Source: Segetibacter aerophilus (GTDB lineage: Bacteria; Bacteroidota; Bacteroidia; Chitinophagales; Chitinophagaceae). Taken from it: a stretch of 64,000 bases of DNA. Under the pieces are notes generated by a model. It had not been told where the DNA came from and ran no database searches. It saw only the letters and a program-made list of their open reading frames with translations. Every line of letters starts with the position of its first letter. Within the stretch, counting starts at the first letter, position 1. Shown here piece after piece: positions 1 through 64,000 of this stretch. The position numbers and the translations under genes are program-made. The stretch is from positions 1 through 64,000 of the forward strand of contig NZ_BJYT01000009.1 in the NCBI RefSeq assembly GCF_007991655.1, given 5' to 3'.

Positions 1-45
1 AAAAATCTTCCAAAGTATTACTCGAGTTTTTTGTTTTTCAATAGC

Positions 46-70
46 AAAAAAGACTTCCTATTAAGAAGCC
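46..70 (-). terminator. Rho-independent terminator of the integrase gene
   Basis: Read on the minus strand, a 6-bp stem (52-57 with 65-70, one G-U pair) is followed directly by six U residues (51-46). It lies 27 bp past the integrase stop codon. Confidence 0.55.
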
Positions 71-96
71 TTAAATCCTTTTGGCACTACCAAAAT

Positions 97-1377
97 TTAT
101 TCTGGCTGGGCAGTTTTATGATCCGCTTCATCCTGCTTTTTATCCAGCTTTTGCTTAAGCAATTTCATATCGTCACTCAGCTTGCTTTCAATCACTTTAG
201 CATATACCTGTGTGGTTGTAATCTTAGTATGCCCCAGCATTTTACTTACTGACTCAATGGGTACTCCATTAGACAGCGTCAGGGTAGTTGCAAAGGTGTG
301 TCTGGCAAGGTGAAAGGTGAGGTTTTTATCTATTTTGCACACGTCGGCCATCTCTTTTAAATAACCGTTCAATCTTTGATTTGATATGTTTGGAAACAGT
401 GTTCCAGCATTTAAACTTTTGGGGTTGTTTCTGTATTTTTCTATAAGGTGTTTCGCTTTTGGTAACAACGGAATTTTTACAGCGGTGCCTGTTTTTTGAC
501 GTTGAGTAGTAATCCAATGTTCGCCATCAATACCCCTGATTAGATTAGCGGGGGTTAGTTGCATAGCATCCGTATAAGCAAGTCCTGTATAACAACTAAA
601 AATAAAAAGGTCTTTCACATACTGAAGACGTTCAAACGAAAAATTTTTCATCTCTATTAGCGCTAATTCTTCAGTCGTCAAAAATCCTCTTTCGTACCTG
701 TTAAACTTAAGCTTGTACGCCTTAAATGGATCTTTCTCTAACCATTCATTTTTCAACGCCACGTTAATCATCTTTCTAAAACGTTCCATATGTTTCATAA
801 CTCCGTTGTTGCCAATGGGCTTGTGGTGATCTAACGGTTTGAAGGTTTTCAGAAAATACTCGAAGCTGGTAACGAACTTATAATTAATATCTTTTAATGA
901 GATGTCAGACGTGTGCATACGTTCCTTCAAAAATTTCTGCAGATATTTCTCGGTAGTAAAATAATTTTTCAAAGTCCCCCAAGAAATGGTTTCCTTCATA
1001 TCCTGGTTATGGTAGTTCATCAATTTACAAAGGGTAAACTCGTTGGTGTCTTTCCCGAAGTATACCTGCTTAAAACTTTCAGTCGTAATTACTTTTTTGC
1101 TTAGTAGCATTTCTCGGTAACAGGCTACAAAGGAGGCCCTCATTTGCTCCAGGTAATTATTCAACACCTTAAGTTCTTCCTTCTTCGTTTTTGCAATTCC
1201 TTTTGCTTCATTCCAATCGCTGCGATCTACAAATTGTCTGACCGCCAATTCTATTCTTTTACGGTCAATAGTAATTCGAGCGTAAACAGAGAATTTTCCG
1301 TCTTTAGCAGCAGTCTTTCTCAAGTGGAAAAAAACATTGAAAGTGCTAGATTTTTGCGTCGGCTTAGTACTTATCAT
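97..1377 (-). CDS. Tyrosine recombinase / site-specific integrase of an integrative element
   Basis: This 426-residue protein has the plan of Bacteroidota tyrosine recombinases: an N-terminal arm-binding domain (about 10-100), a SAM-like core-binding domain (about 110-215) and a C-terminal catalytic domain (about 235-405). Visible catalytic elements are the Lys of RQKTG, the box HLARHTFAT, and the final LGHTKITTTQVYAK with the nucleophilic Tyr. The usual first catalytic Arg, expected in a TGLRY-like motif, is replaced: the sequence reads YTGLAYTD. Loss of this Arg is known in the IntDOT-type integrases of Bacteroides conjugative transposons. The gene reads away from tRNA-Pro, with the tRNA 3' end 264 bp upstream of its start. 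That is the arrangement expected at the tRNA-proximal end of an integrated element whose remainder lies left of the window. Strain-to-strain variation beyond position 1 is likely. Confidence 0.9.
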   Translation of the reverse strand: MISTKPTQKSSTFNVFFHLRKTAAKDGKFSVYARITIDRKRIELAVRQFVDRSDWNEAKGIAKTKKEELKVLNNYLEQMRASFVACYREMLLSKKVITTESFKQVYFGKDTNEFTLCKLMNYHNQDMKETISWGTLKNYFTTEKYLQKFLKERMHTSDISLKDINYKFVTSFEYFLKTFKPLDHHKPIGNNGVMKHMERFRKMINVALKNEWLEKDPFKAYKLKFNRYERGFLTTEELALIEMKNFSFERLQYVKDLFIFSCYTGLAYTDAMQLTPANLIRGIDGEHWITTQRQKTGTAVKIPLLPKAKHLIEKYRNNPKSLNAGTLFPNISNQRLNGYLKEMADVCKIDKNLTFHLARHTFATTLTLSNGVPIESVSKMLGHTKITTTQVYAKVIESKLSDDMKLLKQKLDKKQDEADHKTAQPE

Positions 1378-1489
1378 AGTATCTATTTTATAGATTTTAT
1401 TATTATTTATATATCAATTCCTTACAAATTATAGAATTAAATTATTTAAAAAACTACTTCTTTGATAATCAAAAGATTACAAAGAAAAT

Positions 1490-1526
1490 CGGTTACACCA
1501 AGGTAAAGACAGCTTACTTGTAACCG
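1490..1526. other. Inverted repeat between integrase and tRNA-Pro
   Basis: CGGTTACA (1490-1497) is repeated inverted as TGTAACCG (1519-1526), with further partial symmetry inside (AGGTAA and TTACTT). It lies about 113 bp upstream of the integrase start and about 115 bp from the tRNA 3' end. It has no T-run, so it is more likely a protein-binding site (integrase arm site, excisionase or regulator) than a terminator. The function is inferred from position only. Confidence 0.4.
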
Positions 1527-1580
1527 AATTTGTCGCAAGCTTTTTATAGAGATTTGATAAGAATTGATAGGCTAAAAACA

Positions 1581-1617
1581 AAAAAGCTCGTAAAATCAAC
1601 GTTTTACGAGCTTTTTT
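1581..1617. terminator. Bidirectional terminator downstream of tRNA-Pro
   Basis: An AAAAAGCTCGTAAAA arm (1581-1595) pairs with TTTTACGAGCTTTTT (1602-1616) around a short loop, giving a U-run in either direction. It lies 24 bp past the tRNA 3' end and would stop the tRNA transcript before the integrase region. Confidence 0.8.
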
Positions 1618-1640
1618 GTTTTTTAATATAACCATCATTG

Positions 1641-1714
1641 TCGGGACGACAAGATTCGAACTTGCGACCCCTAGCACCCCATGCTAGTACGCTACCGGGC
1701 TGCGCTACGTCCCG
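1641..1714 (-). tRNA. tRNA-Pro, anticodon GGG
   Basis: The 74-nt minus-strand sequence folds as a cloverleaf. The acceptor stem is CGGGACG with CGTCCCG plus discriminator A. The anticodon stem CTAGC/GCTAG encloses the loop ATGGGGT, giving anticodon GGG. The T-arm contains GTTCGAATC. CCA is not encoded. The 3' end faces the integrase gene, so this tRNA is the probable attachment site of the element to its left. Confidence 0.93.
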
Positions 1715-1801
1715 AACACTTTCCCATTTATTCGCAGGGTGGCAAATGTAAAAGGATTTTATAAAAAACGGGTATATTGCACAAAATTTTCTTCCCTTTT
1801 G

Positions 1802-3085
1802 ATGAAGCTTTTATTAAAGCAAGTAACTATCGTAGATAAATATTCTCCTTATAACGGACTGGTTAAAGATATTCTGGTAATCGATGGTCATATTGAAAAA
1901 ATTGATTTATTAATAACAGTATCTGACGCTACCGTTATTGACCAAAAGGGCTTAATAGTCTCACCGGGATGGGTAGATATTTTTGCTCACTTTAACGACC
2001 CGGGCTTCGAATATAAAGAGACCCTTGAAACTGGAGTAGCATCTGCAGCGGCAGGAGGTTTTACAAATGTTTTTGTTCTTCCAAATACGCAACCTGTTCT
2101 TGGCAGTAAATCAACCATTGAATACATCGTTCAAAAGTCAAAATCTTTACCTGTAAATGTACTTCCTCTTGGTGCTATTAGTAAAAATGTGGAGGGCAAA
2201 GAACTGTCTGAGATGTACGATATGTTCAATAGCGGTGCCGTCGCTTTTTCTGACGGCTTACTTCCTGTGCAAACTCCCGGACTTTTCTTAAAAGCATTGC
2301 AATATGTGAAAGCGATAAACGGTGTATTAATACAACTACCCATAGACAGATCAGTTGCGAAATTTGGTTTAATAAACGAGGGGGTTACAAGTACGCGACT
2401 CGGACTTCCAGGCATTCCAGCAATTGCAGAAGAACTATTAGTAAGCAGGGATATCGAACTGGCAAAATATACCGGGAGTGCACTTCATATAACAGGCATA
2501 TCTACAGCTAAAAGTGTACAGATTATAAAAGCAGCCAAAGAGCAAGGAGTAAATGTAACATGCAGTGCTACACCTTATCATCTTACCTTTTGCGACGAAG
2601 ATTTAGCTGATTATAATACTAACTTAAAAACAGAATCTCCACTTCGTAGTAACGAAGATGTGTTGGCTTTAAGACAAGCGGTTGAAGAAGGAATTGTGGA
2701 TTGCATTGCTTCTCATCATCTACCGCAGAACCGCGATTATAAGGTATGTGAATTTGAATATGCTGCTCCTGGTATGATTGGCCTTGAAACTTCCTTTGCA
2801 GCTGTTAATACAATAATGCCTCAACTTAATACTCAAAAACTAGTTGACCTTTTTAGTAACAACGCCAGAAAAATCTTTTCCCTAAGCCCAAAAGGTATTG
2901 ATATAAACGCTGTAGCAGATTTAACGATTTTCAATAGAGGGACGGAATATGTCTATAGTACGGCTTCCATCAAAAGCAAGAGTAAAAACAGCCCTTTCAT
3001 CAATAAAACACTTAAAGGAAAGGTAGTTGGCATCATCAACAAAGACAAAGTATATTTAAACGAAACAACTGGAAATGAAGGATAA
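1802..3085 (+). CDS. Dihydroorotase-like protein with degraded metal site
   Basis: This is an amidohydrolase-fold protein of 427 residues, aligning end to end with class I dihydroorotases, which cyclise carbamoyl-aspartate in pyrimidine synthesis. The ATG at 1802 is preferred over a GTG at 1739 because the family N-terminus (KQVTIVD) starts there. Key residues are changed. The DxHxHLRxPG motif reads DIFAHFNDPG, so the first metal His is F61 and the substrate Arg is N65; H63 is kept. The TPHHL-like motif reads TPYHL. The catalytic Asp of the TDHAPH-like motif is His (ASHHLP). The second-half His (LHITGIST) remains. Related Bacteroidota proteins carry similar losses while keeping the dihydroorotase name, so it may be non-catalytic. 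It overlaps the DUF4199 gene by 11 bp and heads the glycan operon, with no pyr gene nearby. Confidence 0.8.
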   Translation: MKLLLKQVTIVDKYSPYNGLVKDILVIDGHIEKIDLLITVSDATVIDQKGLIVSPGWVDIFAHFNDPGFEYKETLETGVASAAAGGFTNVFVLPNTQPVLGSKSTIEYIVQKSKSLPVNVLPLGAISKNVEGKELSEMYDMFNSGAVAFSDGLLPVQTPGLFLKALQYVKAINGVLIQLPIDRSVAKFGLINEGVTSTRLGLPGIPAIAEELLVSRDIELAKYTGSALHITGISTAKSVQIIKAAKEQGVNVTCSATPYHLTFCDEDLADYNTNLKTESPLRSNEDVLALRQAVEEGIVDCIASHHLPQNRDYKVCEFEYAAPGMIGLETSFAAVNTIMPQLNTQKLVDLFSNNARKIFSLSPKGIDINAVADLTIFNRGTEYVYSTASIKSKSKNSPFINKTLKGKVVGIINKDKVYLNETTGNEG

Positions 3086-3614
3086 TAAAAATATCTCTAC
3101 CGGAGTTACTTACGGAGTCATCATTGGTTTGATTTACGTTTTAATATTATTTTTTCGATGGAGTGCGGCGACAAACCTTATCAAATTTGGCTTGTACTCA
3201 TTTCTTGGTTATTTAGCAATTCTAGTCTTATTATGTGTTGAAGCTGTTCAACGGAGAAAATTAGATGAAGGTTTCATTAATCTTAAGAGTTTATTTCAAA
3301 CGCTCTTTATCTCTGTTCTTATTTTTGAACTATTCTATTCAATATATACTTACATCCATCTTAAATATATCGATCCCACTGTTGCTGACAGAATGAGGGA
3401 AGGAATGCAGGAGATGTTTGATAAAGTGGGGGACCAAATGAGTGATGAGGATAAAGAAAAAGCAATGGAAAGAATGGGAGATATAAAGAAAGTGACAGAA
3501 CTGCCGCAAATGATTAAAAGTTACCTATCGAGCGTAGCAATTACCGGAGTTTTTGCGTTAATCATCTCAGCAATAGTGAAGAAGAAGAAACCAGTTTTCG
3601 AGGAAGTTAATTAG
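3075..3614 (+). CDS. DUF4199 family membrane protein
   Basis: This 179-residue protein has four predicted membrane segments (about 10-28, 37-56, 74-94 and 148-166). A polar, Met- and charge-rich stretch lies between the third and fourth (about 100-145, with MREGMQEMFDKVGDQMSDED). This is the DUF4199 pattern, a Bacteroidota family of unknown function. It starts inside the 3' end of the dihydroorotase-like gene and is followed 4 bp later by a glycosyltransferase, so the three are probably translated together. From memory, DUF4199 genes often sit beside this type of dihydroorotase and a GT2 gene in this phylum. That suggests an envelope role, which is an inference. Confidence 0.75.
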   Translation: MKDNKNISTGVTYGVIIGLIYVLILFFRWSAATNLIKFGLYSFLGYLAILVLLCVEAVQRRKLDEGFINLKSLFQTLFISVLIFELFYSIYTYIHLKYIDPTVADRMREGMQEMFDKVGDQMSDEDKEKAMERMGDIKKVTELPQMIKSYLSSVAITGVFALIISAIVKKKKPVFEEVN

Positions 3615-3618
3615 CTAT

Positions 3619-4563
3619 ATGGATTTATCTGTTGTTATTCCCCTACTAAATGAAGAAGAGTCTTTGCCTGAGTTATGTGCATGGATAGAACAAGTAGTTA
3701 CTGCTAATAACTTTTCTTACGAAATTTTACTTATTGATGATGGAAGTAGTGATGACAGTTGGCAAGTAATTGAAAGTCTTTCATCTGCTAACGCAAACAT
3801 AAAGGGAATAAAATTTCAAAGAAATTACGGAAAATCGGCAGCGCTAAACGAAGGTTTTAAAGCTGCAAAAGGCGACGTGATCATAACAATGGATGCGGAT
3901 ATGCAGGATTCGCCAGATGAAATTCCTGAGCTGCGGCGCATGATTGTTGAAGAAGGATACGACCTTGTAAGTGGGTGGAAAAAGAAAAGGTTTGATAATA
4001 AATTGACCAAAAATATTCCTTCAAAAATATTCAATGCTGCTGCGCGAAAGACAAGTGGTATCTACTTGCATGATTTCAATTGCGGATTAAAATCTTACAA
4101 GAAGAAAGTCGTCAAATGCATAGAAGTGTACGGAGAAATGCACCGATACATTCCTGTTATTGCAAAATGGGCCGGGTTTAAGAAAATAGGCGAAAAAGTT
4201 GTTGAACACCGGGCAAGAAAATATGGAACGACAAAGTTTGGTTGGGAAAGATTTATTAACGGATTTCTTGACCTTGCCACCATAACGTTCGTTGGAAAGT
4301 TTGGCAAAAGACCAATGCATTTTTTCGGCTTATACGGCACACTTAGTTTTATAGCAGGTGCTTGTATGTTCATTTATCTTGTTATAGCAAAATTGGTATC
4401 AACAGAGTTTGCACTCACTAACAGACCTTCGTTTTACATTGCCCTTACCACTATGCTCATAGGTATGCAACTATTTCTGGCAGGTTTTGTTGCAGAGCTA
4501 ATTGCAAGAAATTCAACCGAAAGAAATTCTTACCTCGTCGAAAAAAAGATAGGAATTGTATAA
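3619..4563 (+). CDS. Membrane-anchored family 2 glycosyltransferase (polyprenyl-phosphate type)
   Basis: The 314-residue protein carries a GT-A domain: VVIPLLNEEESL at the N-terminus, DDGSSDDS at 40-47 and the metal-binding DxD as DAD at 92-94. The acceptor-side motif QRNYGKSAALNEGF is at 67-80. Two C-terminal membrane helices (about 233-255 and 266-292) follow. This layout is that of GtrB/ArnC/dolichyl-phosphate-mannose-synthase-like enzymes, which load a sugar from a nucleotide donor onto undecaprenyl phosphate at the inner membrane. The lipid-linked sugar would suit the GT-C transferase encoded at 6866. The sugar itself cannot be read from the sequence. Confidence 0.88.
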   Translation: MDLSVVIPLLNEEESLPELCAWIEQVVTANNFSYEILLIDDGSSDDSWQVIESLSSANANIKGIKFQRNYGKSAALNEGFKAAKGDVIITMDADMQDSPDEIPELRRMIVEEGYDLVSGWKKKRFDNKLTKNIPSKIFNAAARKTSGIYLHDFNCGLKSYKKKVVKCIEVYGEMHRYIPVIAKWAGFKKIGEKVVEHRARKYGTTKFGWERFINGFLDLATITFVGKFGKRPMHFFGLYGTLSFIAGACMFIYLVIAKLVSTEFALTNRPSFYIALTTMLIGMQLFLAGFVAELIARNSTERNSYLVEKKIGIV

Positions 4564-4575
4564 CCTTCAGAAGAT

Positions 4576-5706
4576 ATGATAGCAAGGAGGATAGTTATTA
4601 TCGGTCCTGCCTACCCTCTTCGAGGTGGTTTAGCTTCTTTCAATGAAAGGCTTGCAAGACAATTTACTTCCGAAGGAATTTATGTTTCTATTTACACCTT
4701 CTCATTACAGTACCCTGGTTTTTTATTTCCGGGCACCACTCAATACTCCACAGAGCTTCCTCCAAAAGACATTGATATAAAAGTTGTCATTAATTCAATT
4801 AATCCTTTTAATTGGCTAAAAGTAGGAAATGAGTTAAAAAGATTAAAACCAGACATAGTAGTGGTACGTTACTGGTTGCCATTTTTGGGACCTTGTTTGG
4901 GAACCATTCTTAGGATAGTAAAGAGTAATCGGCATTCAAAAATTATTTGCATAGCGGATAATATCAAGCCACACGAAAAACGAGCAGGAGATGTACCGTT
5001 CACCAAATACTTTATTCCACCGGTTGATGGTTTCGTAACCATGAGCGATAAAGTGATGAAAGATCTTACATCTCTAACCAATAAGCCTGCTCAAAAAGTG
5101 GTTCATCCTCTTTACGATAATTTTGGCGAACAGTTATCAAAGCAAGATGCCAGGAAATACTTAGGGCTGCCCCTTCATGAAAAGATTATTTTGTTCTTTG
5201 GGTTCATTCGTCAATACAAAGGACTAGACTTACTATTGAAAGCGCTGGCTTTACCTTCATTAAAACAGGCCGGAATAAAGCTTTTGATTGCGGGAGAATT
5301 TTACGAAGACAGAAAAGCATACGACTTATTAATTTCAGATAATAATCTTCTACCCCAACTAATACTGAAAACAGATTTCATCCCCGACAGTGAAGTGAAA
5401 TATTATTTAAGTGCAGCCGATTTCGTAATTCAACCTTATAAAAACGCTACCCAAAGTGGTGTTACTCCCCTCGCCTATCACTTTGAAAAACCTATGCTTG
5501 TTACAAACGTGGGCGGACTGCCAGACCTCGTTCCGGCAGGTAAAGTTGGGGTGGTAGCAGAACCTACTCCTGAATCCATAGCAGCTAACATTTTAAAGCT
5601 GTACGAATTAGGTGAAAACTACTTTTTGCCACATCTTCGCGAAGAAAAGAAAAAGTATAGCTGGCACAATCTGACTAGCCATATTGTTCGTTTATCTAGT
5701 TTATAA
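4576..5706 (+). CDS. Family 4 glycosyltransferase
   Basis: This 376-residue protein has two Rossmann-like halves. The N-terminal half has the glycine-rich acceptor loop YPLRGGLASFNERLA. The C-terminal half has FFGFIRQYKGLDLLLKA, an AADFVIQPY motif, and the donor-binding segment EKPMLVTNVGGLPDLV (GT4, GT-B fold). No membrane segment is visible, so it should act at the cytoplasmic face on a lipid-linked glycan. It starts 12 bp after the GT2 gene and ends 12 bp before the heptose kinase, consistent with one operon. Given the neighbours it may transfer heptose or another sugar; this is inferred. Confidence 0.85.
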   Translation: MIARRIVIIGPAYPLRGGLASFNERLARQFTSEGIYVSIYTFSLQYPGFLFPGTTQYSTELPPKDIDIKVVINSINPFNWLKVGNELKRLKPDIVVVRYWLPFLGPCLGTILRIVKSNRHSKIICIADNIKPHEKRAGDVPFTKYFIPPVDGFVTMSDKVMKDLTSLTNKPAQKVVHPLYDNFGEQLSKQDARKYLGLPLHEKIILFFGFIRQYKGLDLLLKALALPSLKQAGIKLLIAGEFYEDRKAYDLLISDNNLLPQLILKTDFIPDSEVKYYLSAADFVIQPYKNATQSGVTPLAYHFEKPMLVTNVGGLPDLVPAGKVGVVAEPTPESIAANILKLYELGENYFLPHLREEKKKYSWHNLTSHIVRLSSL

Positions 5707-5718
5707 TTCAATTTTCTA

Positions 5719-6741
5719 ATGATTTATCGAAGCAGAGCGCCATTAAGGATTGGTTTGGCAGGCGGCGGAACAGACGTAAGTCCATACAGTGATCTTTTTG
5801 GTGGTGCCATTCTAAATGCAACTATCAATTTATATGCACGTGCAAGCATTCAGCCAATTGACGAAAACGCAATTGTAGTTCAGGCACTTGACAGGCACGA
5901 AGAACAACGATTTGAATGGAATAATGAGTTGCCGATTGACGGGAAACTCGATCTGCTAAAAGGTGTTTACAACCGTATACAGAAAGATTATGGTGTTCCT
6001 CTTACCGGCTTTAAACTATCTACTTACGTAGACGCTCCTGCAGGTAGCGGCTTGGGTACTTCATCAACACTGGTTGTTGCTATTATTGGCGCTTTTTATG
6101 AAATGCTCCGTCTCCCCTTAGGTGAATATGATATTGCACATTACGCTTATGACATAGAAAGAAGTGATTTGAAACTTGCGGGAGGCAAGCAGGATCAGTA
6201 CGCTGCTACCTTTGGCGGCGTAAACTTTATGGAGTTTTATGAAGGCGATAAGGTGATCGTAAATCCCCTTAGAATTAAGCAACAAATATTGAACGAACTT
6301 GAAAATAATATCGTTCTATATTTTACTGCAACCAGCCGTGAAAGCGCAACCATTATTAAAGAGCAGGTAAAGAATGTGAATTCTAATAATGAGAAGTCGA
6401 TCGAAGCGATGCACCAATTGAAGGAGCAAGCGAAGATGATGAAAGAAGCTATGCTAAAAGGCAGGCTTCATGAAATTGGTGAAATACTAGATTTTGGTTT
6501 CCAGCAGAAAAGGTTAATGGCAAACAATATTAGTAATAGCAGTATCGAGGAAGTGTACGAATCAGCTAAAAAAGCCGGAGCTACCGGTGGAAAAATTAGC
6601 GGTGCAGGAGGTGGAGGTTTTATGATTTTCTATTGCCCTGGCAATTGCCGATACAAAGTGATAGAAGCATTGGAACAATTTGGTGGACAAGCGAGGCACT
6701 ACCAGTTTGCTCAAAACGGATTGAATACCTGGACCGTTTAA
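5719..6741 (+). CDS. hddA: D-glycero-D-manno-heptose 7-phosphate kinase
   Basis: A GHMP-family kinase of 340 residues. It has the N-terminal motif RAPLRIGLAGGGTDVSPY, the ATP-binding loop PAGSGLGTSST and the C-terminal GKISGAGGGGF. It phosphorylates D-glycero-D-manno-heptose 7-phosphate at C1 in the GDP-heptose branch. The sequence alone could also suggest other sugar kinases of this family, such as the kinase half of L-fucose salvage enzymes. However, gmhA, a nucleotidyltransferase and gmhB all follow within 4 kb and complete the GDP-heptose route. It lies 12 bp after the GT4 gene. Confidence 0.88.
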   Translation: MIYRSRAPLRIGLAGGGTDVSPYSDLFGGAILNATINLYARASIQPIDENAIVVQALDRHEEQRFEWNNELPIDGKLDLLKGVYNRIQKDYGVPLTGFKLSTYVDAPAGSGLGTSSTLVVAIIGAFYEMLRLPLGEYDIAHYAYDIERSDLKLAGGKQDQYAATFGGVNFMEFYEGDKVIVNPLRIKQQILNELENNIVLYFTATSRESATIIKEQVKNVNSNNEKSIEAMHQLKEQAKMMKEAMLKGRLHEIGEILDFGFQQKRLMANNISNSSIEEVYESAKKAGATGGKISGAGGGGFMIFYCPGNCRYKVIEALEQFGGQARHYQFAQNGLNTWTV

Positions 6742-6865
6742 CACCGATACCTTTCGTAATAAGCTTTGAACCTTTTTTATTGACTTTTCGAAAACAACAA
6801 AAGATTGTTTTAAGGTCAGGCTAAGAATTTAGATAGGCAAATAAGAGGATAGTTAAAAACACAGC

Positions 6866-8659
6866 TTGCCCATTAGCACGATTAGAACAACAAAGTTTAG
6901 TAAAAGGCGCAGTAAGACCTTGCCTTTAATTATTTACTTTGGTATAGCCTGCCTTTTTATTGGTACTCTGTCAGCAAGCATCTGGTTCTCCAACAGTTCT
7001 TATTCTTCACTTCTGAATTTCGTAACTGACACACTAAAAAGACCGGATCTTAAACCCTTAATTCAAAAATCACTATTTCCTCCCAAGAAATACCAGCTGA
7101 TATATAAGTTTCACTGGATGGTTTATCCCGTAATCTTGGCTGTTACTATTGCTTTATATCTTAATGTTAGAAAAATTTCCGTCCACGTTCTTTTTGCAAT
7201 CCGTTATATTCAATCAACTCTTTTTCATATAATTATTTTCTTCAAGGCTCTTCCTGCTAAAGAAAAATTATTATTAGGAGCGGGGGCCGTGATATATGTC
7301 TTTTTGATCCTTTATAACAACCATTTGAAAGAGATTAGTTACGACGAGGCATGGGGATACAATTATTACATCAACAAGCATTTTTATTTTCCTTTTATTC
7401 TATTCAATACTTATCCCCTCTTTAATCTTATTACCCATTTTTTCACGTTTCTTCCTTTTGACACCCTTGTAAATATTCGAATTCCTTCCCTACTTTTCGG
7501 TCTGTTGTCCTTACTAGGCTTATTCTATATCTTATACAAAAGGGCCGGCTTTGCTCTCTCCGCGCTTGCACTTGCCATACTCGCAGCTTCGCCGCTTTTT
7601 TATATTTACACTAGCTTAAGCAGGGGGATTACGCTATCATTATTTATATCAATACTTATTACTCAAATAATTCTTCGAATAACTGATGGCAATACTTTCA
7701 GTAAACGATACCGGTTTTTATTTATCATTTTAAATATCCTTGGCATTATCTCAATGCCTACTTTTTTCGTTTTTACTATTTGTAATTCAATATTTCTTTA
7801 TTATTACACACGTCATCTAAAACCTATTTTAACAAGTGCCGCTGTAATCTTTGTGGCAAGTTTTCTCTGGTATCTTCCTGTACTTCTTACTTCAGGTGTT
7901 TCATTGATCTCTCATAACAACCATTATACTTTCAATATTATTGATACAATAAATCGATTAAGCGATTTTTTGTTTGGCTTGTCTCAATTGTTTTTTTCGT
8001 CGAAGTACATCATGCTACTGTTGCTGTCACTCGCATTTGTGTCGCTACCCCTTAAGCCTTTGGCAGGATCTAAAAAGACAATAATTGATTACTGCCTGTT
8101 TGTTATCATTTTTACTTTAACGGCCAGGGCTATTACCGGCAACATTTTTCCTGAAAGATCTTTGAACTGCCTCATTACAAATTGTATCCTCATTTTTATC
8201 TCGTTGATATCAATTTTTGTTAGACGAACGAACGCCAGCACAAAAGCCGTTTTAACTCTTTCTTCGATAGCCATTTTCTCTTACCTGTGTATACGTAATC
8301 AGAAAGAACTATTAGGTCCGGTTGAAGACAAGGACGCAAAAATTGTTGGAGACCTGCTAATAAGAAATGACATTGAAAACGGTTATATCGATGAAGAGGA
8401 ATTTTGGTTTTGCGTCCCAATGATCGAATACTATTATTCCGAGGCACAAAAAAACATCCACTTTTCCACATCAGCCATTAACAGTACCAGGTACAAAGCT
8501 TTCAGCGCAGATGATAAGTATGATTGCATTATTACCAAAACTACTTCCTCTAATAATTACAGGTTAGACTATAAAGAACTCTTTAGAAACAATAGCTTTG
8601 TAATATGGATGAGGCTTAGAAATATGGAACAGAAATCATTGAATTATCACAAGAAATAA
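6866..8659 (+). CDS. Polytopic GT-C (family 39-like) glycosyltransferase
   Basis: A 597-residue integral membrane protein with about a dozen hydrophobic segments and a short polar C-terminal domain (about 490-597). The motif EISYDEAWGY, with D160-E161 in the loop after an early helix, matches the acidic catalytic pair in the first periplasmic loop of ArnT/PMT-type GT-C enzymes. These enzymes take the sugar from a polyprenyl-phosphate donor. A TTG at 6866 is the probable start: the frame is closed by a TAA at 6854, and the first internal Met (residue 85) would remove the first hydrophobic helix. It ends 3 bp before gmhA. The acceptor is unknown, with protein or lipid-linked glycan the likeliest options. 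Confidence 0.75.
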   Translation: MPISTIRTTKFSKRRSKTLPLIIYFGIACLFIGTLSASIWFSNSSYSSLLNFVTDTLKRPDLKPLIQKSLFPPKKYQLIYKFHWMVYPVILAVTIALYLNVRKISVHVLFAIRYIQSTLFHIIIFFKALPAKEKLLLGAGAVIYVFLILYNNHLKEISYDEAWGYNYYINKHFYFPFILFNTYPLFNLITHFFTFLPFDTLVNIRIPSLLFGLLSLLGLFYILYKRAGFALSALALAILAASPLFYIYTSLSRGITLSLFISILITQIILRITDGNTFSKRYRFLFIILNILGIISMPTFFVFTICNSIFLYYYTRHLKPILTSAAVIFVASFLWYLPVLLTSGVSLISHNNHYTFNIIDTINRLSDFLFGLSQLFFSSKYIMLLLLSLAFVSLPLKPLAGSKKTIIDYCLFVIIFTLTARAITGNIFPERSLNCLITNCILIFISLISIFVRRTNASTKAVLTLSSIAIFSYLCIRNQKELLGPVEDKDAKIVGDLLIRNDIENGYIDEEEFWFCVPMIEYYYSEAQKNIHFSTSAINSTRYKAFSADDKYDCIITKTTSSNNYRLDYKELFRNNSFVIWMRLRNMEQKSLNYHKK

Positions 8660-8662
8660 ATA

Positions 8663-9238
8663 ATGGACAGTATTAAGGAAATCATTACGCAATCAATCGC
8701 AACGAAGCAACGAATCTTAGACGATGAAGAGTTTATTGGAAGGATACAACAAGCAGTAGACCTGGTAACGACAGCCTTTAAAAATGGAAACAAAGTGTTG
8801 TTCTGCGGCAACGGCGGAAGCGCTGCAGATGCCCAACACCTCGCGGCAGAATTTTCGGGCAGGTTTTACAAGAATAGACGAGCGTTGCCTTCTGATGCAC
8901 TTCATTGCAACTCATCTTATTTAACTGCTGTGGCAAATGACTATAGTTACGACGTAATTTATGCAAGGCTGGTAGAAGGCATGGGTGTAAAAGGTGATGT
9001 TTTAATTGGCCTTAGCACGTCAGGTAATTCGGGGAACATTGTAAAGGCTTTTGAATCCGCCAGAAGCCTTGGTATGGTTACTATTGGTTTTACTGGTATG
9101 TCGGGTGGAATAATGAAAGAAATGAGTGATGTAATTTTCAATGTTCCTTCTTCAGACACGCCCAGGATCCAGGAAAGTCATATAATGATTGGTCACATCA
9201 TTTGCCAATTTGTTGAAGAGAATATTTTTCCCGGTTAG
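8663..9238 (+). CDS. gmhA: Sedoheptulose 7-phosphate isomerase
   Basis: This single SIS domain of 191 residues matches the usual GmhA length of about 190-195. Visible hallmarks are CGNGGSAADAQHLAAEF (phosphate loop and metal-site His), LSTSGNSGNI, and the C-terminal QESHIMIGHIICQFVE with metal-binding residues. The enzyme converts D-sedoheptulose 7-phosphate to D-glycero-D-manno-heptose 7-phosphate, the first committed step of heptose synthesis. Its product is the substrate of the kinase at 5719. It starts 3 bp after the GT-C gene. Confidence 0.94.
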   Translation: MDSIKEIITQSIATKQRILDDEEFIGRIQQAVDLVTTAFKNGNKVLFCGNGGSAADAQHLAAEFSGRFYKNRRALPSDALHCNSSYLTAVANDYSYDVIYARLVEGMGVKGDVLIGLSTSGNSGNIVKAFESARSLGMVTIGFTGMSGGIMKEMSDVIFNVPSSDTPRIQESHIMIGHIICQFVEENIFPG

Positions 9239-9299
9239 GAAAAATGCCAAAAAACTTTCAAACTGTAACCTCAATATTGCAACTTAAACTTCGAATGTT

Positions 9300-10001
9300 A
9301 TGGGAATCAAAGAAGCAATTATTCTGGCAGGAGGTTTAGGAACAAGACTACGGGCGGCTGTTCCGGATTTACCTAAGTGCATGGCCCCTGTAAATGGTAA
9401 ACCTTTTCTAACCTATGTAATCAATCACCTGCAGTCGCAAGGCATAAAACATTTTATATTCTCGCTGGGATATAAGAGTGAAGTAATTACTGATTTTCTT
9501 ACCAAAGAATTTCCTTCACTCCTTTTTAAAACAACTATCGAGGATGAACCTTTAGGAACTGGTGGCGCAGTAAAAAAAGCTTGCAAGGTTGCAAAAGACA
9601 AGTGCGTGCTGGTTGCAAATGGGGACACTCTTTATAAGATAGATGTAGAAATTATCGCGGGGGTTCATTGTCTTAGTGGTGCCAGCTGCTCTTTGACTCT
9701 CAAACCAATGAAAAACTTTGACCGTTATGGTGTGGTTGAAGTTGATAACCATTGTTTGATCAAAAGTTTTAAGGAGAAAAAGTTCTATGAAAGTGGCCTG
9801 ATCAACGGCGGGGTGTATGCACTTCATACACATAAATTTTTGGATGAAAATCTTCCCGATAAATTTTCGTTCGAGACTGATTACCTGGAGAAATACTTTC
9901 AAAAAAGAAGAATGTTTGGTGTTATCCAGGATGAGTATTTTATAGATATAGGCATTCCGGAGGATTTTGAAAGAGCCCAGAAAGAGCTTGTTGAAGATTA
10001 A
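9300..10001 (+). CDS. hddC: Heptose 1-phosphate nucleotidyltransferase (guanylyltransferase type)
   Basis: A sugar-nucleotidyltransferase of 233 residues. The N-terminal pyrophosphorylase signature is AIILAGGLGTRLR, metal-binding NGDTLY lies at about 103-108, and INGGVYAL and FSFETDYLE follow. Its length and its place between gmhA and gmhB fit HddC, which joins D-glycero-alpha-D-manno-heptose 1-phosphate to GMP. Family members with other specificities (glucose or mannose 1-phosphate) look alike, so the substrate rests on context. The 61-bp gap to gmhA is the largest so far in the operon, but no terminator is visible in it. Confidence 0.85.
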   Translation: MGIKEAIILAGGLGTRLRAAVPDLPKCMAPVNGKPFLTYVINHLQSQGIKHFIFSLGYKSEVITDFLTKEFPSLLFKTTIEDEPLGTGGAVKKACKVAKDKCVLVANGDTLYKIDVEIIAGVHCLSGASCSLTLKPMKNFDRYGVVEVDNHCLIKSFKEKKFYESGLINGGVYALHTHKFLDENLPDKFSFETDYLEKYFQKRRMFGVIQDEYFIDIGIPEDFERAQKELVED

Positions 10002-10076
10002 GTTCTAACCGTAACAATTTACTAAAACCTCGATAAAACTATAAGTGCTTTCAGCGCTGTCAGCGCAGCTAACCCC

Positions 10077-10646
10077 ATGAATACAATGCCTGAAATTGAC
10101 AAAAGCTGGACTTTATTTTTAGACCGCGACGGCGTGATTAACCACGAAAAAAAAGAGGATTATGTTTTAAACTGGAGCGAGTTCACATTTTATGACGGTG
10201 TTACTGATGCACTTAAAACCCTTTCGAACTTATTTGGAACCATCGTTATGGTTACTAACCAGCGCGGTGTAGGAAAGGGCCTAATGACAGCAAATGATCT
10301 GGCAGACATTCATAAGAATATGGTCGAAGTCATTACCAATAATGATGGACGTTTAGACAAAATTTATTATTGTGACAGCATGGACAACGATTGCTACGAT
10401 CGTAAGCCTAATCCCGGCATGGCCTACCAGGCACAACAAGATTTTAAGCACATCGACTTTAGTAAAAGTGTAATGGTAGGTAATAAGCTAAGCGACATGC
10501 AGTTCGGTAAGAACGCCGGCATGTTCACTGTGTATGTAGACACAACTAACCCCGAAGTCCCGTCTCCTAACCCACTTATAGATTTTCGATTTAAAGATTT
10601 ACCGGCTTTTGCCTGGTCGGTTCAATCAGTTATAAAGAAACCTTAA
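10077..10646 (+). CDS. gmhB: D,D-heptose 1,7-bisphosphate 7-phosphatase
   Basis: A HAD-IIIA phosphatase of 189 residues. Motif I is LFLDRDGVIN, motif II lies in VMVTNQRGVGKG, motif III is the Lys of DRKPNPGM, and motif IV is the Asp of VGNKLSDM. It should remove the C7 phosphate from heptose 1,7-bisphosphate before nucleotidyl transfer. The zinc loop usual in GmhB is reduced: only two cysteines (CDSMDNDCYDRKP) are seen where the family often has more. It is the last gene of the heptose set. Confidence 0.87.
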   Translation: MNTMPEIDKSWTLFLDRDGVINHEKKEDYVLNWSEFTFYDGVTDALKTLSNLFGTIVMVTNQRGVGKGLMTANDLADIHKNMVEVITNNDGRLDKIYYCDSMDNDCYDRKPNPGMAYQAQQDFKHIDFSKSVMVGNKLSDMQFGKNAGMFTVYVDTTNPEVPSPNPLIDFRFKDLPAFAWSVQSVIKKP

Positions 10647-10714
10647 ATAGGTTCCACCACTTTTACATTCACGAATTATTATAATTAGGTTGAGGTATTT
10701 TCGTTAATTAGAAT

Positions 10715-11764
10715 ATGACGCAGATCCGCACCTTTTTATTGCTCCTTGTAACGCTTGTAGCTATTTCAGTTTCAGCGCAAACCTTGTCTCCTCAGGCTAA
10801 AGCTTATATGAGAAAGGAGGAAGACAGTATGAGAAATTACGGTCGGCAGATGATCATGGAGAAAACGGCTACACAACGCTTCACTGCTGACAGTGTCTTT
10901 ATTCGCATGCTGGTAAGGTCTTTAAAAACACCTAACTCTTTTTATTATCCCTTCGACTCTCTTGAAACTGTTTCGAGGATTTACGCCCCCGATAGTTCCT
11001 TCCGTATTTTCTCCTGGCAATGGGCGCGCGACGAGGATTACTTTAGACAGCGCGGTGCAATACAAATGAAAACATCCGACGGCTCGTTAAAGCTGTTTCC
11101 ATTGGTTGATATGAGTGAATTTACTACTGCTCCGCAGGATTCTATTCGTACCGGAAACAACTGGATAGGTGCGATCTACTACGGTATCGTAATGAAGACT
11201 TTTAATAACAAGAAATATTACACGCTTTTAGGTTACGACGATAATAACATGCGAAGTACGAAGAAGTGGATTGAAGTTTTATCGTTTGATGAAAGTGGAC
11301 GACCCGTATTTGGAGGTCCTTACTTCTCAATGAAAGACGGCAAAGTGAACCCGTCTGCATCATTAGCGCGCTACTGCCTGGAGTATAAAAAGGAAGGCCG
11401 GGCAAGAATGAACTACGACCAGGAAATGGATATGATTGTGTACGATCACCTAATCAGCGAGAGTAACGAGCCGGACAAACAATTTACGATGGTTCCCGAC
11501 GGCGACTACCAGGGTTTTAAATGGCAGAACGGGAAATGGGTATTCATAGATAAAGTATTTGATTATAAGTTGAAGGATGGGGAAGCTCCCATGCCATCCC
11601 CTATTAAAGACGCAACTGGCAAAAGCGATGAATTAAGACTAATAGAGCAGTCAGAGAAGAATATTCAGAAGAACCAGCCGGCAAAACAACCAGCAACTCC
11701 TGCGAAACCTTTACCGAAAAAGGTCTCTCCAAAAAAGCAAGCGAAAGACAACGACACTTACTGA
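10715..11764 (+). CDS. Secreted protein of unknown function
   Basis: I do not recognise a named family. The 349-residue product starts with a clear Sec signal peptide (hydrophobic core LLLLVTLVAISVSAQ, probable cleavage after SAQ). The mature part is rich in aromatic and charged residues, with blocks such as RTGNNWIGAIYYGIV and YYTLLGYDDNN that look like a beta-rich periplasmic fold. The C-terminus is a Lys/Pro-rich tail (about 310-349). It begins 68 bp after gmhB, so co-transcription is possible. A weak stem at its stop codon (11761-11775, CTGAT/ATCAG) could act as a terminator. Confidence 0.7.
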   Translation: MTQIRTFLLLLVTLVAISVSAQTLSPQAKAYMRKEEDSMRNYGRQMIMEKTATQRFTADSVFIRMLVRSLKTPNSFYYPFDSLETVSRIYAPDSSFRIFSWQWARDEDYFRQRGAIQMKTSDGSLKLFPLVDMSEFTTAPQDSIRTGNNWIGAIYYGIVMKTFNNKKYYTLLGYDDNNMRSTKKWIEVLSFDESGRPVFGGPYFSMKDGKVNPSASLARYCLEYKKEGRARMNYDQEMDMIVYDHLISESNEPDKQFTMVPDGDYQGFKWQNGKWVFIDKVFDYKLKDGEAPMPSPIKDATGKSDELRLIEQSEKNIQKNQPAKQPATPAKPLPKKVSPKKQAKDNDTY

Positions 11765-11933
11765 TTTAGCGCATCAGCTTTTACGCATTGTTAATTTCAG
11801 AAATTTCCCGGCTGGGATTTCTTCAATTGCAGCACCTGCAAGGCTTAAGACTTCCCCTAAATTTACTATTTGCTATTTTCCAAAATCATCTCGAATTTCA
11901 ATCAAACCTCAGCTCTCCATAGCAGAGAAGGTT

Positions 11934-11956
11934 GAACGGATTGCGACGCAACAATG
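11934..11956 (-). repeat. Dispersed palindromic repeat, copy A (GCGTCGC type)
   Basis: The core TTGCGACGCAA (11941-11951) is a perfect odd palindrome. The minus-strand reading CATTGTTGCGTCGCAA followed by TCCGTTC is identical over 23 bp to copy F at 36003. Confidence 0.85.
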
Positions 11957-12047
11957 CTCCTTTCAGGTATATCGCTGGTATCATAATCACCAATTAGAAC
12001 TATTGCCTAATTCTACTTTCAAACGGTATTAAGGGTTTAATTACCTA

Positions 12048-12077
12048 TTGCATAAGAATAGAAATTGCCTAAATTTA
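12048..12077 (+). promoter_or_regulatory. Candidate Bacteroidota-type promoter
   Basis: TTG (12048-12050) is followed after exactly 19 bp by TAAATTTA (12070-12077), close to the phylum consensus TTTG-N19-TAnnTTTG. It is 38 bp upstream of the start codon at 12116. It was found by eye only. Confidence 0.4.
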
Positions 12078-12115
12078 TATTAATAAAAAATTGATGTTTT
12101 ATAAATATAAAAACC

Positions 12116-13345
12116 ATGAAAAAATTATTACTACTCTTATTTGTAATTCCCAGTATTCTATTTGCGCAGAAAGGAGTTCAATTTGAACACGGACTTACAT
12201 GGAAACAAATTCAGGCAAAAGCAAAAGCTGAAAAGAAATACATCTTTATGGATGCCTTTACTACCTGGTGCGGACCATGCCGTTATATGACAGCTAATAT
12301 TTTTCCGCAGGAAAAAGTGGGCACTTTCTTTAATCAAAACTTCATTAACGTCAAAGCGCAGCTTGATACAACGAAAGCTGATAATGATGAAGTGAAAAGT
12401 TGGTATACCGATGCGCACAACATTATGACGAGTTATAAGGTGAACGTTTTTCCTACCTACCTTTTCTTTGATCCTAATGGTAAACTGGTTCATCGGGCTA
12501 TTGGATCTTCTGAGGCCGATCAGTTTCTAGCCAAAGCGAAGGATGCCGTCGATCCTGAGAAACAGTATTATGTTATGTTAGACAAGTACAAAGCCGGTAA
12601 AAAGGACCCTCAATTTTTATTAAGTTTAGCTAAGGCATCGCAGGAAGCTTACGATATGCCAGTAGCTAATAGTGTGTCAAAAGAATATCTCGCTACTCAG
12701 AAAGATATGTTTACTAAAGACAATATAGAATTCATAGATCGCTTTACCAGAAGCACAAAAGACCAGGGATTTTCTTTTATACTTAACAATCCGGAAAAGT
12801 TTGACGCAGTTCGTGGGGAGGGCTCAGCCAATAAAAAACTGACTGAAATTATTTTAAACGAAGAAGTTTTTCCAATGATCTTTAAAAAAGATGCTGGCAT
12901 ACCTGACTGGAAAACTATAACAACAAACTTAACGGCAAAATATCCTGCACAGGCGAATGAGGTGGCTTCAACAGGTAAAGTTTTTTATTATCAAAACAAA
13001 CGCGACTGGAACAACTTTGCAGTGGCAGTACAGGACTATATGAAAGCCTATGGTGCTAAAGCTAACCCTGCTCAACTGAATGAATATGCATGGACCGTGT
13101 TTGAAAATTGTAAGGATATGAGTTGTGTAACTGATGCGCTTGAGTGGAGCAAAAGATCTTTTAAGGATAACAACACGCCCGGCTTTATTGATACTTATGC
13201 AAACATTTTATACAAACTTGGCAGAAAAGATGAAGCAATAGCCTGGGAAGAAAAGGCTCTTGGATTCGCTTCTGAAGGCGACAAGAAAGGATACCAGGAT
13301 GTAATCGATAAAATGAAAAAGGGAGAAAAAACCTGGAAAGAATAA
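12116..13345 (+). CDS. Exported thioredoxin-fold protein with C-terminal helical repeats
   Basis: A 409-residue protein with a signal peptide (core LLLLLFVIPSILF, cleavage near FAQ). A thioredoxin-like domain follows at about 25-145, carrying the active-site motif TTWCGPCRYM and the cis-Pro region VNVFPTYLFFD. The rest is largely helical and probably TPR-like: the C-terminal part (KLGRKDEAIAWEEKAL) reads like a TPR unit. It probably acts as a periplasmic disulfide reductase or redox chaperone, as in the thioredoxin_7/DsbD-C-like proteins of the phylum; its partner is unknown. It is transcribed alone, with a strong terminator 13 bp past its stop. Confidence 0.85.
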   Translation: MKKLLLLLFVIPSILFAQKGVQFEHGLTWKQIQAKAKAEKKYIFMDAFTTWCGPCRYMTANIFPQEKVGTFFNQNFINVKAQLDTTKADNDEVKSWYTDAHNIMTSYKVNVFPTYLFFDPNGKLVHRAIGSSEADQFLAKAKDAVDPEKQYYVMLDKYKAGKKDPQFLLSLAKASQEAYDMPVANSVSKEYLATQKDMFTKDNIEFIDRFTRSTKDQGFSFILNNPEKFDAVRGEGSANKKLTEIILNEEVFPMIFKKDAGIPDWKTITTNLTAKYPAQANEVASTGKVFYYQNKRDWNNFAVAVQDYMKAYGAKANPAQLNEYAWTVFENCKDMSCVTDALEWSKRSFKDNNTPGFIDTYANILYKLGRKDEAIAWEEKALGFASEGDKKGYQDVIDKMKKGEKTWKE

Positions 13346-13357
13346 TTAAGTAATTGA

Positions 13358-13409
13358 GTTAGGGGTTGAAGAATAGCAAAAAGCTATTTTCCAACCCCTA
13401 ACTTTTTTT
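13358..13409. terminator. Strong bidirectional terminator between convergent genes
   Basis: GTTAGGGGTTG (from 13358) pairs with CAACCCCTAAC (to 13402). An inner AATAGC/GCTATT stem surrounds an A-rich loop, and seven T residues follow. It sits between a plus-strand and a minus-strand gene end and can serve both. Confidence 0.92.
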
Positions 13410-15912
13410 ATTGCCCTAAGAGAAAAACGGCATTGGCAAAAAGCATTTTGCCATTTTCCCAAAAGAGCCTGAATAACGGATCTTCTGCTAAAAGGACTAC
13501 AGAACCGCTGCCCATTGGAAGTACACCAAACAGCAGCCCGTCTTTCAGCTGGCTTTTTACTTTTGATCCCGCAAAACCGGTTACGTAACTATTTTTTTTG
13601 ATGATGCCTACGTTCCATCCTTCTTTCAGGAACTCATACACATTCGGATCTTGTTTTAAAGTGTAATAGGTACTCGAATAACCAAAGGCAAGCGGATGAG
13701 TCTCGTCTAACTGCACCTTGTAAATAGCGCCTGGTATGCTATTGTTCAATTCATCCCGATCGCGATTCTCATATTTTTTCAAGACAGAATAATCTACTTT
13801 ATCATCTTTTTTGTCTTCTTTATCTTCTTTCAACTTTACGCCCCAATCACCGGAAGAAAGTTTTTGAACAGCATTTTCCATTGCTATCATTGTACCGCCG
13901 CTGTTTACAAACTCCTTTAATTTATCCGTCACATTCTTATCTGTCAAGTTCCGATAACTACCATTGGGAACGATCAACACATTGTAATTTTTTAAGCTTG
14001 TACGACTTAAGTCGCCTGCGTTAATGAGGGTTAAAGGGTAATCTAGTTGCTGTTCGAATAAATGCCATACTTCGCCTGCCGACCCTGAAGATGTTTGTTC
14101 CCCGGTAAGCAATGCGACTTTAGGAACACGTATAAACCTTACATCAGACGAACCAAAATCGGGTCCTTTATCCATAAACCCTGAAGAAACTCCATCTACC
14201 TCTACATCATTTTTTGCCGCTAAATCATTCAAAGTAGTTTGAAGATTTGCAGGATTTGCTTTTTGAAGTACAATCAAAGTACCGCGGTCGTATTGCTTCT
14301 GGTTGTAACTAAAAGGCTTCTCAGAAAACCTGACCTTAATGCCTTGCTTTAAAAGTTGACCAAGAAATTTTACGCTTTTGATTGAATTGTAGGGTATCAA
14401 ATAGCCGTACGATGAAGATGCAACCGGCTTAACAGTTACAGAAGGTTGATAAGGTACCATAGAAACAGCATCTGACGCTGCATAGGCGTCTACGCCATAA
14501 GCAAACGGTAAAGACCAGGCGGTGATGTCATAGGTAGCAGAATCGACCAACTTGCTCTTCTGCTCCAGCAATACGCGGGCTAAAACTGACTTCGGCTGTG
14601 AAGTACTGACGGCTAGGCTGTATTTTTTCAGGCTCCCATTTTCCTGTTTTTCAGTTGAATAGTTTAAACCTTTAAAGGGCCTGTTTGCCAGCGAGCCAAA
14701 TTCTACTCCGTTCAATTTTAGTAGTTGAGCTATGCTGTTTATTTTCGCTGGATTATCACTGGTAAGAACATACGTCTTCACGGGGTTTCCTTTTCCCACC
14801 TTACTGTCATCGAAAAACTTTTTATATTCTGTCACTAACTTTTGCGCGTTCTGAGATGCCATTTCAATAGTAGAAAGGCCGGTTGTATAGTGATGCGTTA
14901 CCCTGTCAACCAATGTCAAAACTTCCCCTGAGCTGGTTGTTACTCCAAGTCCTCCCCTTGGTCCTCCGCCTTGCTCGAATGTCATACCTATTGCTCCATT
15001 GTATAAGGGGTAGGTATCACCGTAAGATGGGTACAATAAGTCAAACTGTTGCTTCGTAAAAAACAGCCAGCCATTTTGATCAAAATACTTTGCGTTATTT
15101 TTTCCGATTGTGTTTTGAAACTCTCTTTGCCAGGGCGTAATCACCTCGTGAAAAGGCTCAGCTGCAGGCGCAAAATAGTAAGGAGAATTAATGCTTTGCT
15201 CATGAAAGTCCACATGTATTTGTGGCAACCACTGGTTATACTTTACCAGCCGTTGTTGCGTTTCCTTTTGTGTCTGCCAAGCCCAATCTCTGTTCAGGTC
15301 AAAATTATAATGGTTAGTTCTACCACCTGGCCACGGTTCAACGTGTTCACGGGATTGCGGATCAGTATTATAATTTTGACCCACTACCGAATTGAACCAG
15401 TTAACATACCGATCTCTTCCATCCGGATTAATACATGGATCAATAATAATAACCGTATTCTTAAGCCATTCTTTGATAGATGTATTGGTTGGATCAACTA
15501 GTGAAAACAAAGTAAGCATGGCCGCTTCGGAAGATGAAGTTTCGTTGCCGTGCACATTATAGCTTAACCAAACAATTGCAGGATTAGCTGAAGTGGCGGG
15601 AGTAGTTTTATTGGCGTTCATGCCTGCAAACGACAAATTGTTTTGCCGGATGGTCTCAAGATTTTTAAGATTATCAGGGTTAGCAACATACAGCACCAAA
15701 AGTTCTCTTCCCTCATAAGTCTCTCCGTATTTTTCTAATTTAACCATGTCAGGCTTTGCCTGCGCAACCGCTCTTACGTAGTTGACAATTTTGTAGTGAG
15801 GAGTATATCTCGTTCCAATTTTGTAGCCAAGAAACTGTTCGGGAGATTGAAGGGTTTGAGTGTTTGCACAGAGGCTTGTAATTGTAAAAAGTAATAGCAG
15901 GAGATACTTCAT
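13408..15912 (-). CDS. Exported M14 zinc carboxypeptidase with a GATase1-like C-terminal domain
   Basis: The 834-residue precursor has a signal peptide (LLLLLFTITSLCANTQ). The M14 peptidase domain spans about 20-340. Zinc ligands are seen in NVHGNETS (H and E) and in VDFHEQS (His); the catalytic Glu is probably in MTFEQGGG. A later part (about 590-720, with VALLTGEQ and NVLIVPNGSY) resembles the class I glutamine-amidotransferase-like fold often fused to bacterial M14 peptidases of this size. It should trim peptides in the periplasm or outside the cell. It is monocistronic and convergent with the thioredoxin-fold gene. Confidence 0.9.
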   Translation of the reverse strand: MKYLLLLLFTITSLCANTQTLQSPEQFLGYKIGTRYTPHYKIVNYVRAVAQAKPDMVKLEKYGETYEGRELLVLYVANPDNLKNLETIRQNNLSFAGMNANKTTPATSANPAIVWLSYNVHGNETSSSEAAMLTLFSLVDPTNTSIKEWLKNTVIIIDPCINPDGRDRYVNWFNSVVGQNYNTDPQSREHVEPWPGGRTNHYNFDLNRDWAWQTQKETQQRLVKYNQWLPQIHVDFHEQSINSPYYFAPAAEPFHEVITPWQREFQNTIGKNNAKYFDQNGWLFFTKQQFDLLYPSYGDTYPLYNGAIGMTFEQGGGPRGGLGVTTSSGEVLTLVDRVTHHYTTGLSTIEMASQNAQKLVTEYKKFFDDSKVGKGNPVKTYVLTSDNPAKINSIAQLLKLNGVEFGSLANRPFKGLNYSTEKQENGSLKKYSLAVSTSQPKSVLARVLLEQKSKLVDSATYDITAWSLPFAYGVDAYAASDAVSMVPYQPSVTVKPVASSSYGYLIPYNSIKSVKFLGQLLKQGIKVRFSEKPFSYNQKQYDRGTLIVLQKANPANLQTTLNDLAAKNDVEVDGVSSGFMDKGPDFGSSDVRFIRVPKVALLTGEQTSSGSAGEVWHLFEQQLDYPLTLINAGDLSRTSLKNYNVLIVPNGSYRNLTDKNVTDKLKEFVNSGGTMIAMENAVQKLSSGDWGVKLKEDKEDKKDDKVDYSVLKKYENRDRDELNNSIPGAIYKVQLDETHPLAFGYSSTYYTLKQDPNVYEFLKEGWNVGIIKKNSYVTGFAGSKVKSQLKDGLLFGVLPMGSGSVVLLAEDPLFRLFWENGKMLFANAVFLLGQ

Positions 15913-16125
15913 AAGTTATTAATGAAGCCGCGAAAATAATTAAAAGAACAGCAGGGGAGTTTAAAAATCCTGATGCATAAGAATTTTTAGATGGGTGCTA
16001 GCTGAAGTAAAAGGAAGAAATTTTTTAAGGACAGTTTGTTTGACAGTAGAAGTCAAAGCTTCTTTAGGAATTTTTGATGGAGAATAGGCGCAATGAATTG
16101 CACAGAGAAGTCTAACAGACTACTT

Positions 16126-16509
16126 CTAGTCAACCAATTGTTGGTACAACCTATTTAATGTGTCAACAGCACTGGAACACATGCCCGGGTGAACAGAGGA
16201 AATTTGAACAACAGTACTTCGTGCAGCGGTTAGCCAGCGAAAACGAGAAGATAGAGGAAGTTTTGCAATAGGCCCTCCATCGAAATTGCCAGCACAGATT
16301 TTGTCAAAAGCTTGCAAGCGTTTTTCTATTTGTAATAGATCCAGCTCTTGTGCAAAAGCAATAAGCCTCTGTTTGTCGAGTTTAAATTTAGACTGTAAAA
16401 AACGCTCCTTTGAGCAATATAGAATTACGCCTACGTTTAAAAATTCTTCCCGTTCTACACGAGGCACTATCCTTATTACCGCGTACTCAAATAAGTGCTT
16501 CTCTTGCAT
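16126..16509 (-). CDS. DUF3037 family protein
   Basis: A 127-residue protein from the ATG at 16509; a longer frame to 16575 runs deep into the kinase gene and lacks family similarity. The N-terminal block FEYAVIRIVPRVEREEFLNVGVILYC is typical of DUF3037, whose function is unknown (segment at about residues 6-31). It overlaps the end of the HipA-like kinase gene by 23 bp on the same strand, so the two are translationally coupled. This pairing recurs in other bacteria as I recall it, which suggests that the two proteins work together. Confidence 0.82.
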   Translation of the reverse strand: MQEKHLFEYAVIRIVPRVEREEFLNVGVILYCSKERFLQSKFKLDKQRLIAFAQELDLLQIEKRLQAFDKICAGNFDGGPIAKLPLSSRFRWLTAARSTVVQISSVHPGMCSSAVDTLNRLYQQLVD

Positions 16510-17284
16510 GCTTTGCTTCTTTGACAAAAATATCTGAATTAATAAGACGGGTTTCCAGAAACTGCGTGTAAACAAATCTTCTCTCGTTACCAGCTTCCTC
16601 CGAAGAATCTGCTACAAGCCATTCCTCGGGGATCAAGGCAACAATAGAACGAATACTTTCCGGCCCGAGAATAGAGCGAAACTCCTCATTTACTGTATCA
16701 AGTTCGGTTGCAAATGGTAGTAGTACATGGTCTTTTACCTGCACAAAAGCGCGTTTTGCTTGTTCGTCAAAATTCTGCCAGGAATGATGAAAGTAAAGAG
16801 CAGCACCGTGATCAATTAACCAGAGTTCATTGCGCCACATCAACATATTTGTGTTTCGAACCGTTCGGTCTACGTTAGTTATAAAACAATCCAACCAAAC
16901 GATTTGAGAAGCAAGCTTTGCATCGATGGTAGTCACGACAGGATCAAAAGTAATGGCACCGGACAGATAATGAAGTGCGAGGTTAAGACCTACGCTAGCC
17001 TTAAGCAGGTCTTGTATTTCTTCGTCCGGTTCGGTTCGTCCAAAGGCCTCATCTAAATTTGCAAACACAATTTCCGGAACTTTTAAGCCAAGTAATCTGG
17101 CAATCTCGCCAGCAATTAGTTCAGCAATTAACGCTTTTACACCCTGGCCCGCACCACGAAACTTAAGCACATATAGAAACTCGTCGTCCGCTTCGGCGAT
17201 GGCTGGCAAGGACCCGCCTTCACGCAACGGAGTTACATATCGTGTAACGTTTACAGTTCTTAGTTCAGGTACAGTACTGCTCAT
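16487..17284 (-). CDS. HipA-like kinase family protein
   Basis: The 265-residue product has the features of the short HipA-like family. YVLKFRGAGQGVKALIAELI includes the nucleotide-binding Lys. LDCFITNVDRTVRNTNML resembles the catalytic loop, with the DR and N residues of HipA kinases, and LWLIDHGAALYFH holds the metal-binding Asp of a DFG-like site. It lacks the N-terminal HipA subdomain and no HipB-type HTH gene is adjacent, so it is not a classic toxin-antitoxin kinase. Its downstream partner is DUF3037. The substrate is unknown. Confidence 0.75.
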   Translation of the reverse strand: MSSTVPELRTVNVTRYVTPLREGGSLPAIAEADDEFLYVLKFRGAGQGVKALIAELIAGEIARLLGLKVPEIVFANLDEAFGRTEPDEEIQDLLKASVGLNLALHYLSGAITFDPVVTTIDAKLASQIVWLDCFITNVDRTVRNTNMLMWRNELWLIDHGAALYFHHSWQNFDEQAKRAFVQVKDHVLLPFATELDTVNEEFRSILGPESIRSIVALIPEEWLVADSSEEAGNERRFVYTQFLETRLINSDIFVKEAKHAREALI

Positions 17285-17569
17285 AACAATCTTTCAAATT
17301 ATAGTAAAGTTTATCCCTTTAAATCTTTTACTTCTAGCTCGCACCTAGCTCCACTCAAGGGTGTTCGAAAGTAGAACCTTTTTTTAGTTATTGAAAAATG
17401 AGGAAGAGTTGTTTGGACTGTTTTAAAAAAGGAATCGATAATAAGTAAAACAACTGATGTTATAACAACTAAATTTTTTTTGAAGTCAATAAAAAAAATG
17501 GGTATTAAAAATAAATCTTGGTACGGTTTTTTGAATATTGACAGTATTACTAACTTAAAACTTATTATT

Positions 17570-17731
17570 ATGTTACGTTGGACAGTAATATTCTTGGTAG
17601 TTGCTATAATTGCCGCAATATTTGGTTTTGGTGGTATAGCTGCCGGTGCAGCTAGTATAGCTAAAGTATTATTCTTTATTTTTATCGTACTGTTTCTTAT
17701 CTCGCTTATTGCTGGAAGAAAGTCAGTATAA
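17570..17731 (+). CDS. DUF1328 small membrane protein
   Basis: This 53-residue protein reads [20 protein letters not shown] at the start, then a Gly/Ala-rich stretch and a second hydrophobic helix ending in LIAGRKSV. That is the whole DUF1328 family (YtjA-like two-helix membrane proteins). The ATG at 17570 gives the family length; an extended frame from 17480 adds an unrelated polar N-terminus. Small genes of this type are often stress-induced, but nothing here shows that. A terminator follows 26 bp downstream. Confidence 0.85.
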
Positions 17732-17753
17732 CCACCAGACATATTTAAAAATC

Positions 17754-17779
17754 AAAAGCAGCTAGGGCTGCTTTTTTTG
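17754..17779 (+). terminator. Terminator of the DUF1328 gene
   Basis: AGCAGC (17757-17762) pairs with GCTGCT (17767-17772) around TAGG, followed by a run of T to 17778. Confidence 0.75.
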
Positions 17780-17840
17780 ATTCCGGTAATCTACCTTTTA
17801 ATGCTTGAAAGTAGAAAAGCTGGCTCTCCCCTTACTTAAT

Positions 17841-18125
17841 CTAAGTTGCATTCCTATCCGAATGTCCTAGGTTTTTGCCCGGGCTGATTCTATCCCTGAT
17901 CAGTTGTTTAAGTTCTTTCACTTCAGGAAAACGTCCCATTGTTTTACGATCAAATACCAGTTGTTCATCAATAAAAATGGAATAAGTGCCGCTAACAACC
18001 GCTGGCTTTAATGCGACAGCGGCGACCTCCTCGGAAAACGTGGTAAGAATTTCTTGTGCCATATAAGCAGCTCTTAAGAGCCATCCACATTTCGGGCAAT
18101 ATTCTATACTAATTGTGGGCTTCAC
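17841..18125 (-). CDS. SelT/SelW/SelH-type thioredoxin-like protein (Cys form)
   Basis: A 94-residue protein with the N-terminal redox motif EYCPKCGWLLRA (CxxC where selenoprotein W has CxxU). A central segment SGTYSIFIDEQLVFDRKTMGRFPEVKELK is typical of the Rdx/SelW family (about 45-74). The C-terminal tail is GKNLGHSD. The start codon is a GTG at 18125; no in-frame ATG gives the family N-terminus. It is a probable cytoplasmic thiol redox protein whose partners are unknown. It is followed by a terminator and the desaturase gene. Confidence 0.85.
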   Translation of the reverse strand: MKPTISIEYCPKCGWLLRAAYMAQEILTTFSEEVAAVALKPAVVSGTYSIFIDEQLVFDRKTMGRFPEVKELKQLIRDRISPGKNLGHSDRNAT

Positions 18126-18187
18126 TTGTGTTTAGTATTACGTAAAAGGTAAAAAAACGTTTATTACGATGTCCGCCCTACCTAAAT

Positions 18188-18220
18188 AAAAAAGTGCGGC
18201 TAACAATAACCGCACTTTTT
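18188..18220 (-). terminator. Terminator of the desaturase gene
   Basis: AAAAAAGTGCGG pairs with CCGCACTTTTT around a 10-nt loop. It lies 26 bp past the stop of the minus-strand desaturase gene and has a U-run in that direction. Confidence 0.82.
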
Positions 18221-18245
18221 ATCAATATCCGGAGGTGTTTTTGAG

Positions 18246-19316
18246 TTAAGACGCTGTGGCCATTTGCTTTAAATAGGCAACGTGAGATACAACTGCATGA
18301 CTCATCTTTTTATATTCTACATATTGAACACCGTATTCTTCACAAGCCTGCTTGATTATTTTGCTGATTTGCGGGTAATGGATGTGAGATATTTTTGGAA
18401 ATAGATGATGCTCAATCTGGAAATTTAATCCCCCGACATACCAAGAAACTAATTTACTTCTCGTCGCGAAGTTGGCCGTAGTCTTCAACTGGTGGATAGC
18501 CCATTCGTCTTCAATTTTATTTGTAACAACATCCGGGACCGGAAAGTGCGTGTGCTCAACTGTATGTGCAAGTTGAAAAACAATACTTAAAATAAAGCCT
18601 GTAACTGCAGTAAAGAAAATAAAACCGATTAGCCAGCTGGTAAACCCAATAGTGATAATTGGGATTACTATAAACAAAGAATAATAAATAGCCTTAAAAA
18701 CCCAGAAACTAATATGGTCCGCTGTGTCCATTTTTTTCAAAGGCATGTTCTGGATCTTCTTGGTAAAATACTTCCTGTAATCTGAGACGAAACTCCAGTA
18801 AAAATGTAAAAGGCAATAAGGAGCCCAAAAATACCAGTGTTGAAAATTATGAATTTTATACTTTTTCTGGGTTGAAGTCATCCTTAAAAAAGGCCTTGCA
18901 TCGATATCATCATCAACGCCATCAATGTTGGTAAAAGCGTGATGGATGATATTGTGTTTTACATTCCACATAAAAGGACTTCCACCTAAAATTCCAAGTG
19001 TTATTGCAGCACATTTATTAATAAAAGGAGAGTCGCTGAAACTACCATGTCCGCCGTCATGCATAATATTGAAGCCAATAGCCGACATTAATCCACCTAA
19101 CAAAGCCGCCTCAAGAAGAGCTAAAACAGTTGATGGAGTAAAAAAAACGAGGTGTATATAAGTAATAGAAAAACTTACTAAAAGAATTACAGCTTTGGTA
19201 TACAACTTATAATTGCCGGTTGTGCTGATATTTCGCTCAGTAAAATATTCATTGATCCTTCTTTTAAGTTCCCCGTGAAAGGACTGCTTTTGTGTAGCAA
19301 ATTTTGGTGTAGCCAT
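18246..19316 (-). CDS. Membrane fatty-acid desaturase (acyl-CoA/front-end type)
   Basis: The 356-residue protein has the three histidine boxes of membrane di-iron desaturases: HDGGHGSF, HNIIHHAFTN and QIEHHLFP, plus HTVEHTHFP. Four or more hydrophobic helices separate them. The QIEHH box, with Gln in first position, is typical of the delta-5/delta-6 and linoleoyl-CoA-like group, although no cytochrome b5 domain is fused. It introduces a double bond into membrane acyl chains, probably for fluidity control. The exact position cannot be read. It is monocistronic with its own terminator. Confidence 0.88.
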   Translation of the reverse strand: MATPKFATQKQSFHGELKRRINEYFTERNISTTGNYKLYTKAVILLVSFSITYIHLVFFTPSTVLALLEAALLGGLMSAIGFNIMHDGGHGSFSDSPFINKCAAITLGILGGSPFMWNVKHNIIHHAFTNIDGVDDDIDARPFLRMTSTQKKYKIHNFQHWYFWAPYCLLHFYWSFVSDYRKYFTKKIQNMPLKKMDTADHISFWVFKAIYYSLFIVIPIITIGFTSWLIGFIFFTAVTGFILSIVFQLAHTVEHTHFPVPDVVTNKIEDEWAIHQLKTTANFATRSKLVSWYVGGLNFQIEHHLFPKISHIHYPQISKIIKQACEEYGVQYVEYKKMSHAVVSHVAYLKQMATAS

Positions 19317-19374
19317 AATACTAGATATTTATAATTCCGGTTTTGTGTTTATTATTTATGTCTCTAACGCAAAA

Positions 19375-20109
19375 TCAGGTTGTATGTTGAATAAAGGAAT
19401 TAAAAGTATTAACTCCTATCATCTTTTTTGTGATATAACCCTCTGCATATTGAACTCCAATTCGTTTTCCCAGCATCATAGATCTTGCTCTAATACTTTC
19501 GAAAAAAGCAGGGCTGGAGATGTAAGTCTGGGGTTCGTTAAGGTCGGGGTTGAAAAATTGCGTTTTATAACATAAGACAGATTGTAACTTTTTATCGAAA
19601 TAATCTGAAATATCAAAAACAAAGTCGGGTTGTAAAAAACGATCCTGAAGGTAATGAAAAATGTATTTTGGTCTCCAGGCATCCTGCAATTCAGCTTCAA
19701 CTACGGTTTCTATTTTTCTTAAACCAGACAAGAACGCAGCGTCTTCTACCAGTTGTGCACTTCTTCCGTGATCGGGGTGACGATCTTCCAACGCGTTGCA
19801 CAACACAATTTCAGGCCTGTACTTTCTTATAACTTCTATAACTTTTCTCTGATGCTTTTCATCGTTTTGAAAAAAGCCATCTGCCATTTTAAGGTTTTCT
19901 CTCACAGATGCCTGTAAAACTTTTGCAGCTTCAGCAGCTTCTTCCTTTCTTGTCTCAGCACTACCTCTTGTTCCTAATTCGCCCTGGGTTAAATCAACAA
20001 TTCCGACTTTTTTCCCTTCTGCCACGCAGGCGAGAATAGTTCCTGAACAACCTAGTTCTACATCATCCGGATGGACACCGAAAGCCAGGATATCCAGTTT
20101 TTCAAACAT
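19375..20109 (-). CDS. bshB1: Bacillithiol biosynthesis deacetylase BshB1
   Basis: A LmbE/PIG-L-type zinc deacetylase of 244 residues from the ATG at 20109; an upstream TTG-type extension adds nine unrelated residues. Metal and catalytic motifs are AFGVHPDDVELGCSG (HPDD), NALEDRHPDHGRS (HPDH) and QYAEGY near the C-terminus. BshB1 removes the acetyl group of GlcNAc-malate to give GlcN-malate, the second step of bacillithiol synthesis. bshA and bshC are not in the window, so the pathway genes are scattered. Confidence 0.92.
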   Translation of the reverse strand: MFEKLDILAFGVHPDDVELGCSGTILACVAEGKKVGIVDLTQGELGTRGSAETRKEEAAEAAKVLQASVRENLKMADGFFQNDEKHQRKVIEVIRKYRPEIVLCNALEDRHPDHGRSAQLVEDAAFLSGLRKIETVVEAELQDAWRPKYIFHYLQDRFLQPDFVFDISDYFDKKLQSVLCYKTQFFNPDLNEPQTYISSPAFFESIRARSMMLGKRIGVQYAEGYITKKMIGVNTFNSFIQHTT

Positions 20110-20244
20110 TTTTACAGCCTTTAAAAGTGGCTGCAAGGTAATCTTTTATAAGAAGGATTATGTTAATTAAAACAGATAAGATATTCACAGGAACTGACCG
20201 ACATGGCCAATTTTTTAGTGCGAGATCACGCCTCCATTTGGGTT

Positions 20245-20862
20245 TCAACTGCGGTGGCCGTACATTCTTTCAACATCTTTAACAATGATCTCTATCGCCT
20301 GGTCTTTTTCTACCGGATCATAATTTTGTTTCAGGCTGCTTCCAAAAATGATTGCTACAGTTTGATAAAATCCTGCAGTAAAACCGCCCTTATATTCCTG
20401 GATGAGATGGTAGCAGTTGTTACCGGTTTCACGATAGATCAACTTCATTAAAACTTTACCCTGGTAAACTGAGAGATTGGTTATTTTACTTGTAAATTCC
20501 TTCTTAAGTTCTTTTTCCCTTGACTTAATAATCCTCTTCCGCTCTTGCTTATCAGTGACATTTACCAGTAAACTATTTACTTCATTAAAGACTTTACCCG
20601 CAGCTTTTGCATAGGGATAAGTGACATACACAGCGTTCCTTAACCTGTTCCATTCAGCCCAGTACTGCCGCCATTTCGCGTGCATTTTTGTGTAAACTTC
20701 TACATCCAGTAAACGCCCCCCCGGAATGGTATCCCCATCTACAACAAAAGCGTACACCTTAAGTGTATCGTTTCGGTTGTCCTGTGCATTTACGCCAATT
20801 CCACTTAATAGCAGGAAAACAATTAAACCACCAGTAAGTAGTAATTTATAATTTTTACTCAT
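20245..20862 (-). CDS. DUF4294 family exported protein
   Basis: The 205-residue product begins with a hydrophobic signal segment (LLLTGGLIVFLLLSGIGVNAQ core). The DUF4294 body follows: VDGDTIPGGRLLDVEVYTK, then a helical RWRQ-like region (KWRQYWAEWNRLRNAVYVTYPYA) and the conserved LIYRETGNNCYHLIQEYKGG. The function is unknown; the family is restricted mainly to Bacteroidota. It stands alone on the minus strand between bshB1 and ccmF. Confidence 0.82.
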   Translation of the reverse strand: MSKNYKLLLTGGLIVFLLLSGIGVNAQDNRNDTLKVYAFVVDGDTIPGGRLLDVEVYTKMHAKWRQYWAEWNRLRNAVYVTYPYAKAAGKVFNEVNSLLVNVTDKQERKRIIKSREKELKKEFTSKITNLSVYQGKVLMKLIYRETGNNCYHLIQEYKGGFTAGFYQTVAIIFGSSLKQNYDPVEKDQAIEIIVKDVERMYGHRS

Positions 20863-21004
20863 GACTAAACTCCTGTTATAAATATAGAGATAACTACGAA
20901 TATTTATGCTGCTTTACTGTTTAAGTAACCTAACTCTATGTTATTTCTTTCTAAATACGAACTTTTCGAAAAAACGATTAAAAATGGTCGAAACTAAACA
21001 AACT

Positions 21005-21034
21005 AAAAAAGAGTTCGCAATCGAACTCTTTTAA
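21005..21034 (-). terminator. Terminator of the ccmE-ccmF unit
   Basis: AAAAGAGTTCG and CGAACTCTTTT form a near-perfect stem around a 4-nt loop. It lies 42 bp past the ccmF stop and is U-rich on the minus strand. Confidence 0.85.
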
Positions 21035-21075
21035 AACGTTATTTTAATTAGTTGTGGTACTATACCACCTGAATT

Positions 21076-23685
21076 TTATTCAACTCTTGCGGTAGAACCA
21101 ATCCTTTTCATCTGTTTTACCCTTTGCACAATGCTCATTATGATACCCACAACCATTACCAACACTCCCATCCATAGGATATTAATGAAGGGAAACTCGT
21201 AGGCTTTAAGGGTCACAAAATTAAGAACGGATGAACTTTCTTTTACTCCAATTTGCAGCAACCCCTGGGTTTGGTCCTTTACTTGCGCAAATTGTAGAAT
21301 CAGGCTCTGCGCCATGACGGTGTCGGGGATGGAATAAATGCTGCCGTTTTTAACCTGCAGCAGCGGTTGTGCTTCGAAACGGTTTCCCTCTTTAGATATC
21401 ACGGTGATGTTTAAAGCAATAGCGGTGTCGTTTTGACTAAACTGGTACTTTGTATTTGACGGGTTAACTGTAACATTATTTACGATCATAACACCTTTAG
21501 AATAAAAAAGGGTATCTCCAATGCGAACATTTGTGTTTCTAAACGTGGAAGTGTCGGCCGCCTTAATCTTTTCAGGATCACCCAGAAAAGTCAAATAGGT
21601 AAAAATATCCCTGTTCCAGTAGTGCTTCGCTGAAGGATTGGGAGTTACCCCTTCTGCACCTTTATTATTTTCAATGATGTCAGGATACAGGTTAAACTTC
21701 TCGTCGCCCTTTTTGCTTTGAAAATTTATCTCGTAATACCGCTTCCGATCTTTTGGATTGAGTGTATCCTTCACGTACGTCACCATGTACTTGCCCATAT
21801 CAGTGGCGAGACCTTTTACCAACGTAAGATTTTCCAACGGGCTCTCCTTATCCCCGATTTTTAACGGGGACATGCCTGTTGTGTTATAACTTAAAACAGA
21901 CTTTTTCGAGCTTGAAATCAGGATACCTAAAAGAAAAAGGCCAAAGCCTATATGAGCAACTGATGCACCCGCCATCTTTAGCTTTCCTTTCAAACCCAAC
22001 TGTATATAGGAGGCATTTGCGACAACTGCATAAATGGCTGCAAAAACACCTAAATGAATGGCTATCAAAAAACCAATGCCTTTTTTATCGTACTCAATTT
22101 CGCCCCAAATGGCAATAGCTATACTGGCTAAAACGGCAATTAAAGTAGGACCTGCAATTCTCCTTAGAAAAAAGGGCTTAGGTGTGTCTTTGTATTTAAA
22201 GTATTGAGTGATCGCCGTTAATGTTCCTATAATAATAGCTACGAAAATCTGCACCTGGTTGTGAAAGCCTTCCGGGTCCTCACCAACTGCCCACTTTGTA
22301 CCAAGCAGCTTATTCAGCACAGGCAACGAAGTGATCACTATTATAACAAACGCCGATAAGAAGAATATAAGCGAGCCGATAAACATCCAGAACTCCCTGC
22401 TATAGGTGTTTTCTTCTTTCGTTATTGTTGGTATTTCCGCATCGTGGTTAATCAGCCAGAAAAGAGCAACCAAAGCAAGAAGGGTAGAAACTAAGGTAAG
22501 AACGCCATAAAAATATCCTAAGACATTTAGGACTATAAAAAGAGCTACAACAATCATTTTGTAGTTTCTCGTCTTTGCTGCAATAAAAGGTGGAATCCAG
22601 AAGAAGAGGTTTAGAAAAAGGTATAACTGCACATTCATGCCTAGATCAGTAAACGCGTGTACCGAAGTATCCCCTAAAACCCCGCTTCTTGTCAAAAACG
22701 TAGAATATAAAATAAGCAGGAAGGCAAGAATATAAAATGAATATGTACTCTTTAGAGAATAACCGCTGCTGCGGAAAATCAGGTTCGTATGCAAGCCGGC
22801 GACCATTACCAGCCACGGAACTAACGATGCGTTCTCAACAGGATCCCACGCCCAATACCCTCCGAAAGTCAAACTTTCATAAGCCCAGGCTGCACCCATC
22901 ATTATACCAACACCTAAAATACCTGTCGAAAAAGCGGCCCAGGAAATCGCAGGCTTTGTCCAGCCTTTATAGTCTCTTTTCCACAACCCTGCGATGGCAT
23001 AGGCAAAAGGAACAATCGTTGACGCAAATCCTAAAAACAACACAGGCGGGTGAATAACCATCCAATAGTTTTGCAGTAAAGCATTTAACCCGTTGCCATC
23101 CTTCCACATGCTCAAATAATCTTTCCGCAAAGCGCCGGTAGTAACGTCTTTAAAAACCGGGGCTGCATCAAAAAAGCCTTCATGTCTAAGTAGAACAAAC
23201 GGACTGCTTCCTACTTTCGCTCCCCAGAAGTAAAGGCCGACAATCATTGTAGCAAGGCAAAATTGAGCAAAGCTTACAATACTCATTACTGGTGCTTCCC
23301 ATGTTTTCGCTCTCCAGATGAGTATCCATCCTAACACGCAATGCCAGAAACTCCACAGCATAAAACTACCTTCCTGGCCCTCCCAAAAACAACTTAACAA
23401 ATACTCAACCTGCAAAGCTCGGCTACTATGTTGCCAGGCATATTTGTATTCAAAAAAATGATTTGAAATAATATAATAAAGTGAAGAAAATATTGCAACG
23501 ATAGATACAGTCTCTAATAGAAATGAGATCCTTGCTATCCGTATCCAGCCGCTTTTTTCCTGTAATTCTGCAGTATTGGCCGCCTTAAAAAAAGCAACGG
23601 TGGCCACCAACGAAGCCACCAGAGAAAGTATTGCGAAAAATTGTCCTATTTGTCCAGGTAGTAAATGTTCCCCTATAAATTCCAT
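21076..23685 (-). CDS. ccmF: Cytochrome c maturation haem lyase subunit CcmF
   Basis: An 869-residue polytopic membrane protein starting at the ATG at 23685; a GTG two codons earlier is less likely. It shows the CcmF layout: about 15 helices, the tryptophan-rich WWD haem-handling segment GGYWAWDPVENASLVPWLV with flanking His residues (YWMVIHPPVLFLG, AGLHTNL), and a large periplasmic domain (about 620-830) before the last helix. It transfers haem from CcmE to apocytochromes with CcmH. It lies 22 bp after ccmE. No other ccm gene is present here. Confidence 0.92.
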   Translation of the reverse strand: MEFIGEHLLPGQIGQFFAILSLVASLVATVAFFKAANTAELQEKSGWIRIARISFLLETVSIVAIFSSLYYIISNHFFEYKYAWQHSSRALQVEYLLSCFWEGQEGSFMLWSFWHCVLGWILIWRAKTWEAPVMSIVSFAQFCLATMIVGLYFWGAKVGSSPFVLLRHEGFFDAAPVFKDVTTGALRKDYLSMWKDGNGLNALLQNYWMVIHPPVLFLGFASTIVPFAYAIAGLWKRDYKGWTKPAISWAAFSTGILGVGIMMGAAWAYESLTFGGYWAWDPVENASLVPWLVMVAGLHTNLIFRSSGYSLKSTYSFYILAFLLILYSTFLTRSGVLGDTSVHAFTDLGMNVQLYLFLNLFFWIPPFIAAKTRNYKMIVVALFIVLNVLGYFYGVLTLVSTLLALVALFWLINHDAEIPTITKEENTYSREFWMFIGSLIFFLSAFVIIVITSLPVLNKLLGTKWAVGEDPEGFHNQVQIFVAIIIGTLTAITQYFKYKDTPKPFFLRRIAGPTLIAVLASIAIAIWGEIEYDKKGIGFLIAIHLGVFAAIYAVVANASYIQLGLKGKLKMAGASVAHIGFGLFLLGILISSSKKSVLSYNTTGMSPLKIGDKESPLENLTLVKGLATDMGKYMVTYVKDTLNPKDRKRYYEINFQSKKGDEKFNLYPDIIENNKGAEGVTPNPSAKHYWNRDIFTYLTFLGDPEKIKAADTSTFRNTNVRIGDTLFYSKGVMIVNNVTVNPSNTKYQFSQNDTAIALNITVISKEGNRFEAQPLLQVKNGSIYSIPDTVMAQSLILQFAQVKDQTQGLLQIGVKESSSVLNFVTLKAYEFPFINILWMGVLVMVVGIIMSIVQRVKQMKRIGSTARVE

Positions 23686-23707
23686 GAGCACTTTTTAATT
23701 TCTTCTC

Positions 23708-24127
23708 TTATTTTGTTTCATAATTCACTGCCGTTCCCAATTCCTTTTTAGCCGCGTTCATATCATCCTTATATTTCGATGGGCACTTCAAAAGAATATC
23801 ACGACATTCAAAATGGTCTCCCTCTACCCTGCCCTTTAATACCAGTCGCTCGCTTTTTTCCATGTCAGTTGGCTTTGTATTGCGATAGACCACTTTTATG
23901 CTATTGCCGATAGAGTCTACCGCAGTAAATGAGAGATAATTCGGGTCTTTTACGGGATCGTAATTCAGAGAGTTCTTTTCAACTTTTGCAATCAAATGCA
24001 CAAATTTTCCGGGTTTTTCTTTGGCCGACGTAACGGTATCATACGTAGTAACATCACCCATAAAACTTATTAGAACTGCAATGGCTGCAGCTATCAAAAC
24101 AAGCAGAATTATGTGCGTTTTTTTCAT
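23708..24127 (-). CDS. ccmE: Haem chaperone CcmE, CxxxY variant
   Basis: This 139-residue protein has an N-terminal membrane anchor (about 5-23) and the OB-fold body of CcmE (GKFVHLIAKVEKNS, SIKVVYRNTKPTDM, VLKGRVEGDHFECRDILLKC). Its start is the ATG at 24127, where the signal anchor begins. The residue that binds haem covalently in Escherichia coli is the His of an HxxxY motif. Here the equivalent block reads C115-P-S-K-Y119, so the ligand is a Cys. A CxxxY form is known from some archaea and sulfate reducers. The protein would carry haem by a different thioether-type bond and hand it to CcmF, encoded directly downstream. Confidence 0.9.
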   Translation of the reverse strand: MKKTHIILLVLIAAAIAVLISFMGDVTTYDTVTSAKEKPGKFVHLIAKVEKNSLNYDPVKDPNYLSFTAVDSIGNSIKVVYRNTKPTDMEKSERLVLKGRVEGDHFECRDILLKCPSKYKDDMNAAKKELGTAVNYETK

Positions 24128-24279
24128 TGCTCCGGGTTTTCCGCAAATGTAGTTCAAAAAAGGGATGGCATGAAGAGAGGTGTTTAGTGCTATTGTTAAA
24201 ACGCGTACAGTTTCAAGGTTTTCAGAAGCCTTTTACATTTGGGTAAATTTCTTGTACCAAGCAGTATGTCTTCATTTAG

Positions 24280-24322
24280 CATCGTTGTGTCACACCCTTC
24301 TACTGTTGTATGTTTATTCAAC
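24280..24322 (+). repeat. Dispersed palindromic repeat, copy B (GTGTCAC type)
   Basis: CATCGTTGTGTCACAC starts at 24280, followed by CCTTCTAC and, 12 bp further, ATTCAAC (24316-24322). This tail is shared with copies D and I. It lies between the divergent ccmE and oxidoreductase genes. Confidence 0.85.
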
Positions 24323-24373
24323 CCGACCACGATTGGTTAAACACATTGGTGTGGCGTAAGTATCAATAACTAC

Positions 24374-24401
24374 TTGCCCTCAAGCAAAATCAATAACTTT
24401 A
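24374..24401 (+). promoter_or_regulatory. Weak promoter candidate
   Basis: TTG (24374-24376) and TAACTTTA (24394-24401) are separated by 17 bp, resembling the phylum promoter but with short spacing. The start codon follows at 24423. Confidence 0.22.
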
Positions 24402-24422
24402 GAGTTACTAACTCCTGCCACT

Positions 24423-25547
24423 ATGAAACTTTTTAAGCCCCTTTTCCGCATTTACATAATATTCCTGTTGCAACCTTTAGCTATGCCTCTATTAAATGCG
24501 CAACCTGTTCAGTCTACCCCACTTCGCCTCGCTGTTGTAGGCATATCTCACGGTCATGTTGGATGGATACTAGAACGAAAAAAGCCAGATGTTACGCTTG
24601 TAGGTATTTACGAACCAAACAAAGAGTTAGGCGAACGCAACGCAAAAGAACACCATCTTGATCCTGCTTTATTCTACACGGATCTAAACAAAATGCTGGA
24701 TGCAGTAAAGCCCGAAGCGGTCTCAGTCTTTGGTTCAATAAAAAATCATCTTGCTGCAGTAGAAGCCTGTGCTCCAAGAGGCATTCATGTAATGGTAGAA
24801 AAACCACTCACGTTTAATAACGAGGACGCGAGACAAATGCAGGAACTGGCCAACAAAAATCACATCTATCTGCTTACTAATTATGAGACCTCCTGGTATC
24901 CCACCACCGAGAAAACTTTTCAATTAGTCAATGACAGTAATTATGTTGGCCCTATCCGGAAAGTAGTATTTCATCACGGGCATGAAGGGCCAAAGAAGAT
25001 CGAGGTTCAACCCGAATTTTTTCAAATTCTTACAGACCCAGCGCAAAATGGTGGTGGGGCTATTGTGGACTTCGGATGTTATGGAGCAAATCTTATGACC
25101 TACTTGATGAAAGACCAGGAGCCGCTTTCTGTTACGGCAGTAACAGGTCATTTTCAACCTGCCATTTACCCTAAAGTAGATGATGAAGCTACTATTGTCG
25201 TTACCTATCCAAAAGCTCAATGCATTATACAAGCCTCCTGGAACTGGCCTTTTGCAAGAAAAGATATGGAGGTATATGGCGAGACGGGATACATTATTGC
25301 GACAAATAATAATAACATGCGCCTGAGAAATACGCAAACAAAAGGCGAACAAACGTTGCGGGTAACAACGAAAGAAGTAACAGTTTACACGGACCCGTTT
25401 TCTTACCTGGCAGATGTTGTAAGAGGAAAAATAAAAGTGCCTCACAATGGTTTATACTCCCTGGAAAACAATATGAAAGCTGTACGCATTTTAGATGCAG
25501 CAAGAGAGTCAGCAAGAACGGGGAAAACGATAACGTTAAAGAAGTAG
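24423..25547 (+). CDS. Exported Gfo/Idh/MocA family oxidoreductase
   Basis: The 374-residue product begins with a Sec-type signal region (IYIIFLLQPLAMPLLNAQ). A Rossmann domain follows (LAVVGISHGHVGWIL), then the family motif EKPLTF at about 123-128 and a C-terminal alpha/beta domain with GGGAIVDFGCYGANLMTY. Members oxidise or reduce sugars and cyclitols with NAD(P). Export of such an enzyme through Sec is unusual because the cofactor is bound in the cytoplasm; the signal has no twin Arg that I can see. It is convergent with the broken paralogue that follows. The substrate is unknown. Confidence 0.82.
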   Translation: MKLFKPLFRIYIIFLLQPLAMPLLNAQPVQSTPLRLAVVGISHGHVGWILERKKPDVTLVGIYEPNKELGERNAKEHHLDPALFYTDLNKMLDAVKPEAVSVFGSIKNHLAAVEACAPRGIHVMVEKPLTFNNEDARQMQELANKNHIYLLTNYETSWYPTTEKTFQLVNDSNYVGPIRKVVFHHGHEGPKKIEVQPEFFQILTDPAQNGGGAIVDFGCYGANLMTYLMKDQEPLSVTAVTGHFQPAIYPKVDDEATIVVTYPKAQCIIQASWNWPFARKDMEVYGETGYIIATNNNNMRLRNTQTKGEQTLRVTTKEVTVYTDPFSYLADVVRGKIKVPHNGLYSLENNMKAVRILDAARESARTGKTITLKK

Positions 25548-25567
25548 AATAAATCTTGATTGGCCTT

Positions 25568-26719
25568 TTATACTTCCACCCGTCTTCCTGTTTCCATTGC
25601 TTTGTAAATAGCTTTAATAATTCTTACATCCTGCAGGCCCATTTCACCGGGAACAGGTGACGGACGTTTGTCTTTAACGGCCATGGCGAAATCATCCATT
25701 TGTCTTGCCTGTTGATTGACACCTTTGAAATCCATTTCCCCTTCTGAAGTTTTGCCTTTTAGCCCTCTATAAGCGTATGTGGGCGAAAGTTCAAACCAGC
25801 CTTTTTCTGCTTCTGCACGTAGCAGGTTTGTTCCCTTAGACTAGCTGCACATACAATCTGCGTTTATCCCTCCTGGAAACTCCATTTGCCAGAGGATCGT
25901 TTCTTCAATGTTCTTGAACATTTCTTTATTTGTCTTTGGGCCTTCTTGTGCTGCCACGGAGATCGGTTCCAACCCTGTTGTATATCGTGCGCCTTGTATA
26001 CAGTAAACTCCCAGGTCCATCAATGGACCGCCGCCTGCTAATTTTTTATCAAGCCGCCAACCGGATGTTCCGTCCATGCCATTGTATGCTTTTATCAGTT
26101 TAATGGGGCCATATATTTTCTTTTGACCCAAACGCATCATCTCCAGGTGAAATGGATCAAAATGAAGTCGGTAACCTATAGACAACATTTTGCCTACTTC
26201 CTTGCAGGCAGCTATCATACTTTCACATTCTTCTGTCGAAACTGCCATTGGCTTTTCACAGATAACATGCTTGCCGGCTTTGGCTGCGCGAATAGTATAT
26301 TCTGCATGCATCGAGTTGGGCAAAACAACATAAACAATATCGATGTCGGGATTGTCTTTGATCGAATCAAAAGTTTGATAGTTGTAAATATTCTTGTCAG
26401 GAATATTGTATTGCTTCTTCCACTTCTCAGCTTTGTCGGGGCTACCTGTAACAATACCGGAGAGGTAACAATGTTGAGTTTCTTTTAGTGATGGGGCAAG
26501 TTCTCCTGAGCTGTACCCTCCTAATCCAACCAGTGCAATGCCTAGCTTGTGCTGGCCTTTTTCGTTCGTTGCTTTTTCTTCACTCTGTTGTTCATTTGTC
26601 CCGCAGCCGGCTAGAGAACTGATTCCATTTACTGCAAGAGCTGCAAAGCCCGCCTTGCAGGAAAGATTGTAAATAAATTTTCTTCGTGTGTAAGGGTTTG
26701 GTTGGTGATAGGGAGTCAT
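25568..26719 (-). pseudogene. Gfo/Idh/MocA oxidoreductase interrupted by an in-frame amber codon
   Basis: The reading frame starts at 26719 with a Tat-type signal (YTRRKFIYNL) and a lipobox-like SLAGC. It continues through GIALVGLGGYSSGEL, CEKPMAVS and GGGPLMDLGVYCIQGARY, then reaches TAG at 25841-25843 (codon 293). The same frame continues without another stop for 90 codons to TAA at 25568, and that part still encodes the family C-terminus (LLRAEAEKGWFELSPTYAY, GLQDVRIIKAIYKAMETG). Related proteins usually have Tyr after a Ser at this point, so one base change of a TAC or TAT codon would explain the stop. The rest of the frame looks intact, which suggests a recent mutation, a sequencing error, or readthrough. 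Confidence 0.85.
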
Positions 26720-26727
26720 AGTTGGAG

Positions 26728-26752
26728 AATTAGGAATTAGGAATTAGGAATT
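26728..26752. repeat. Short tandem repeat AATTAGG
   Basis: Three full copies of AATTAGG and a partial fourth lie 9 bp upstream of the start of the interrupted oxidoreductase gene. Confidence 0.8.
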
Positions 26753-27183
26753 TTGAATGTTAGGACTAGCATGAATCGCTGCAAAAAACCGGCCTCTGTA
26801 ATAAGGAGCTGCTTTACGATTTATTGAGTAAAAACATAGGTTAGTGTGGGATTTTGACGGGACGATTGGCTGTTTTGTTGAGGGAAAAACAAACCTGTTT
26901 TGGGAAATAAGGTTTAAGTCTTTTGAAGGCCATTTTGAAATAGCGACTAAAGATGCAGGAAGGTTTGCAGGTGAAGTGATTGCGACGCAACGATGTTGCT
27001 ATGGAAACGGGTGCCGGAATAAACCTTTTTTTGAAGAACTCCTCCAAAAGACTAGCACGATCAAATTCTGGTACGAAATAAGCTGTTAGCAAATCCGTTA
27101 ATGTTAAGATTTACAAGTGCGGTTCTGTCAAGTTATCCAGAAACATTAATTGGGCTAACTTGCACCGCGTTTTAAAAATAAAT
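26753..27183. other. Intergenic stretch between divergent genes
   Basis: Apart from repeat copy C (26972-26995), these 431 bp show nothing I can assign. Short frames run on both strands between 26841 and 27092 with no family similarity, and promoters for the divergent genes are expected here. Confidence 0.5.
26972..26995 (-). repeat. Dispersed palindromic repeat, copy C (GCGTCGC type)
   Basis: The core TTGCGACGCAA is at 26980-26990, continued by CGATG. The 5' flank GAAGTGA resembles the GAACGGA of copies A and F. Confidence 0.82.
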
Positions 27184-28227
27184 ATGGCAGATCTATCTCT
27201 ATTTGACCCTAACCAGGCGGGTAATCCGAATAACAACATTTTTGGATTGCCTTTTTCAGAAGAAGAAGCAAAAGTGGTTTTACTACCAATACCATGGGAA
27301 GTTACTGTAAGCTTCGGAGCTGGAACATCACGGGCAGCGGACCAAATTTTCAAGGCGAGTTTACAGGTAGACCTTTATGACCCCGACGTAAAAGACGGCT
27401 GGAAAAGTGGGTTCTACATGAAACCTATTGACAGAAAGGTTTTACTGAAAAGCGACTACTTACGGAAAGAAGCAGAATTATACATCGATTACATTTCGAA
27501 AGGCGACGATGTACAGGCGAACAAGTTTATGTGCAAAAGCCTTAGAGAAATAAATGAAGGCAGTATTTTTCTAAATGACTGGGTGTATAACCAGACAAAG
27601 GCTTTGCTTGAAAATGAAAAACTTGTCGGTTTAATCGGTGGAGACCATAGCACGCCTTTGGGATACTTTAAAGCAATAGCCGAACTACACGGAGATTTTG
27701 GAATACTGCAGATCGATGCTCACTGCGACCTTCGTATTTCTTACGAAGATTTTAAGTACAGTCACGCCTCTATTATGCACAACGCCTTGCAGGAAATTCC
27801 GCAGTTAAAGAAGTTGGTGCAGGTGGGCGTACGCGATTATTCTGAAGACGAAAATCAATATGTGCTTGATAACAGCGAGCGCATCAGTACTTATTTTGAC
27901 AAAGACATTAAAGAAAGGCAGTACGAAGGGGAAACCTGGAAGACTATTGTTGGTGAAATTGTCGATCAGCTTCCTCCTAAAGTTTATATCAGTTTTGATA
28001 TTGATGGTCTCGATCCAAAACTTTGTCCCAACACAGGTACACCGGTCGCTGGCGGTTTTGAGGCAGAGCAGATAATGTATCTTTTTAAAAAAGTAATTGA
28101 AAGTGGCAGGAAACTGGTAGGTTTTGACTTAAATGAAGTTGGTGTCGGTGAAGGTGGTTTAGATGCAAACATCGCTGCACGCATCCTATTTAAACTATGC
28201 AATCTGTTGGTTAAGAGCAATCCGTAA
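27184..28227 (+). CDS. Arginase/agmatinase-family ureohydrolase
   Basis: A 347-residue protein from the ATG at 27184. The binuclear manganese site is complete: GGDHSTP, DAHCDLR and SFDIDGLDP, with the usual spacing. The family hydrolyses guanidino compounds (arginine, agmatine, formiminoglutamate) to urea or formamide. Residues that would separate these substrates cannot be judged by eye. It lies alone with a small membrane-protein gene whose ATG overlaps its stop (TAATG at 28225-28229), so the two are translationally coupled. Confidence 0.87.
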   Translation: MADLSLFDPNQAGNPNNNIFGLPFSEEEAKVVLLPIPWEVTVSFGAGTSRAADQIFKASLQVDLYDPDVKDGWKSGFYMKPIDRKVLLKSDYLRKEAELYIDYISKGDDVQANKFMCKSLREINEGSIFLNDWVYNQTKALLENEKLVGLIGGDHSTPLGYFKAIAELHGDFGILQIDAHCDLRISYEDFKYSHASIMHNALQEIPQLKKLVQVGVRDYSEDENQYVLDNSERISTYFDKDIKERQYEGETWKTIVGEIVDQLPPKVYISFDIDGLDPKLCPNTGTPVAGGFEAEQIMYLFKKVIESGRKLVGFDLNEVGVGEGGLDANIAARILFKLCNLLVKSNP

Positions 28228-28796
28228 TGGTGTACGATTACCTCATAACGCTTAAGAAGCGAGACTACCGAATGGCTGATCAAATCAGCCAGTTGATGTA
28301 CGTCTTTGCCTTACTCACTTTTGCCTATTTCTACTATCATCATCCAAAGGCAGGCGCAGTATACCTTTTTATAGGTGCGGGAGTTTTCTTATCGTGGGCT
28401 TACAGCGTAATAAAGAAAAGCAAGAAGGGTGAGGCCTTATTTCGGCTCGGGTTATTTATTTGTGCGCTAGGTTGGGTGTTAGGCCCAGAAAGAAATGTGT
28501 GGATGGCCATTTTGTACGTGATAGCCGGATTGCTTGAAAAACAGGTTAAGTTTCCAGCTGAAATCGGATTTGCGGAGAAGGAAATTTCCTTCAATAGTTT
28601 GCCCAGAAGAGTTCTGCAATGGAATGAAATCAAAAATGTAATTATCAAAGACGGAATTATCACCGTCGATCAGAAAAACAATAAACTCTATCAAAAAGAG
28701 ATTGAAGGTTATGTGACGGCTGACATTGAAAAAGAGTTCAACGACTTCGCTCACCGTTGTCTTGTTGCTGCCAATCCCCGAGAAGAATTATCTTAA
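28227..28796 (+). CDS. Membrane protein of unknown function
   Basis: I do not recognise the family. The 189-residue protein has three to four hydrophobic segments in the first 110 residues (YVFALLTFAYFYY, AVYLFIGAGVFLSWAY, LGLFICALGWVLG, MAILYVIAGLL). A soluble C-terminal part (about 115-189, LQWNEIKNVIIKDGIITVDQKNNKLYQ) resembles the beta-rich PH-like domains of bacterial membrane proteins. Its start overlaps the stop of the ureohydrolase gene by one base. Confidence 0.6.
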   Translation: MVYDYLITLKKRDYRMADQISQLMYVFALLTFAYFYYHHPKAGAVYLFIGAGVFLSWAYSVIKKSKKGEALFRLGLFICALGWVLGPERNVWMAILYVIAGLLEKQVKFPAEIGFAEKEISFNSLPRRVLQWNEIKNVIIKDGIITVDQKNNKLYQKEIEGYVTADIEKEFNDFAHRCLVAANPREELS

Positions 28797-28819
28797 CCAG
28801 TGCCCATACCCTAAAAGAA

Positions 28820-28849
28820 AAGCAGCCGTTCTTTTAAAAACGCCTGCTT
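28820..28849. terminator. Bidirectional terminator between convergent genes
   Basis: AAGCAG pairs with CTGCTT, extended by CGTT/AACG across a one-base mismatch. The stem is flanked by A- and T-rich sequence on its two sides and lies between two converging genes. Confidence 0.6.
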
Positions 28850-28892
28850 CCCATTTTTCGTTAAATCAAAAAACATACAAAAAACATCCGTT

Positions 28893-30923
28893 CTACCAGA
28901 TGTTTACCCTTAAGCTGTCTGGTCTATACATTTTATTTCCCGGCTTTACATTGAAAGCTTCATAAAATTCAGGCACGTTTACAACCGGTCCGTTTACCCG
29001 CTCTTTTGCAGGAGAATGAACATCTGTCATCACCTGGTTGGCCAGTCTCTCTTTACGGATCTGAAACATCCAACTATAAGAATAGCCAAGAAAATATTTT
29101 TGTAACGGCGTAAGCCCTCCTATCTTTTTTCCGTTTTTGTAAGTCTCTGTTTTTTTAAATGCATCTAAGCCCAACAAAACACCTCCCAGGTCAGCGATGT
29201 TTTCTCCCTGGGTTGCATCCCCGTTGATGTGTAAGGTATCAACCGGGTTGAATTGATTGTACTCTTGAATAATCTTCTGCGCCCGTTCTTTAAACTGCTT
29301 CGCATCGCTGGGCGCCCACCAATCGTGCAGGTTGCCGTTCTCATCGTATTGACGTCCCTGGTCGTCGAAGCCGTGCGTTATTTCGTGACCAATTGTTGAG
29401 GCGCCTGCATATCCATATACAAAAGCATCATCCAAGTCAGGGTCCCTCATACCCGGAACAGCAAAGATCCCGGCAGGCAAAACAATTTCATTGTTACTTG
29501 GATTATAGTAGGCATTCCACGTTTGTGGAGTCATGTTCCATTCATCCCGGTCAACAGGCTTGCCTAGTTTATTCATCATATAGTTGTGCCACCAAACGCT
29601 CGATCTTTCCATATTTAGTACAAACGGTCCCCTATCAATTTTCAAATCGCTGAAGTCTTTCCACTTGTCAGGATACCCAACCTTTTTAGTGATCTTATCT
29701 AATTTATGTATCGCCTTTTCCTTGGTGCTGTCACTCATCCATGCGAGTTTTCTTATCCTGTCTTTGTATGCATCCCTAATGTTTTCTACCAGGTCGGTGT
29801 ATCGCTTCTTTGCATCTTCATTAAAATATTCTTTTACAAAGATTTGCCCGAGCGCTTCTCCCATGGCGTTTTCCTCAGCGTCTAATACCCTCTTCCATCT
29901 TGGGCGGGGAATTGCTGCTCCTGACAAACTCTTGCGATAATTAAAATAGTTAGCGTAAGTCTTTTTATCAAGGAAAGGTGCACTGCTTTCAACCACATGG
30001 AAACGTAGATAATTCTTCCAGTCTTCGATCGGCGTCGACTGAATTTCACGGTTAAGGGTTGAGTAAAACTCAGGTTGCCCGACAATGACAGAATCGATCT
30101 TTTTGGCATTAATATTCTTAAAGTAATTAACCCAGTCAATGTTTGATGAAAGATTGCTCAGCGCCTTTACGTCCATTTTATTATAGTTCTTATACGGATC
30201 GCGCAAGTCCGCCAGCTTTCTGCTTGATTTTGCAAGACGCATCTCCAAATCATACACGCCCTTAGCGTTTTTTACTGCGGTACCGCTATCATTTCCTAAC
30301 TGCATAAAGGTCTGAACGAGGTAAGTGTTATATGCTTTCCTCACGCCTTCGGTTCTGGCGTCGGTATTAAAATAGTAATCCCGGTTCGGCATTCCGAGTC
30401 CACCCTGACTCATTTGGTAAGCATACACTTCGCTGTTTTTATCATCCTGGCTTACGTAATCGCTAAAGAGTACGTCTATGCCTTTATTGTGAAAGCTTGC
30501 CGTTACATTCACCAGGTCTTTCGTTGATTGAATCGCATTGATTTCATCGAAGTCAGCTTTCAATGGTTGTAGCCCTTGTTTTTCTAAAGACAAAGTATCC
30601 ATGCCGCTGTACCAGAAATCACCAATCTTTTGTTCAACCCCGGAAGTCGAACTTTTAATGGTAGCATCTTCATTAATTTTCCTTAGCCTGTTATAAATTT
30701 CTTCCTGCACAAGGTTGCCAATACCCCACGAACTTTCCTCTTCAGGTATAGGTGTATTTTTTAACCACGTGCCTTCAGCATAAGCAAAAAAATCATCTGC
30801 AGGATTAACAGTGCTATCGATGTTTTTAGCTAAAAAATCAGGTTGATTTATTTTGTCAGAGTCATTATTACAAGCCACACAAGCAATCGTAAACGCAGTC
30901 AATAACAGGAGGTTCCTTTTCAT
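28893..30923 (-). CDS. M13-family (neprilysin-like) metallopeptidase, lipoprotein
   Basis: The 676-residue precursor has a lipoprotein signal (LLLTAFTIACVAC, lipid Cys at about 18) and the two-domain M13 layout. Zinc ligands are in GHEITHGFDDQG (HExxH) and ENIADLGG (the third ligand, Glu). The conserved NAYYNPSNNEIVLPAGI precedes the zinc site. The final M13 block, ending near SLRVNIW, is intact. It should degrade short peptides at the outer membrane or in the periplasm. It is monocistronic. Confidence 0.93.
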   Translation of the reverse strand: MKRNLLLLTAFTIACVACNNDSDKINQPDFLAKNIDSTVNPADDFFAYAEGTWLKNTPIPEEESSWGIGNLVQEEIYNRLRKINEDATIKSSTSGVEQKIGDFWYSGMDTLSLEKQGLQPLKADFDEINAIQSTKDLVNVTASFHNKGIDVLFSDYVSQDDKNSEVYAYQMSQGGLGMPNRDYYFNTDARTEGVRKAYNTYLVQTFMQLGNDSGTAVKNAKGVYDLEMRLAKSSRKLADLRDPYKNYNKMDVKALSNLSSNIDWVNYFKNINAKKIDSVIVGQPEFYSTLNREIQSTPIEDWKNYLRFHVVESSAPFLDKKTYANYFNYRKSLSGAAIPRPRWKRVLDAEENAMGEALGQIFVKEYFNEDAKKRYTDLVENIRDAYKDRIRKLAWMSDSTKEKAIHKLDKITKKVGYPDKWKDFSDLKIDRGPFVLNMERSSVWWHNYMMNKLGKPVDRDEWNMTPQTWNAYYNPSNNEIVLPAGIFAVPGMRDPDLDDAFVYGYAGASTIGHEITHGFDDQGRQYDENGNLHDWWAPSDAKQFKERAQKIIQEYNQFNPVDTLHINGDATQGENIADLGGVLLGLDAFKKTETYKNGKKIGGLTPLQKYFLGYSYSWMFQIRKERLANQVMTDVHSPAKERVNGPVVNVPEFYEAFNVKPGNKMYRPDSLRVNIW

Positions 30924-31042
30924 TCAATTATCCTTTTTTTATTTTTCTACTTGAAAACATTCCAAATATACACACACGAACCATTGGCGATATCAGGGGA
31001 TTAAGAGAAGTCTTTTTTAGCCAACATCGGGTCTTTTCTATA

Positions 31043-31085
31043 CATCGTTGCGTCGCACACTTTTGCAATGTTTTCAGTATTCAAC
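31043..31085 (+). repeat. Dispersed palindromic repeat, copy D (GCGTCGC type)
   Basis: CATCGTTGCGTCGCAC is followed by ACTTTT and, further on, ATTCAAC (31079-31085), the tail seen in copies B and I. Confidence 0.85.
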
Positions 31086-31156
31086 TTTCTATCGCCGTTT
31101 GCGTCCCTAAAAAAAATCATCCGAACACTTACCTTCCTGATGAAATATGTACAACG

Positions 31157-31177
31157 GTACAAGGGTGTGACACAACG
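31157..31177 (-). repeat. Dispersed palindromic repeat, copy E (GTGTCAC type)
   Basis: On the minus strand it reads CGTTGTGTCACAC then CCTTGTAC. It faces copy D, 71 bp away, in the opposite orientation. Confidence 0.85.
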
Positions 31178-31202
31178 AGCGTTGCATAAAGATTAATGCC
31201 CG

Positions 31203-31284
31203 TAATCTAAACAACCCTAACCTTAAACGCTATAATCCTAAAACCTTAAACCCTAAACCCTAAACCTTAAACGCTAAACCTTGA
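31203..31284. repeat. Telomere-like degenerate repeat (CCCTAAA variants)
   Basis: About ten imperfect units of CCYTAAAC/CCTTAAAC type follow one another, including two exact CCCTAAA units near 31250-31263. The tract ends 33 bp before the stop of the MFS gene. Confidence 0.8.
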
Positions 31285-31317
31285 AACCATGAACGCGATT
31301 CCGATTGTCGGCTCGGA

Positions 31318-32622
31318 TTATTTCAGTTCATCCAGGTTGACTTTTTCGGACTTCCTGGTAAGCAGGTGGATGATAGTCCAGGCAATTAAATAGGTAAATC
31401 CGCAAATGGTAAATATGAGGTGATAACCACCTGAAAGGTTCCCGGCAGCTTTGTAAGTATCTAGCAAGCTTCCAATTAATATCGGAAATAATATTCCACC
31501 AATTGCACCAGCCATCCCCGCAATTCCTACAACAGAACTTACCGCTTCAGTTGGAAACATGTCGGAAGCCATCGTGAAAACATTCGTTGCCCACGCCTGG
31601 TGAGCTGCCACTGCGAGACTAATTAAGGCGACCGCAACCCAAGCTTCTTTTGCAAACTGCGCAAGAATGATGGACACTTCTAACAGCGCAAATATGATGA
31701 GTACTGTTTTCCTTGCTTTTAATACCGGCCAACCTTTTTTTATTAACCACGACGATAAGTAACCGCCGCCTATGCTGCCAATTGTAGTAGCGGCATAAAT
31801 AATCATCAGCTGAAGGCTTGGCTTTTTAAGATCAAGACTAAACGTAGAGGAAAAAAACGAGGGCAACCAGAAAAGAAAAAACCAATAGATTGGGTCGATT
31901 AAACCTTTGCCGGCAATCATTGCCCATGTCTGCGGGAACATAAATAACCTTTGCCATTTGATTGGATCCGAGATAGCTGACTTATTGTTTTCAACGTCCT
32001 GCCCGCTTGTGATATACTGGTATTCTTCTGCTGATAGTCTCTTTTGTTTCGATGGAACTTCGTAGAAGATCCACCAGAAAATCAGCCATACAAAACCAAA
32101 TGCACCCGTGATCCAAAACACCTCTTGCCAGCCATAGTAGTTAAGAATAAGCGGCACGATTAGCAAAGCAGCTACTACGCCGATACTTGTTCCGGCATTA
32201 AAAAAACCGGTAGCTAAAGCTCTTTCTTTTTTAGGAAACCATTCCGCCACTGTTTTCATGGCCGCCGGAAAATTGCCCGCTTCACCTAGCCCCAACCCTA
32301 CCCTTGCAAGACCGAAACCAAAAGCGCTTCGTGCAACCGCATGCAGCATTCCTGCAACGCTCCAAACAATGATGGTAATGGTATATCCTAGCTTAGTTCC
32401 TATCTTATCAACTAACCATCCAAACGATACCAGGCCGACTGCATAGGCAGCAGTAAAAGCCATCACGATATGTGCAAAATCAGTTTCAGTCCAACTGAAT
32501 TCTTTTTCAAGGATAGGTTTTAGCAACCCGATAATTTGCCTGTCGAGGTAATTGATCGTTGTTGCAAAAAACAACAAGACCACAATAAGCCACCGATAGT
32601 TCTTAATGTTTCTTAACAGCAT
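31318..32622 (-). CDS. MFS transporter, anion:cation symporter family (hexuronate/sugar-acid type)
   Basis: A 434-residue protein with 12 predicted helices. The ACS-family signature near the N-terminus is TINYLDRQIIGLLKP, the loop motif is WLVDKIGTK, and GEAGNFPAAMKTVAEWFP follows. It resembles ExuT-like proton symporters for hexuronates and aldonates. It is close in sequence to the transporter at 52186 (shared NFPAA-KTVAEWFPKKERA) and more distant from the one at 36070. As the last gene of the galactonate locus it may import D-galactonate or a related acid. Confidence 0.85.
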   Translation of the reverse strand: MLLRNIKNYRWLIVVLLFFATTINYLDRQIIGLLKPILEKEFSWTETDFAHIVMAFTAAYAVGLVSFGWLVDKIGTKLGYTITIIVWSVAGMLHAVARSAFGFGLARVGLGLGEAGNFPAAMKTVAEWFPKKERALATGFFNAGTSIGVVAALLIVPLILNYYGWQEVFWITGAFGFVWLIFWWIFYEVPSKQKRLSAEEYQYITSGQDVENNKSAISDPIKWQRLFMFPQTWAMIAGKGLIDPIYWFFLFWLPSFFSSTFSLDLKKPSLQLMIIYAATTIGSIGGGYLSSWLIKKGWPVLKARKTVLIIFALLEVSIILAQFAKEAWVAVALISLAVAAHQAWATNVFTMASDMFPTEAVSSVVGIAGMAGAIGGILFPILIGSLLDTYKAAGNLSGGYHLIFTICGFTYLIAWTIIHLLTRKSEKVNLDELK

Positions 32623-32703
32623 TTATCGATTTTTTCATACGCGAGATTATGACCAGAAAGAAAATTTGCCATCAATAGTTTCAAATTATCAAGTAGCAAT
32701 TTG

Positions 32704-32826
32704 CAACTTGTGATTAACGAACCCCAAACTTGCGATTAACTATTTACAACGCGTGATGAACGTATCCCAAACTCGCGACTAACGATTTACAACTAACGAT
32801 CAACGACCCTCAACTTGCGACTGACC
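32704..32826. repeat. Degenerate tandem repeat of about 20-23 bp
   Basis: Six imperfect units each begin CAAC/CCAAAC and continue as TTGCGATTAACGA variants, for example CAACTTGTGATTAACGA, CAACGCGTGATGAACG and CAACTTGCGACTGACC. Spacers of the ATTTA and ACCC/ATCC types alternate. The tract fills the space between the aldolase and the MFS gene. Confidence 0.8.
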
Positions 32827-32829
32827 AAA

Positions 32830-33474
32830 CTAGCTTCCCACCCTCACCTTCTCAACAAACTTCTTAAAATGCTCCTGTAAACCGACCCAGTTTTTATCCT
32901 TTATTAGATCTTTATTTAGAAGCGGGCTTCCCACACCAAAACCGTCAGCGCCGGCCTTTTTAAAGCTTTCAATGTTATCAAGGCCAATTCCGCCAGTCGG
33001 CAATAATTTCACCTGGTTCAAAGGAGCTTTTACATCTTTAATGTAATCCGCACCAAGCGTTGCTGCCGGAAAAACTTTTACCATCGATGCACCTAATGAC
33101 CACGCTTCATAAATTTCACTAGGCGTAAAAGCGCCGGGAAAAATAGGGATCTCTTTCTTTACACATGAACGTATAATCTTCTTCCGGATAACCGGTGTTA
33201 CTATAAATTGAGCTCCTGCTTCAAGCGCTTTTTCCAGGTCACCTTTTGTACAAACTGTTCCCGCACCTACATTCAACATGCCTCCAAACTTTTGCAGTGC
33301 ATATTTAATAATCTCGTCTGCACCCTTCGTGTTCATAGTGATCTCGATGGTAGTAAGACCAGCTTGTTGGTAAGCTGGAAGAATTTCGATCATGTCTTCC
33401 AACGATACATTTCTTACGATTCCTATCACCGGGACTTTATTAAATAGTTCCCATGAAAATGCTTGATCACTCAT
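32830..33474 (-). CDS. KDPG/KDPGal aldolase
   Basis: The 214-residue TIM-barrel protein matches class I 2-dehydro-3-deoxy-phosphogluconate/phosphogalactonate aldolases. TTIEITMNT holds the catalytic Glu, GAGTVC the phosphate-side loop, FPGAFTPSEI the next motif, and SMVKVFPA the Schiff-base Lys. Product: pyruvate plus glyceraldehyde 3-phosphate. It begins 1 bp after dgoK, and dgoD is upstream. The physiological substrate is therefore most likely 2-dehydro-3-deoxy-6-phospho-D-galactonate (DgoA role), though KDPG itself is also possible. Confidence 0.9.
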   Translation of the reverse strand: MSDQAFSWELFNKVPVIGIVRNVSLEDMIEILPAYQQAGLTTIEITMNTKGADEIIKYALQKFGGMLNVGAGTVCTKGDLEKALEAGAQFIVTPVIRKKIIRSCVKKEIPIFPGAFTPSEIYEAWSLGASMVKVFPAATLGADYIKDVKAPLNQVKLLPTGGIGLDNIESFKKAGADGFGVGSPLLNKDLIKDKNWVGLQEHFKKFVEKVRVGS

Positions 33475-33475
33475 T

Positions 33476-34483
33476 TTACTGCTTTTTTAAAATATGTCTT
33501 TGAAACATTAAAAGTTGTCCTGCAAGTGCTGCTTTGTCCACCAGTTCAGCGGGGACAATTGTAGTCCGATTTGATAGACCCAATTCTTCAATTGCCATAG
33601 TGTAGAACTTAGCCAGATTGCTTGCACTGCACAAATACAAGTGAACTCCTTCATCTTTTAAGAGGTAATTCATTTCTTCGCCTATCAATATTCCGCTTAA
33701 ATAAAAACTGTTTTGCTTTTTATCAAACTTGTCAAACAGCTGGTTTGTCCTAACGGTAAATAAACCATTCAAAACTCCTGTCTCTTTCGATTTTTGTACG
33801 CCCGCTTTAAATGCATGTTCGTCTGCTTCTGAAAGTTTATCGTCATCATCTTTTTCAATCGAATTTTTTAAGATACTGTGATTGCTTATTAGGTTGAATA
33901 CTTCACCGGTCATAAACGTATTGAACCTAACCATGCTACTCTCGTCGATATAAATATGTTTCGAATGAGTACCAGGGAAAATCAAAATACCGCTTTGAGG
34001 TTTTGCACCTGATTTTTCCAATAAAGCTAAGAGCCCTATTAGTTGTGTTTCCTCGCCACGCATCACGTCGTTTTCACTGCAAACGCCCGAGATTAAAATC
34101 AGGTCATGACGAAAGGTATCTTCTGATGCGAAATGTTTTATAATAGCACTACTTCCGTCGAGAGCAAAAGGCAGCTTTGCATAAGGAACGTCTTCCATAC
34201 CAATTGAAGAGGATGCCATGCCTGAGATGACGATTGCAATATGAGCAAGATCGACAGACGTTTTACGAGACAAAGCTCCTACTTGCTCTGCGAGGTATTG
34301 ACGAAAAAAGGTGGCTCTAGTGATCGAACCATTTTCTTTATTTGCCTGCTGCCAGCCGTTGTGCATTTTTGAAATTCCTTCATCAGAAACTACTTCTCCA
34401 AGTACTTGTTCTTGCGATATATCAAACAGCCTCATTCGAAAAGAAGATGTTCCCCAATCGCAACCTAGAAAATATGTAGTCAT
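33476..34483 (-). CDS. dgoK: 2-dehydro-3-deoxygalactonokinase
   Basis: A 335-residue kinase of the ASKHA fold. The N-terminal phosphate loop is GCDWGTSSFRMRLFD, followed by AIVISGMASSSIGMEDVPYA and the adenosine-side motif FPGTHSKHIYID, all typical of DgoK. It phosphorylates 2-dehydro-3-deoxy-D-galactonate at C6. The aldolase gene follows after 1 bp, and dgoD lies upstream in the same locus. Confidence 0.93.
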   Translation of the reverse strand: MTTYFLGCDWGTSSFRMRLFDISQEQVLGEVVSDEGISKMHNGWQQANKENGSITRATFFRQYLAEQVGALSRKTSVDLAHIAIVISGMASSSIGMEDVPYAKLPFALDGSSAIIKHFASEDTFRHDLILISGVCSENDVMRGEETQLIGLLALLEKSGAKPQSGILIFPGTHSKHIYIDESSMVRFNTFMTGEVFNLISNHSILKNSIEKDDDDKLSEADEHAFKAGVQKSKETGVLNGLFTVRTNQLFDKFDKKQNSFYLSGILIGEEMNYLLKDEGVHLYLCSASNLAKFYTMAIEELGLSNRTTIVPAELVDKAALAGQLLMFQRHILKKQ

Positions 34484-34568
34484 GAAAAGATTTAAAAGTA
34501 AAAGTGATCAGCAGGAAAATAGTATTCACTCAAAGGCGGAAAAAAAACTTTTAAAGACGCAACAAAAG

Positions 34569-35828
34569 TTACCAGTTGTGTATCGCCCCATCAGGGCTTT
34601 TTAAGATGGGGTGAGGAAACTTTGTTTTAGAATTTATCTCCATTACAAAATCCACCTTTTTACGATCAAACTTTACCCCTAACCCCGGGGCAGAATTTAG
34701 ATATAGTTTTCCGTTTTTAAAAAGTACGTAGTCTTCGTTCAGGTAAGGAGGCTTCTCCGGTGCGCCTCCTCCAAGTTCCATCATACAACGCGAAGGTGAA
34801 CTTGAGCCTAGCACATGCACCAATGCAGCAGTAGATAATGGACCGGTAAAATGTGGTATCATTCCAACGTAGTGCGTTTCGGCCATCGTGCAGATTTTCT
34901 TAAACTCAGAAATCCCTCCGGTATTCGGCAGTGTTACCCTTGTGTAATCTATCAGCCTGTTTTCGATTAGTTCATTTATGTCCCAGCGGTCGCCGAACTG
35001 CTCGCCGACTGCTATCGGTACTTTGGTCATTTGCCGCACCGTTTTATACACTCCCGGATTCTCTGACCTAACTATGTCTTCTACAAAATAAGGCTCCAAA
35101 ACCTCCAAAGCGTTACAGATTTTTATGCCTTCAGTTAAGTCGAACCGGGTATGGAGATCGATGGCCCACTTGCCCTCACCTCCCACTGCAGCATCAATTC
35201 TTTTGCAGAATTCAATGGTCTTTTTTGCGTTTTCATAAAAGTCAAAACGCACATCTCCGTTGCCGCCTGTTGGCCCAATGCGGTACGTTCTTAAACCGGC
35301 TTCAATACAATCCCTTGCTCGTTGCTCTTCCGTAGTAGCTTTTGAAGCGCTAAATCCTGTAGCGTAACATTCTACAAATTCCCGGGTAGAACCTCCAAGC
35401 AAATCATATACAGGTACATTCAGTGCCTTTCCTTTGATATCCCACAAAGCCATTTCCAAAGCTCCAAGCGCATGAAGTTTCTCTCTCCCCGGCGGATAAA
35501 ACATACCCCGATAAACATTTTGCCAGATGTGTTCAATCCTAAATGGATCTTCACCTATCATCATTTGTGCGCACTGTTCTATCATGTCTTTAGAACCACC
35601 TTCACCGATGCCAATTATTCCTCCATCGGTTTCAATCTCTACAATTCCACGCGCCTGGTTGAACAGCGGCTTGTTATAACCGGGAATACTGTAATACCTG
35701 ATCTTCGTAATTTTTAATGGCGAAGCCGTATTGTTTGTAGGGCCGGCAAAAGATATGAGAATTGGAGATCCTGCAAGTGCAGCAGTAGATCCTAATAAAG
35801 TGGACTTAATAAAACTTCTTCTTTGCAT
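34569..35828 (-). CDS. Tat-exported enolase-superfamily (mandelate racemase group) enzyme
   Basis: The protein has 419 residues from the ATG at 35828; a TTG four codons earlier is unlikely. The N-terminus MQRRSFIKSTLLGSTAALAG is a twin-Arg signal. The body is a complete enolase-superfamily protein: a capping domain, then a barrel with metal ligands in AIDLHTR (Asp), FVEDI (Glu) and AVGEQ (Glu), and a catalytic His in MIPHFTGPLS. The DxH form of the first motif matches sugar-acid dehydratases. Such enzymes are normally cytoplasmic. Placement between an MFS transporter and dgoK suggests dehydration or epimerisation of an aldonate outside the inner membrane; the substrate is not determinable. 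Confidence 0.85.
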   Translation of the reverse strand: MQRRSFIKSTLLGSTAALAGSPILISFAGPTNNTASPLKITKIRYYSIPGYNKPLFNQARGIVEIETDGGIIGIGEGGSKDMIEQCAQMMIGEDPFRIEHIWQNVYRGMFYPPGREKLHALGALEMALWDIKGKALNVPVYDLLGGSTREFVECYATGFSASKATTEEQRARDCIEAGLRTYRIGPTGGNGDVRFDFYENAKKTIEFCKRIDAAVGGEGKWAIDLHTRFDLTEGIKICNALEVLEPYFVEDIVRSENPGVYKTVRQMTKVPIAVGEQFGDRWDINELIENRLIDYTRVTLPNTGGISEFKKICTMAETHYVGMIPHFTGPLSTAALVHVLGSSSPSRCMMELGGGAPEKPPYLNEDYVLFKNGKLYLNSAPGLGVKFDRKKVDFVMEINSKTKFPHPILKSPDGAIHNW

Positions 35829-36002
35829 ATAAACGGGCAAGTTTTATAGAATGAGACTAAGCAGATTGAGAGTAGGGTTTTAAAGAAAACTATACCTTTT
35901 TCGTTATTTATCAAATTCTTTCTGGTTCCATTAATACCGGCGAGTTTAAATTTTCTCGCATTTTCATTTCTAGTTGGTACCGGCACCAGTCTTTCAATGA
36001 TT

Positions 36003-36025
36003 CATTGTTGCGTCGCAATCCGTTC
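36003..36025 (+). repeat. Dispersed palindromic repeat, copy F (GCGTCGC type)
   Basis: CATTGTTGCGTCGCAA followed by TCCGTTC is identical over all 23 bp to the minus-strand reading of copy A. Confidence 0.87.
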
Positions 36026-36069
36026 GTCTTCCTTTCATCAGGCATCTTCAGTTTTCTCTGCAAAAAACT

Positions 36070-37386
36070 TTATGCAATCGTTGAAAAACTTTTCACTTCA
36101 ACTCGCTCAACTTTCCCAACCAAAAAAATATAAGAACATGCGCCGATGCACGCGAGGGCGCCAACAAAAATAAGTGCAGGGGCAAAGTTGCCGCCACCCA
36201 CCAAAAAGCCAATGGCCAACGGAACAACGACAGAGGAAAGATTACCAATAAAGTTAAACACACCCCCTGTTACACCAATCAAATGTTTTGGTGCCAGCGT
36301 TGAAACAAAGACCCATGAAATGGCGGCCAATCCGTTCCCAAAAAAAGCAATGGTCATAAACAAAATAATCAACGCCGTACTATCGACATAATTAGCACCA
36401 ATAATTGAAATTGACAAAATCAGCCCAACGATGATAGGAGTCTTGCGTGCAACATTTACAGAGACTTTTTTCTTAATTAAAAAGTCAGACAGAAACCCCG
36501 AAAGCAGCACTCCTGCAAAAGCTGCGAGAAAAGGAACTGACGCCAGAAAGCCTGATTTTAAAAAGTTCAATCCGCGGTACTTGACGAGGTAAGTAGGAAA
36601 CCATGTAAGGAAAAACCACATGGTTGAAGTTGCACAAAATTGCCCTATATAAATACCCCAAAGCTTTCGATGAATAAATACTTCTCTAAGATTATTCCAA
36701 CTGAATGAAGTCTTCTCCTTGTTGTTTGTAGCTGACCTGTTAATTACACCACCACCTTTTTCAATGTGATCAAGTTCTGCCTGGTTTACTTTTGAGTGCT
36801 CAAGTGGATCGCGGTAAAAAAAGTACCAGACGCCGCCCCATATAATGCCTATTAATCCTGTTATAATAAAGAGACCCCTCCATGTAAGAAAGTGTTCTAT
36901 AGTTGTAAGCACCGGGGTTAAAAAAGCCAGACCAATAAACTGCCCCGACGTATAAGTAGCTATCGCAGAAGCCCTTTCCTTATCAGGAAACCATGCAGTA
37001 ACCACACGATTATTTATAGGAAATGATGGCGCTTCAAAAGCCCCGGTTGCAAGGCGTAGACTGAACACCATACTAAAACCTTTCATAAACCCCTGCAGCA
37101 ATGTAACTGCCGACCACGCTATAAGACAAAGGGTGTATAACACTCTTGGCTTAATTCGATCTACCAAAAGACCACCCGGAATTTGCAGCGCGGCATAAGT
37201 CCAACCGAAGGCAGAAAAAACAAGACCGAGTTGTACAGGCGTAAGTTGTAAGTCTTTAGTAATGGCAGAAGCTGCAACCGAAATATTACTACGGTCCATA
37301 TAGTTAATAATAACGTTGCCGAAGATAAGTGCGAGCATGCCAAAGCGGATGCGAGAAGGTTTGGCAGCAGTTAGTTGATCTGTCAT
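36070..37386 (-). CDS. MFS transporter, ACS family (sugar-acid type)
   Basis: This 438-residue, 12-helix transporter starts at the ATG at 37386. The signature is IINYMDRSNISVAASAI, followed by GWTYAALQIPGGLLVDRI, of the glucarate/galactonate (GudP/DgoT-like) branch. It differs clearly from the two other MFS proteins of the window. It lies between the VapC gene and the Tat-exported enolase-superfamily gene, so import of the aldonate feeding DgoD is a reasonable inference. Confidence 0.86.
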   Translation of the reverse strand: MTDQLTAAKPSRIRFGMLALIFGNVIINYMDRSNISVAASAITKDLQLTPVQLGLVFSAFGWTYAALQIPGGLLVDRIKPRVLYTLCLIAWSAVTLLQGFMKGFSMVFSLRLATGAFEAPSFPINNRVVTAWFPDKERASAIATYTSGQFIGLAFLTPVLTTIEHFLTWRGLFIITGLIGIIWGGVWYFFYRDPLEHSKVNQAELDHIEKGGGVINRSATNNKEKTSFSWNNLREVFIHRKLWGIYIGQFCATSTMWFFLTWFPTYLVKYRGLNFLKSGFLASVPFLAAFAGVLLSGFLSDFLIKKKVSVNVARKTPIIVGLILSISIIGANYVDSTALIILFMTIAFFGNGLAAISWVFVSTLAPKHLIGVTGGVFNFIGNLSSVVVPLAIGFLVGGGNFAPALIFVGALACIGACSYIFLVGKVERVEVKSFSTIA

Positions 37387-37529
37387 GGCAAGTTTCAAAT
37401 CCTAAGTTCTTGTCTATTGAGTTAATAATCAAAACTTTTAATGCCGTTTTTATCCATCTGCTAAATGCTTTTCGCGGAAGAACTTCGAAGCGTAGCAGGA
37501 ACTAACAATAATTTCTAAATTGAAGCCCC

Positions 37530-37922
37530 CTATTCTGCCAACAAATTAAGACTATCGATGTAAATAAAATGTTTACGGTTCGTAGTGTCTAAAGTTAAGC
37601 CGTGAACAACTGAGGTTGCTGCGATAAACAAGTCTGGCTTGTCAATACTTTTCCGTTTTGTTTTAAGTAGTCGAACAATTTCTGTTGCTTGTCTTGCTGC
37701 CCTGCTGTCAAAGTCTAAAACAGTAAAGCCAAGCAGCATTTTGTTCCAGAATTCCATATGGGGAGATGACGACCCGTTAATCACTTCAAATTCTGTTATA
37801 CTGGAAATATAAAGGCTGTCATAGTTTTTAAAGTGACTGATTAAACGGGAGTTGTTCTTATCAGTTTTACGGAAGTAATCAATCAAAATAGTGGAATCAA
37901 TCATCAACTTTTTGTCCGCCAT
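37530..37922 (-). CDS. PIN-domain ribonuclease toxin (VapC family)
   Basis: A 130-residue PIN domain. Acidic residues expected at the active site are seen in LMIDSTILIDYF (Asp), ITEFEVING (Glu) and KPDLFIAATS (Asp). VapC toxins cleave RNA, often tRNA, when the antitoxin is degraded. It overlaps the antitoxin gene by 19 bp, the usual arrangement. It sits inside the galactonate locus between dgoD and an MFS gene. Confidence 0.9.
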   Translation of the reverse strand: MADKKLMIDSTILIDYFRKTDKNNSRLISHFKNYDSLYISSITEFEVINGSSSPHMEFWNKMLLGFTVLDFDSRAARQATEIVRLLKTKRKSIDKPDLFIAATSVVHGLTLDTTNRKHFIYIDSLNLLAE

Positions 37923-38134
37923 TTTGCTATGCTTTTTCTGTTTTCCCCAATATTATTAATATCCTCTTCTGTATATACTGGTCCAGCAAGAAGCATTTCG
38001 ATTAATTCGTTTTTATTGTCCTTCACAGATCTTTCTTTTGCCAATTCCTCTCTTAGTCTTTCTTTCTCTTTAGGAGTAAGTGTTTTAACAGCAGTAAGGA
38101 GTTGTTGAAATGGTATCTGTACTTTAATTTCCAT
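37904..38134 (-). CDS. Probable antitoxin of the PIN-domain toxin
   Basis: A 76-residue, highly charged, mostly helical protein (TPKEKERLREELAKER). It has no recognisable ribbon-helix-helix or AbrB domain; the family is not named here. It is assigned as antitoxin because it precedes and overlaps the VapC gene by 19 bp. Bacteroidota PIN toxins often have short helical antitoxins of this sort. Confidence 0.75.
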   Translation of the reverse strand: MEIKVQIPFQQLLTAVKTLTPKEKERLREELAKERSVKDNKNELIEMLLAGPVYTEEDINNIGENRKSIAKWRTKS

Positions 38135-38214
38135 TGCTCAAATGTAAGAATTTTGTTTGCTAAAGGATTTCAAATATGGCTGAAATAGAAGCTGTGAAAT
38201 CTGAATTTGCAACA

Positions 38215-39363
38215 CTACCATTCGGCCACACTACCATCTTCATGTCTCCATAATGGGTTCCGCCAGTTGTGTCCAATTGCCGCCATTTTTCTTACATACT
38301 CTTCGTCGATCTCAATACCAAGACCGGGAGCTTCAGGAATTTTTACATAGCCGTTTTCATAATCAAAAACAGTCTTGTCTGTTAAGTAATCAAGCAAATC
38401 ATTGCCCTGGTTATAATGTATTCCGAGGCTTTGCTCTTGTATAAAAGCGTTGTGGCAAGTAGCATCTACCTGTAAGCAGGCTGCCAGTGCAATAGGGCCG
38501 AGCGGGCAGTGCGGAGCGGCAGCAACATCAAATGCCTCAGCCATAGAAATAATCTTTTTGCACTCGGTAATGCCGCCGGCATGAGAAACGTCAGGCTGAA
38601 TAATATCAGCATAGCCATCCTTTAACAGGTTCTTGAATTGCCACCTTGAAAACATTCGTTCGCCGGTTGCAATTGGAATGGCTGTATGCTGAGCAATGTC
38701 ACGAAGCGCTTCATTATTCTCAGGCAAAACAGGTTCTTCAATAAACATTGGGTGATAGGGCTCCAGCTCCTTTGCCAGTATTTTAGCCATTGGCTTATGT
38801 ACCCTGCCATGAAAGTCAATACCAATACCGACCGAAGGACCAACCGCCTGACGTACCGCATCAATACGGGCAATGGCATGAGTAATCTTTTCGTAAGAGT
38901 CTATGTATTGCAGCTCCTCCGTCGCATTCATCTTTAGAGCAGTAATTCCTTGCGCTATCAAATTTTTTGCGGCTTGCCCAACCTCTGAAGGACGATCGCC
39001 TCCGATCCATGAATATATTTTCATGGCAGTGTGAGCTTTGCCGCCCATAAGTTGGTGTATGGGAGCATTATAGAACTTCCCTTTTATATCCCATAAAGCC
39101 TGGTCTATACCGGAAATAGCACTCATCAGTATTGGTCCACCACGATAAAAACCTGCCCGGTACATCACGTTCCAATGGTCTTCTATGTTCATCGGGTTTT
39201 TGCCGACCAGGTTTTCCATCAATTCATCTACCGCCACTTTTACCGTGGCAGCTCTGCCTTCAACCACAGGCTCGCCCCAGCCAACAATACCTTCATCTGT
39301 TTCAATTTTTAGAAACAACCAGCGAGGAGGTACCTGGAACAATTCATAGCTTGTAATTTTCAT
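38215..39363 (-). CDS. dgoD: D-galactonate dehydratase
   Basis: The 382-residue protein has the same length as the Escherichia coli enzyme as I recall it. It matches it almost along its whole run, for example [32 protein letters not shown] and [15 protein letters not shown], and ends [16 protein letters not shown]. The active-site elements are DFHGR (metal Asp and catalytic His), EEP, GER and the His of APHC. It dehydrates D-galactonate to 2-dehydro-3-deoxy-D-galactonate in the cytoplasm, the substrate of DgoK. No signal peptide is present, in contrast to its Tat-exported relative at 34569. Confidence 0.95.
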
Positions 39364-39423
39364 GAAGCGAGCTTTAGTTGAAGCGGCAATTTAAAAAGAT
39401 CGAAGCAAGTTGTAGTTCTTTTA

Positions 39424-40269
39424 CTAAAATCTTACAGGCGTGTCTCTTGAGTCTGCATAGGCCTTTGAGAAGTCGCGCGATTTAACCTGCCCAGCTACGT
39501 ATTCGATACCTTGAAAAATATGTTTTACATATACCGGATCTGAGTAATCTTTTTTGTCGTGCCCAAGTACTGTACACCATGTGTGACCTCCATCGAAATC
39601 GTAGTACCAAACAGACGGATATAAATCGGCGTAGCCTCCCGCATTTTTATCCACAAGATTTTTCTGTGCTGTATCGGTAAGATTTAACGAAGTAATATTA
39701 TGAGCCATCAAGACCCTGGGGCCGGGATAGAGTTCCTTTGCGAAATAACATTCGTCCTCCTTTTCCCAAACTTTAGGAAGACCACGCATCGAAGGATGCG
39801 AAGAAGTAATTACCTGTTCTTTAAATTTCTGAAATTTTGCATGCCATGAGAATGTCCCTCCCATCATCATCTTAAACCACTTCCAGTTGCGCTCGGTTCC
39901 TGTAACGGAATGTAAGCCGACAAAACCACCACCCGCTTCTATATATCTACGGAAAGCAAGGCGCTGCTCATCAGTGTCAAAAACGTCATTATTGGTACTG
40001 GGAAAAATGAGTAGAGAATATTGCTTCAGATTGTTCTCCGTCATCACAGAAGCATCCCGGGATGTATCGACTTTAAAGCCGTGTTGCTGTCCGAGTTTCT
40101 GTATGCAGCTCACCGCGCTTGGAATATTATCATGTACATATCCTTTACCATTTTTAGTATACACCAACACCCGAACATTTTTCCAGTTTACAACACCCTG
40201 CGCATGGAGAGAACAAGCGGAGGTAACGAGAAAACATATAAAAACAATGATAGCACTCAGTCTTTTCAT
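39424..40269 (-). CDS. Exported ThuA-domain protein
   Basis: A 281-residue protein with a signal peptide (IIVFICFLVTSACSLHAQ). It has a ThuA/trehalose-utilization-like fold: VRVLVYTKNGKGYVHD, FPSTNNDVF, GGGFVGLHSVTG and WCTVLGHDKKDY. ThuA-like proteins act in disaccharide and 3-keto-sugar metabolism and share a glutamine-amidotransferase-like fold, but their chemistry is poorly known. It lies between an exported oxidoreductase gene and dgoD. Confidence 0.83.
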   Translation of the reverse strand: MKRLSAIIVFICFLVTSACSLHAQGVVNWKNVRVLVYTKNGKGYVHDNIPSAVSCIQKLGQQHGFKVDTSRDASVMTENNLKQYSLLIFPSTNNDVFDTDEQRLAFRRYIEAGGGFVGLHSVTGTERNWKWFKMMMGGTFSWHAKFQKFKEQVITSSHPSMRGLPKVWEKEDECYFAKELYPGPRVLMAHNITSLNLTDTAQKNLVDKNAGGYADLYPSVWYYDFDGGHTWCTVLGHDKKDYSDPVYVKHIFQGIEYVAGQVKSRDFSKAYADSRDTPVRF

Positions 40270-40303
40270 AACGAGGTAAAAATTTGAATTAGAAGAAAGA
40301 AAG

Positions 40304-40340
40304 GTATTGTGGAAAGCTGGATGTTAACCCTCCACAATAC
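40304..40340. other. Perfect 10-bp inverted repeat between oxidoreductase and ThuA genes
   Basis: GTATTGTGGA (40304-40313) and TCCACAATAC (40331-40340) form a perfect stem with a 17-nt loop. On the minus strand it is followed by CTTTCTTTCTT, a poor U-run. It could be a weak terminator of the oxidoreductase gene or a regulator site ahead of the ThuA gene. Confidence 0.5.
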
Positions 40341-40430
40341 GTTTAGATGAAAACCTTTTGAGCAGGAAAAATTTGTCAAACGACAAAAAGTATTGGTAAA
40401 ATGTCAATAGTAGCTTTAGCAACAATACTG

Positions 40431-41864
40431 TTACGCCACTTTACCGTTTTGAGATTTTACAACATAGTTAGTTCCATAAGGAAAGCGCTGTGGTCTTGAC
40501 AGCAGTTTATTTGCTTCGATATTATCTTTAAAAACTTCCTTCTTAGGATCCCAGTACAGCTTACCGGGAGTTTTCATTGCAGCATGAACCAACAGGCACG
40601 CACTACAAGAACGGTGGGCTACCTCAGCCGGGCTGATATTTGGTTTTTTATTTTGAATACAATCCAGCCAGTTGCCATGTTGTTCGGGGCTTTCATATAA
40701 ATGAACTTCGTTTGGTCCTATAACAGAGGTGAGTATCGAAGGGTTACTGGCATCAAAAGCCTTTTCACTTTTGCCCGATGTTGGGTCTGAAGCTGTTACA
40801 CCTACGTTGCCCCTGGTAACAAAAATCCATCCGTCTGATCCTTCAAAGCGAATACCATTTGGGTTCTTACTGCTTAAGATCATGTTCACACCATTTGCAT
40901 ATTTCATTGTAGCCTCATAGTCTCCATGCACATTCCATAGTCCTTTCGTTGGGAAGTCTGCCGTTGCTTCAATTTCTATGGGGCCTGTTAGTTCAGTATT
41001 CATACCCCAATGTGCAATGTCGATGTGATGAACGCCCCAACCTGTAATCATGCCGGCGCCGAATTGTTCGCAACGCAGCCAACCGCCTCTTGAGTTAGGA
41101 TCTGTTTGAGAGTGAACTCTATCAACTGTATAATAAATGTATGGAGTAGAGCCCAACCACATGTCGTAATTCAGGTTTTCAGGAACAGGCATTTCTGCCG
41201 TATTTCCGCCAGCAGGATCAGAGGGTAATCCTACACGTACTGTGTGTAATTTTCCAATCCTTCCATTTCTCACTAGTTCGCAGGCCTTTTTAAATTGCGG
41301 CCATGGATTCATGGAACGTTGCTGACTTCCCAGTTGAAAAACTACGCCTGACTTTCTAACTATGTCGCTCATCTGGCGACCTTCTTCAATAGTAAGGGAG
41401 GTAGGCTTTTGACAATAGATGTGCTTGCCGGCAAGGGCTGCTTCAATAGCAGGCTGAGCATGCCAATGATCAGGCGTGCTTATGATTACTGCATCAATAT
41501 CCTTATTAGCCAATAAGGCTTTATAATCATCATATATTTTTACGTCGATATAGTTAGCCTTACCCGTTTTTTTTGCGTACCATCCCTCTATCATCTGCTT
41601 GCCACTTTGCAAACGGGTGCGGTCAACATCGGCTACGGCCATTATGTTGGCTACATCATATTTGAAAGTTTCGGCAAGATCATGTGTACGGGCAATACGA
41701 CCAATACCTATTTGGCCAATATTAATTTTATTGCTCGGTGCGTTTTTACCAAAGACAGACGCAGGAACAATCGTAGGAAAACCTGCTAAAGCAACACTTC
41801 CGGCGGTTGCCTTTATGGTATTTTTTAAAAAGGTTCGCCTGCTATTTTCATTTGAATTATTCAT
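40431..41864 (-). CDS. Tat-exported Gfo/Idh/MocA family oxidoreductase
   Basis: The 477-residue precursor has a twin-Arg signal (SRRTFLKNTIKATAGSVALAG). The Rossmann segment is IGQIGIGRIART, and CQKPTSLTIEEG stands at the position of the usual EKP motif, with Gln for Glu. TPDHWHAQPAIEA and GWGVHHIDIAHWGM follow, as in the Bacteroidota branch with an extended C-terminal domain. Tat export fits a cofactor bound before transport, as in glucose-fructose oxidoreductase. It follows the SusD gene on the same strand and could oxidise the sugar imported by SusCD. Confidence 0.87.
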   Translation of the reverse strand: MNNSNENSRRTFLKNTIKATAGSVALAGFPTIVPASVFGKNAPSNKINIGQIGIGRIARTHDLAETFKYDVANIMAVADVDRTRLQSGKQMIEGWYAKKTGKANYIDVKIYDDYKALLANKDIDAVIISTPDHWHAQPAIEAALAGKHIYCQKPTSLTIEEGRQMSDIVRKSGVVFQLGSQQRSMNPWPQFKKACELVRNGRIGKLHTVRVGLPSDPAGGNTAEMPVPENLNYDMWLGSTPYIYYTVDRVHSQTDPNSRGGWLRCEQFGAGMITGWGVHHIDIAHWGMNTELTGPIEIEATADFPTKGLWNVHGDYEATMKYANGVNMILSSKNPNGIRFEGSDGWIFVTRGNVGVTASDPTSGKSEKAFDASNPSILTSVIGPNEVHLYESPEQHGNWLDCIQNKKPNISPAEVAHRSCSACLLVHAAMKTPGKLYWDPKKEVFKDNIEANKLLSRPQRFPYGTNYVVKSQNGKVA

Positions 41865-41924
41865 AATAATCTTTTGAATGGTGAATACGATATTCTGAAT
41901 TTTAAAATTATCTATAAAAAACTA

Positions 41925-41987
41925 CAGGAGTGCTTACCGTCAGATCCATCGGGATAACTCCGAGATGATTCATTAGTTGCACTCCTG
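41925..41987. other. Long inverted repeat downstream of susD
   Basis: CAGGAGTGC (41925-41933) and GCACTCCTG (41979-41987) pair perfectly across a 45-nt interior. The interior has its own partial stem (CATC...GATG with GG/CC). The RNA would fold in either direction. There is no T-run. It lies between susD and the next gene of the locus, where a processing or attenuation element could set relative expression. Confidence 0.45.
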
Positions 41988-42059
41988 CGTAATAAAAATG
42001 ATCCACTTATACTTTAAACAAATTCTTAAGCATTTTTCAGATCTTCAATAACCGTGTCA

Positions 42060-43919
42060 CTATGGTATTTTGTCCAGGGCAGGAACGTTGTTTTCAAAAC
42101 CTACATACCCTTTATTTTGGTTGATACGTCCGTTACTATTTCCATTGATAGAACGGGTAGGTATTGGCCATAAAATGTGATAAGGACTCATAGTGTATTT
42201 ATCATTGTGGTTAGTAACAATGCCCAGTTTATAGAAATTGTTCTTCGCCATAACCCTGTCGTACAAATAATTGCTTTCTGAAATGTTGGCTAAAGAATAT
42301 ACTTTTCCATTTTCAGCAGCCTTTCCTGTTTTTGCAAACAAGAAAGATATTCTTGTCATTTCTGTCTTACGATTTTCTTCAAAGTACAACTCGCGCGCTC
42401 TCTCATCCAATATGGTTCCCATATTTACATCAGCAGCGGTTATTGGGGCACAATTAGCCCTGGTTCTTACTGCGTTTATATCAGCAGCAGCTAAAGCCTG
42501 GTTGCCTTTCCAGAAATAAGCCTCTGCTCTTAACAGATAAGTTTCAGCCAGACGGAACATGTACCAATCGCTGTGTCCACCTTGTTTAGGTGCGTTTTCG
42601 TTATCATCAACAAAGACTTTGTACTGGGGCCATCCATACCAGCTTCTTATAGTGTCGGTACAAAGTAAACCACCGGCAGCATTTCTAAGCTGTAGATTCT
42701 TAAGGTAATTTGGATCGTTAATCGTTTTCAAACCTGGTTCGTTATAGAGAAGATCCTCCATATTCATCCAGTTACCTTTTGCATGTCTCAAGTCGTTTGG
42801 ATCATTCCAGATTTCGTACTGAGCATAGTTACTAGGCCGGGTTCTTCCAATACCCCTCCCTACAAAGTTTGATTGAACGAGGTCCGCTGTCAGGTTATCA
42901 TAAGTTCCTTTTTTACCACTTGGAGTATTTACGTTCGTTCCCCAGAATGCAACTGCCTGACGCATAATAGTCATCCCTGTACCAAATTGCCCATCCCCAA
43001 ATCGGTCAATGATCATATACAAACCTTCCTTGTTCGCTCCGATAGATTTGTTCTCAGGGCGATGCAGATCCCATATTACATTGTGTGGTAGAGATTGAGG
43101 TGTGGCTGAACCGGGAACAAATACAATTGGAGCTGGTGCGCTACCAAAATTAGTTTTCATTAAACTGTAAGGGCCATTGATAGCGACATTGGCTGCAGTA
43201 ATAGCTGCATCAAAATCTCCAAGAGCTAAGTTTACTTTGGTAAGTAAGTGAGCTACGGCACCTTTGGTTACTTCACCTTTGTTTACGTTATCAGAGGTCC
43301 ATAAAAGTGCAGAATCAAGGTCAAGTTTTATTTTCTGAAGGATAACATCCTTTTTGGTAGAATAAAAATCAAGCTTTGGAGCAGTTATCTCATTCATGAT
43401 CGCAGGAACGTCACCAAATTGGTGAACCAATTTATAGTAACGAAGCGCTCTATGAAAATAGGCTGCACCTAAAATAGCATTACGTTCGGCAGGAGATGAA
43501 TAAGTAGCATCATCAATCCTGGATATAACAGTATTGGCGTATTTAATTCCGCTGTATCCCTCTCTCCAATACACATAAATTTTATTGTGATCATCATCAT
43601 CTGCCTGCACACCATCCGGGGTTATTTGGAGATTGAGATCTTGTGCAGGTCCTGATTTGTCTGTGACGCCTTCCACGGCGATCTCAGTAAACAGCATTTC
43701 TGTAAGAATAGCAGGGTTTCCTCCGTAATATTCAAATCTTAAATTCCTTGCGCAAGCAGCCAAAGCAGCACGCATGGCCGTAGCGTCTACATAAGTAGCT
43801 GAGGGTTCGTAAAAGGAAAGGGGCTGCGGTTCAAGGTACTCCTTCTTACAACTTGCTACAGTAGCTATGATAGTTGTAAGGACACCAATGATTTTTATAT
43901 ATTTCAAACTTGTTCTCAT
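42060..43919 (-). CDS. SusD/RagB-family glycan-binding lipoprotein
   Basis: A 619-residue lipoprotein. The signal ends in IATVASC with the lipid Cys at about 24, followed by KKEYLEPQPLSFY. The protein has the SusD helical TPR-like frame, with the conserved NAILGAAYFHRALRYYKLVHQFGDVP and YLLRAEAYFWKGN blocks, and RARELYFEENRKTEMTRI near the end. SusD proteins cap the SusC channel and bind the ligand at the outer surface. It begins 26 bp after susC ends. The ligand is unknown, but the locus suggests an acid-containing or galactose-derived saccharide. Confidence 0.95.
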   Translation of the reverse strand: MRTSLKYIKIIGVLTTIIATVASCKKEYLEPQPLSFYEPSATYVDATAMRAALAACARNLRFEYYGGNPAILTEMLFTEIAVEGVTDKSGPAQDLNLQITPDGVQADDDDHNKIYVYWREGYSGIKYANTVISRIDDATYSSPAERNAILGAAYFHRALRYYKLVHQFGDVPAIMNEITAPKLDFYSTKKDVILQKIKLDLDSALLWTSDNVNKGEVTKGAVAHLLTKVNLALGDFDAAITAANVAINGPYSLMKTNFGSAPAPIVFVPGSATPQSLPHNVIWDLHRPENKSIGANKEGLYMIIDRFGDGQFGTGMTIMRQAVAFWGTNVNTPSGKKGTYDNLTADLVQSNFVGRGIGRTRPSNYAQYEIWNDPNDLRHAKGNWMNMEDLLYNEPGLKTINDPNYLKNLQLRNAAGGLLCTDTIRSWYGWPQYKVFVDDNENAPKQGGHSDWYMFRLAETYLLRAEAYFWKGNQALAAADINAVRTRANCAPITAADVNMGTILDERARELYFEENRKTEMTRISFLFAKTGKAAENGKVYSLANISESNYLYDRVMAKNNFYKLGIVTNHNDKYTMSPYHILWPIPTRSINGNSNGRINQNKGYVGFENNVPALDKIP

Positions 43920-43945
43920 TTTTAGTCTTATTATTTTACGTGTAA

Positions 43946-46900
43946 TTATAAAGTAAGGTTAACGCCTAATGTGTAATATCTTGGTGGAGGTACTACAGTA
44001 CGATCACTAGGAGGATTTACCCTGTACTCTGCATCCCAAAATGTCCACTCTGGTTGATATACCGCTGCATTGTTTACGTTCATATAAACCTTTAACGCCT
44101 GGATCTTAGCTCTTGTTAAAAACCGTGGAGATACTGTATACCCCAACGCTATAGTACTAAGCCTGATGAAAGAAGTTTGCCTATAAACATTGAAACCTGC
44201 GCTTCCGTTACTTGAGAAAAGACGCGCATAGTCATTAATAGGATTCTCTGGTGTCCAATAAGGGACCTGGTAAGAATTCTGCCTGTCAATAAATCCACCG
44301 TTATTTTTTGCCTGGTTGAATTCTTCCTTCTGACCCCAGCTGGAATACATCATGAAAGAAAAGTCAAAATTCTTGTAGGTAAAGTCGTTTCTGAAAGTCC
44401 ACATATATCTTGGGTTTCTATAGCCAACGAATTGTCTATCCGCATCAGAGTACTTACTATCACCATTTACATCTTCCACTTTGAAGTCACCTGGCTTTAC
44501 ACCATATTTTGCAGCAGCGGCTGCCTCATCTTGTTGCCAAACTCCCAATACTTTTAAATCCCAGATTTCATCTATATCATGCCCGATAAACCATCTGTTT
44601 GCCACGTCATCTTTTTCTGACTGACCTATTACTTTACCGCTTGCATCGTAATCCGGAGTAGGTCCATATAGGTGAACTATTTTATTACGGTTCAAAGTAA
44701 AGTTTACATTAGATCTCCAGGAGAAACTTGGCGATTTTATATTCAGCGTACTGATGCCTAATTCTATTCCCCTGTTTTGAACTTCACCTAGGTTATCCAA
44801 GACATTTGCAAACCCGGTGACGTCTGGAAGCGCCCTGTTGATCAAAAGGTCTTTTGTGGACTTACGATAAACATCTATAGATCCACTAATTCTGTCTTTT
44901 AGGATTGAATAATCAAGTCCTAAGTTATAAGACTCTGTTCTTTCCCACTTAAGACCTGGGTTCTGAAGACGGTTTACATATAGTTGAGACACAAGTATGA
45001 TTTGACCGCTTGGTGTGATAAACTGGTACTTACCGGTAGTAAGGTTTGAAAGGGCATCGTAACGACCAATATCCCTGTTACCATTTATACCCCATGAAGC
45101 GCGAAGCTTACCATAATTCAACCAGCTGATGTTAGAGAATTTTTCTTTAGAGAAAACCCAACCTAAAGCAATTGAAGGAAAGGTTGCTCTTGGATTTTGC
45201 AAACCGAAGGCAGAATAACCATCACGACGAACAGAGGTAGTAAGCAAGTATTTATCTTTGAAGGAATAGTTGATACGAGCCATCAAAGCATCTCCTGTAC
45301 TTCTCTGGTCATTACTACTTATTGTTGGCTTTATACCTGCAGCAATGTTATTGTAACTTAGATTATCATTTGGATCAAATCCCTCGTTATTCATTGTTTC
45401 GTCCCACTGCTGGTATTTCTCAGCGTTAACAAGGAAAGTTGCATCGATCTTGTGCTCACCAAATGCTTTGTTCCACATCAACAAATTATCCATTTGCCAG
45501 TTGAAAGTGGTACGGTTCTGTCTTGAAGCGACTCCCTTTCTTACTGAAACCCTGAAGTCTTTTGCCGATGTACCATTAAAATTCCTATAGAATTCGAAGT
45601 TTGGAGTAAAGTTAGATTGATAAGAAAAACCCCATGGCAAATTACCTTTTGCATAGATACTTCCGAAAAGAGTATTGTACTTTCTTAAACGGTTAGTGTA
45701 CACATTATCAAGGAATGGATTGGTATTATTACCGATGTCATCATTAGGGCTATCTCTTAAAGTAACGCCGTCAGCTTTGTACACTTCACCATAAGGAGAA
45801 GCGTTCACCATCTGTTGCCATGTTACAGGTACCTGGCTCTCGTCGCGATCTGCATACTGAAGATTCATACCGACAGTCATAAATTTTGCAGCTTTTGCTT
45901 CCAGGTTAATACGTGTTCTAAATGTTGTAAACTTATCACCAACTATATAACCTTCGTTTCTTGTATAGTTAGCAGACATGTAATAAGAGACATCTTCTTT
46001 CTTACCTGAAATACTTACTGTATGGTCGTTCCTTACACCTGTCTGGAACATCATATCATACCAGTTGGTTGTTTTACCAATTTTATAATTTTCACGCTCT
46101 ACGGGTAACAACTTTAGCCTTGTAAGCCAGATGTCAACTGCATCACCTAAAGAGTTGTCGTATGCCTTCCACTGGTCAACAGTAATGTTTGAAGGTAAGT
46201 TTCTTGGATCGTCAAACTGGAAAGGTTTTGCGTTGCTGATGTTTGTACTTTTCAATACATCTGTTCTCCACTTCACAAAGCCAGGTCCATCATACAAAGG
46301 CTCATTCATTGCCAGAGTAGCAAGACCTGTATTAGAATTGAAAGTGATGGTTGGTTTAGCACCTGATCCTTTTTTAGTGGTAACCAGAATAACTCCGCTT
46401 GCTGCTTTTGCACCGTATACTGCAGCAGAACTAGCATCCTTTAAAACGTCAACTGTAGCGATGTCATTAGGATTGATATCAGATAAATCACCAGGATAAA
46501 TCACTCCGTCAAGAACGATCAACGGTGAAGTACCGGCGTTTATCGAAGATCTTCCCCTAACTAATAAGTTTCCACCGCCTTTTGCATTTGGGCTTGATGT
46601 AACACTTAGTCCCGGTACGTTACCTCTTAAAAGATCTTGCACGCTTTGAGGATTTTCATTCTCTAACTGCGTTGCCTTTACCTGCGACACAGCACCTGTA
46701 ACGTCTCTTCTCTGACGAGTACCGTAACCAATTACCACGACGTCATTCAAAGCGTTAACCGCTTCAGCTAAGGTTACATTAAAAGTGGTTCGGGAACCTA
46801 CTCCAATTTCTTGTGCAGTAAAACCGGTCGAGCTAACTACCAAAGTACCCTTGTCGGGAACATTGGGAAGCACGAAGTGACCATCTGCATCGGTAGTAGT

Positions 46901-47092
46901 ACCTCTGGTGGTTCCTTTTATTGTAATACTAACTCCCTGTAAAGGGGCTTTTTTACTGTCTAGCACGTTTCCTGAAACCGTACGCGTAGCCTGGGCTATT
47001 AGTAATGATGGTAAGAGGAGCGCGAAAAAAAGGAGACAAAAAATGGGTGGGGGATTTTGTACGTGAAAAACACGTAACAAGCATTTTTTCAT
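43946..47092 (-). CDS. SusC/RagA-family TonB-dependent outer-membrane transporter
   Basis: A 1048-residue precursor with a signal region (LLFFALLLPSLLIAQ). A carboxypeptidase-regulatory-like beta domain spans about 38-115 (GVSITIKGTTRGTTTDADG). The TonB plug carries the SusC signature DVVVIGYGTRQRRDVTGAV and RGRSSINAGTSPLIVLDG, and a C-terminal beta barrel ends in YYTLGVNLTL. It imports the ligand bound by SusD using TonB energy. It is the first gene of the minus-strand locus and diverges from the SDR gene at 47363, so the 270-bp gap should hold the promoters. No sigma/anti-sigma or hybrid two-component regulator is adjacent. Confidence 0.96.
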   Translation of the reverse strand: MKKCLLRVFHVQNPPPIFCLLFFALLLPSLLIAQATRTVSGNVLDSKKAPLQGVSITIKGTTRGTTTDADGHFVLPNVPDKGTLVVSSTGFTAQEIGVGSRTTFNVTLAEAVNALNDVVVIGYGTRQRRDVTGAVSQVKATQLENENPQSVQDLLRGNVPGLSVTSSPNAKGGGNLLVRGRSSINAGTSPLIVLDGVIYPGDLSDINPNDIATVDVLKDASSAAVYGAKAASGVILVTTKKGSGAKPTITFNSNTGLATLAMNEPLYDGPGFVKWRTDVLKSTNISNAKPFQFDDPRNLPSNITVDQWKAYDNSLGDAVDIWLTRLKLLPVERENYKIGKTTNWYDMMFQTGVRNDHTVSISGKKEDVSYYMSANYTRNEGYIVGDKFTTFRTRINLEAKAAKFMTVGMNLQYADRDESQVPVTWQQMVNASPYGEVYKADGVTLRDSPNDDIGNNTNPFLDNVYTNRLRKYNTLFGSIYAKGNLPWGFSYQSNFTPNFEFYRNFNGTSAKDFRVSVRKGVASRQNRTTFNWQMDNLLMWNKAFGEHKIDATFLVNAEKYQQWDETMNNEGFDPNDNLSYNNIAAGIKPTISSNDQRSTGDALMARINYSFKDKYLLTTSVRRDGYSAFGLQNPRATFPSIALGWVFSKEKFSNISWLNYGKLRASWGINGNRDIGRYDALSNLTTGKYQFITPSGQIILVSQLYVNRLQNPGLKWERTESYNLGLDYSILKDRISGSIDVYRKSTKDLLINRALPDVTGFANVLDNLGEVQNRGIELGISTLNIKSPSFSWRSNVNFTLNRNKIVHLYGPTPDYDASGKVIGQSEKDDVANRWFIGHDIDEIWDLKVLGVWQQDEAAAAAKYGVKPGDFKVEDVNGDSKYSDADRQFVGYRNPRYMWTFRNDFTYKNFDFSFMMYSSWGQKEEFNQAKNNGGFIDRQNSYQVPYWTPENPINDYARLFSSNGSAGFNVYRQTSFIRLSTIALGYTVSPRFLTRAKIQALKVYMNVNNAAVYQPEWTFWDAEYRVNPPSDRTVVPPPRYYTLGVNLTL

Positions 47093-47362
47093 TTGACAAG
47101 TTTTGTTTTAAAAAGTTCCAGAATCGTTATGAGCCTTAAGTAGTGACAATATGTCCTTACAAAACGCTGTTTGAGAAAATAAATATATAGTAAAAGCTCA
47201 AAGGAAAAATTTTTCATTAAAAAATTTTAACCGATTTCAGCATACATATAAATACATTAATATTCATCAATAGTAACCGCCTCCACAATGAAAAAGAAGT
47301 ATCATACATTTGACATTCCACACACTTTTCCATTAAGTACCATAAATTCAAAAAAATAAAAG

Positions 47363-48190
47363 ATGTCAATTTCACAAGAAAAAAAATATTTCAATCTCAA
47401 AGAAAAAGTGATTGTAGTAACCGGCGCTACAGGTATTCTTGGAGAGTCCTTTGTGAGTGGGCTGGTCAATATGGAAGCCAGGGTAGTATTGTTGGGACGC
47501 AATGAAACTGTGGGAGAAGAAAGAATGAACGCACTGAAAGAAAAAGGCGGAGAAGCTATATTTATTAAGACAGATGTTTTGTCAAGGCCTGAGTTGGAAC
47601 GTGCAAGAGACATCACTTTAAATACATGGGGCAAAATAGACGGATTGGTAAATGCAGCTGGTGGAAATGTTCCTGAAGCAGTAGTTGCCCCGGGAGCTGA
47701 TGTTTTTGATTTAGATATGGAAGCATTGAAAAGAGCTTTTGATCTCAATCTATACGGCACCATTTTACCAACCTGCATCTTTGGTAAAGCGATGACCCAA
47801 ACAGGACGTGGCAGTATCGTGAATATCTCTTCAATGGCTGCGCAATCTGCTATTACCCGGGTGTTGGGATATTCAATGGCAAAGGCAGGTATCGACAACT
47901 ATACTCGTTGGATGTGTGTTGAACTTGCTCAACGGTATGGAGATGCTATTCGCATTAATGCCATTGCCCCCGGCTTTTTTGTTACCAACCAAAATCGGCA
48001 TTTGCTGGTGGAAAAAGATGGTTACACAAAGCGCGGCGAAGCTGTTATCCGCAATACTCCCTTTAAACGTTTCGGCAATGCCGATGAATTAATTGGGACT
48101 TTAATTTGGCTTTTAAGTGACGCCTCTGTCTTTGTTAGCGGGGAGGTTATTTGTGTCGATGGCGGTTTCCATATTTTCTCTGGAGTTTAG
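47363..48190 (+). CDS. SDR-family oxidoreductase, probably D-mannonate oxidoreductase-like
   Basis: The 275-residue protein is a classical short-chain dehydrogenase: cofactor motif TGATGILG at about 20-27, NAAGG, catalytic Ser in NISSMAA, and YSMAKAG with Tyr and Lys. The insert PEAVVAPGADVFDLD after NAAGGN and the end VICVDGGFHIFSGV resemble SDR-type fructuronate/mannonate oxidoreductases. The assignment is by memory of the family and would fit the sugar-acid context. It is divergent from susC. Confidence 0.75.
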   Translation: MSISQEKKYFNLKEKVIVVTGATGILGESFVSGLVNMEARVVLLGRNETVGEERMNALKEKGGEAIFIKTDVLSRPELERARDITLNTWGKIDGLVNAAGGNVPEAVVAPGADVFDLDMEALKRAFDLNLYGTILPTCIFGKAMTQTGRGSIVNISSMAAQSAITRVLGYSMAKAGIDNYTRWMCVELAQRYGDAIRINAIAPGFFVTNQNRHLLVEKDGYTKRGEAVIRNTPFKRFGNADELIGTLIWLLSDASVFVSGEVICVDGGFHIFSGV

Positions 48191-48233
48191 ATATTTATTT
48201 TTTTGTAGCCATGGCATTGTTGCTACTCTCAGG

Positions 48234-48257
48234 CATCGTTGTGTCACACTCTTGTAC
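48234..48257 (+). repeat. Dispersed palindromic repeat, copy G (GTGTCAC type)
   Basis: CATCGTTGTGTCACAC starts at 48234, followed by TCTTGTAC. It lies between two plus-strand genes. Confidence 0.87.
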
Positions 48258-48365
48258 TTTGAATGATAATGTCGGCAATTTCTTAAATTGAAAATATTAT
48301 AGGATCAAGCTACAAATAAGAACCAATGTAAAGCCAAATTTCACAATTGCTTCCAACTCCCCCTT

Positions 48366-49301
48366 ATGAAAAAATTTACTCCACGAAGAAGCTTTCTCAA
48401 AACAGTACTTGCGAGCCCAGCACTTACCCTAACCGGAGGCATGCTTTTAAATACCACGTCCTCGACCGCACAAACATCTCCTGCGCAAGGGGTAGGTTCA
48501 AAACTTAGAGTAAGCCTCAATGCTTATTCTTTTAATGAACCGCTTACAAAAAAGACAATGACTTTAGATGACCTCCTCAATTTTTGTGCTGAAAATAATT
48601 TCGATGCGGTAGATCTCACCGGCTACTATTTTCCAGGGTATCCTGCTGTTCCCGAAGACGAGTATATATTTCATCTTAAACAAAAAGCGCATCGTCTCGG
48701 CCTCGACATTAGCGGTACAGGAATAAGAAATGATTTTACAAATCCAGATAAAGGCAAAAGAAAGGATGATACTAAACTTATAAAAAAGTGGATTGAATGT
48801 GCCGCTAAACTCGGTGCGCCCGTTATCAGAATTTTTTCAGGACTTAATATACCAGAAGGGCACACTTGGGATGAGGTAACAACCTGGATGGTCAAAGACA
48901 TGAAAGAGTGTGCAGACTACGGTAAGCAATACGGCGTAATAGTCGCGATTCAAAACCACAACGATTTTATTAAAACAGCCGAACAGGCACAAAAGATTAT
49001 TGAACAAGTCAATTCTGATTGGTTCGGTCTTGTGCTCGATATTGGGAGCTACAGAACTGGTGATCCCTATAAACAAATCGAACAGACTGCAAAGTATGCA
49101 GTAAATTGGCAATTGAAAGAATTGATGTTTTTAGATAACCGCGAACAGAAGACAGACCTGCAAAAAGTAATCAGCATTATCAAAGCGTCGGGTTACAGAG
49201 GATACGTGCCGATAGAAACTCTGGGCGCCGGAGACCCGAAAATAAAGGTGCCTGTTTTTCTGGCTGAAGTAAGAAAAGCACTTGCATTAAATGGGTTATA
49301 A
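48366..49301 (+). CDS. Tat-exported sugar-phosphate isomerase/epimerase-like protein
   Basis: A 311-residue precursor with a twin-Arg signal (PRRSFLKTVLASPALTLTGG). An AP-endonuclease-2-type TIM barrel follows, with metal ligands likely in VIVAIQNHND, GLVLDIGSYRTG and the C-terminal VPIETLG (Glu). Related proteins isomerise or epimerise free or keto sugars, in spite of the family name. Export to the periplasm places it with the exported oxidoreductases of this window. Substrate unknown. Confidence 0.83.
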   Translation: MKKFTPRRSFLKTVLASPALTLTGGMLLNTTSSTAQTSPAQGVGSKLRVSLNAYSFNEPLTKKTMTLDDLLNFCAENNFDAVDLTGYYFPGYPAVPEDEYIFHLKQKAHRLGLDISGTGIRNDFTNPDKGKRKDDTKLIKKWIECAAKLGAPVIRIFSGLNIPEGHTWDEVTTWMVKDMKECADYGKQYGVIVAIQNHNDFIKTAEQAQKIIEQVNSDWFGLVLDIGSYRTGDPYKQIEQTAKYAVNWQLKELMFLDNREQKTDLQKVISIIKASGYRGYVPIETLGAGDPKIKVPVFLAEVRKALALNGL

Positions 49302-49380
49302 CTCCTTTTAAAAAGCAAATTTTTATCTTAAATAATTGTTCCAAAAATTTTACAAACCTTCTTGTACTAAATAGCGAATT

Positions 49381-51900
49381 ATGAAAAAACTGCTCTTAAT
49401 TGTTCTAAGTAGCACACTGGTGTTAAGTGTGACTGCTCAAAAGAAGACCTCATCAGTAGGTGACAATTTATCAAAAACAAGGGTCAGGTTACCGAACGGA
49501 TGGCACCTCTCTCCTGCCGGCAGGTCAATAGCTTTAGGAGATCTTCCTTTAAACATAGCCGTTTCTTCTTCCAAAAAATTTCTGGCTGTTACCAATAACG
49601 GACAAAGCGTTCAGAGCATCCAGTTGATAGATCCCAAGACTGAAAAAATTCTTTCTAATGTTATCATTCCAAAGTCGTGGTATGGGTTAAAGTTTAGTGC
49701 AGATGAAAAATTTTTGTATGCTTCAGGTGGCAACGATAACTGGATCTTTCAATACGCGATCACGAATAATAGACTCGTACTAAAAGACAGTATTATTCTT
49801 GGAAAAAAATGGCCCGAAAAAATATCTCCCGCCGGAATAGAAATAGATGATGCGGCAAAGCGGATGTATGTAGTTACCAAAGAAAACAATGCACTATATG
49901 TTATAAACCTTGCAGACAAATCCATTGTGCAACAATTACCACTTGGCAATGAAGGTTATGCCTGCGTTTTATCACCAGACAAAACTGAATTATATATTTC
50001 AGTATGGGGCGGCGATAAAGTACGGGTATACAATACAAGGGAACAAAAATTTACAGAGGAAATATCTGTTGGCGATAATCCAAACGAGTTACTATTGAAC
50101 AAGAGCGGTAGTCTTCTATTTGTTGCAAATGCCAACGATAATAGCGTGTCTGTGATAGATGTAAAAAAGCGAAAGGTGCTCGAAGTTTTAAACGCAGCGC
50201 TTTTTCCAAATGCACCTGAAGGATCGTCGTCTAATGGTCTTGCTTTATCTACCAATGAAAAAAGTTTGTATGTAGCTAATGCAAATAATAATTGCCTCGC
50301 GGTTTTTGATGTTTCCGTTCCTGGCAGAAGCAAGTCAAAAGGGTTCATACCTGTAGGCTGGTATCCTACTAATTTGAAAGTGATTGGTACTAAAATATTT
50401 GTTTCTAATGGCAAAGGGTTTTCTTCTTATCCGAACGCTAACGGACCTAATCCTTTAAAAGCAACACAGCTCGTTCTTCGCCACATGGGCGATACTTCGG
50501 CTATGGTTAACCCCGGCTATATCGGAGGTTTGATGAAAGGAACAATGTCCATAATAGACGAACCTTCTGATATTACATTGGCAGCATATTCAAAAGCTGT
50601 CTATACAAATACCCCCTACACAAAGGATGGAGAGCTAACGAGCACCGGGGAAAAAGGTAATCCTGTTCCAATGAAAGTAGGTGACAAATCACCGATTAAA
50701 CATGTGTTTTATATCATTAAAGAAAATAGAACGTACGACCAGGTACTTGGAGATATAGCTGAAGGCAACGGTGATAAATCGCTTACACTATTTGGTGAAA
50801 GAATTACTCCTAACCAACATAAGCTGGTGAAGGAGTTTGTATTACTTGACAACTTCTATGCTGATGGCGAAGTAAGTGCAGATGGTCATAATTGGAGCAC
50901 GTCTGCCCACGCAACTGACTTCCTTGAGAAGAATTGGGTTACTAGTTATGGTGGTCGTGGTGGTACTTATCCAGGTGAAGGAAAACGTGAGATTGCAAAC
51001 CCTAAGAATGGCTTTATTTGGGATTATTGCAAGCGTGCAGGTGTGAGTTATCGTACTTACGGCGAGTTCGCGGATGATGGTAAGGCGAACATTCCCGTGC
51101 TTGTCAATCATCTTTCTCCAACCTATACCGGTTGGGACTTAAATGTTCGCGATACTACCCGTTTTTATCAGTGGCAAAGAGAGTTCGATTCGTTGGTAAA
51201 AGTTAACGCCGTTCCACAATTCAACTCACTTCGTTTTGGTAACGATCATACTCAAGGACTGAAGCGTGGAGTCGCAACGCCATACGCCCAAGTCGCAGAT
51301 AACGACCTGGCAGTTGGAATGTTTATAGAGCATCTTTCAAATAGTCCCATATGGAAAGAAAGTGTTGTCTTTATAGTTGAAGACGATGCGCAAAATGGTC
51401 CCGATCATGTCGATGCCCATAGAACAACAGCTTATGTAGCTGGCCCGCATGTAAAACGTGGTTTCGTTGACCACAGCATGTATTCGACTTCCTCTATGCT
51501 ACGCACGATGGAGTTAATACTTGGCCTTCCTCCAATGAGCCAGTATGACGCAGCTGCTACGCCTATGTTTAAAAGTTTTACAGCCACACCAAACCTTGCT
51601 CCTTTTAAAGCGCTGCCTTCGGACATAAACCTGAACGATAAAAATTTAGCTAACAACAATTCTAATACTGCGAAGCTGAGCGATAAGATTGACTTGAGCA
51701 AAGAAGACCTTGTACCCGATATGCTTTTCAGCCAAATCATTTGGAAAGCTGTAAGAGGTGAGGACAGCGAAATGCCAGCTCCGCGTCGTAGTGCTTTTGT
51801 AAAAGTTGCAGAAAATGACGACGAAGAGGAGGAAGAAGAAAGAATGGAGTTAATAAGAGAAAGAAAGACCAAAAGCAAAACCAAGAAAAAAGCCGAATAG
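49381..51900 (+). CDS. Exported YncE-like beta-propeller fused to an alkaline-phosphatase-superfamily domain
   Basis: An 839-residue protein with a signal peptide (LLIVLSSTLVLSVTAQ). An N-terminal seven-bladed propeller (about 45-360) shows repeats such as LFVANANDNSVSVIDV and LYVANANNNCLAVFDV. A phosphoesterase domain (about 435-720) has KHVFYIIKENRTYDQVLGD, the metal-site region VFIVEDDAQNGPDHVDAHRT and a nucleophile region YADGEVSADGHNWS. The C-terminus is a long charged tail of Glu and Lys. The fused form is common in Bacteroidota; it is probably a periplasmic phosphatase or phosphodiesterase. Substrate unknown. Confidence 0.87.
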   Translation: MKKLLLIVLSSTLVLSVTAQKKTSSVGDNLSKTRVRLPNGWHLSPAGRSIALGDLPLNIAVSSSKKFLAVTNNGQSVQSIQLIDPKTEKILSNVIIPKSWYGLKFSADEKFLYASGGNDNWIFQYAITNNRLVLKDSIILGKKWPEKISPAGIEIDDAAKRMYVVTKENNALYVINLADKSIVQQLPLGNEGYACVLSPDKTELYISVWGGDKVRVYNTREQKFTEEISVGDNPNELLLNKSGSLLFVANANDNSVSVIDVKKRKVLEVLNAALFPNAPEGSSSNGLALSTNEKSLYVANANNNCLAVFDVSVPGRSKSKGFIPVGWYPTNLKVIGTKIFVSNGKGFSSYPNANGPNPLKATQLVLRHMGDTSAMVNPGYIGGLMKGTMSIIDEPSDITLAAYSKAVYTNTPYTKDGELTSTGEKGNPVPMKVGDKSPIKHVFYIIKENRTYDQVLGDIAEGNGDKSLTLFGERITPNQHKLVKEFVLLDNFYADGEVSADGHNWSTSAHATDFLEKNWVTSYGGRGGTYPGEGKREIANPKNGFIWDYCKRAGVSYRTYGEFADDGKANIPVLVNHLSPTYTGWDLNVRDTTRFYQWQREFDSLVKVNAVPQFNSLRFGNDHTQGLKRGVATPYAQVADNDLAVGMFIEHLSNSPIWKESVVFIVEDDAQNGPDHVDAHRTTAYVAGPHVKRGFVDHSMYSTSSMLRTMELILGLPPMSQYDAAATPMFKSFTATPNLAPFKALPSDINLNDKNLANNNSNTAKLSDKIDLSKEDLVPDMLFSQIIWKAVRGEDSEMPAPRRSAFVKVAENDDEEEEEERMELIRERKTKSKTKKKAE

Positions 51901-52002
51901 ACCTGGCTTTTAGTTTAGTCAAAAGATGGCTTAGCGCGACTTTGCTGTTTAATGAAAACGAGACCAATTTCCTTTAAACCTATAGTTGCCATAGTACATA
52001 CC

Positions 52003-52023
52003 GTACAAGAGTGTGACACAACG
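52003..52023 (-). repeat. Dispersed palindromic repeat, copy H (GTGTCAC type)
   Basis: The minus-strand reading is CGTTGTGTCACAC then TCTTGTAC, the same 21 bp as the matching part of copy G. It lies between convergent genes. Confidence 0.87.
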
Positions 52024-52115
52024 AAAGCTGCAGAATGAATAAGAGCTAAGTAAAAAATCATCTGCTAAAAAAGCGACTGTGTCATACGAATTTTAAGAAG
52101 ATGGGTAACAATATA

Positions 52116-52163
52116 AAAAGCCTGTAGATAAGTAAAGTAATCTTTACATTTCTACAGGCTTTT
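52116..52163. terminator. Strong bidirectional terminator between convergent genes
   Basis: AAAAGCCTGTAGA (52116-52128) and TCTACAGGCTTTT (52151-52163) pair perfectly; the loop has an inner GTAAAG/CTTTAC stem. It lies 22 bp before the stop of the MFS gene and serves both genes. Confidence 0.93.
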
Positions 52164-52185
52164 ATGTTTTTGTCAATTTTGAAAA

Positions 52186-53520
52186 TTATACCTCTATTGG
52201 TTTCATCTTCGGAACTAGTAACCTAAACATGATAAACCATGCTGCCAGGTAGCCTAATCCGCAATATAGAAACAAGATGTAGTATCCTGTTTCTATATGG
52301 CCTAGTGCTTTATAATGGTCAAACAAAAGACCTGCTACTTTGGCTACAGCCATACCTCCCAGTCCGCCAGCCATACCGCCAATGCCGACAACAGAAGCCA
52401 CAGAATTTTTTGGAAACATATCAGAAACGGTTGTAAAAAGGTTCGCAGACCAAGCCTGGTGTGCAGAAGCAGCAATACCAATTATTACAACAGCATACCA
52501 CATCCCATAACTACCGGCGGCTTGTGAGACCATTACCAACAAAGGGAAAAATGCATAAATAAGCATCGAAGTCTTTCTGGCCTTTACGATGTCCCAACCT
52601 TTTTCTTTTACGAACCACATGGGTAACCAGCCACCGAAAACACTGGCGACACCTGCAAGGGTATACACAAATGCTATAGGCAAGCTAACCTGCATGCCCA
52701 CAAGATGGTATTGAGAATTTAAAAACGCTGGCAGCCAAAAGAGAAAGAACCACCAGATGCCGTCCGTTAAAAACTTACCAACTATGAAGGCCCACGTTTG
52801 TTTAAAGCCTAATAACTGTGTCCATGTAATTTTAGGTTTTTCTTCGCCGGTTGCTGTATGGGTATCAGGTTCAACATCACTGTGGATGTAATCGAACTCT
52901 GCTCTCGAGAGTCTTTTCTGCTTCGAAGGAATTTCATAGTACATAAACCAAAAAATCAACCAGATAAAGCCAATGGCGCCTATGGCGATGAAAGCAATTT
53001 TCCAACTATAATTAATTGCCAGCCAGGGAACTAATAGTGGCGCAAGTATAGCTCCTACGTTAGTGCCCGAGTTAAAAATACCACCAGCAAACGCACGTTC
53101 TTTTTTGGGAAACCATTCTGCTACAGTTTTAAATGCAGCAGGAAAATTTCCTGCTTCGGTAACTCCTAAAAATGCACGAAAAACAGCGAAACTAACAGTG
53201 CCTGTAGCGAAAGCATGTAGGATAGAGGCGATGCTCCATAGGGTTAATGTAAGCGCGTAACCGATCTTGGTACCAATCTTATCAATGAACCTTCCTGCAA
53301 AGACCATCCCTATTGCATAAGCGAACTGAAAGGCTACGACTATATTAGAATAGTCAGACTCTGTCCAGTTAAATTCTTTTTCTAAAGTTGGTTTTAGCAG
53401 GCTGATTACCTGTCGGTCGAGATAGTTAATAGTGGTGGCATAAAATACTAATGCACAAATTGTCCATCTGTATTTTCCTATTTTGGTCTGAAGACCAGTA
53501 TTCATTTCTATGGCTGCCAT
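52186..53520 (-). CDS. MFS transporter, hexuronate/sugar-acid type
   Basis: A 444-residue protein with 12 helices. The ACS-family signature is TINYLDRQVISLLKP, the loop is RFIDKIGTK, and EAGNFPAAFKTVAEWFPKKE follows. It is a close paralogue of the transporter at 31318, including the segment EIPSKQKRLS in the central loop, and the two probably arose by duplication. It is the last gene of the minus-strand cluster 52186-60333 and may import the acid or keto sugar made in the periplasm. Confidence 0.85.
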   Translation of the reverse strand: MAAIEMNTGLQTKIGKYRWTICALVFYATTINYLDRQVISLLKPTLEKEFNWTESDYSNIVVAFQFAYAIGMVFAGRFIDKIGTKIGYALTLTLWSIASILHAFATGTVSFAVFRAFLGVTEAGNFPAAFKTVAEWFPKKERAFAGGIFNSGTNVGAILAPLLVPWLAINYSWKIAFIAIGAIGFIWLIFWFMYYEIPSKQKRLSRAEFDYIHSDVEPDTHTATGEEKPKITWTQLLGFKQTWAFIVGKFLTDGIWWFFLFWLPAFLNSQYHLVGMQVSLPIAFVYTLAGVASVFGGWLPMWFVKEKGWDIVKARKTSMLIYAFFPLLVMVSQAAGSYGMWYAVVIIGIAASAHQAWSANLFTTVSDMFPKNSVASVVGIGGMAGGLGGMAVAKVAGLLFDHYKALGHIETGYYILFLYCGLGYLAAWFIMFRLLVPKMKPIEV

Positions 53521-53606
53521 TTATTTTAGTTATTGAAAAACAAGTGAAATAAGCGTTGTTAGATTTTTAAAATTATTGAATTAGCGGATTACTTAGGTAA
53601 AAACAT

Positions 53607-54788
53607 CTAAAGGATGGTAATGGCAACTTCTGCGCCTTTTCGTTCGGCAGACAAATATCCCGCGTAGATGGTTGCAATTACATCAGACGCCAGGCTGCTA
53701 TCACTTTCTATTAGCTCACCAAAAGCTGCCGATCTATAGAAAGCATCCATTTCATGTTGGTATCCTGCAAACCATCCTTCGTCAGGAGATATCGAAGACC
53801 AACCTTGTTTTGTTTCGGTCTTCTCGACCACGTAAACCTCCTCAAAGTGTTTTTGCGCAGGCGTATAAGCCTGCATAGAAGTATTAGGATTAATGTTGCA
53901 GATAGTTCTGTGATTGGTTGTATTTACTTCGAGCCAGTTATGAACTCCACCAAGAACAAGTTCACTTGCAATTAAATTGGCAATGGTACCATCTTCAAAC
54001 ACTACATGAAGCATTGCAAAATCCTCTGTGTCTTTATAGGTGGTTCTTAAATATCCTTCGTCTTTGAAAGTCGGCATCCGGGTAATGGCGTGCGTGCGCG
54101 CTGATATACTTTTAGGTCTTATTGCCCTTCCATTGCGTGCCCTGCCTTCGGCATGTTTCAGGTAAATAGCAGCAGACAACGGGTGGCAACCCTTTCCTAT
54201 CATCGAACCGCCGCCCGAAAATTTCCATTGTCCGTAAGTAAGGGAATGTGAGCCGGAGTGAGACTCCTCACCATTCATCCAAATAATTTGAGCACCCGTT
54301 TTTTGCAAGAGTTCCCTTTCTTTTTGAATGGCTGGCGCATAGACCCAATTCTCCGCATACATAATCTTGCCTTCACTTGCTTTCTCTGCGTCCAACATTC
54401 TCCTTACACTTTCCATTGCATGATGAAGGCCTTCTTCCTTAGAGAAAGTATCGCCGTTAAAGCTGGTGCTTCCATCTCCAAAATATCCTGTAAATGGTTT
54501 CTCGACTATAACGTGTTTGTTTTGCTGTAAGGCTGCGACAACAATCGGCTCATGCGTAACCGGTGGCGTACATACGTGAACTACGTCAGAATTTTCTATT
54601 AACTGATCGACGTTTTCAAATGCCCGTAGGTTTCTTGGTTCTGTAAATTTTACGAGATTATCTGAAGACGGAGAATATGCCCCGGTGATTTCTACCCTGG
54701 TACTAAAAACCCTTTGTAAAGCTTCAAAGTGAAACTTTGCCGCAAAGCCTGATCCTACTAATCCTGCCCGTAGAACTTTTTTTTCCAT
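53607..54788 (-). CDS. Cytoplasmic Gfo/Idh/MocA family oxidoreductase
   Basis: The 393-residue protein has no signal peptide. The N-terminus is the Rossmann motif RAGLVGSGFAAKFHFEAL, EKPFTGYFGDG includes the family Lys-Pro pair, and a C-terminal domain contains GGSMIGKGCHPLSAAIYLK. It is NAD(P)-dependent by family. It is the only one of the three oxidoreductases of this cluster that should remain in the cytoplasm, where it could reduce or oxidise the imported keto sugar. It lies 86 bp upstream of the MFS gene with no terminator between. Confidence 0.85.
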   Translation of the reverse strand: MEKKVLRAGLVGSGFAAKFHFEALQRVFSTRVEITGAYSPSSDNLVKFTEPRNLRAFENVDQLIENSDVVHVCTPPVTHEPIVVAALQQNKHVIVEKPFTGYFGDGSTSFNGDTFSKEEGLHHAMESVRRMLDAEKASEGKIMYAENWVYAPAIQKERELLQKTGAQIIWMNGEESHSGSHSLTYGQWKFSGGGSMIGKGCHPLSAAIYLKHAEGRARNGRAIRPKSISARTHAITRMPTFKDEGYLRTTYKDTEDFAMLHVVFEDGTIANLIASELVLGGVHNWLEVNTTNHRTICNINPNTSMQAYTPAQKHFEEVYVVEKTETKQGWSSISPDEGWFAGYQHEMDAFYRSAAFGELIESDSSLASDVIATIYAGYLSAERKGAEVAITIL

Positions 54789-54870
54789 ACGTCTTCTTCA
54801 AAAAGTTTCTAAAAGTTCAAACCAATAATTGTTTGATTTTTATTGAGCCAATCTGTGTGCTACTATGTGG

Positions 54871-54912
54871 CATTGTTGCGTCGCACTCTTTTACCTTATT
54901 TCAATATTCAAC
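54871..54912 (+). repeat. Dispersed palindromic repeat, copy I (GCGTCGC type)
   Basis: CATTGTTGCGTCGCAC, then TCTTTTAC and, 11 bp later, ATTCAAC (54906-54912), as in copies B and D. Confidence 0.86.
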
Positions 54913-54923
54913 CAAAAATGCGT

Positions 54924-55775
54924 CTAGCTCATTGTTGACATTACCCCTCTGAAATAACCAATAGACTCAGCCATTCCGGGAAGCGGATCGCTCATATCTT
55001 TTTCGAACTCGATGCTGCACATTCCTTTGTAATTATTCTTTTTCAGCGCTTTTATTACAGCGTTAAAATCAATTACGCCTCTGCCGATTTCAATTGCCTT
55101 ACCTTCTTTCTGAGCAAGTGATACGTCTTTAATATGCAGATCATACAAACGACCTTTAAAATCTTTGATAGCTTTCACCAGGTCCGTTCCTGCCCTTTCA
55201 GCATGACCGATATCTAAACAAAGTCCCATTCTTGAGTCCCTGTCTTTAATGCGATCGTACACCTGTTGAGGACCCGGATACAACGCATCTTCAGGCCCGT
55301 GATTATGGATGGCTATTCTAATGTCAGTTTCTTTTACTTTCTGTTCAGTATAGTCAATCAGGTCATAAGTTGGTACGCCTACAATCAGCTTCACTCCTAC
55401 CTTTTTTGCATAATTAAAAGCCTCGTCCACCGCCTGTTTTGTTCTCATATAGATAACCCCAACGGCGTACACATTAATATTTGCAGCTGCGAACTGAGAC
55501 ATTACAGATTTAATCTTTTCGTCATTACTATTGATAGGCAGATGAAATTCTTTTAAAGAAAGGTTTTGAACGCCTATACGTTTCATCATTGCAATCGACT
55601 TCTCCAAGTCAAACTTATTGAACGTGTAGCCGGCGATACCAACAGGTAATAAATCACCTTGCTTTGCTACAAAATTTTTTGATTGAGTTGCTGCCTGGTT
55701 AATAAAAGGCACGCTGACAGCACCGGCAAAACCGAGTGTTGCCTTCTGAATAAATTTTCTTCTCGACTGTTCCAT
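54924..55775 (-). CDS. Tat-exported sugar-phosphate isomerase/epimerase-like protein
   Basis: A 283-residue precursor with a twin-Arg signal (SRRKFIQKATLGFAGAVSV). The TIM-barrel metal ligands lie in IRIAIHNHGPED (His), MGLCLDIGHAERAG (Asp and His), RLYDLHIKDVS (His) and the final MCSIEFEKD (Glu). It is a paralogue of the protein at 48366. Together with the neighbouring oxidoreductases it should act on a keto sugar in the periplasm; the exact reaction is unknown. Confidence 0.85.
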   Translation of the reverse strand: MEQSRRKFIQKATLGFAGAVSVPFINQAATQSKNFVAKQGDLLPVGIAGYTFNKFDLEKSIAMMKRIGVQNLSLKEFHLPINSNDEKIKSVMSQFAAANINVYAVGVIYMRTKQAVDEAFNYAKKVGVKLIVGVPTYDLIDYTEQKVKETDIRIAIHNHGPEDALYPGPQQVYDRIKDRDSRMGLCLDIGHAERAGTDLVKAIKDFKGRLYDLHIKDVSLAQKEGKAIEIGRGVIDFNAVIKALKKNNYKGMCSIEFEKDMSDPLPGMAESIGYFRGVMSTMS

Positions 55776-55813
55776 ATTAGCAATTATTATTTTAATCGTT
55801 ATTGTTAGAATGT

Positions 55814-57211
55814 TTATTTGGTATTAGTGGTTGCCATTTCCAAACCTTTTGTAGCGGTATAATATTTCGCCAACATATTAGGTACCTCCCACTCGGGCAA
55901 TTTTTTGTCTTTCAAATACTGAAGGTAGCGTGTCATCACTTGTCCAAAATGAGCTTCATGACCGATCTTATAAGATTGAGGAATAACAAGCTTCCACCCG
56001 TTCGCCGTTTTTTCTGTTGTCACACCTGCATAAGAAGCGTTCAGTCTTGTGATCGTATTCTTTAACGTAGACTCAAAACTGTTTTGATTACCAACGGGAA
56101 TAATATATAGTGTTGGCTGGTAACCCTCTTCTTTTCCCTGCTTGATTTCCAGGTTCGACTTTGTTCCTTTCAGGATAGAATAATGGGTATCACCACCACC
56201 GGGAGGAGCTTTATATTCCCAACGTGCTATTGTCTTAACGTGCACGTCTTTCAAGGTGTAGTTAATTTCGCCATTGCCGTGCGTTTGCAAAATGGTATCA
56301 CTCTTTACATATTGCTTTAAGTATTCCGGGAAAGTACTTTGATTTGTGATGAGGCTAAACTGCGAAAGGGTTAAAGGCTCAGGCCATATTCTGGAAGAAT
56401 TAATCTTGATGTCTTTTTTATAATCAATTGTCTGATCGGGAAAACATTCCCATTGTACGAGGTCAATTAAATGCGTTCCTACATCCGCTATGGCGTCGCC
56501 TTGCTGGGTGGGATCGAAGAACCAAGAGGGCCTCGTCAATACTTTGCCTGAAACAAACTTATAGAAAAAGTGTACGCTTTCCAGTATTACCGAAGGGTCG
56601 TTCGAGGTTCCTTTTTTTAACTCGCCAAACAGCTCGGGCGATTGGGCAAGTTCCCTTTGGAGTAGGTTAGTAATTTCGGACCGTTCGGTCATGATATCAT
56701 ACAACAACAATTTCTTCTGAGCCGCTTTTGCAAAAGTGTTCTGCAACAAATTAAAATTTTGAAAGTTGATCGCCATCGGCTTATCACCTAACACATTTAA
56801 ACCTGCATCAATTGCTTTGTTGATGTATTCTGTTTTCTGACGGTTGTTACCTGCCAACACCACCACGTTTCCTTTCTTTTCGCTAAGCATTTTCTCAAGG
56901 TAATCGCTGCCAGTATACACCTTTTCGACCCACTTGGTCGGGTTTTCTTTTCTCTCATTGTATTGCTTAATCAGAGCAAGGTGCGCCTCTAATTCTGCTC
57001 CACCGGGTGCATAAACATTTACCTCCGGATCGATACCGCTATACATTTCTTTTTGCACCAAGGCTGCATGGAAATGACCAGGATCTAACGTAATTATTTT
57101 TACATTTCCATTACCAGCCGAAGTATTCTTCGATGCGCTATTCATTGTATGGCAACTATTAAGAACTGAAACCAATATAATTGCGAAAGTTATTTTAACC
57201 GGGTATCTCAT
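55814..57211 (-). CDS. Lipoprotein of the Gfo/Idh/MocA fold, diverged type
   Basis: A 465-residue protein with a lipoprotein signal (IILVSVLNSC, lipid Cys at about 19). The N-terminal part (VKIITLDPGHFHAALVQKEM, GDKPMAINFQNF) is a diverged Rossmann domain with DKP for EKP, and DVGTHLIDLVQWECFP follows. The C-terminal domain is of the putative-oxidoreductase type found in Bacteroidota lipoproteins. Cofactor binding is uncertain because the glycine-rich loop is not clear. It lies between the isomerase and the Tat-exported oxidoreductase genes. Confidence 0.8.
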   Translation of the reverse strand: MRYPVKITFAIILVSVLNSCHTMNSASKNTSAGNGNVKIITLDPGHFHAALVQKEMYSGIDPEVNVYAPGGAELEAHLALIKQYNERKENPTKWVEKVYTGSDYLEKMLSEKKGNVVVLAGNNRQKTEYINKAIDAGLNVLGDKPMAINFQNFNLLQNTFAKAAQKKLLLYDIMTERSEITNLLQRELAQSPELFGELKKGTSNDPSVILESVHFFYKFVSGKVLTRPSWFFDPTQQGDAIADVGTHLIDLVQWECFPDQTIDYKKDIKINSSRIWPEPLTLSQFSLITNQSTFPEYLKQYVKSDTILQTHGNGEINYTLKDVHVKTIARWEYKAPPGGGDTHYSILKGTKSNLEIKQGKEEGYQPTLYIIPVGNQNSFESTLKNTITRLNASYAGVTTEKTANGWKLVIPQSYKIGHEAHFGQVMTRYLQYLKDKKLPEWEVPNMLAKYYTATKGLEMATTNTK

Positions 57212-57326
57212 TCCTGTTTTTACTGTTGAGCTTGAAAGATAATTAAGTTTTGAATAGGTCTTTTTTTCTTCAGATTTTCAAATTCTTGCGCCTTCTTTAT
57301 GTTCTTGATAATTATTCCATTTTATG

Positions 57327-57358
57327 AAAAATGACATGAAATGTTCGATTCCATGTCA
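57327..57358 (-). terminator. Probable terminator downstream of the Tat-exported oxidoreductase gene
   Basis: ATGACATG (57331-57338) and CATGTCAT (57352-57359) form an 8-bp stem with a 13-nt loop. On the minus strand the stem runs into four to five U residues. Repeat copy J lies between it and the gene. Confidence 0.5.
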
Positions 57359-57409
57359 TCTGTTTTTGTAGATAGAAAACTTTTAAAAGGGCCGCCATAA
57401 AAAGATGAA

Positions 57410-57430
57410 GTACAAGGGAGTGACACAACG
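57410..57430 (-). repeat. Dispersed palindromic repeat, copy J (GTGTCAC type)
   Basis: The minus-strand reading is CGTTGTGTCACTC then CCTTGTAC, one change from copy E. Confidence 0.86.
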
Positions 57431-57468
57431 GTGCTGATTTAAAAATCATAAGCTGGTACTACGATCCA

Positions 57469-58806
57469 TTATACTTTAGGCTCCCAACCTTGTTGATAAG
57501 TACGACCCCAAAGTTCCATTGCTTTTTTATCGCCTACTACGTGCCCGTTTGTTTGATCTACATTTAATGTATGTCCTGTCCGCTGCGCTATATTTCCGAG
57601 CTGCATCCAAAGTGTGCTTTTGAACCCTACTGCTACATCCGCATTCGGAACTTTTGACAGGCGAATACTATCTAAAAAATTAGCAATGTGCACTGCATCC
57701 AAACTTTCACCAGGACTTGATGTATTGCGACCATCTATTACTGCGTTCGATTTGATTTCCTTCAAAACTTTGCCCTTCTCGTCGTAGATAGTATAGCCAT
57801 CATGACCGGTAAGCATTACGCCCTTGTCGCCATAAAACAACACACCGCGGTCGAGACCTTCGGTTTTAAAGTTGTTACAGCTACGCCCCTCCCAAACCAC
57901 AGTGGCTTCGGGACAATCAAAAGTGATTAGTTGTGTGTCGGGAGTCTGCCAATCGTCTTGCGCAAAATATCTACCACCGGTGGAGTTAACGCGCAGCGGG
58001 TAATCAACCCCAAGACCCCAGCGTGCTACGTCAATTTCGTGTGTACCATTGTTAAGCGCTTCACCAGTTCCCCAATGCCAGAACCAATGCCAATTGTAGT
58101 GAATCAGATTATCCTTGTAAGGCATTCTTGGTGCAGGACCCTGCCAAAGTTCATAATCAAGTCCCGGCATTACTGCAGTTTCTTTTCCTAACCCAATAGG
58201 CTTTCGGGCATTGGTATACCAGGTCTTTGCCATGTGAACTTTACCTATGGCGCCACCCTTTAATTCGTTAATGCCTTCTGTAAGTAATTTCCATGATCTG
58301 CGTTGAGTACCCATTTGAACAATCCGGTTATACTTCCTTGCCGCGGCAATAGACATTTCACCTTCACGAGGATTGTGCGCCAAAGGCTTTTCGCAATACA
58401 CATGCTTACCGGCTGCGCAGCCTAAAATAGTCGCAGGAGCATGCCAATGATCGGGCATGGCTATATAAATTGCATCGACATCTTTGTCGAGCAAAGTTTT
58501 ACGAAAATCGTTTTCTCCTTTTGGTGCATCCTTACCTGTTTTCTTCACCGCATCAATTCCCTTTTGTCTTGCCTTTTCTTCTACGTCACAGACATACGTC
58601 ACATCTGTGTTGGCTTGTTTTGCAAAAGTTGCCGCCATGCCTGCCCCACGCCCGTTTGATCCAATCACCGCGACCCTGATCCGATCATTTGCACCTTTAA
58701 TGTTCCGGTAACTTTTAGCAGTAAAGCCTGAAGCCAGCCCTCCGATAGCCACTGCTGCCGAACTGCCTGCAATATTTTTAATAAATCGTCTTCTTGAATT
58801 TTTCAT
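57469..58806 (-). CDS. Tat-exported Gfo/Idh/MocA family oxidoreductase
   Basis: The 445-residue precursor starts at the ATG at 58806; a TTG two codons earlier is less likely. Its twin-Arg signal is NSRRRFIKNIAGSSAAVAIGG. The Rossmann domain (VAVIGSNGRGAGMA), CEKPLAHN, MPDHWHAPATIL and WHWFWHWGTGEALNNGTHEID are typical of the Tat-exported Bacteroidota branch. It is followed (upstream in sequence order) by the DUF1080 gene only 12 bp away, so the two are co-transcribed. In the 3-keto-glycoside route such an enzyme oxidises the C3 hydroxyl of a glycoside; the assignment here is by context. Confidence 0.88.
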   Translation of the reverse strand: MKNSRRRFIKNIAGSSAAVAIGGLASGFTAKSYRNIKGANDRIRVAVIGSNGRGAGMAATFAKQANTDVTYVCDVEEKARQKGIDAVKKTGKDAPKGENDFRKTLLDKDVDAIYIAMPDHWHAPATILGCAAGKHVYCEKPLAHNPREGEMSIAAARKYNRIVQMGTQRRSWKLLTEGINELKGGAIGKVHMAKTWYTNARKPIGLGKETAVMPGLDYELWQGPAPRMPYKDNLIHYNWHWFWHWGTGEALNNGTHEIDVARWGLGVDYPLRVNSTGGRYFAQDDWQTPDTQLITFDCPEATVVWEGRSCNNFKTEGLDRGVLFYGDKGVMLTGHDGYTIYDEKGKVLKEIKSNAVIDGRNTSSPGESLDAVHIANFLDSIRLSKVPNADVAVGFKSTLWMQLGNIAQRTGHTLNVDQTNGHVVGDKKAMELWGRTYQQGWEPKV

Positions 58807-58818
58807 ATGCAATTTTTG

Positions 58819-59502
58819 TTAGAGTTCTTTTATCTTAATATTTCTAAAGGTGATCTTGTCGCCATGTGCCTGCAGCAGGATGGGTGATGAAGCCGCCTCC
58901 GCAAATCCTTTGGTCGATTTAAATTTGCTTTGCGCAATCGCCTGTTTAAACGGTTCACTGCCTCTTGTATACTGCAGCACTTTCACTCCATTTAACCAAT
59001 GCTCCACATTGTCGCCCTTAACAACAATGCGTGCAGTGTTCCACTCGCCAGCAGGCTTATAGGGTTTGTTGGGATCGGGAGGAAAAACATCGTAAAGAGC
59101 GGCGGTCTTACGGTTTCCGTTAATTCCAAGCTTTGCATCAGGATGTTTGCTGTCATCTATCAACTGAAATTCGCAACCGAGAGAAGTGTTGGGAAGCAAT
59201 CGATATTTAATGCCGCTGTTACCAGCTTCGGACACTTTAAAATCAACTGAAAGGTCAAAATTTTTGAAGGTTTTGGTAGTAACAATATCTCCACCATGTC
59301 CTATTGCAGGATCAAAACTAAGTTCTCCATTTTGAACGATCCATGCATGATCTGGGGCGGTATCGCGCTCTGCCTTTCTCCAGCCATTTAATGTCTTTCC
59401 ATCAAACAAAGAGATTGATCCGTCTTTTGATGTAGGTTGAGAATAGGCGAGATCGGCAAAGAGCACTGCAATCAGCAAGAGAAAAAAGGGCAATCGTTTC
59501 AT
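58819..59502 (-). CDS. Exported DUF1080 (3-keto-disaccharide hydrolase) protein
   Basis: A 227-residue protein from the ATG at 59502, where the signal peptide (FFLLLIAVLFADLAYSQ) starts; a longer frame adds an unrelated N-terminus. The DUF1080 signatures are SLFDGKTLNGWR, FKVSEAGNSGIKYRL, GCEFQLIDDSKHPDA and HWLNGVKVLQYTRGSEPF. DUF1080 folds as a concanavalin-like lectin, and members have been shown to cleave 3-keto-glycosides. It directly precedes the Tat-exported oxidoreductase gene in transcription order, which suits an oxidise-then-cleave pair. Confidence 0.88.
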   Translation of the reverse strand: MKRLPFFLLLIAVLFADLAYSQPTSKDGSISLFDGKTLNGWRKAERDTAPDHAWIVQNGELSFDPAIGHGGDIVTTKTFKNFDLSVDFKVSEAGNSGIKYRLLPNTSLGCEFQLIDDSKHPDAKLGINGNRKTAALYDVFPPDPNKPYKPAGEWNTARIVVKGDNVEHWLNGVKVLQYTRGSEPFKQAIAQSKFKSTKGFAEAASSPILLQAHGDKITFRNIKIKEL

Positions 59503-59649
59503 ATGTTTCGGGAGTAATTTATGGATTATGCAGGAATAAAAAGTGTTTAAATCAAGTTTTAAAACTAGTGCATTTTTTAAAACAATAAGTGATCGGGCTT
59601 CCATGTGGACTCCAAAAACCATCTTATTAATTCGGCTGTAATCAGCTTA

Positions 59650-60333
59650 CTAACTTTCTAAAACAACAACGCCTTCATTGCCCGCAACAATAGCTTTGGT
59701 TGCCATGCTATAAAAAAGGGAGGTTTCAACTATTCCGGGCACATTTTTAAAAATTGGGTTAATAGATTGAATTTCCGGCCAACTTTCAAAATAGGCGTCT
59801 ACTAAGTAGTTGCCATTCTCAGTAATTACAGGTCCGTCTTTTTTGTCGTTCATTCGCATCACCATTTTTGCTACTTGAAAAATTTCTTCAATTTTCCTCG
59901 AAACAAAGGCTGCCGATTGAGGAAGTATTTCGAGAACAACAGGATATTTTAAATCAAAGCTTTCAACCAATTTTGTTTCATCGCCAATTAAAACAAATTC
60001 TTTTGCCATCGCAGCCAACAGCTTCTCTTGTGTATGAATACCGCCACCACTTTTTAATGCGTTCAACTGCCGATCCATTTGGTCGCAACCATCAAAGTAA
60101 ATATCAATCTGGCTCAAAAATTCTGTCTGAAGAACGGGCAACTTTTTAGTGTGCAATAATTGAAGCGTTGAAAAAGACGATGTAACAAACTGCAGGTCTA
60201 GTCCCGACTGTAGACTGGCGTTTAAAAAGTCAACAAGATGAGCAATGGTAGATCCTGCGCCAAGTCCTACAACGGTTTTGTCTTTAACTAATGTAGCTGC
60301 CTTTTGCGCCGCAAGCTTTTTTAAATCTGTCAT
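59650..60333 (-). CDS. rpiA: Ribose-5-phosphate isomerase A
   Basis: The 227-residue protein matches RpiA in length and motifs: VGLGAGSTIAHLVDFL (substrate loop), FDGCDQMDRQLNALKSGGGI (usual form DGADExD...KGGGG, so two residues differ) and EKLLAAMAKEFVLIGDE with the catalytic Lys-rich region. It interconverts ribose 5-phosphate and ribulose 5-phosphate in the cytoplasm. It lies 147 bp upstream of the DUF1080 start and may be an independent unit. Confidence 0.9.
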   Translation of the reverse strand: MTDLKKLAAQKAATLVKDKTVVGLGAGSTIAHLVDFLNASLQSGLDLQFVTSSFSTLQLLHTKKLPVLQTEFLSQIDIYFDGCDQMDRQLNALKSGGGIHTQEKLLAAMAKEFVLIGDETKLVESFDLKYPVVLEILPQSAAFVSRKIEEIFQVAKMVMRMNDKKDGPVITENGNYLVDAYFESWPEIQSINPIFKNVPGIVETSLFYSMATKAIVAGNEGVVVLES

Positions 60334-60703
60334 ACCAAATTAATTTTTAAGATCGATTTTTAAAATGAAGCAAAGCAATGATATATTATAAAAGTTTCAG
60401 TGGAAAGAAACTGTGTTTTAAAATATCGAATGAAATGTTTGCTTTAGATGAAAAATTAGGCAATTTTTACTTAGCCATTAGGAAAGAATATGGTGCAGGA
60501 AAAGTAGATAATAGCGCGTAATACTCTTCGATCATCAGCCTGCTTTATACCGGAGTTACAACTGTTTCAATCAAATAAATTTCTTTTATAACTGCTGCAT
60601 TTATGGAAGCTTGATTAGTTTAGCTCACTTGTTCACATTGTATTCTTGAAGTTAGCTTCCGTATAAAAAATGTCTCTATTTCATCCCTGTTAATTATGAA
60701 GCT
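60334..60703. other. Intergenic stretch between divergent rpiA and cysC
   Basis: These 370 bp hold a possible 47-codon frame (60378-60521). I see no repeat, terminator or structured RNA. Promoters for rpiA and cysC should lie here. Confidence 0.4.
60378..60521 (+). CDS. Possible small protein, 47 residues
   Basis: ATG at 60378 to TAA at 60521, with an acidic and basic helical C-terminal half (LDEKLGNFYLAIRKEYGAGK). I do not recognise it. Composition is plausible for a protein, but the gene is unsupported by neighbours; it could be a chance frame or a remnant. Confidence 0.2.
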   Translation: MIYYKSFSGKKLCFKISNEMFALDEKLGNFYLAIRKEYGAGKVDNSA

Positions 60704-61324
60704 ATGACAAAAACTATCTTTCCTTTCGACTCGCAAATCAGCTACGAGCAGCGCAAGGAAGCTATGATGCAGGAACCTCGTCTCATCTGGCTTACGGGAT
60801 TATCCGGATCAGGAAAATCTACATTGGCTCTTCGTCTTGAACACTATTTCTTCTTTAAACATTTTAAAGTCTTTATTCTCGACGGCGATAATATGCGCAG
60901 CGGACTTTGCAGTGATCTTGGTTTTTCTGAAGAAGACCGAAAAGAAAATCTGCGTAGAGTTGGTGAAGTTTCAAAGCTGATGTTAGATGCAGGCCTTACA
61001 GTGATTTGTGCGTTTATATCTCCCTCCGGAGAAGATCGTTCGGCAATTAAAAATATTGTGGGAGAGCAACGGTTTATAGAAGTATACGTGAACTGCACAG
61101 TAGAAGTTTGTGAAGAACGAGACGTCAAAGGCTTGTATGCAAAAGCGAGAAAGGGCCTCATTCCGAATTTTACCGGGGTGAGTGCACCCTATGATCCACC
61201 GGCACTACCCGATGTTGAGGTACATACGGCTGAGGAAACGGTAGAAGAATCGATGTACAAGATTATTAAGCTAGTTGAGCCTGCCATAAGCTTGCAAACA
61301 TTACAGGCCTATTATTGCATTTAA
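60704..61324 (+). CDS. cysC: Adenylylsulfate kinase
   Basis: A 206-residue APS kinase. It has the P-loop GLSGSGKSTLALRLE, LDGDNMRSGL, LGFSEEDRKENLRRVGEV and AFISPSGEDR, and the lid region GLYAKARKGLIPNFTGVSAPYD. It phosphorylates adenylylsulfate to PAPS, the donor for sulfotransferases. It lies 24 bp before cysQ. No sulfate adenylyltransferase (cysD/cysN) is in the window. The presence of a sulfotransferase gene nearby suggests that PAPS is used for sulfation as well as assimilation. Confidence 0.93.
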   Translation: MTKTIFPFDSQISYEQRKEAMMQEPRLIWLTGLSGSGKSTLALRLEHYFFFKHFKVFILDGDNMRSGLCSDLGFSEEDRKENLRRVGEVSKLMLDAGLTVICAFISPSGEDRSAIKNIVGEQRFIEVYVNCTVEVCEERDVKGLYAKARKGLIPNFTGVSAPYDPPALPDVEVHTAEETVEESMYKIIKLVEPAISLQTLQAYYCI

Positions 61325-61348
61325 CCAAATCAATCTTTCTCGCCAAAA

Positions 61349-62128
61349 ATGATCCAAATACAAGGTCTTTTACAACGTGCAAAAGAAGCAGCACTACAGG
61401 CAGGAAAAGTGATTATGGAAGTGTATGCAACAGATGACTTTGGAGTGGATATGAAAAGTGATAACTCTCCCTTGACCCGTGCGGACAAAGCCGCTCATAA
61501 GGTCATCACAGCGGCGCTTGATAAAAGTGGTTTGCCTGTACTATCAGAAGAAGGAAGCAACATACCTTATGAAGTTCGAAAGGATTGGGACTGGTTCTGG
61601 TTGGTAGACCCTTTAGATGGAACGAAAGAATTTATTAAGCGCAATGGAGAGTTTACAGTCAACATTGCTTTAATGCATAACAACGTTCCTGTCGCAGGTG
61701 TTATTTATGCGCCTTGCCTCGACGTTCTTTATGTTGGTTCACAGGGAGCGGGAGCGTATAAAATTGTGGATCAACTCCAGGTACAACTACCCTTTATTGA
61801 AAAAAAAGAAACTTTACACGAACTACAAAAGAAAGAGAAAATAACCATTGTTGCGTCGAAGTCTCATTTGAATGATGAAACAAAAATTTTTATTGAACAA
61901 TTTAAAAGTCCCAACCTTTCTTCGATGGGCAGTTCTTTAAAGCTGATGTTACTGGCAGAAGGTGTTGCCGATATTTATCCCAGAATTGCTCCCACAATGG
62001 AGTGGGACACTGCTGCCGGACATGGCATTCTACGATCTTTAAATAGAAGTATTTATCAAACAGATTTGCAGACAGAACTTTTATACAACAAAGAAGATTT
62101 ACTAAATCCTTCCTTTGTTGCTTTTTAG
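61349..62128 (+). CDS. cysQ: 3'(2'),5'-bisphosphate nucleotidase
   Basis: The 259-residue protein has the inositol-monophosphatase fold: SDNSPLTRADKAAH, LSEEGSNIPYE, DPLDGTKEFIKRNGEFTVNI (the magnesium-site block, all ligands in place) and TMEWDTAAGHGIL. CysQ removes the 3' phosphate from PAP, the by-product of PAPS-dependent transfer, and so relieves sulfotransferase inhibition. It is co-transcribed with cysC. Confidence 0.93.
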   Translation: MIQIQGLLQRAKEAALQAGKVIMEVYATDDFGVDMKSDNSPLTRADKAAHKVITAALDKSGLPVLSEEGSNIPYEVRKDWDWFWLVDPLDGTKEFIKRNGEFTVNIALMHNNVPVAGVIYAPCLDVLYVGSQGAGAYKIVDQLQVQLPFIEKKETLHELQKKEKITIVASKSHLNDETKIFIEQFKSPNLSSMGSSLKLMLLAEGVADIYPRIAPTMEWDTAAGHGILRSLNRSIYQTDLQTELLYNKEDLLNPSFVAF

Positions 62129-62210
62129 AGAAAGATATGGTTGTAGGCTACATATGCAGTTTTCTCTTACTGCCATCTAACCCTTTTAAACTTGCCTCTT
62201 ATAACAGGCT

Positions 62211-62891
62211 CTAAGCCATTTGACCTTTCATAAGTTGACCTAACATTTCTTTAAAATTTTCTTTCTTGTTTGTATGAGGAAGAGGCTCAGCGGGCTCTGC
62301 TACTTCAAGGAAATTGCAAAGAGGTCCCCAACCTTCGCTAACGTCGAACACAAGTAATTTATCTGCGGGAACGTATGCTTTCACTTCTTCAATGTGCTGA
62401 TTAAACACTTTTTCTGCAAAAACTTTGTCCAGAAATTTCCCTTCGAAATGATCTCCCATAATTACATCTTTAGCAAATTCAACGCATTTAATAGTTTCTA
62501 CAAGTCCGGGATTAGCAGCTATCTTTTGACCCATTTCTTTTTTTTGCTCCTCTGATGGATTTTGCGCCTGCCAAATCGTACTATAAACGCTATCGTGCCA
62601 TTTTTCAAAAGGTCTGACAGTTAAAATAACTTTTGCATCAGGGTACCGTTTCATATGTTCCTTATACCAGGGGTACGCAGGAAAATCAACCGTTGCCTGG
62701 TAGCCATTATATAACTCATCCCAATTTGTAGTGCCCGTTTCTCGTAGCGTTATCCAATGTTGAAGGTGTTGAGGCTGTACAAGTAGTTCCTTCATATGAT
62801 ATGTCTTTATATAACCCAATTTCTCCAAAGACTCTTTAAGAGTGTTTGTACCGGTTCTCGGGAAGCCAGCCCCAATAATTTTGATTGACAT
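62211..62891 (-). CDS. PAPS-dependent sulfotransferase family protein
   Basis: A 226-residue P-loop protein. The N-terminal 5'-phosphosulfate loop is GAGFPRTGTNTLKESLEKLG, then AKVILTVRPFEKWHDSVYST (3'-phosphate-binding Arg and Ser) and ADKLLVFDVSEGWGPLCNFL, characteristic of the Sulfotransfer_4-like family. It moves the sulfuryl group of PAPS to an acceptor hydroxyl. The acceptor is unknown. It is convergent with cysC-cysQ. Confidence 0.83.
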   Translation of the reverse strand: MSIKIIGAGFPRTGTNTLKESLEKLGYIKTYHMKELLVQPQHLQHWITLRETGTTNWDELYNGYQATVDFPAYPWYKEHMKRYPDAKVILTVRPFEKWHDSVYSTIWQAQNPSEEQKKEMGQKIAANPGLVETIKCVEFAKDVIMGDHFEGKFLDKVFAEKVFNQHIEEVKAYVPADKLLVFDVSEGWGPLCNFLEVAEPAEPLPHTNKKENFKEMLGQLMKGQMA

Positions 62892-63226
62892 TTTTATTTT
62901 TTTAAAATGTTTGGAGAAATATTTCTAATCAAGGTATTATTTAAATTACTTAAATGCAAGGCGCAACGTGCTTTCCTTACCCGGTTTGAGTAATTAGTTT
63001 TTTTAGTCGTCGCGTTGCTATGATTTAAGAAATAAAAGAATTAAATTAGTAATGCTGCCTACACTCCCATCAATCGTCGAAGCTTTTACGAACCAATTCA
63101 AAGAATTCCTGAGACGGTATGATGCCAATGAAGTTTTCCGACACCTATAGCCTAATAATTTAGATACATCTTGCTCACTAGCGAAAGCTTCATCTCCATA
63201 TTGTTTTCATCATTCAAGCATTCAAC
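62892..63226. other. Intergenic stretch between divergent genes
   Basis: These 335 bp contain one short frame (63052-63150) and otherwise AT-rich sequence without repeats or stems that I can identify. Confidence 0.4.
63052..63150 (+). CDS. Possible 32-residue frame, doubtful
   Basis: ATG at 63052 to TAG at 63150, encoding a helical sequence (IVEAFTNQFKEFLRRYDANE). It has no relatives that I recognise; it may be a fragment of a decayed gene or chance. Confidence 0.12.
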   Translation: MLPTLPSIVEAFTNQFKEFLRRYDANEVFRHL

Positions 63227-64000
63227 ATGAAAAAAAATTATCTGCTCCTGGCTCTGTCTGTTGTTTTTATTACTCAGTCATTTGCTCAAAATGGTGTCTC
63301 AGCGACCGATACATCTAAAAAGAAACCAGCAGCTCCGGCAGACAGGAATATGTTTGGGTTAGGAATTAAACGAGGTTTAATTTCAAATACTGATGAGGCT
63401 ACTAATGGTTACATCCTGTTTCCAGTTACTAATTCCGCTTTGGTTTATCTACTTAACCGCAAAGGGGAAGTGGTGCACGAATGGAAAAGCAATTACGGCT
63501 CTCTTGCGCCTGTTGCCTATTTAAACAACGACGGTTCCATTATACAAAATGTATTGGATCCTGATTTTCCTGTTTTTGCCGGGGGAGGAGAAGCCGGCCG
63601 AATAGAAAAAATAACGTGGGATAATAAAGTTGTATGGGATTATGAATATGCAAACGAAGAAGCCCATATTCACCACGATTTTACTGTTATGCCTAATGGT
63701 CATATTTTAGCGATTGCCTGGGAAGCAAGAACAGCTGATGCCGTTATTGCAGCAGGAAGAAAGCCGGCTTTAACACCTAAAGCAGGTCTTTGGCCCGATA
63801 AAATAATTGAAATTGAACCGCAAGGCGAACGCGGTGGGAAAATAGTATGGGAATGGAAAATATGGGATCATTTAATTCAAAACCTTGATGCAAAAAAAGC
63901 AAACTTTGGCAATCCTGCTGATCATCCCGAATTACTAGATTTTAACGCTGGCGAAGCACTTCCCCCGCCGATGACAAAAGACGATTTCGAGATGCAAAAA
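63227..64000 (+). CDS. Exported arylsulfotransferase-family protein, 3' end beyond the window
   Basis: An open frame of 258 codons runs from the ATG at 63227 to the window edge with no stop. It begins with a signal peptide (LLLALSVVFITQSFAQ). A propeller-like segment typical of the ASST family follows: YLLNRKGEVVHEWKSNYG, GRIEKITWDNKVVWDYEYA, HIHHDFTVMPNGHILAIAWE and GGKIVWEWKIWDHLIQ. The His of the HHDF block lies where the family has its conserved catalytic region. ASST enzymes transfer sulfate from aryl sulfate esters to phenols without PAPS, in the periplasm. It is divergent from the PAPS-type sulfotransferase. Confidence 0.85.
   Translation, partial: MKKNYLLLALSVVFITQSFAQNGVSATDTSKKKPAAPADRNMFGLGIKRGLISNTDEATNGYILFPVTNSALVYLLNRKGEVVHEWKSNYGSLAPVAYLNNDGSIIQNVLDPDFPVFAGGGEAGRIEKITWDNKVVWDYEYANEEAHIHHDFTVMPNGHILAIAWEARTADAVIAAGRKPALTPKAGLWPDKIIEIEPQGERGGKIVWEWKIWDHLIQNLDAKKANFGNPADHPELLDFNAGEALPPPMTKDDFEMQK

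Follow-up and report, generated by a model that had tools for sequence, protein, structure and literature searches.

Copies of a dispersed DNA element of about 80 bp that face in the same direction are kept apart by an exclusion zone of approximately 1.3 to 2 kb. Neighbors less than 2 kb apart nearly always alternate in orientation, and opposite-facing copies approach to 48 bp. The explanation that we prefer, at a probability falling just short of even, is that this element is an oriented, REP-like recognition site of ~80 bp that is read by a protein, with direct copies being mutually incompatible when they lie close together. The element was found in a window of 64,000 nucleotides (the whole stretch of DNA analyzed), in which the original prediction had described ten palindromic repeats as a DNA dyad or REP-like element. 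That reading is partly supported by the data below.

The ten window copies and the core dialects

All ten copies are present in the window where they had been placed. A profile search with the whole element returned exactly the same ten (E values from 3e-16 to 1e-4; the training set included window copies B and D) and, as claimed, no further copy toward either end of the window, in its initial 11.9 kb or its final 6.5 kb. The proposed common core, TTGYGTCRCA, is matched exactly by nine copies, compared to 0.35 expected, and 0 of 100 shuffles reached nine; copy J, TTGTGTCACT, is one base off. The heptamers were as described, with no mixed form among the ten. GCGTCGC is carried by copies A (11928..11989, minus strand; core TTGCGTCGCA at 11942-11951, AATCCGTTC core type; partial-length profile match, 20.0 bits, E 3e-5), C (26958..27022, minus strand; core TTGCGTCGCA at 26981-26990, AATCACTTC core type; 18.0 bits, E 1e-4), D (31009..31087, plus strand; core TTGCGTCGCA at 31048-31057; 42.6 bits, in the training set), F (35974..36017, plus strand; core TTGCGTCGCA at 36008-36017, AATCCGTTC core type; partial-length profile match, 19.2 bits), and I (54834..54912, plus strand; core TTGCGTCGCA at 54876-54885; 39.2 bits). 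GTGTCAC is carried by B, a full element that was in the training set (24245..24322, plus strand; core TTGTGTCACA at 24285-24294; 54.7 bits, E 3e-16), E (31138..31215, minus strand; core TTGTGTCACA at 31166-31175; 39.7 bits), G (48195..48277, plus strand; core TTGTGTCACA at 48239-48248; 38.4 bits), H (51985..52062, minus strand; core TTGTGTCACA at 52012-52021; 42.4 bits), and J (57391..57458, minus strand; core at 57419-57428, TGTGTCAC-TC type; 43.0 bits). Copies D and E, 127 bp apart, are the left and right members of a convergent pair.

Genome-wide, the predicted excess of the motif was borne out, since the core pattern had 464 matches and its reversed form 22, a 21-fold difference. A 26-column weight matrix found 125 sites in 864 kb, and the reversed matrix found none at an equal score; this matrix misses AATCC-type cores, among them window copies A, C, and F. 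As predicted, placement is mainly intergenic, with 104 of the 125 sites outside called ORFs. By proportion, a genome holds roughly 850 to 920 copies. The heptamers of the 125 sites were GTGTCAC (69), GCGTCGC (36), GCGACGC (10), mixed (4), and others (6). When 394 copies were pooled, de-duplicated by context with orthologues retained, 387 were symmetric (198 T/A and 189 C/G), 5 were mixed, and 2 were of other forms. The two proposed subfamilies exist, but the core types number more than two. Hundreds of copies, the rarity of mixed forms, and the lack of an RNA fold uphold the view of a dispersed, intergenic, REP-like DNA element with a paired dyad core.

The ten repeats are real but are only the centers of a larger, asymmetric element. 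The consensus of 482 sequences spans ~80 bp. A T-tract and CCRGC come first; a pyrimidine-rich spacer then leads into the 20-bp core, which contains a short dyad, and a T-rich arm ending in TTCARC follows. No other pair of columns shares as much mutual information as core columns 3 and 7, which are 97% paired. Other linked core columns, such as 5 and 12, are not complementary, indicating that the linkage partly reflects the history of the subtypes. A second core dialect, B, shows Watson-Crick covariation at different positions (G-C, C-G, and T-A; 43/45). RNA had originally been set aside on the grounds that the heptamer leaves a one-base loop; core positions 3 and 7 could in fact close a three-base loop, but folding gives no structure. 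Alifold, run on 112 of the 125 copies, gave an empty structure in either direction, and the mean folding z-scores of the first 60 copies were 0.01 and -0.26. Only a tRNA reached an Rfam gathering score in the window, so that the element has neither a stable conserved fold nor an Rfam match. An interpretation of the T-tract and its spacing as a promoter, made by comparison with a consensus, was weak and was dropped.

Strand-specific spacing

In genome G000, 2 of 116 same-strand gaps were shorter than 2 kb, compared to 12.6 expected and a minimum of 5 in 5,000 shuffles; the same-strand count in G065 was 2 of 123, compared to 13.8 and a minimum of 5 in 2,000 shuffles. In G058, which belongs to a second genus, same-strand gaps below 1.9 kb numbered 2 of 187, whereas orientation shuffling gave an expectation of 29.3 and a minimum of 16 in 3,000 shuffles. 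The G058 test used a single core pattern over 0.56 Mb, so that intervening copies of other types were not seen. Tandem neighbors accounted for 0 of 30 pairs closer than 300 bp, 2 of 36 at 1 to 2 kb, 10 of 52 at 2 to 3 kb, and 28 of 68 at 5 to 8 kb. Convergent, divergent, and tandem arrangements among pairs closer than 300 bp stood at 57:7:1 (the underlying sets overlap in part). Beyond 12 kb, where pairs are few, the tandem share exceeds one half (18 of 27).

Exceptions to the rule were spaced 614 bp apart in G065 and 1,276 and 1,375 bp apart in G058, and a further tandem pair, at 222 bp, was found in viral contigs. Both of the G058 exceptions were same-type pairs, and no different-type direct pair closer than 1.9 kb was present in that genome. 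This finding indicates that the exclusion cannot be put down to core similarity alone. Local duplication was rejected as the origin of close pairs, since their average likeness was no higher than random (mean flank score of 9.4, compared to 8.6 with an SD of 3.5 for random pairs). The best close pair had a flank score of 24.5, above the random 99% mark of 19.0. Different core types were combined in 14 of 18 close pairs in G058 and in 42 of 63 in a larger set, compared to 56% expected; a preference for mixed-type pairs was suggestive in G058 and was dropped on the larger set. The strand-specific spacing is the most unusual feature of the element and was absent from the original prediction.

Genomic placement and conservation

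Dividing counts by lengths, we obtained intergenic densities of 1.27 per kb between convergent genes, 1.13 between co-directional genes, and 0.52 between divergent genes. Between co-directional genes, 41 elements ran in the direction of the genes and 30 ran opposite. Orientation dictated by genes was rejected on these near-even counts and because the alternation is independent of gene strand. Many co-directional copies start shortly past a stop codon, with distances judged by eye. No strand bias was seen along contig C1.

When orthologous gene pairs were compared with those of the relative G065, both genomes had an element at 30 of 160, and the orientation matched in all 30. Identity at core positions 0 to 8 was 0.90 to 1.00, and that at most flank positions was ~0.35 to 0.7. 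Since orthologous copies hold their place and orientation while their flanks diverge, selection or drive appears to maintain the core. Repeats of the dispersed kind are commonly regarded as neutral debris or as traces of transposons, whereas these copies are kept in place amid diverging surroundings. Within the rplN-rplX interval, an antisense copy was present at 9 of 20 loci, from three genera. The element was not found outside the host family, probably Chitinophagaceae (genus probably Segetibacter); the cultured strain Segetibacter koreensis DSM 18137 was among the matches.

Other results count against our preferred explanation. Within a single genus, the number of strict copies varies between 1 and 888, which is odd for a site needed by the host. 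The flanks of the 125 copies are at most 65% alike, barely above shuffles, and no copies are near identical. Between relatives, no inversion was attributable to element pairs, which speaks against an active recombinase; 145 triples were collinear, and the single local flip did not have elements at both of its breakpoints.

Candidate readers and relation to known repeats

The search for an autonomous partner, such as that of a MITE or an IS end, covered Y1 and Y2 transposases, among which no reader protein was identified. In six intervals that were aligned with G065, a clean insertion of element size was not seen. Around 31 Y1 loci, 11 elements lay in 94 kb, or one per 8.6 kb, compared to one per 6.9 kb in the genome. 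One element lies immediately upstream of the L071 RAYT, and other palindromes also surround that RAYT; no Y1 gene was bordered by the repeat as a cognate transposase would be. Copy number did not follow Y1 genes either, with 81 strict copies and no Y1 gene in G061, 130 and none in G024, and 1 strict copy and 7 Y1 genes in G062. The RAYT/Y1 link, and with it the REP-associated transposase suggested originally, was therefore rejected. The CTTG/GTTC of the core suggested a similarity to IS91 targets. This lead was dropped after the Y2 search (no match in G024 and one partial match in G061), and an IS91-type link was rejected because Y2 transposases do not track the element.

The element is REP-like in kind, being dispersed, intergenic, rarer between divergent genes, and arranged in inverted dimers. 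With more than 100 extragenic copies and a palindromic core, it is a REP in the wide sense, and it falls outside the tagged definition. Words typical of the CGTC-REP class, CGTCATTGCGAG, occur separately from it, 3 times in 864 kb. According to Di Nocera and others (2013; PMC3733652), CGTC REPs are high-copy, intergenic repeats, mostly in co-directional and convergent gene gaps, that form mainly head-to-head dimers, with tail-to-tail dimers rare and head-to-tail dimers negligible; they lack a dedicated transposase and have been reported in Bacteroidetes. Our element shares their copy number, intergenic position, preference for co-directional and convergent gaps, dominance of head-to-head pairs, and, among the Y1 and Y2 types searched, lack of a dedicated transposase. 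It differs in that CGTC REPs measure 20 to 40 bp, with an end tag, an 8- to 9-bp stem, and a short CCA-like tail, whereas the CGTC/TGTC of the ~80-bp element lies inside the dyad and no such stem follows. GTAG REPs and BIMEs with RAYT transposases are likewise dispersed extragenic palindromes of alternating orientation (PMC2817692). The element nonetheless has no GTAG tag, its copy number is independent of Y1 genes, and its alternation spans kilobases rather than one cluster.

In the explanation that we prefer, a trans-acting candidate protein would recognize both the dyad core and one asymmetric arm and would act on DNA in one direction. Such one-directional reading would make same-facing copies within ~2 kb harmful or useless, through deletion of the interval or redundancy of one copy, and they would be lost. 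Inverted copies would be tolerated, often as head-to-head pairs, as in REP dimers, and selection, or a drive by copying or uptake, would keep the cores. Loss of the factor would leave the sites to decay, a possible reason why one member of the genus has just 1 strict copy. More tentatively, Chitinophagaceae may possess a previously undescribed class of oriented sites on their chromosomes, in which core dialects are interchangeable and a putative reader works over ~2 kb of one strand; the exclusion zone would then be its footprint, and neighboring sites would alternate along the chromosome as a result. The strand-dependent rule governing orientation and spacing is a physical hint at which enzyme or process reads the element, and the paired core changes offer a natural specificity series for finding it.

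It is unlikely, though the strongest of the other readings, that the element is a single-stranded REP-like sequence read by a hairpin-recognizing nuclease or transposase, with direct copies in one single-stranded stretch being joined and the interval lost, and inverted copies lying safely on different strands. The stretch involved would be roughly as long as an Okazaki fragment, and the strand-specific exclusion over ~2 kb would follow. Watson-Crick covariation at different positions in two dialects (387/394 and 43/45) also agrees with it, as does the head-to-head dominance below 300 bp, which resembles that described for CGTC REPs in PMC3733652. However, folding yields no stable structure, Y1 and Y2 matches are both missing from G024 while the partial Y2 match is the only one in G061, C1 shows no strand bias, and copy flanks are unlike. 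A sequence of the DNA uptake type is less probable again; preferential uptake during natural transformation would spread and maintain it but would reward one copy per stretch and direction, and close direct copies would decay. Uptake sequences of Pasteurellaceae and Neisseriaceae have species dialects. The element also has dialects between species, a core with T-rich arms, and conservation in place without gene-linked orientation, and it resembles those sequences in its hundreds to thousands of copies and its spacing rule, significant even spacing being cited in PMC1939737. It is much longer than uptake sequences, however, and mainly intergenic, its spacing is orientation specific, and inverted short-range pairs are far more the rule. 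Within open-licence literature, we found nothing joining Chitinophagaceae with intergenic repeats, REPs, or a DNA uptake sequence, and the core strings returned, by title, only plant, protist, and animal studies.

A static binding site for a dimeric regulator or nucleoid protein, the option that the original prediction put first, is about as improbable as an uptake sequence. It would account for the dyad core, the purifying selection in place, and the absence of an RNA fold; yet copies are fewer, not more, between divergent genes, and strand-specific spacing is not what a symmetric dyad by itself would produce. A role in transcripts, as a terminator or processing site, is very improbable: the scarcity between divergent genes and the many co-directional copies soon after stop codons would suit it, but gene-relative orientation is near even, there is no fold, and alternation ignores gene strand. 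We give hardly any credence to passive repeats whose second form arose by CpG loss on both strands, the alternative offered with the original prediction. In a cross-species comparison, two mixed copies correspond to symmetric C/G copies in the relative, which shows that single-step intermediates do occur. Against this, mixed forms make up only 5 of 394 copies, CpG is not depleted (observed/expected, 0.93 over 800 kb), the covariation of dialect B is not CpG driven, and the neighboring CpG at -2/-1 varies between C and T in both forms.

Copies in the window and in the genome

All ten intergenic repeats of the original prediction (copies A to J) lie at the predicted places in the window, with nine exact matches to TTGYGTCRCA versus 0.35 expected. 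The core is shared by nine copies; in J, the last core base differs. The two symmetric heptamers, GCGTCGC (C/G) and GTGTCAC (T/A), are divided among the ten copies as described. A profile of the element (model R1, built from 52 copies, including B and D) finds exactly ten in the 64-kb window, the full set. From A to J, their strands run - + - + - + + - + -, a nearly alternating order.

Genome-wide, the core gave 464 matches versus 22 for the pattern read backwards. Across all DNA analysed, 387 of 394 cores were T/A or C/G and 5 were mixed (GCGTCAC or GTGTCGC); duplicates were removed by context, but orthologues and copies from related species are counted, and the cores are hence not independent events. 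The genome comprises 5.89 Mb in 79 contigs, with the window in contig 9, and the sequence read consisted of the window and 800 kb from contig 1. There, a 26-column matrix, which misses some core types and passes 7 of the 10 window copies, found 125 sites (reversed matrix at the same cut-off, 0), and a profile HMM at its own cut-off found 135. Extrapolation by proportion gives about 850 to 920 copies per genome. By crude ORF calls, 104 of the 125 sites were outside ORFs, 14 were in ORFs of <100 amino acids, and 7 were in longer ORFs.

Between co-directional genes, 41 sites had the same orientation as the genes and 30 the opposite, indicating that element direction is not set by gene direction; 19 sites were between convergent and 14 between divergent genes. 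The densities per intergenic kb (co-directional, 1.13; convergent, 1.27; divergent, 0.52) show that divergent regions hold fewer copies. Window positions 24423 to 59622 contain sugar and sugar-acid catabolism genes: a galactonate-type transporter (36070 to 37398), galactonate dehydratase (38215 to 39363), and D-mannonate oxidoreductase (47363 to 48190) score above NCBIfam cut-offs, and several paralogous oxidoreductases score below them.

Anatomy and core types

Alignment of 482 copies from all sources gave a consensus of about 80 bp, in which a T-tract with TTTG is followed by CCRGC, a spacer rich in pyrimidines, and ACATCGTTGYGTCRCWCNCTTGTAC, and then by a T-rich arm with TTCARC at its end; columns outside it were near background. 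Core positions 3 and 7 had the top mutual information among all column pairs. Some other linked columns, including 5/12 and -6/-4, are not complementary, which points to subtypes, and folding of the element revealed no structure. Paired loss of CpG, the alternative offered for the origin of the two heptamers, is not supported: CpG is not depleted in contig 1 (0.93). A second core type, GTTGCNACGCTCNGTTCA, is present in 30 of 69 family genomes, and 43 of its 45 counted copies have complementary bases at the two N (G-C, 27; C-G, 13; T-A, 3); among the matches listed, two exceptions were identified by eye, both from the genome G025. Cores of 22 bases (AATCCGTTCATC and similar) also occur, window copies A, C, and F among them.

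In one alignment (A1), the arms on the two sides of the core look alike in the same direction (TTGTAC...ATTCAAC, TTGTAC...ATTCAGC), a sequence likeness that looks as if the core had been inserted between two direct copies. In the rplB-rplV interval of two genomes (G067, locus L087; G063, L091), hairpins (TCCCGATAGCTATCGGGA; CCCGTCC...GGGCGGG) split the core halves of element copies, as if other palindromes landed in the element core. At a similar place, the rplN-rplX copy of G066 (L089) is interrupted by about 24 inserted bases.

Conservation in place and strand-specific spacing

Among 19 genomes compared, the nearest relatives by ribosomal protein L5 were G064 (99%) and G065 (98%). G065 contains two different L5 genes (L085 and L086, with 93% and 98% identity to the query), and its assembly is therefore probably mixed. 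Over 1.11 Mb of G065 and 160 adjacent gene pairs, the element was in both genomes in 30 intervals, in G065 alone in 12, in this genome alone in 2 (in one of which it is visible in G065 below threshold), and in neither in 116. Orientation matched in 30 of 30 shared intervals. Identity across 32 orientation-matched copy pairs was 0.90 to 1.00 at core positions 0 to 8, 0.55 to 0.90 at 9 to 18, and about 0.35 to 0.7 at most flank positions; the better-kept flank parts were the T-tract (0.71 to 0.90 at -36 to -34) and the pre-core (0.58 to 0.87 at -10 to -3). At contig 1 position 769327, the core is C/G with AATCC here and T/A in G065, the whole core type differing at an unchanged place and orientation. 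Core types differ likewise between this genome and G061 at position 592026, where G065 has no copy, and two mixed cores of this genome are C/G in G065. In the more distant G061 (43 gene pairs compared), 2 of 5 intervals bearing the element here still carry it. Of 20 loci that have the rplN-rplX interval of the S10 ribosomal operon, 9, from three genera, carry an antisense element there; G025 has an additional sense copy and G066 a split remnant. The same interval in G061 (L088) and G062 (L093) contains a different palindrome, of the CTCCRACTYYCTAAAGKGAGAGT type. Conservation in place indicates that selection or a drive maintains the cores, which are not merely left over.

Close pairs (<300 bp) in five sets, of which the named-genome set overlaps with G065, were convergent in 57 cases, divergent in 7, and tandem (same orientation) in 1. 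The share of tandem neighbours in this genome and in G065, G061, and G067 climbs with distance: it is 0/30 below 300 bp, 1/11 from there to 1 kb, 2/36 at 1 to 2 kb, 10/52 at 2 to 3 kb, 21/82 at 3 to 5 kb, 28/68 at 5 to 8 kb, 18/39 at 8 to 12 kb, 11/18 at 12 to 20 kb, and 7/9 beyond. Same-strand gaps of <2 kb numbered 2 of 116 in this genome versus 12.6 by orientation shuffling (minimum, 5 in 5000). G065 had 2 such gaps among 123, one being 614 bp, versus 13.8 (minimum, 5 in 2000). G058, from another genus, has 1,639 matches of a 14-base core; for 189 listed copies over 0.56 Mb, found with a single core pattern to the exclusion of other core types, 2 of 187 same-strand gaps were <1.9 kb versus 29.3 shuffled (minimum, 16 in 3000). 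Its shortest same-strand gaps are 1276, 1375, 1978, and 2045 bp, and its opposite copies come as close as 48 bp, start to start. Gaps between the 100 copies on its plus strand average 6.3 kb (SD, 4.1 kb); with 1.9 kb subtracted, the coefficient of variation is near 0.93, as expected if spacing is random beyond a dead zone. No different-type direct pairs of <1.9 kb were found with that pattern in the 0.56 Mb, so core likeness alone does not explain the exclusion.

This rule splits direct from inverted copies and ignores genes, and no strand bias was seen along contig 1, all of which fits directional reading. It is possible, if a little short of probable, that the element is an oriented, protein-read site whose direct copies are incompatible. 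Directional reading could take the form of recombination between direct copies, of single-strand processing between them, or of uptake or loading in one direction. A REP-associated transposase, suggested in the original prediction, was rejected as the partner, since the occurrence of neither Y1 (RAYT-like) nor Y2 (IS91-type) genes tracks the element. Gene order in the relatives compared did not point to any inversion at pairs of elements.

Taxonomic range and other palindromes

GTTGYGTCRCACNCTTGTAC was found in 24 of 60 family genomes, including this one. When W was allowed at core position 9, the motif occurred in 10 of 10 genus genomes searched (1 to 888 copies). Of 247 class genomes, 3 had it, each a member of the family, versus 0 of the 242 outside the family. 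A profile search of 60 class genomes, a weaker test because its filters were strict and no more than 75 candidates were scored in each genome, found the element in the window's own genome only and in neither one same-family genome nor 58 others. By title, carriers among the matches listed included Segetibacter, Ferruginibacter, Flavisolibacter, Niabella, Parafilimonas, Foetidibacter, Deminuibacter, Pinibacter, Paracnuella, and Longitalea, as well as metagenome-assembled genomes titled just Chitinophagaceae, Chitinophagales, Sphingobacteriales, Bacteroidetes, or Bacteroidota. The strict core also appears in 28 stretches of contigs classed as viral by IMG/VR (L264 to L291).

CGTC-tagged REPs (repetitive extragenic palindromes) show a dimer bias and have no transposase of their own (PMC3733652). 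The element shares this bias and this absence of a transposase but, unlike those REPs, does not have their tag, stem, and tail. It can be classed as a REP only in the broad sense, and a literature search of open-licence papers found no published description of it. A Y1 gene lies at positions 1280 to 2340 of locus L071 (contig 2 of this genome), flanked by genes that we take to be MoxR-type ATPase and DUF58-type; the palindromes around it are, by eye, CCCCNNAGGGGCTACC-like and unlike the element studied. G062 has 7 Y1 matches.
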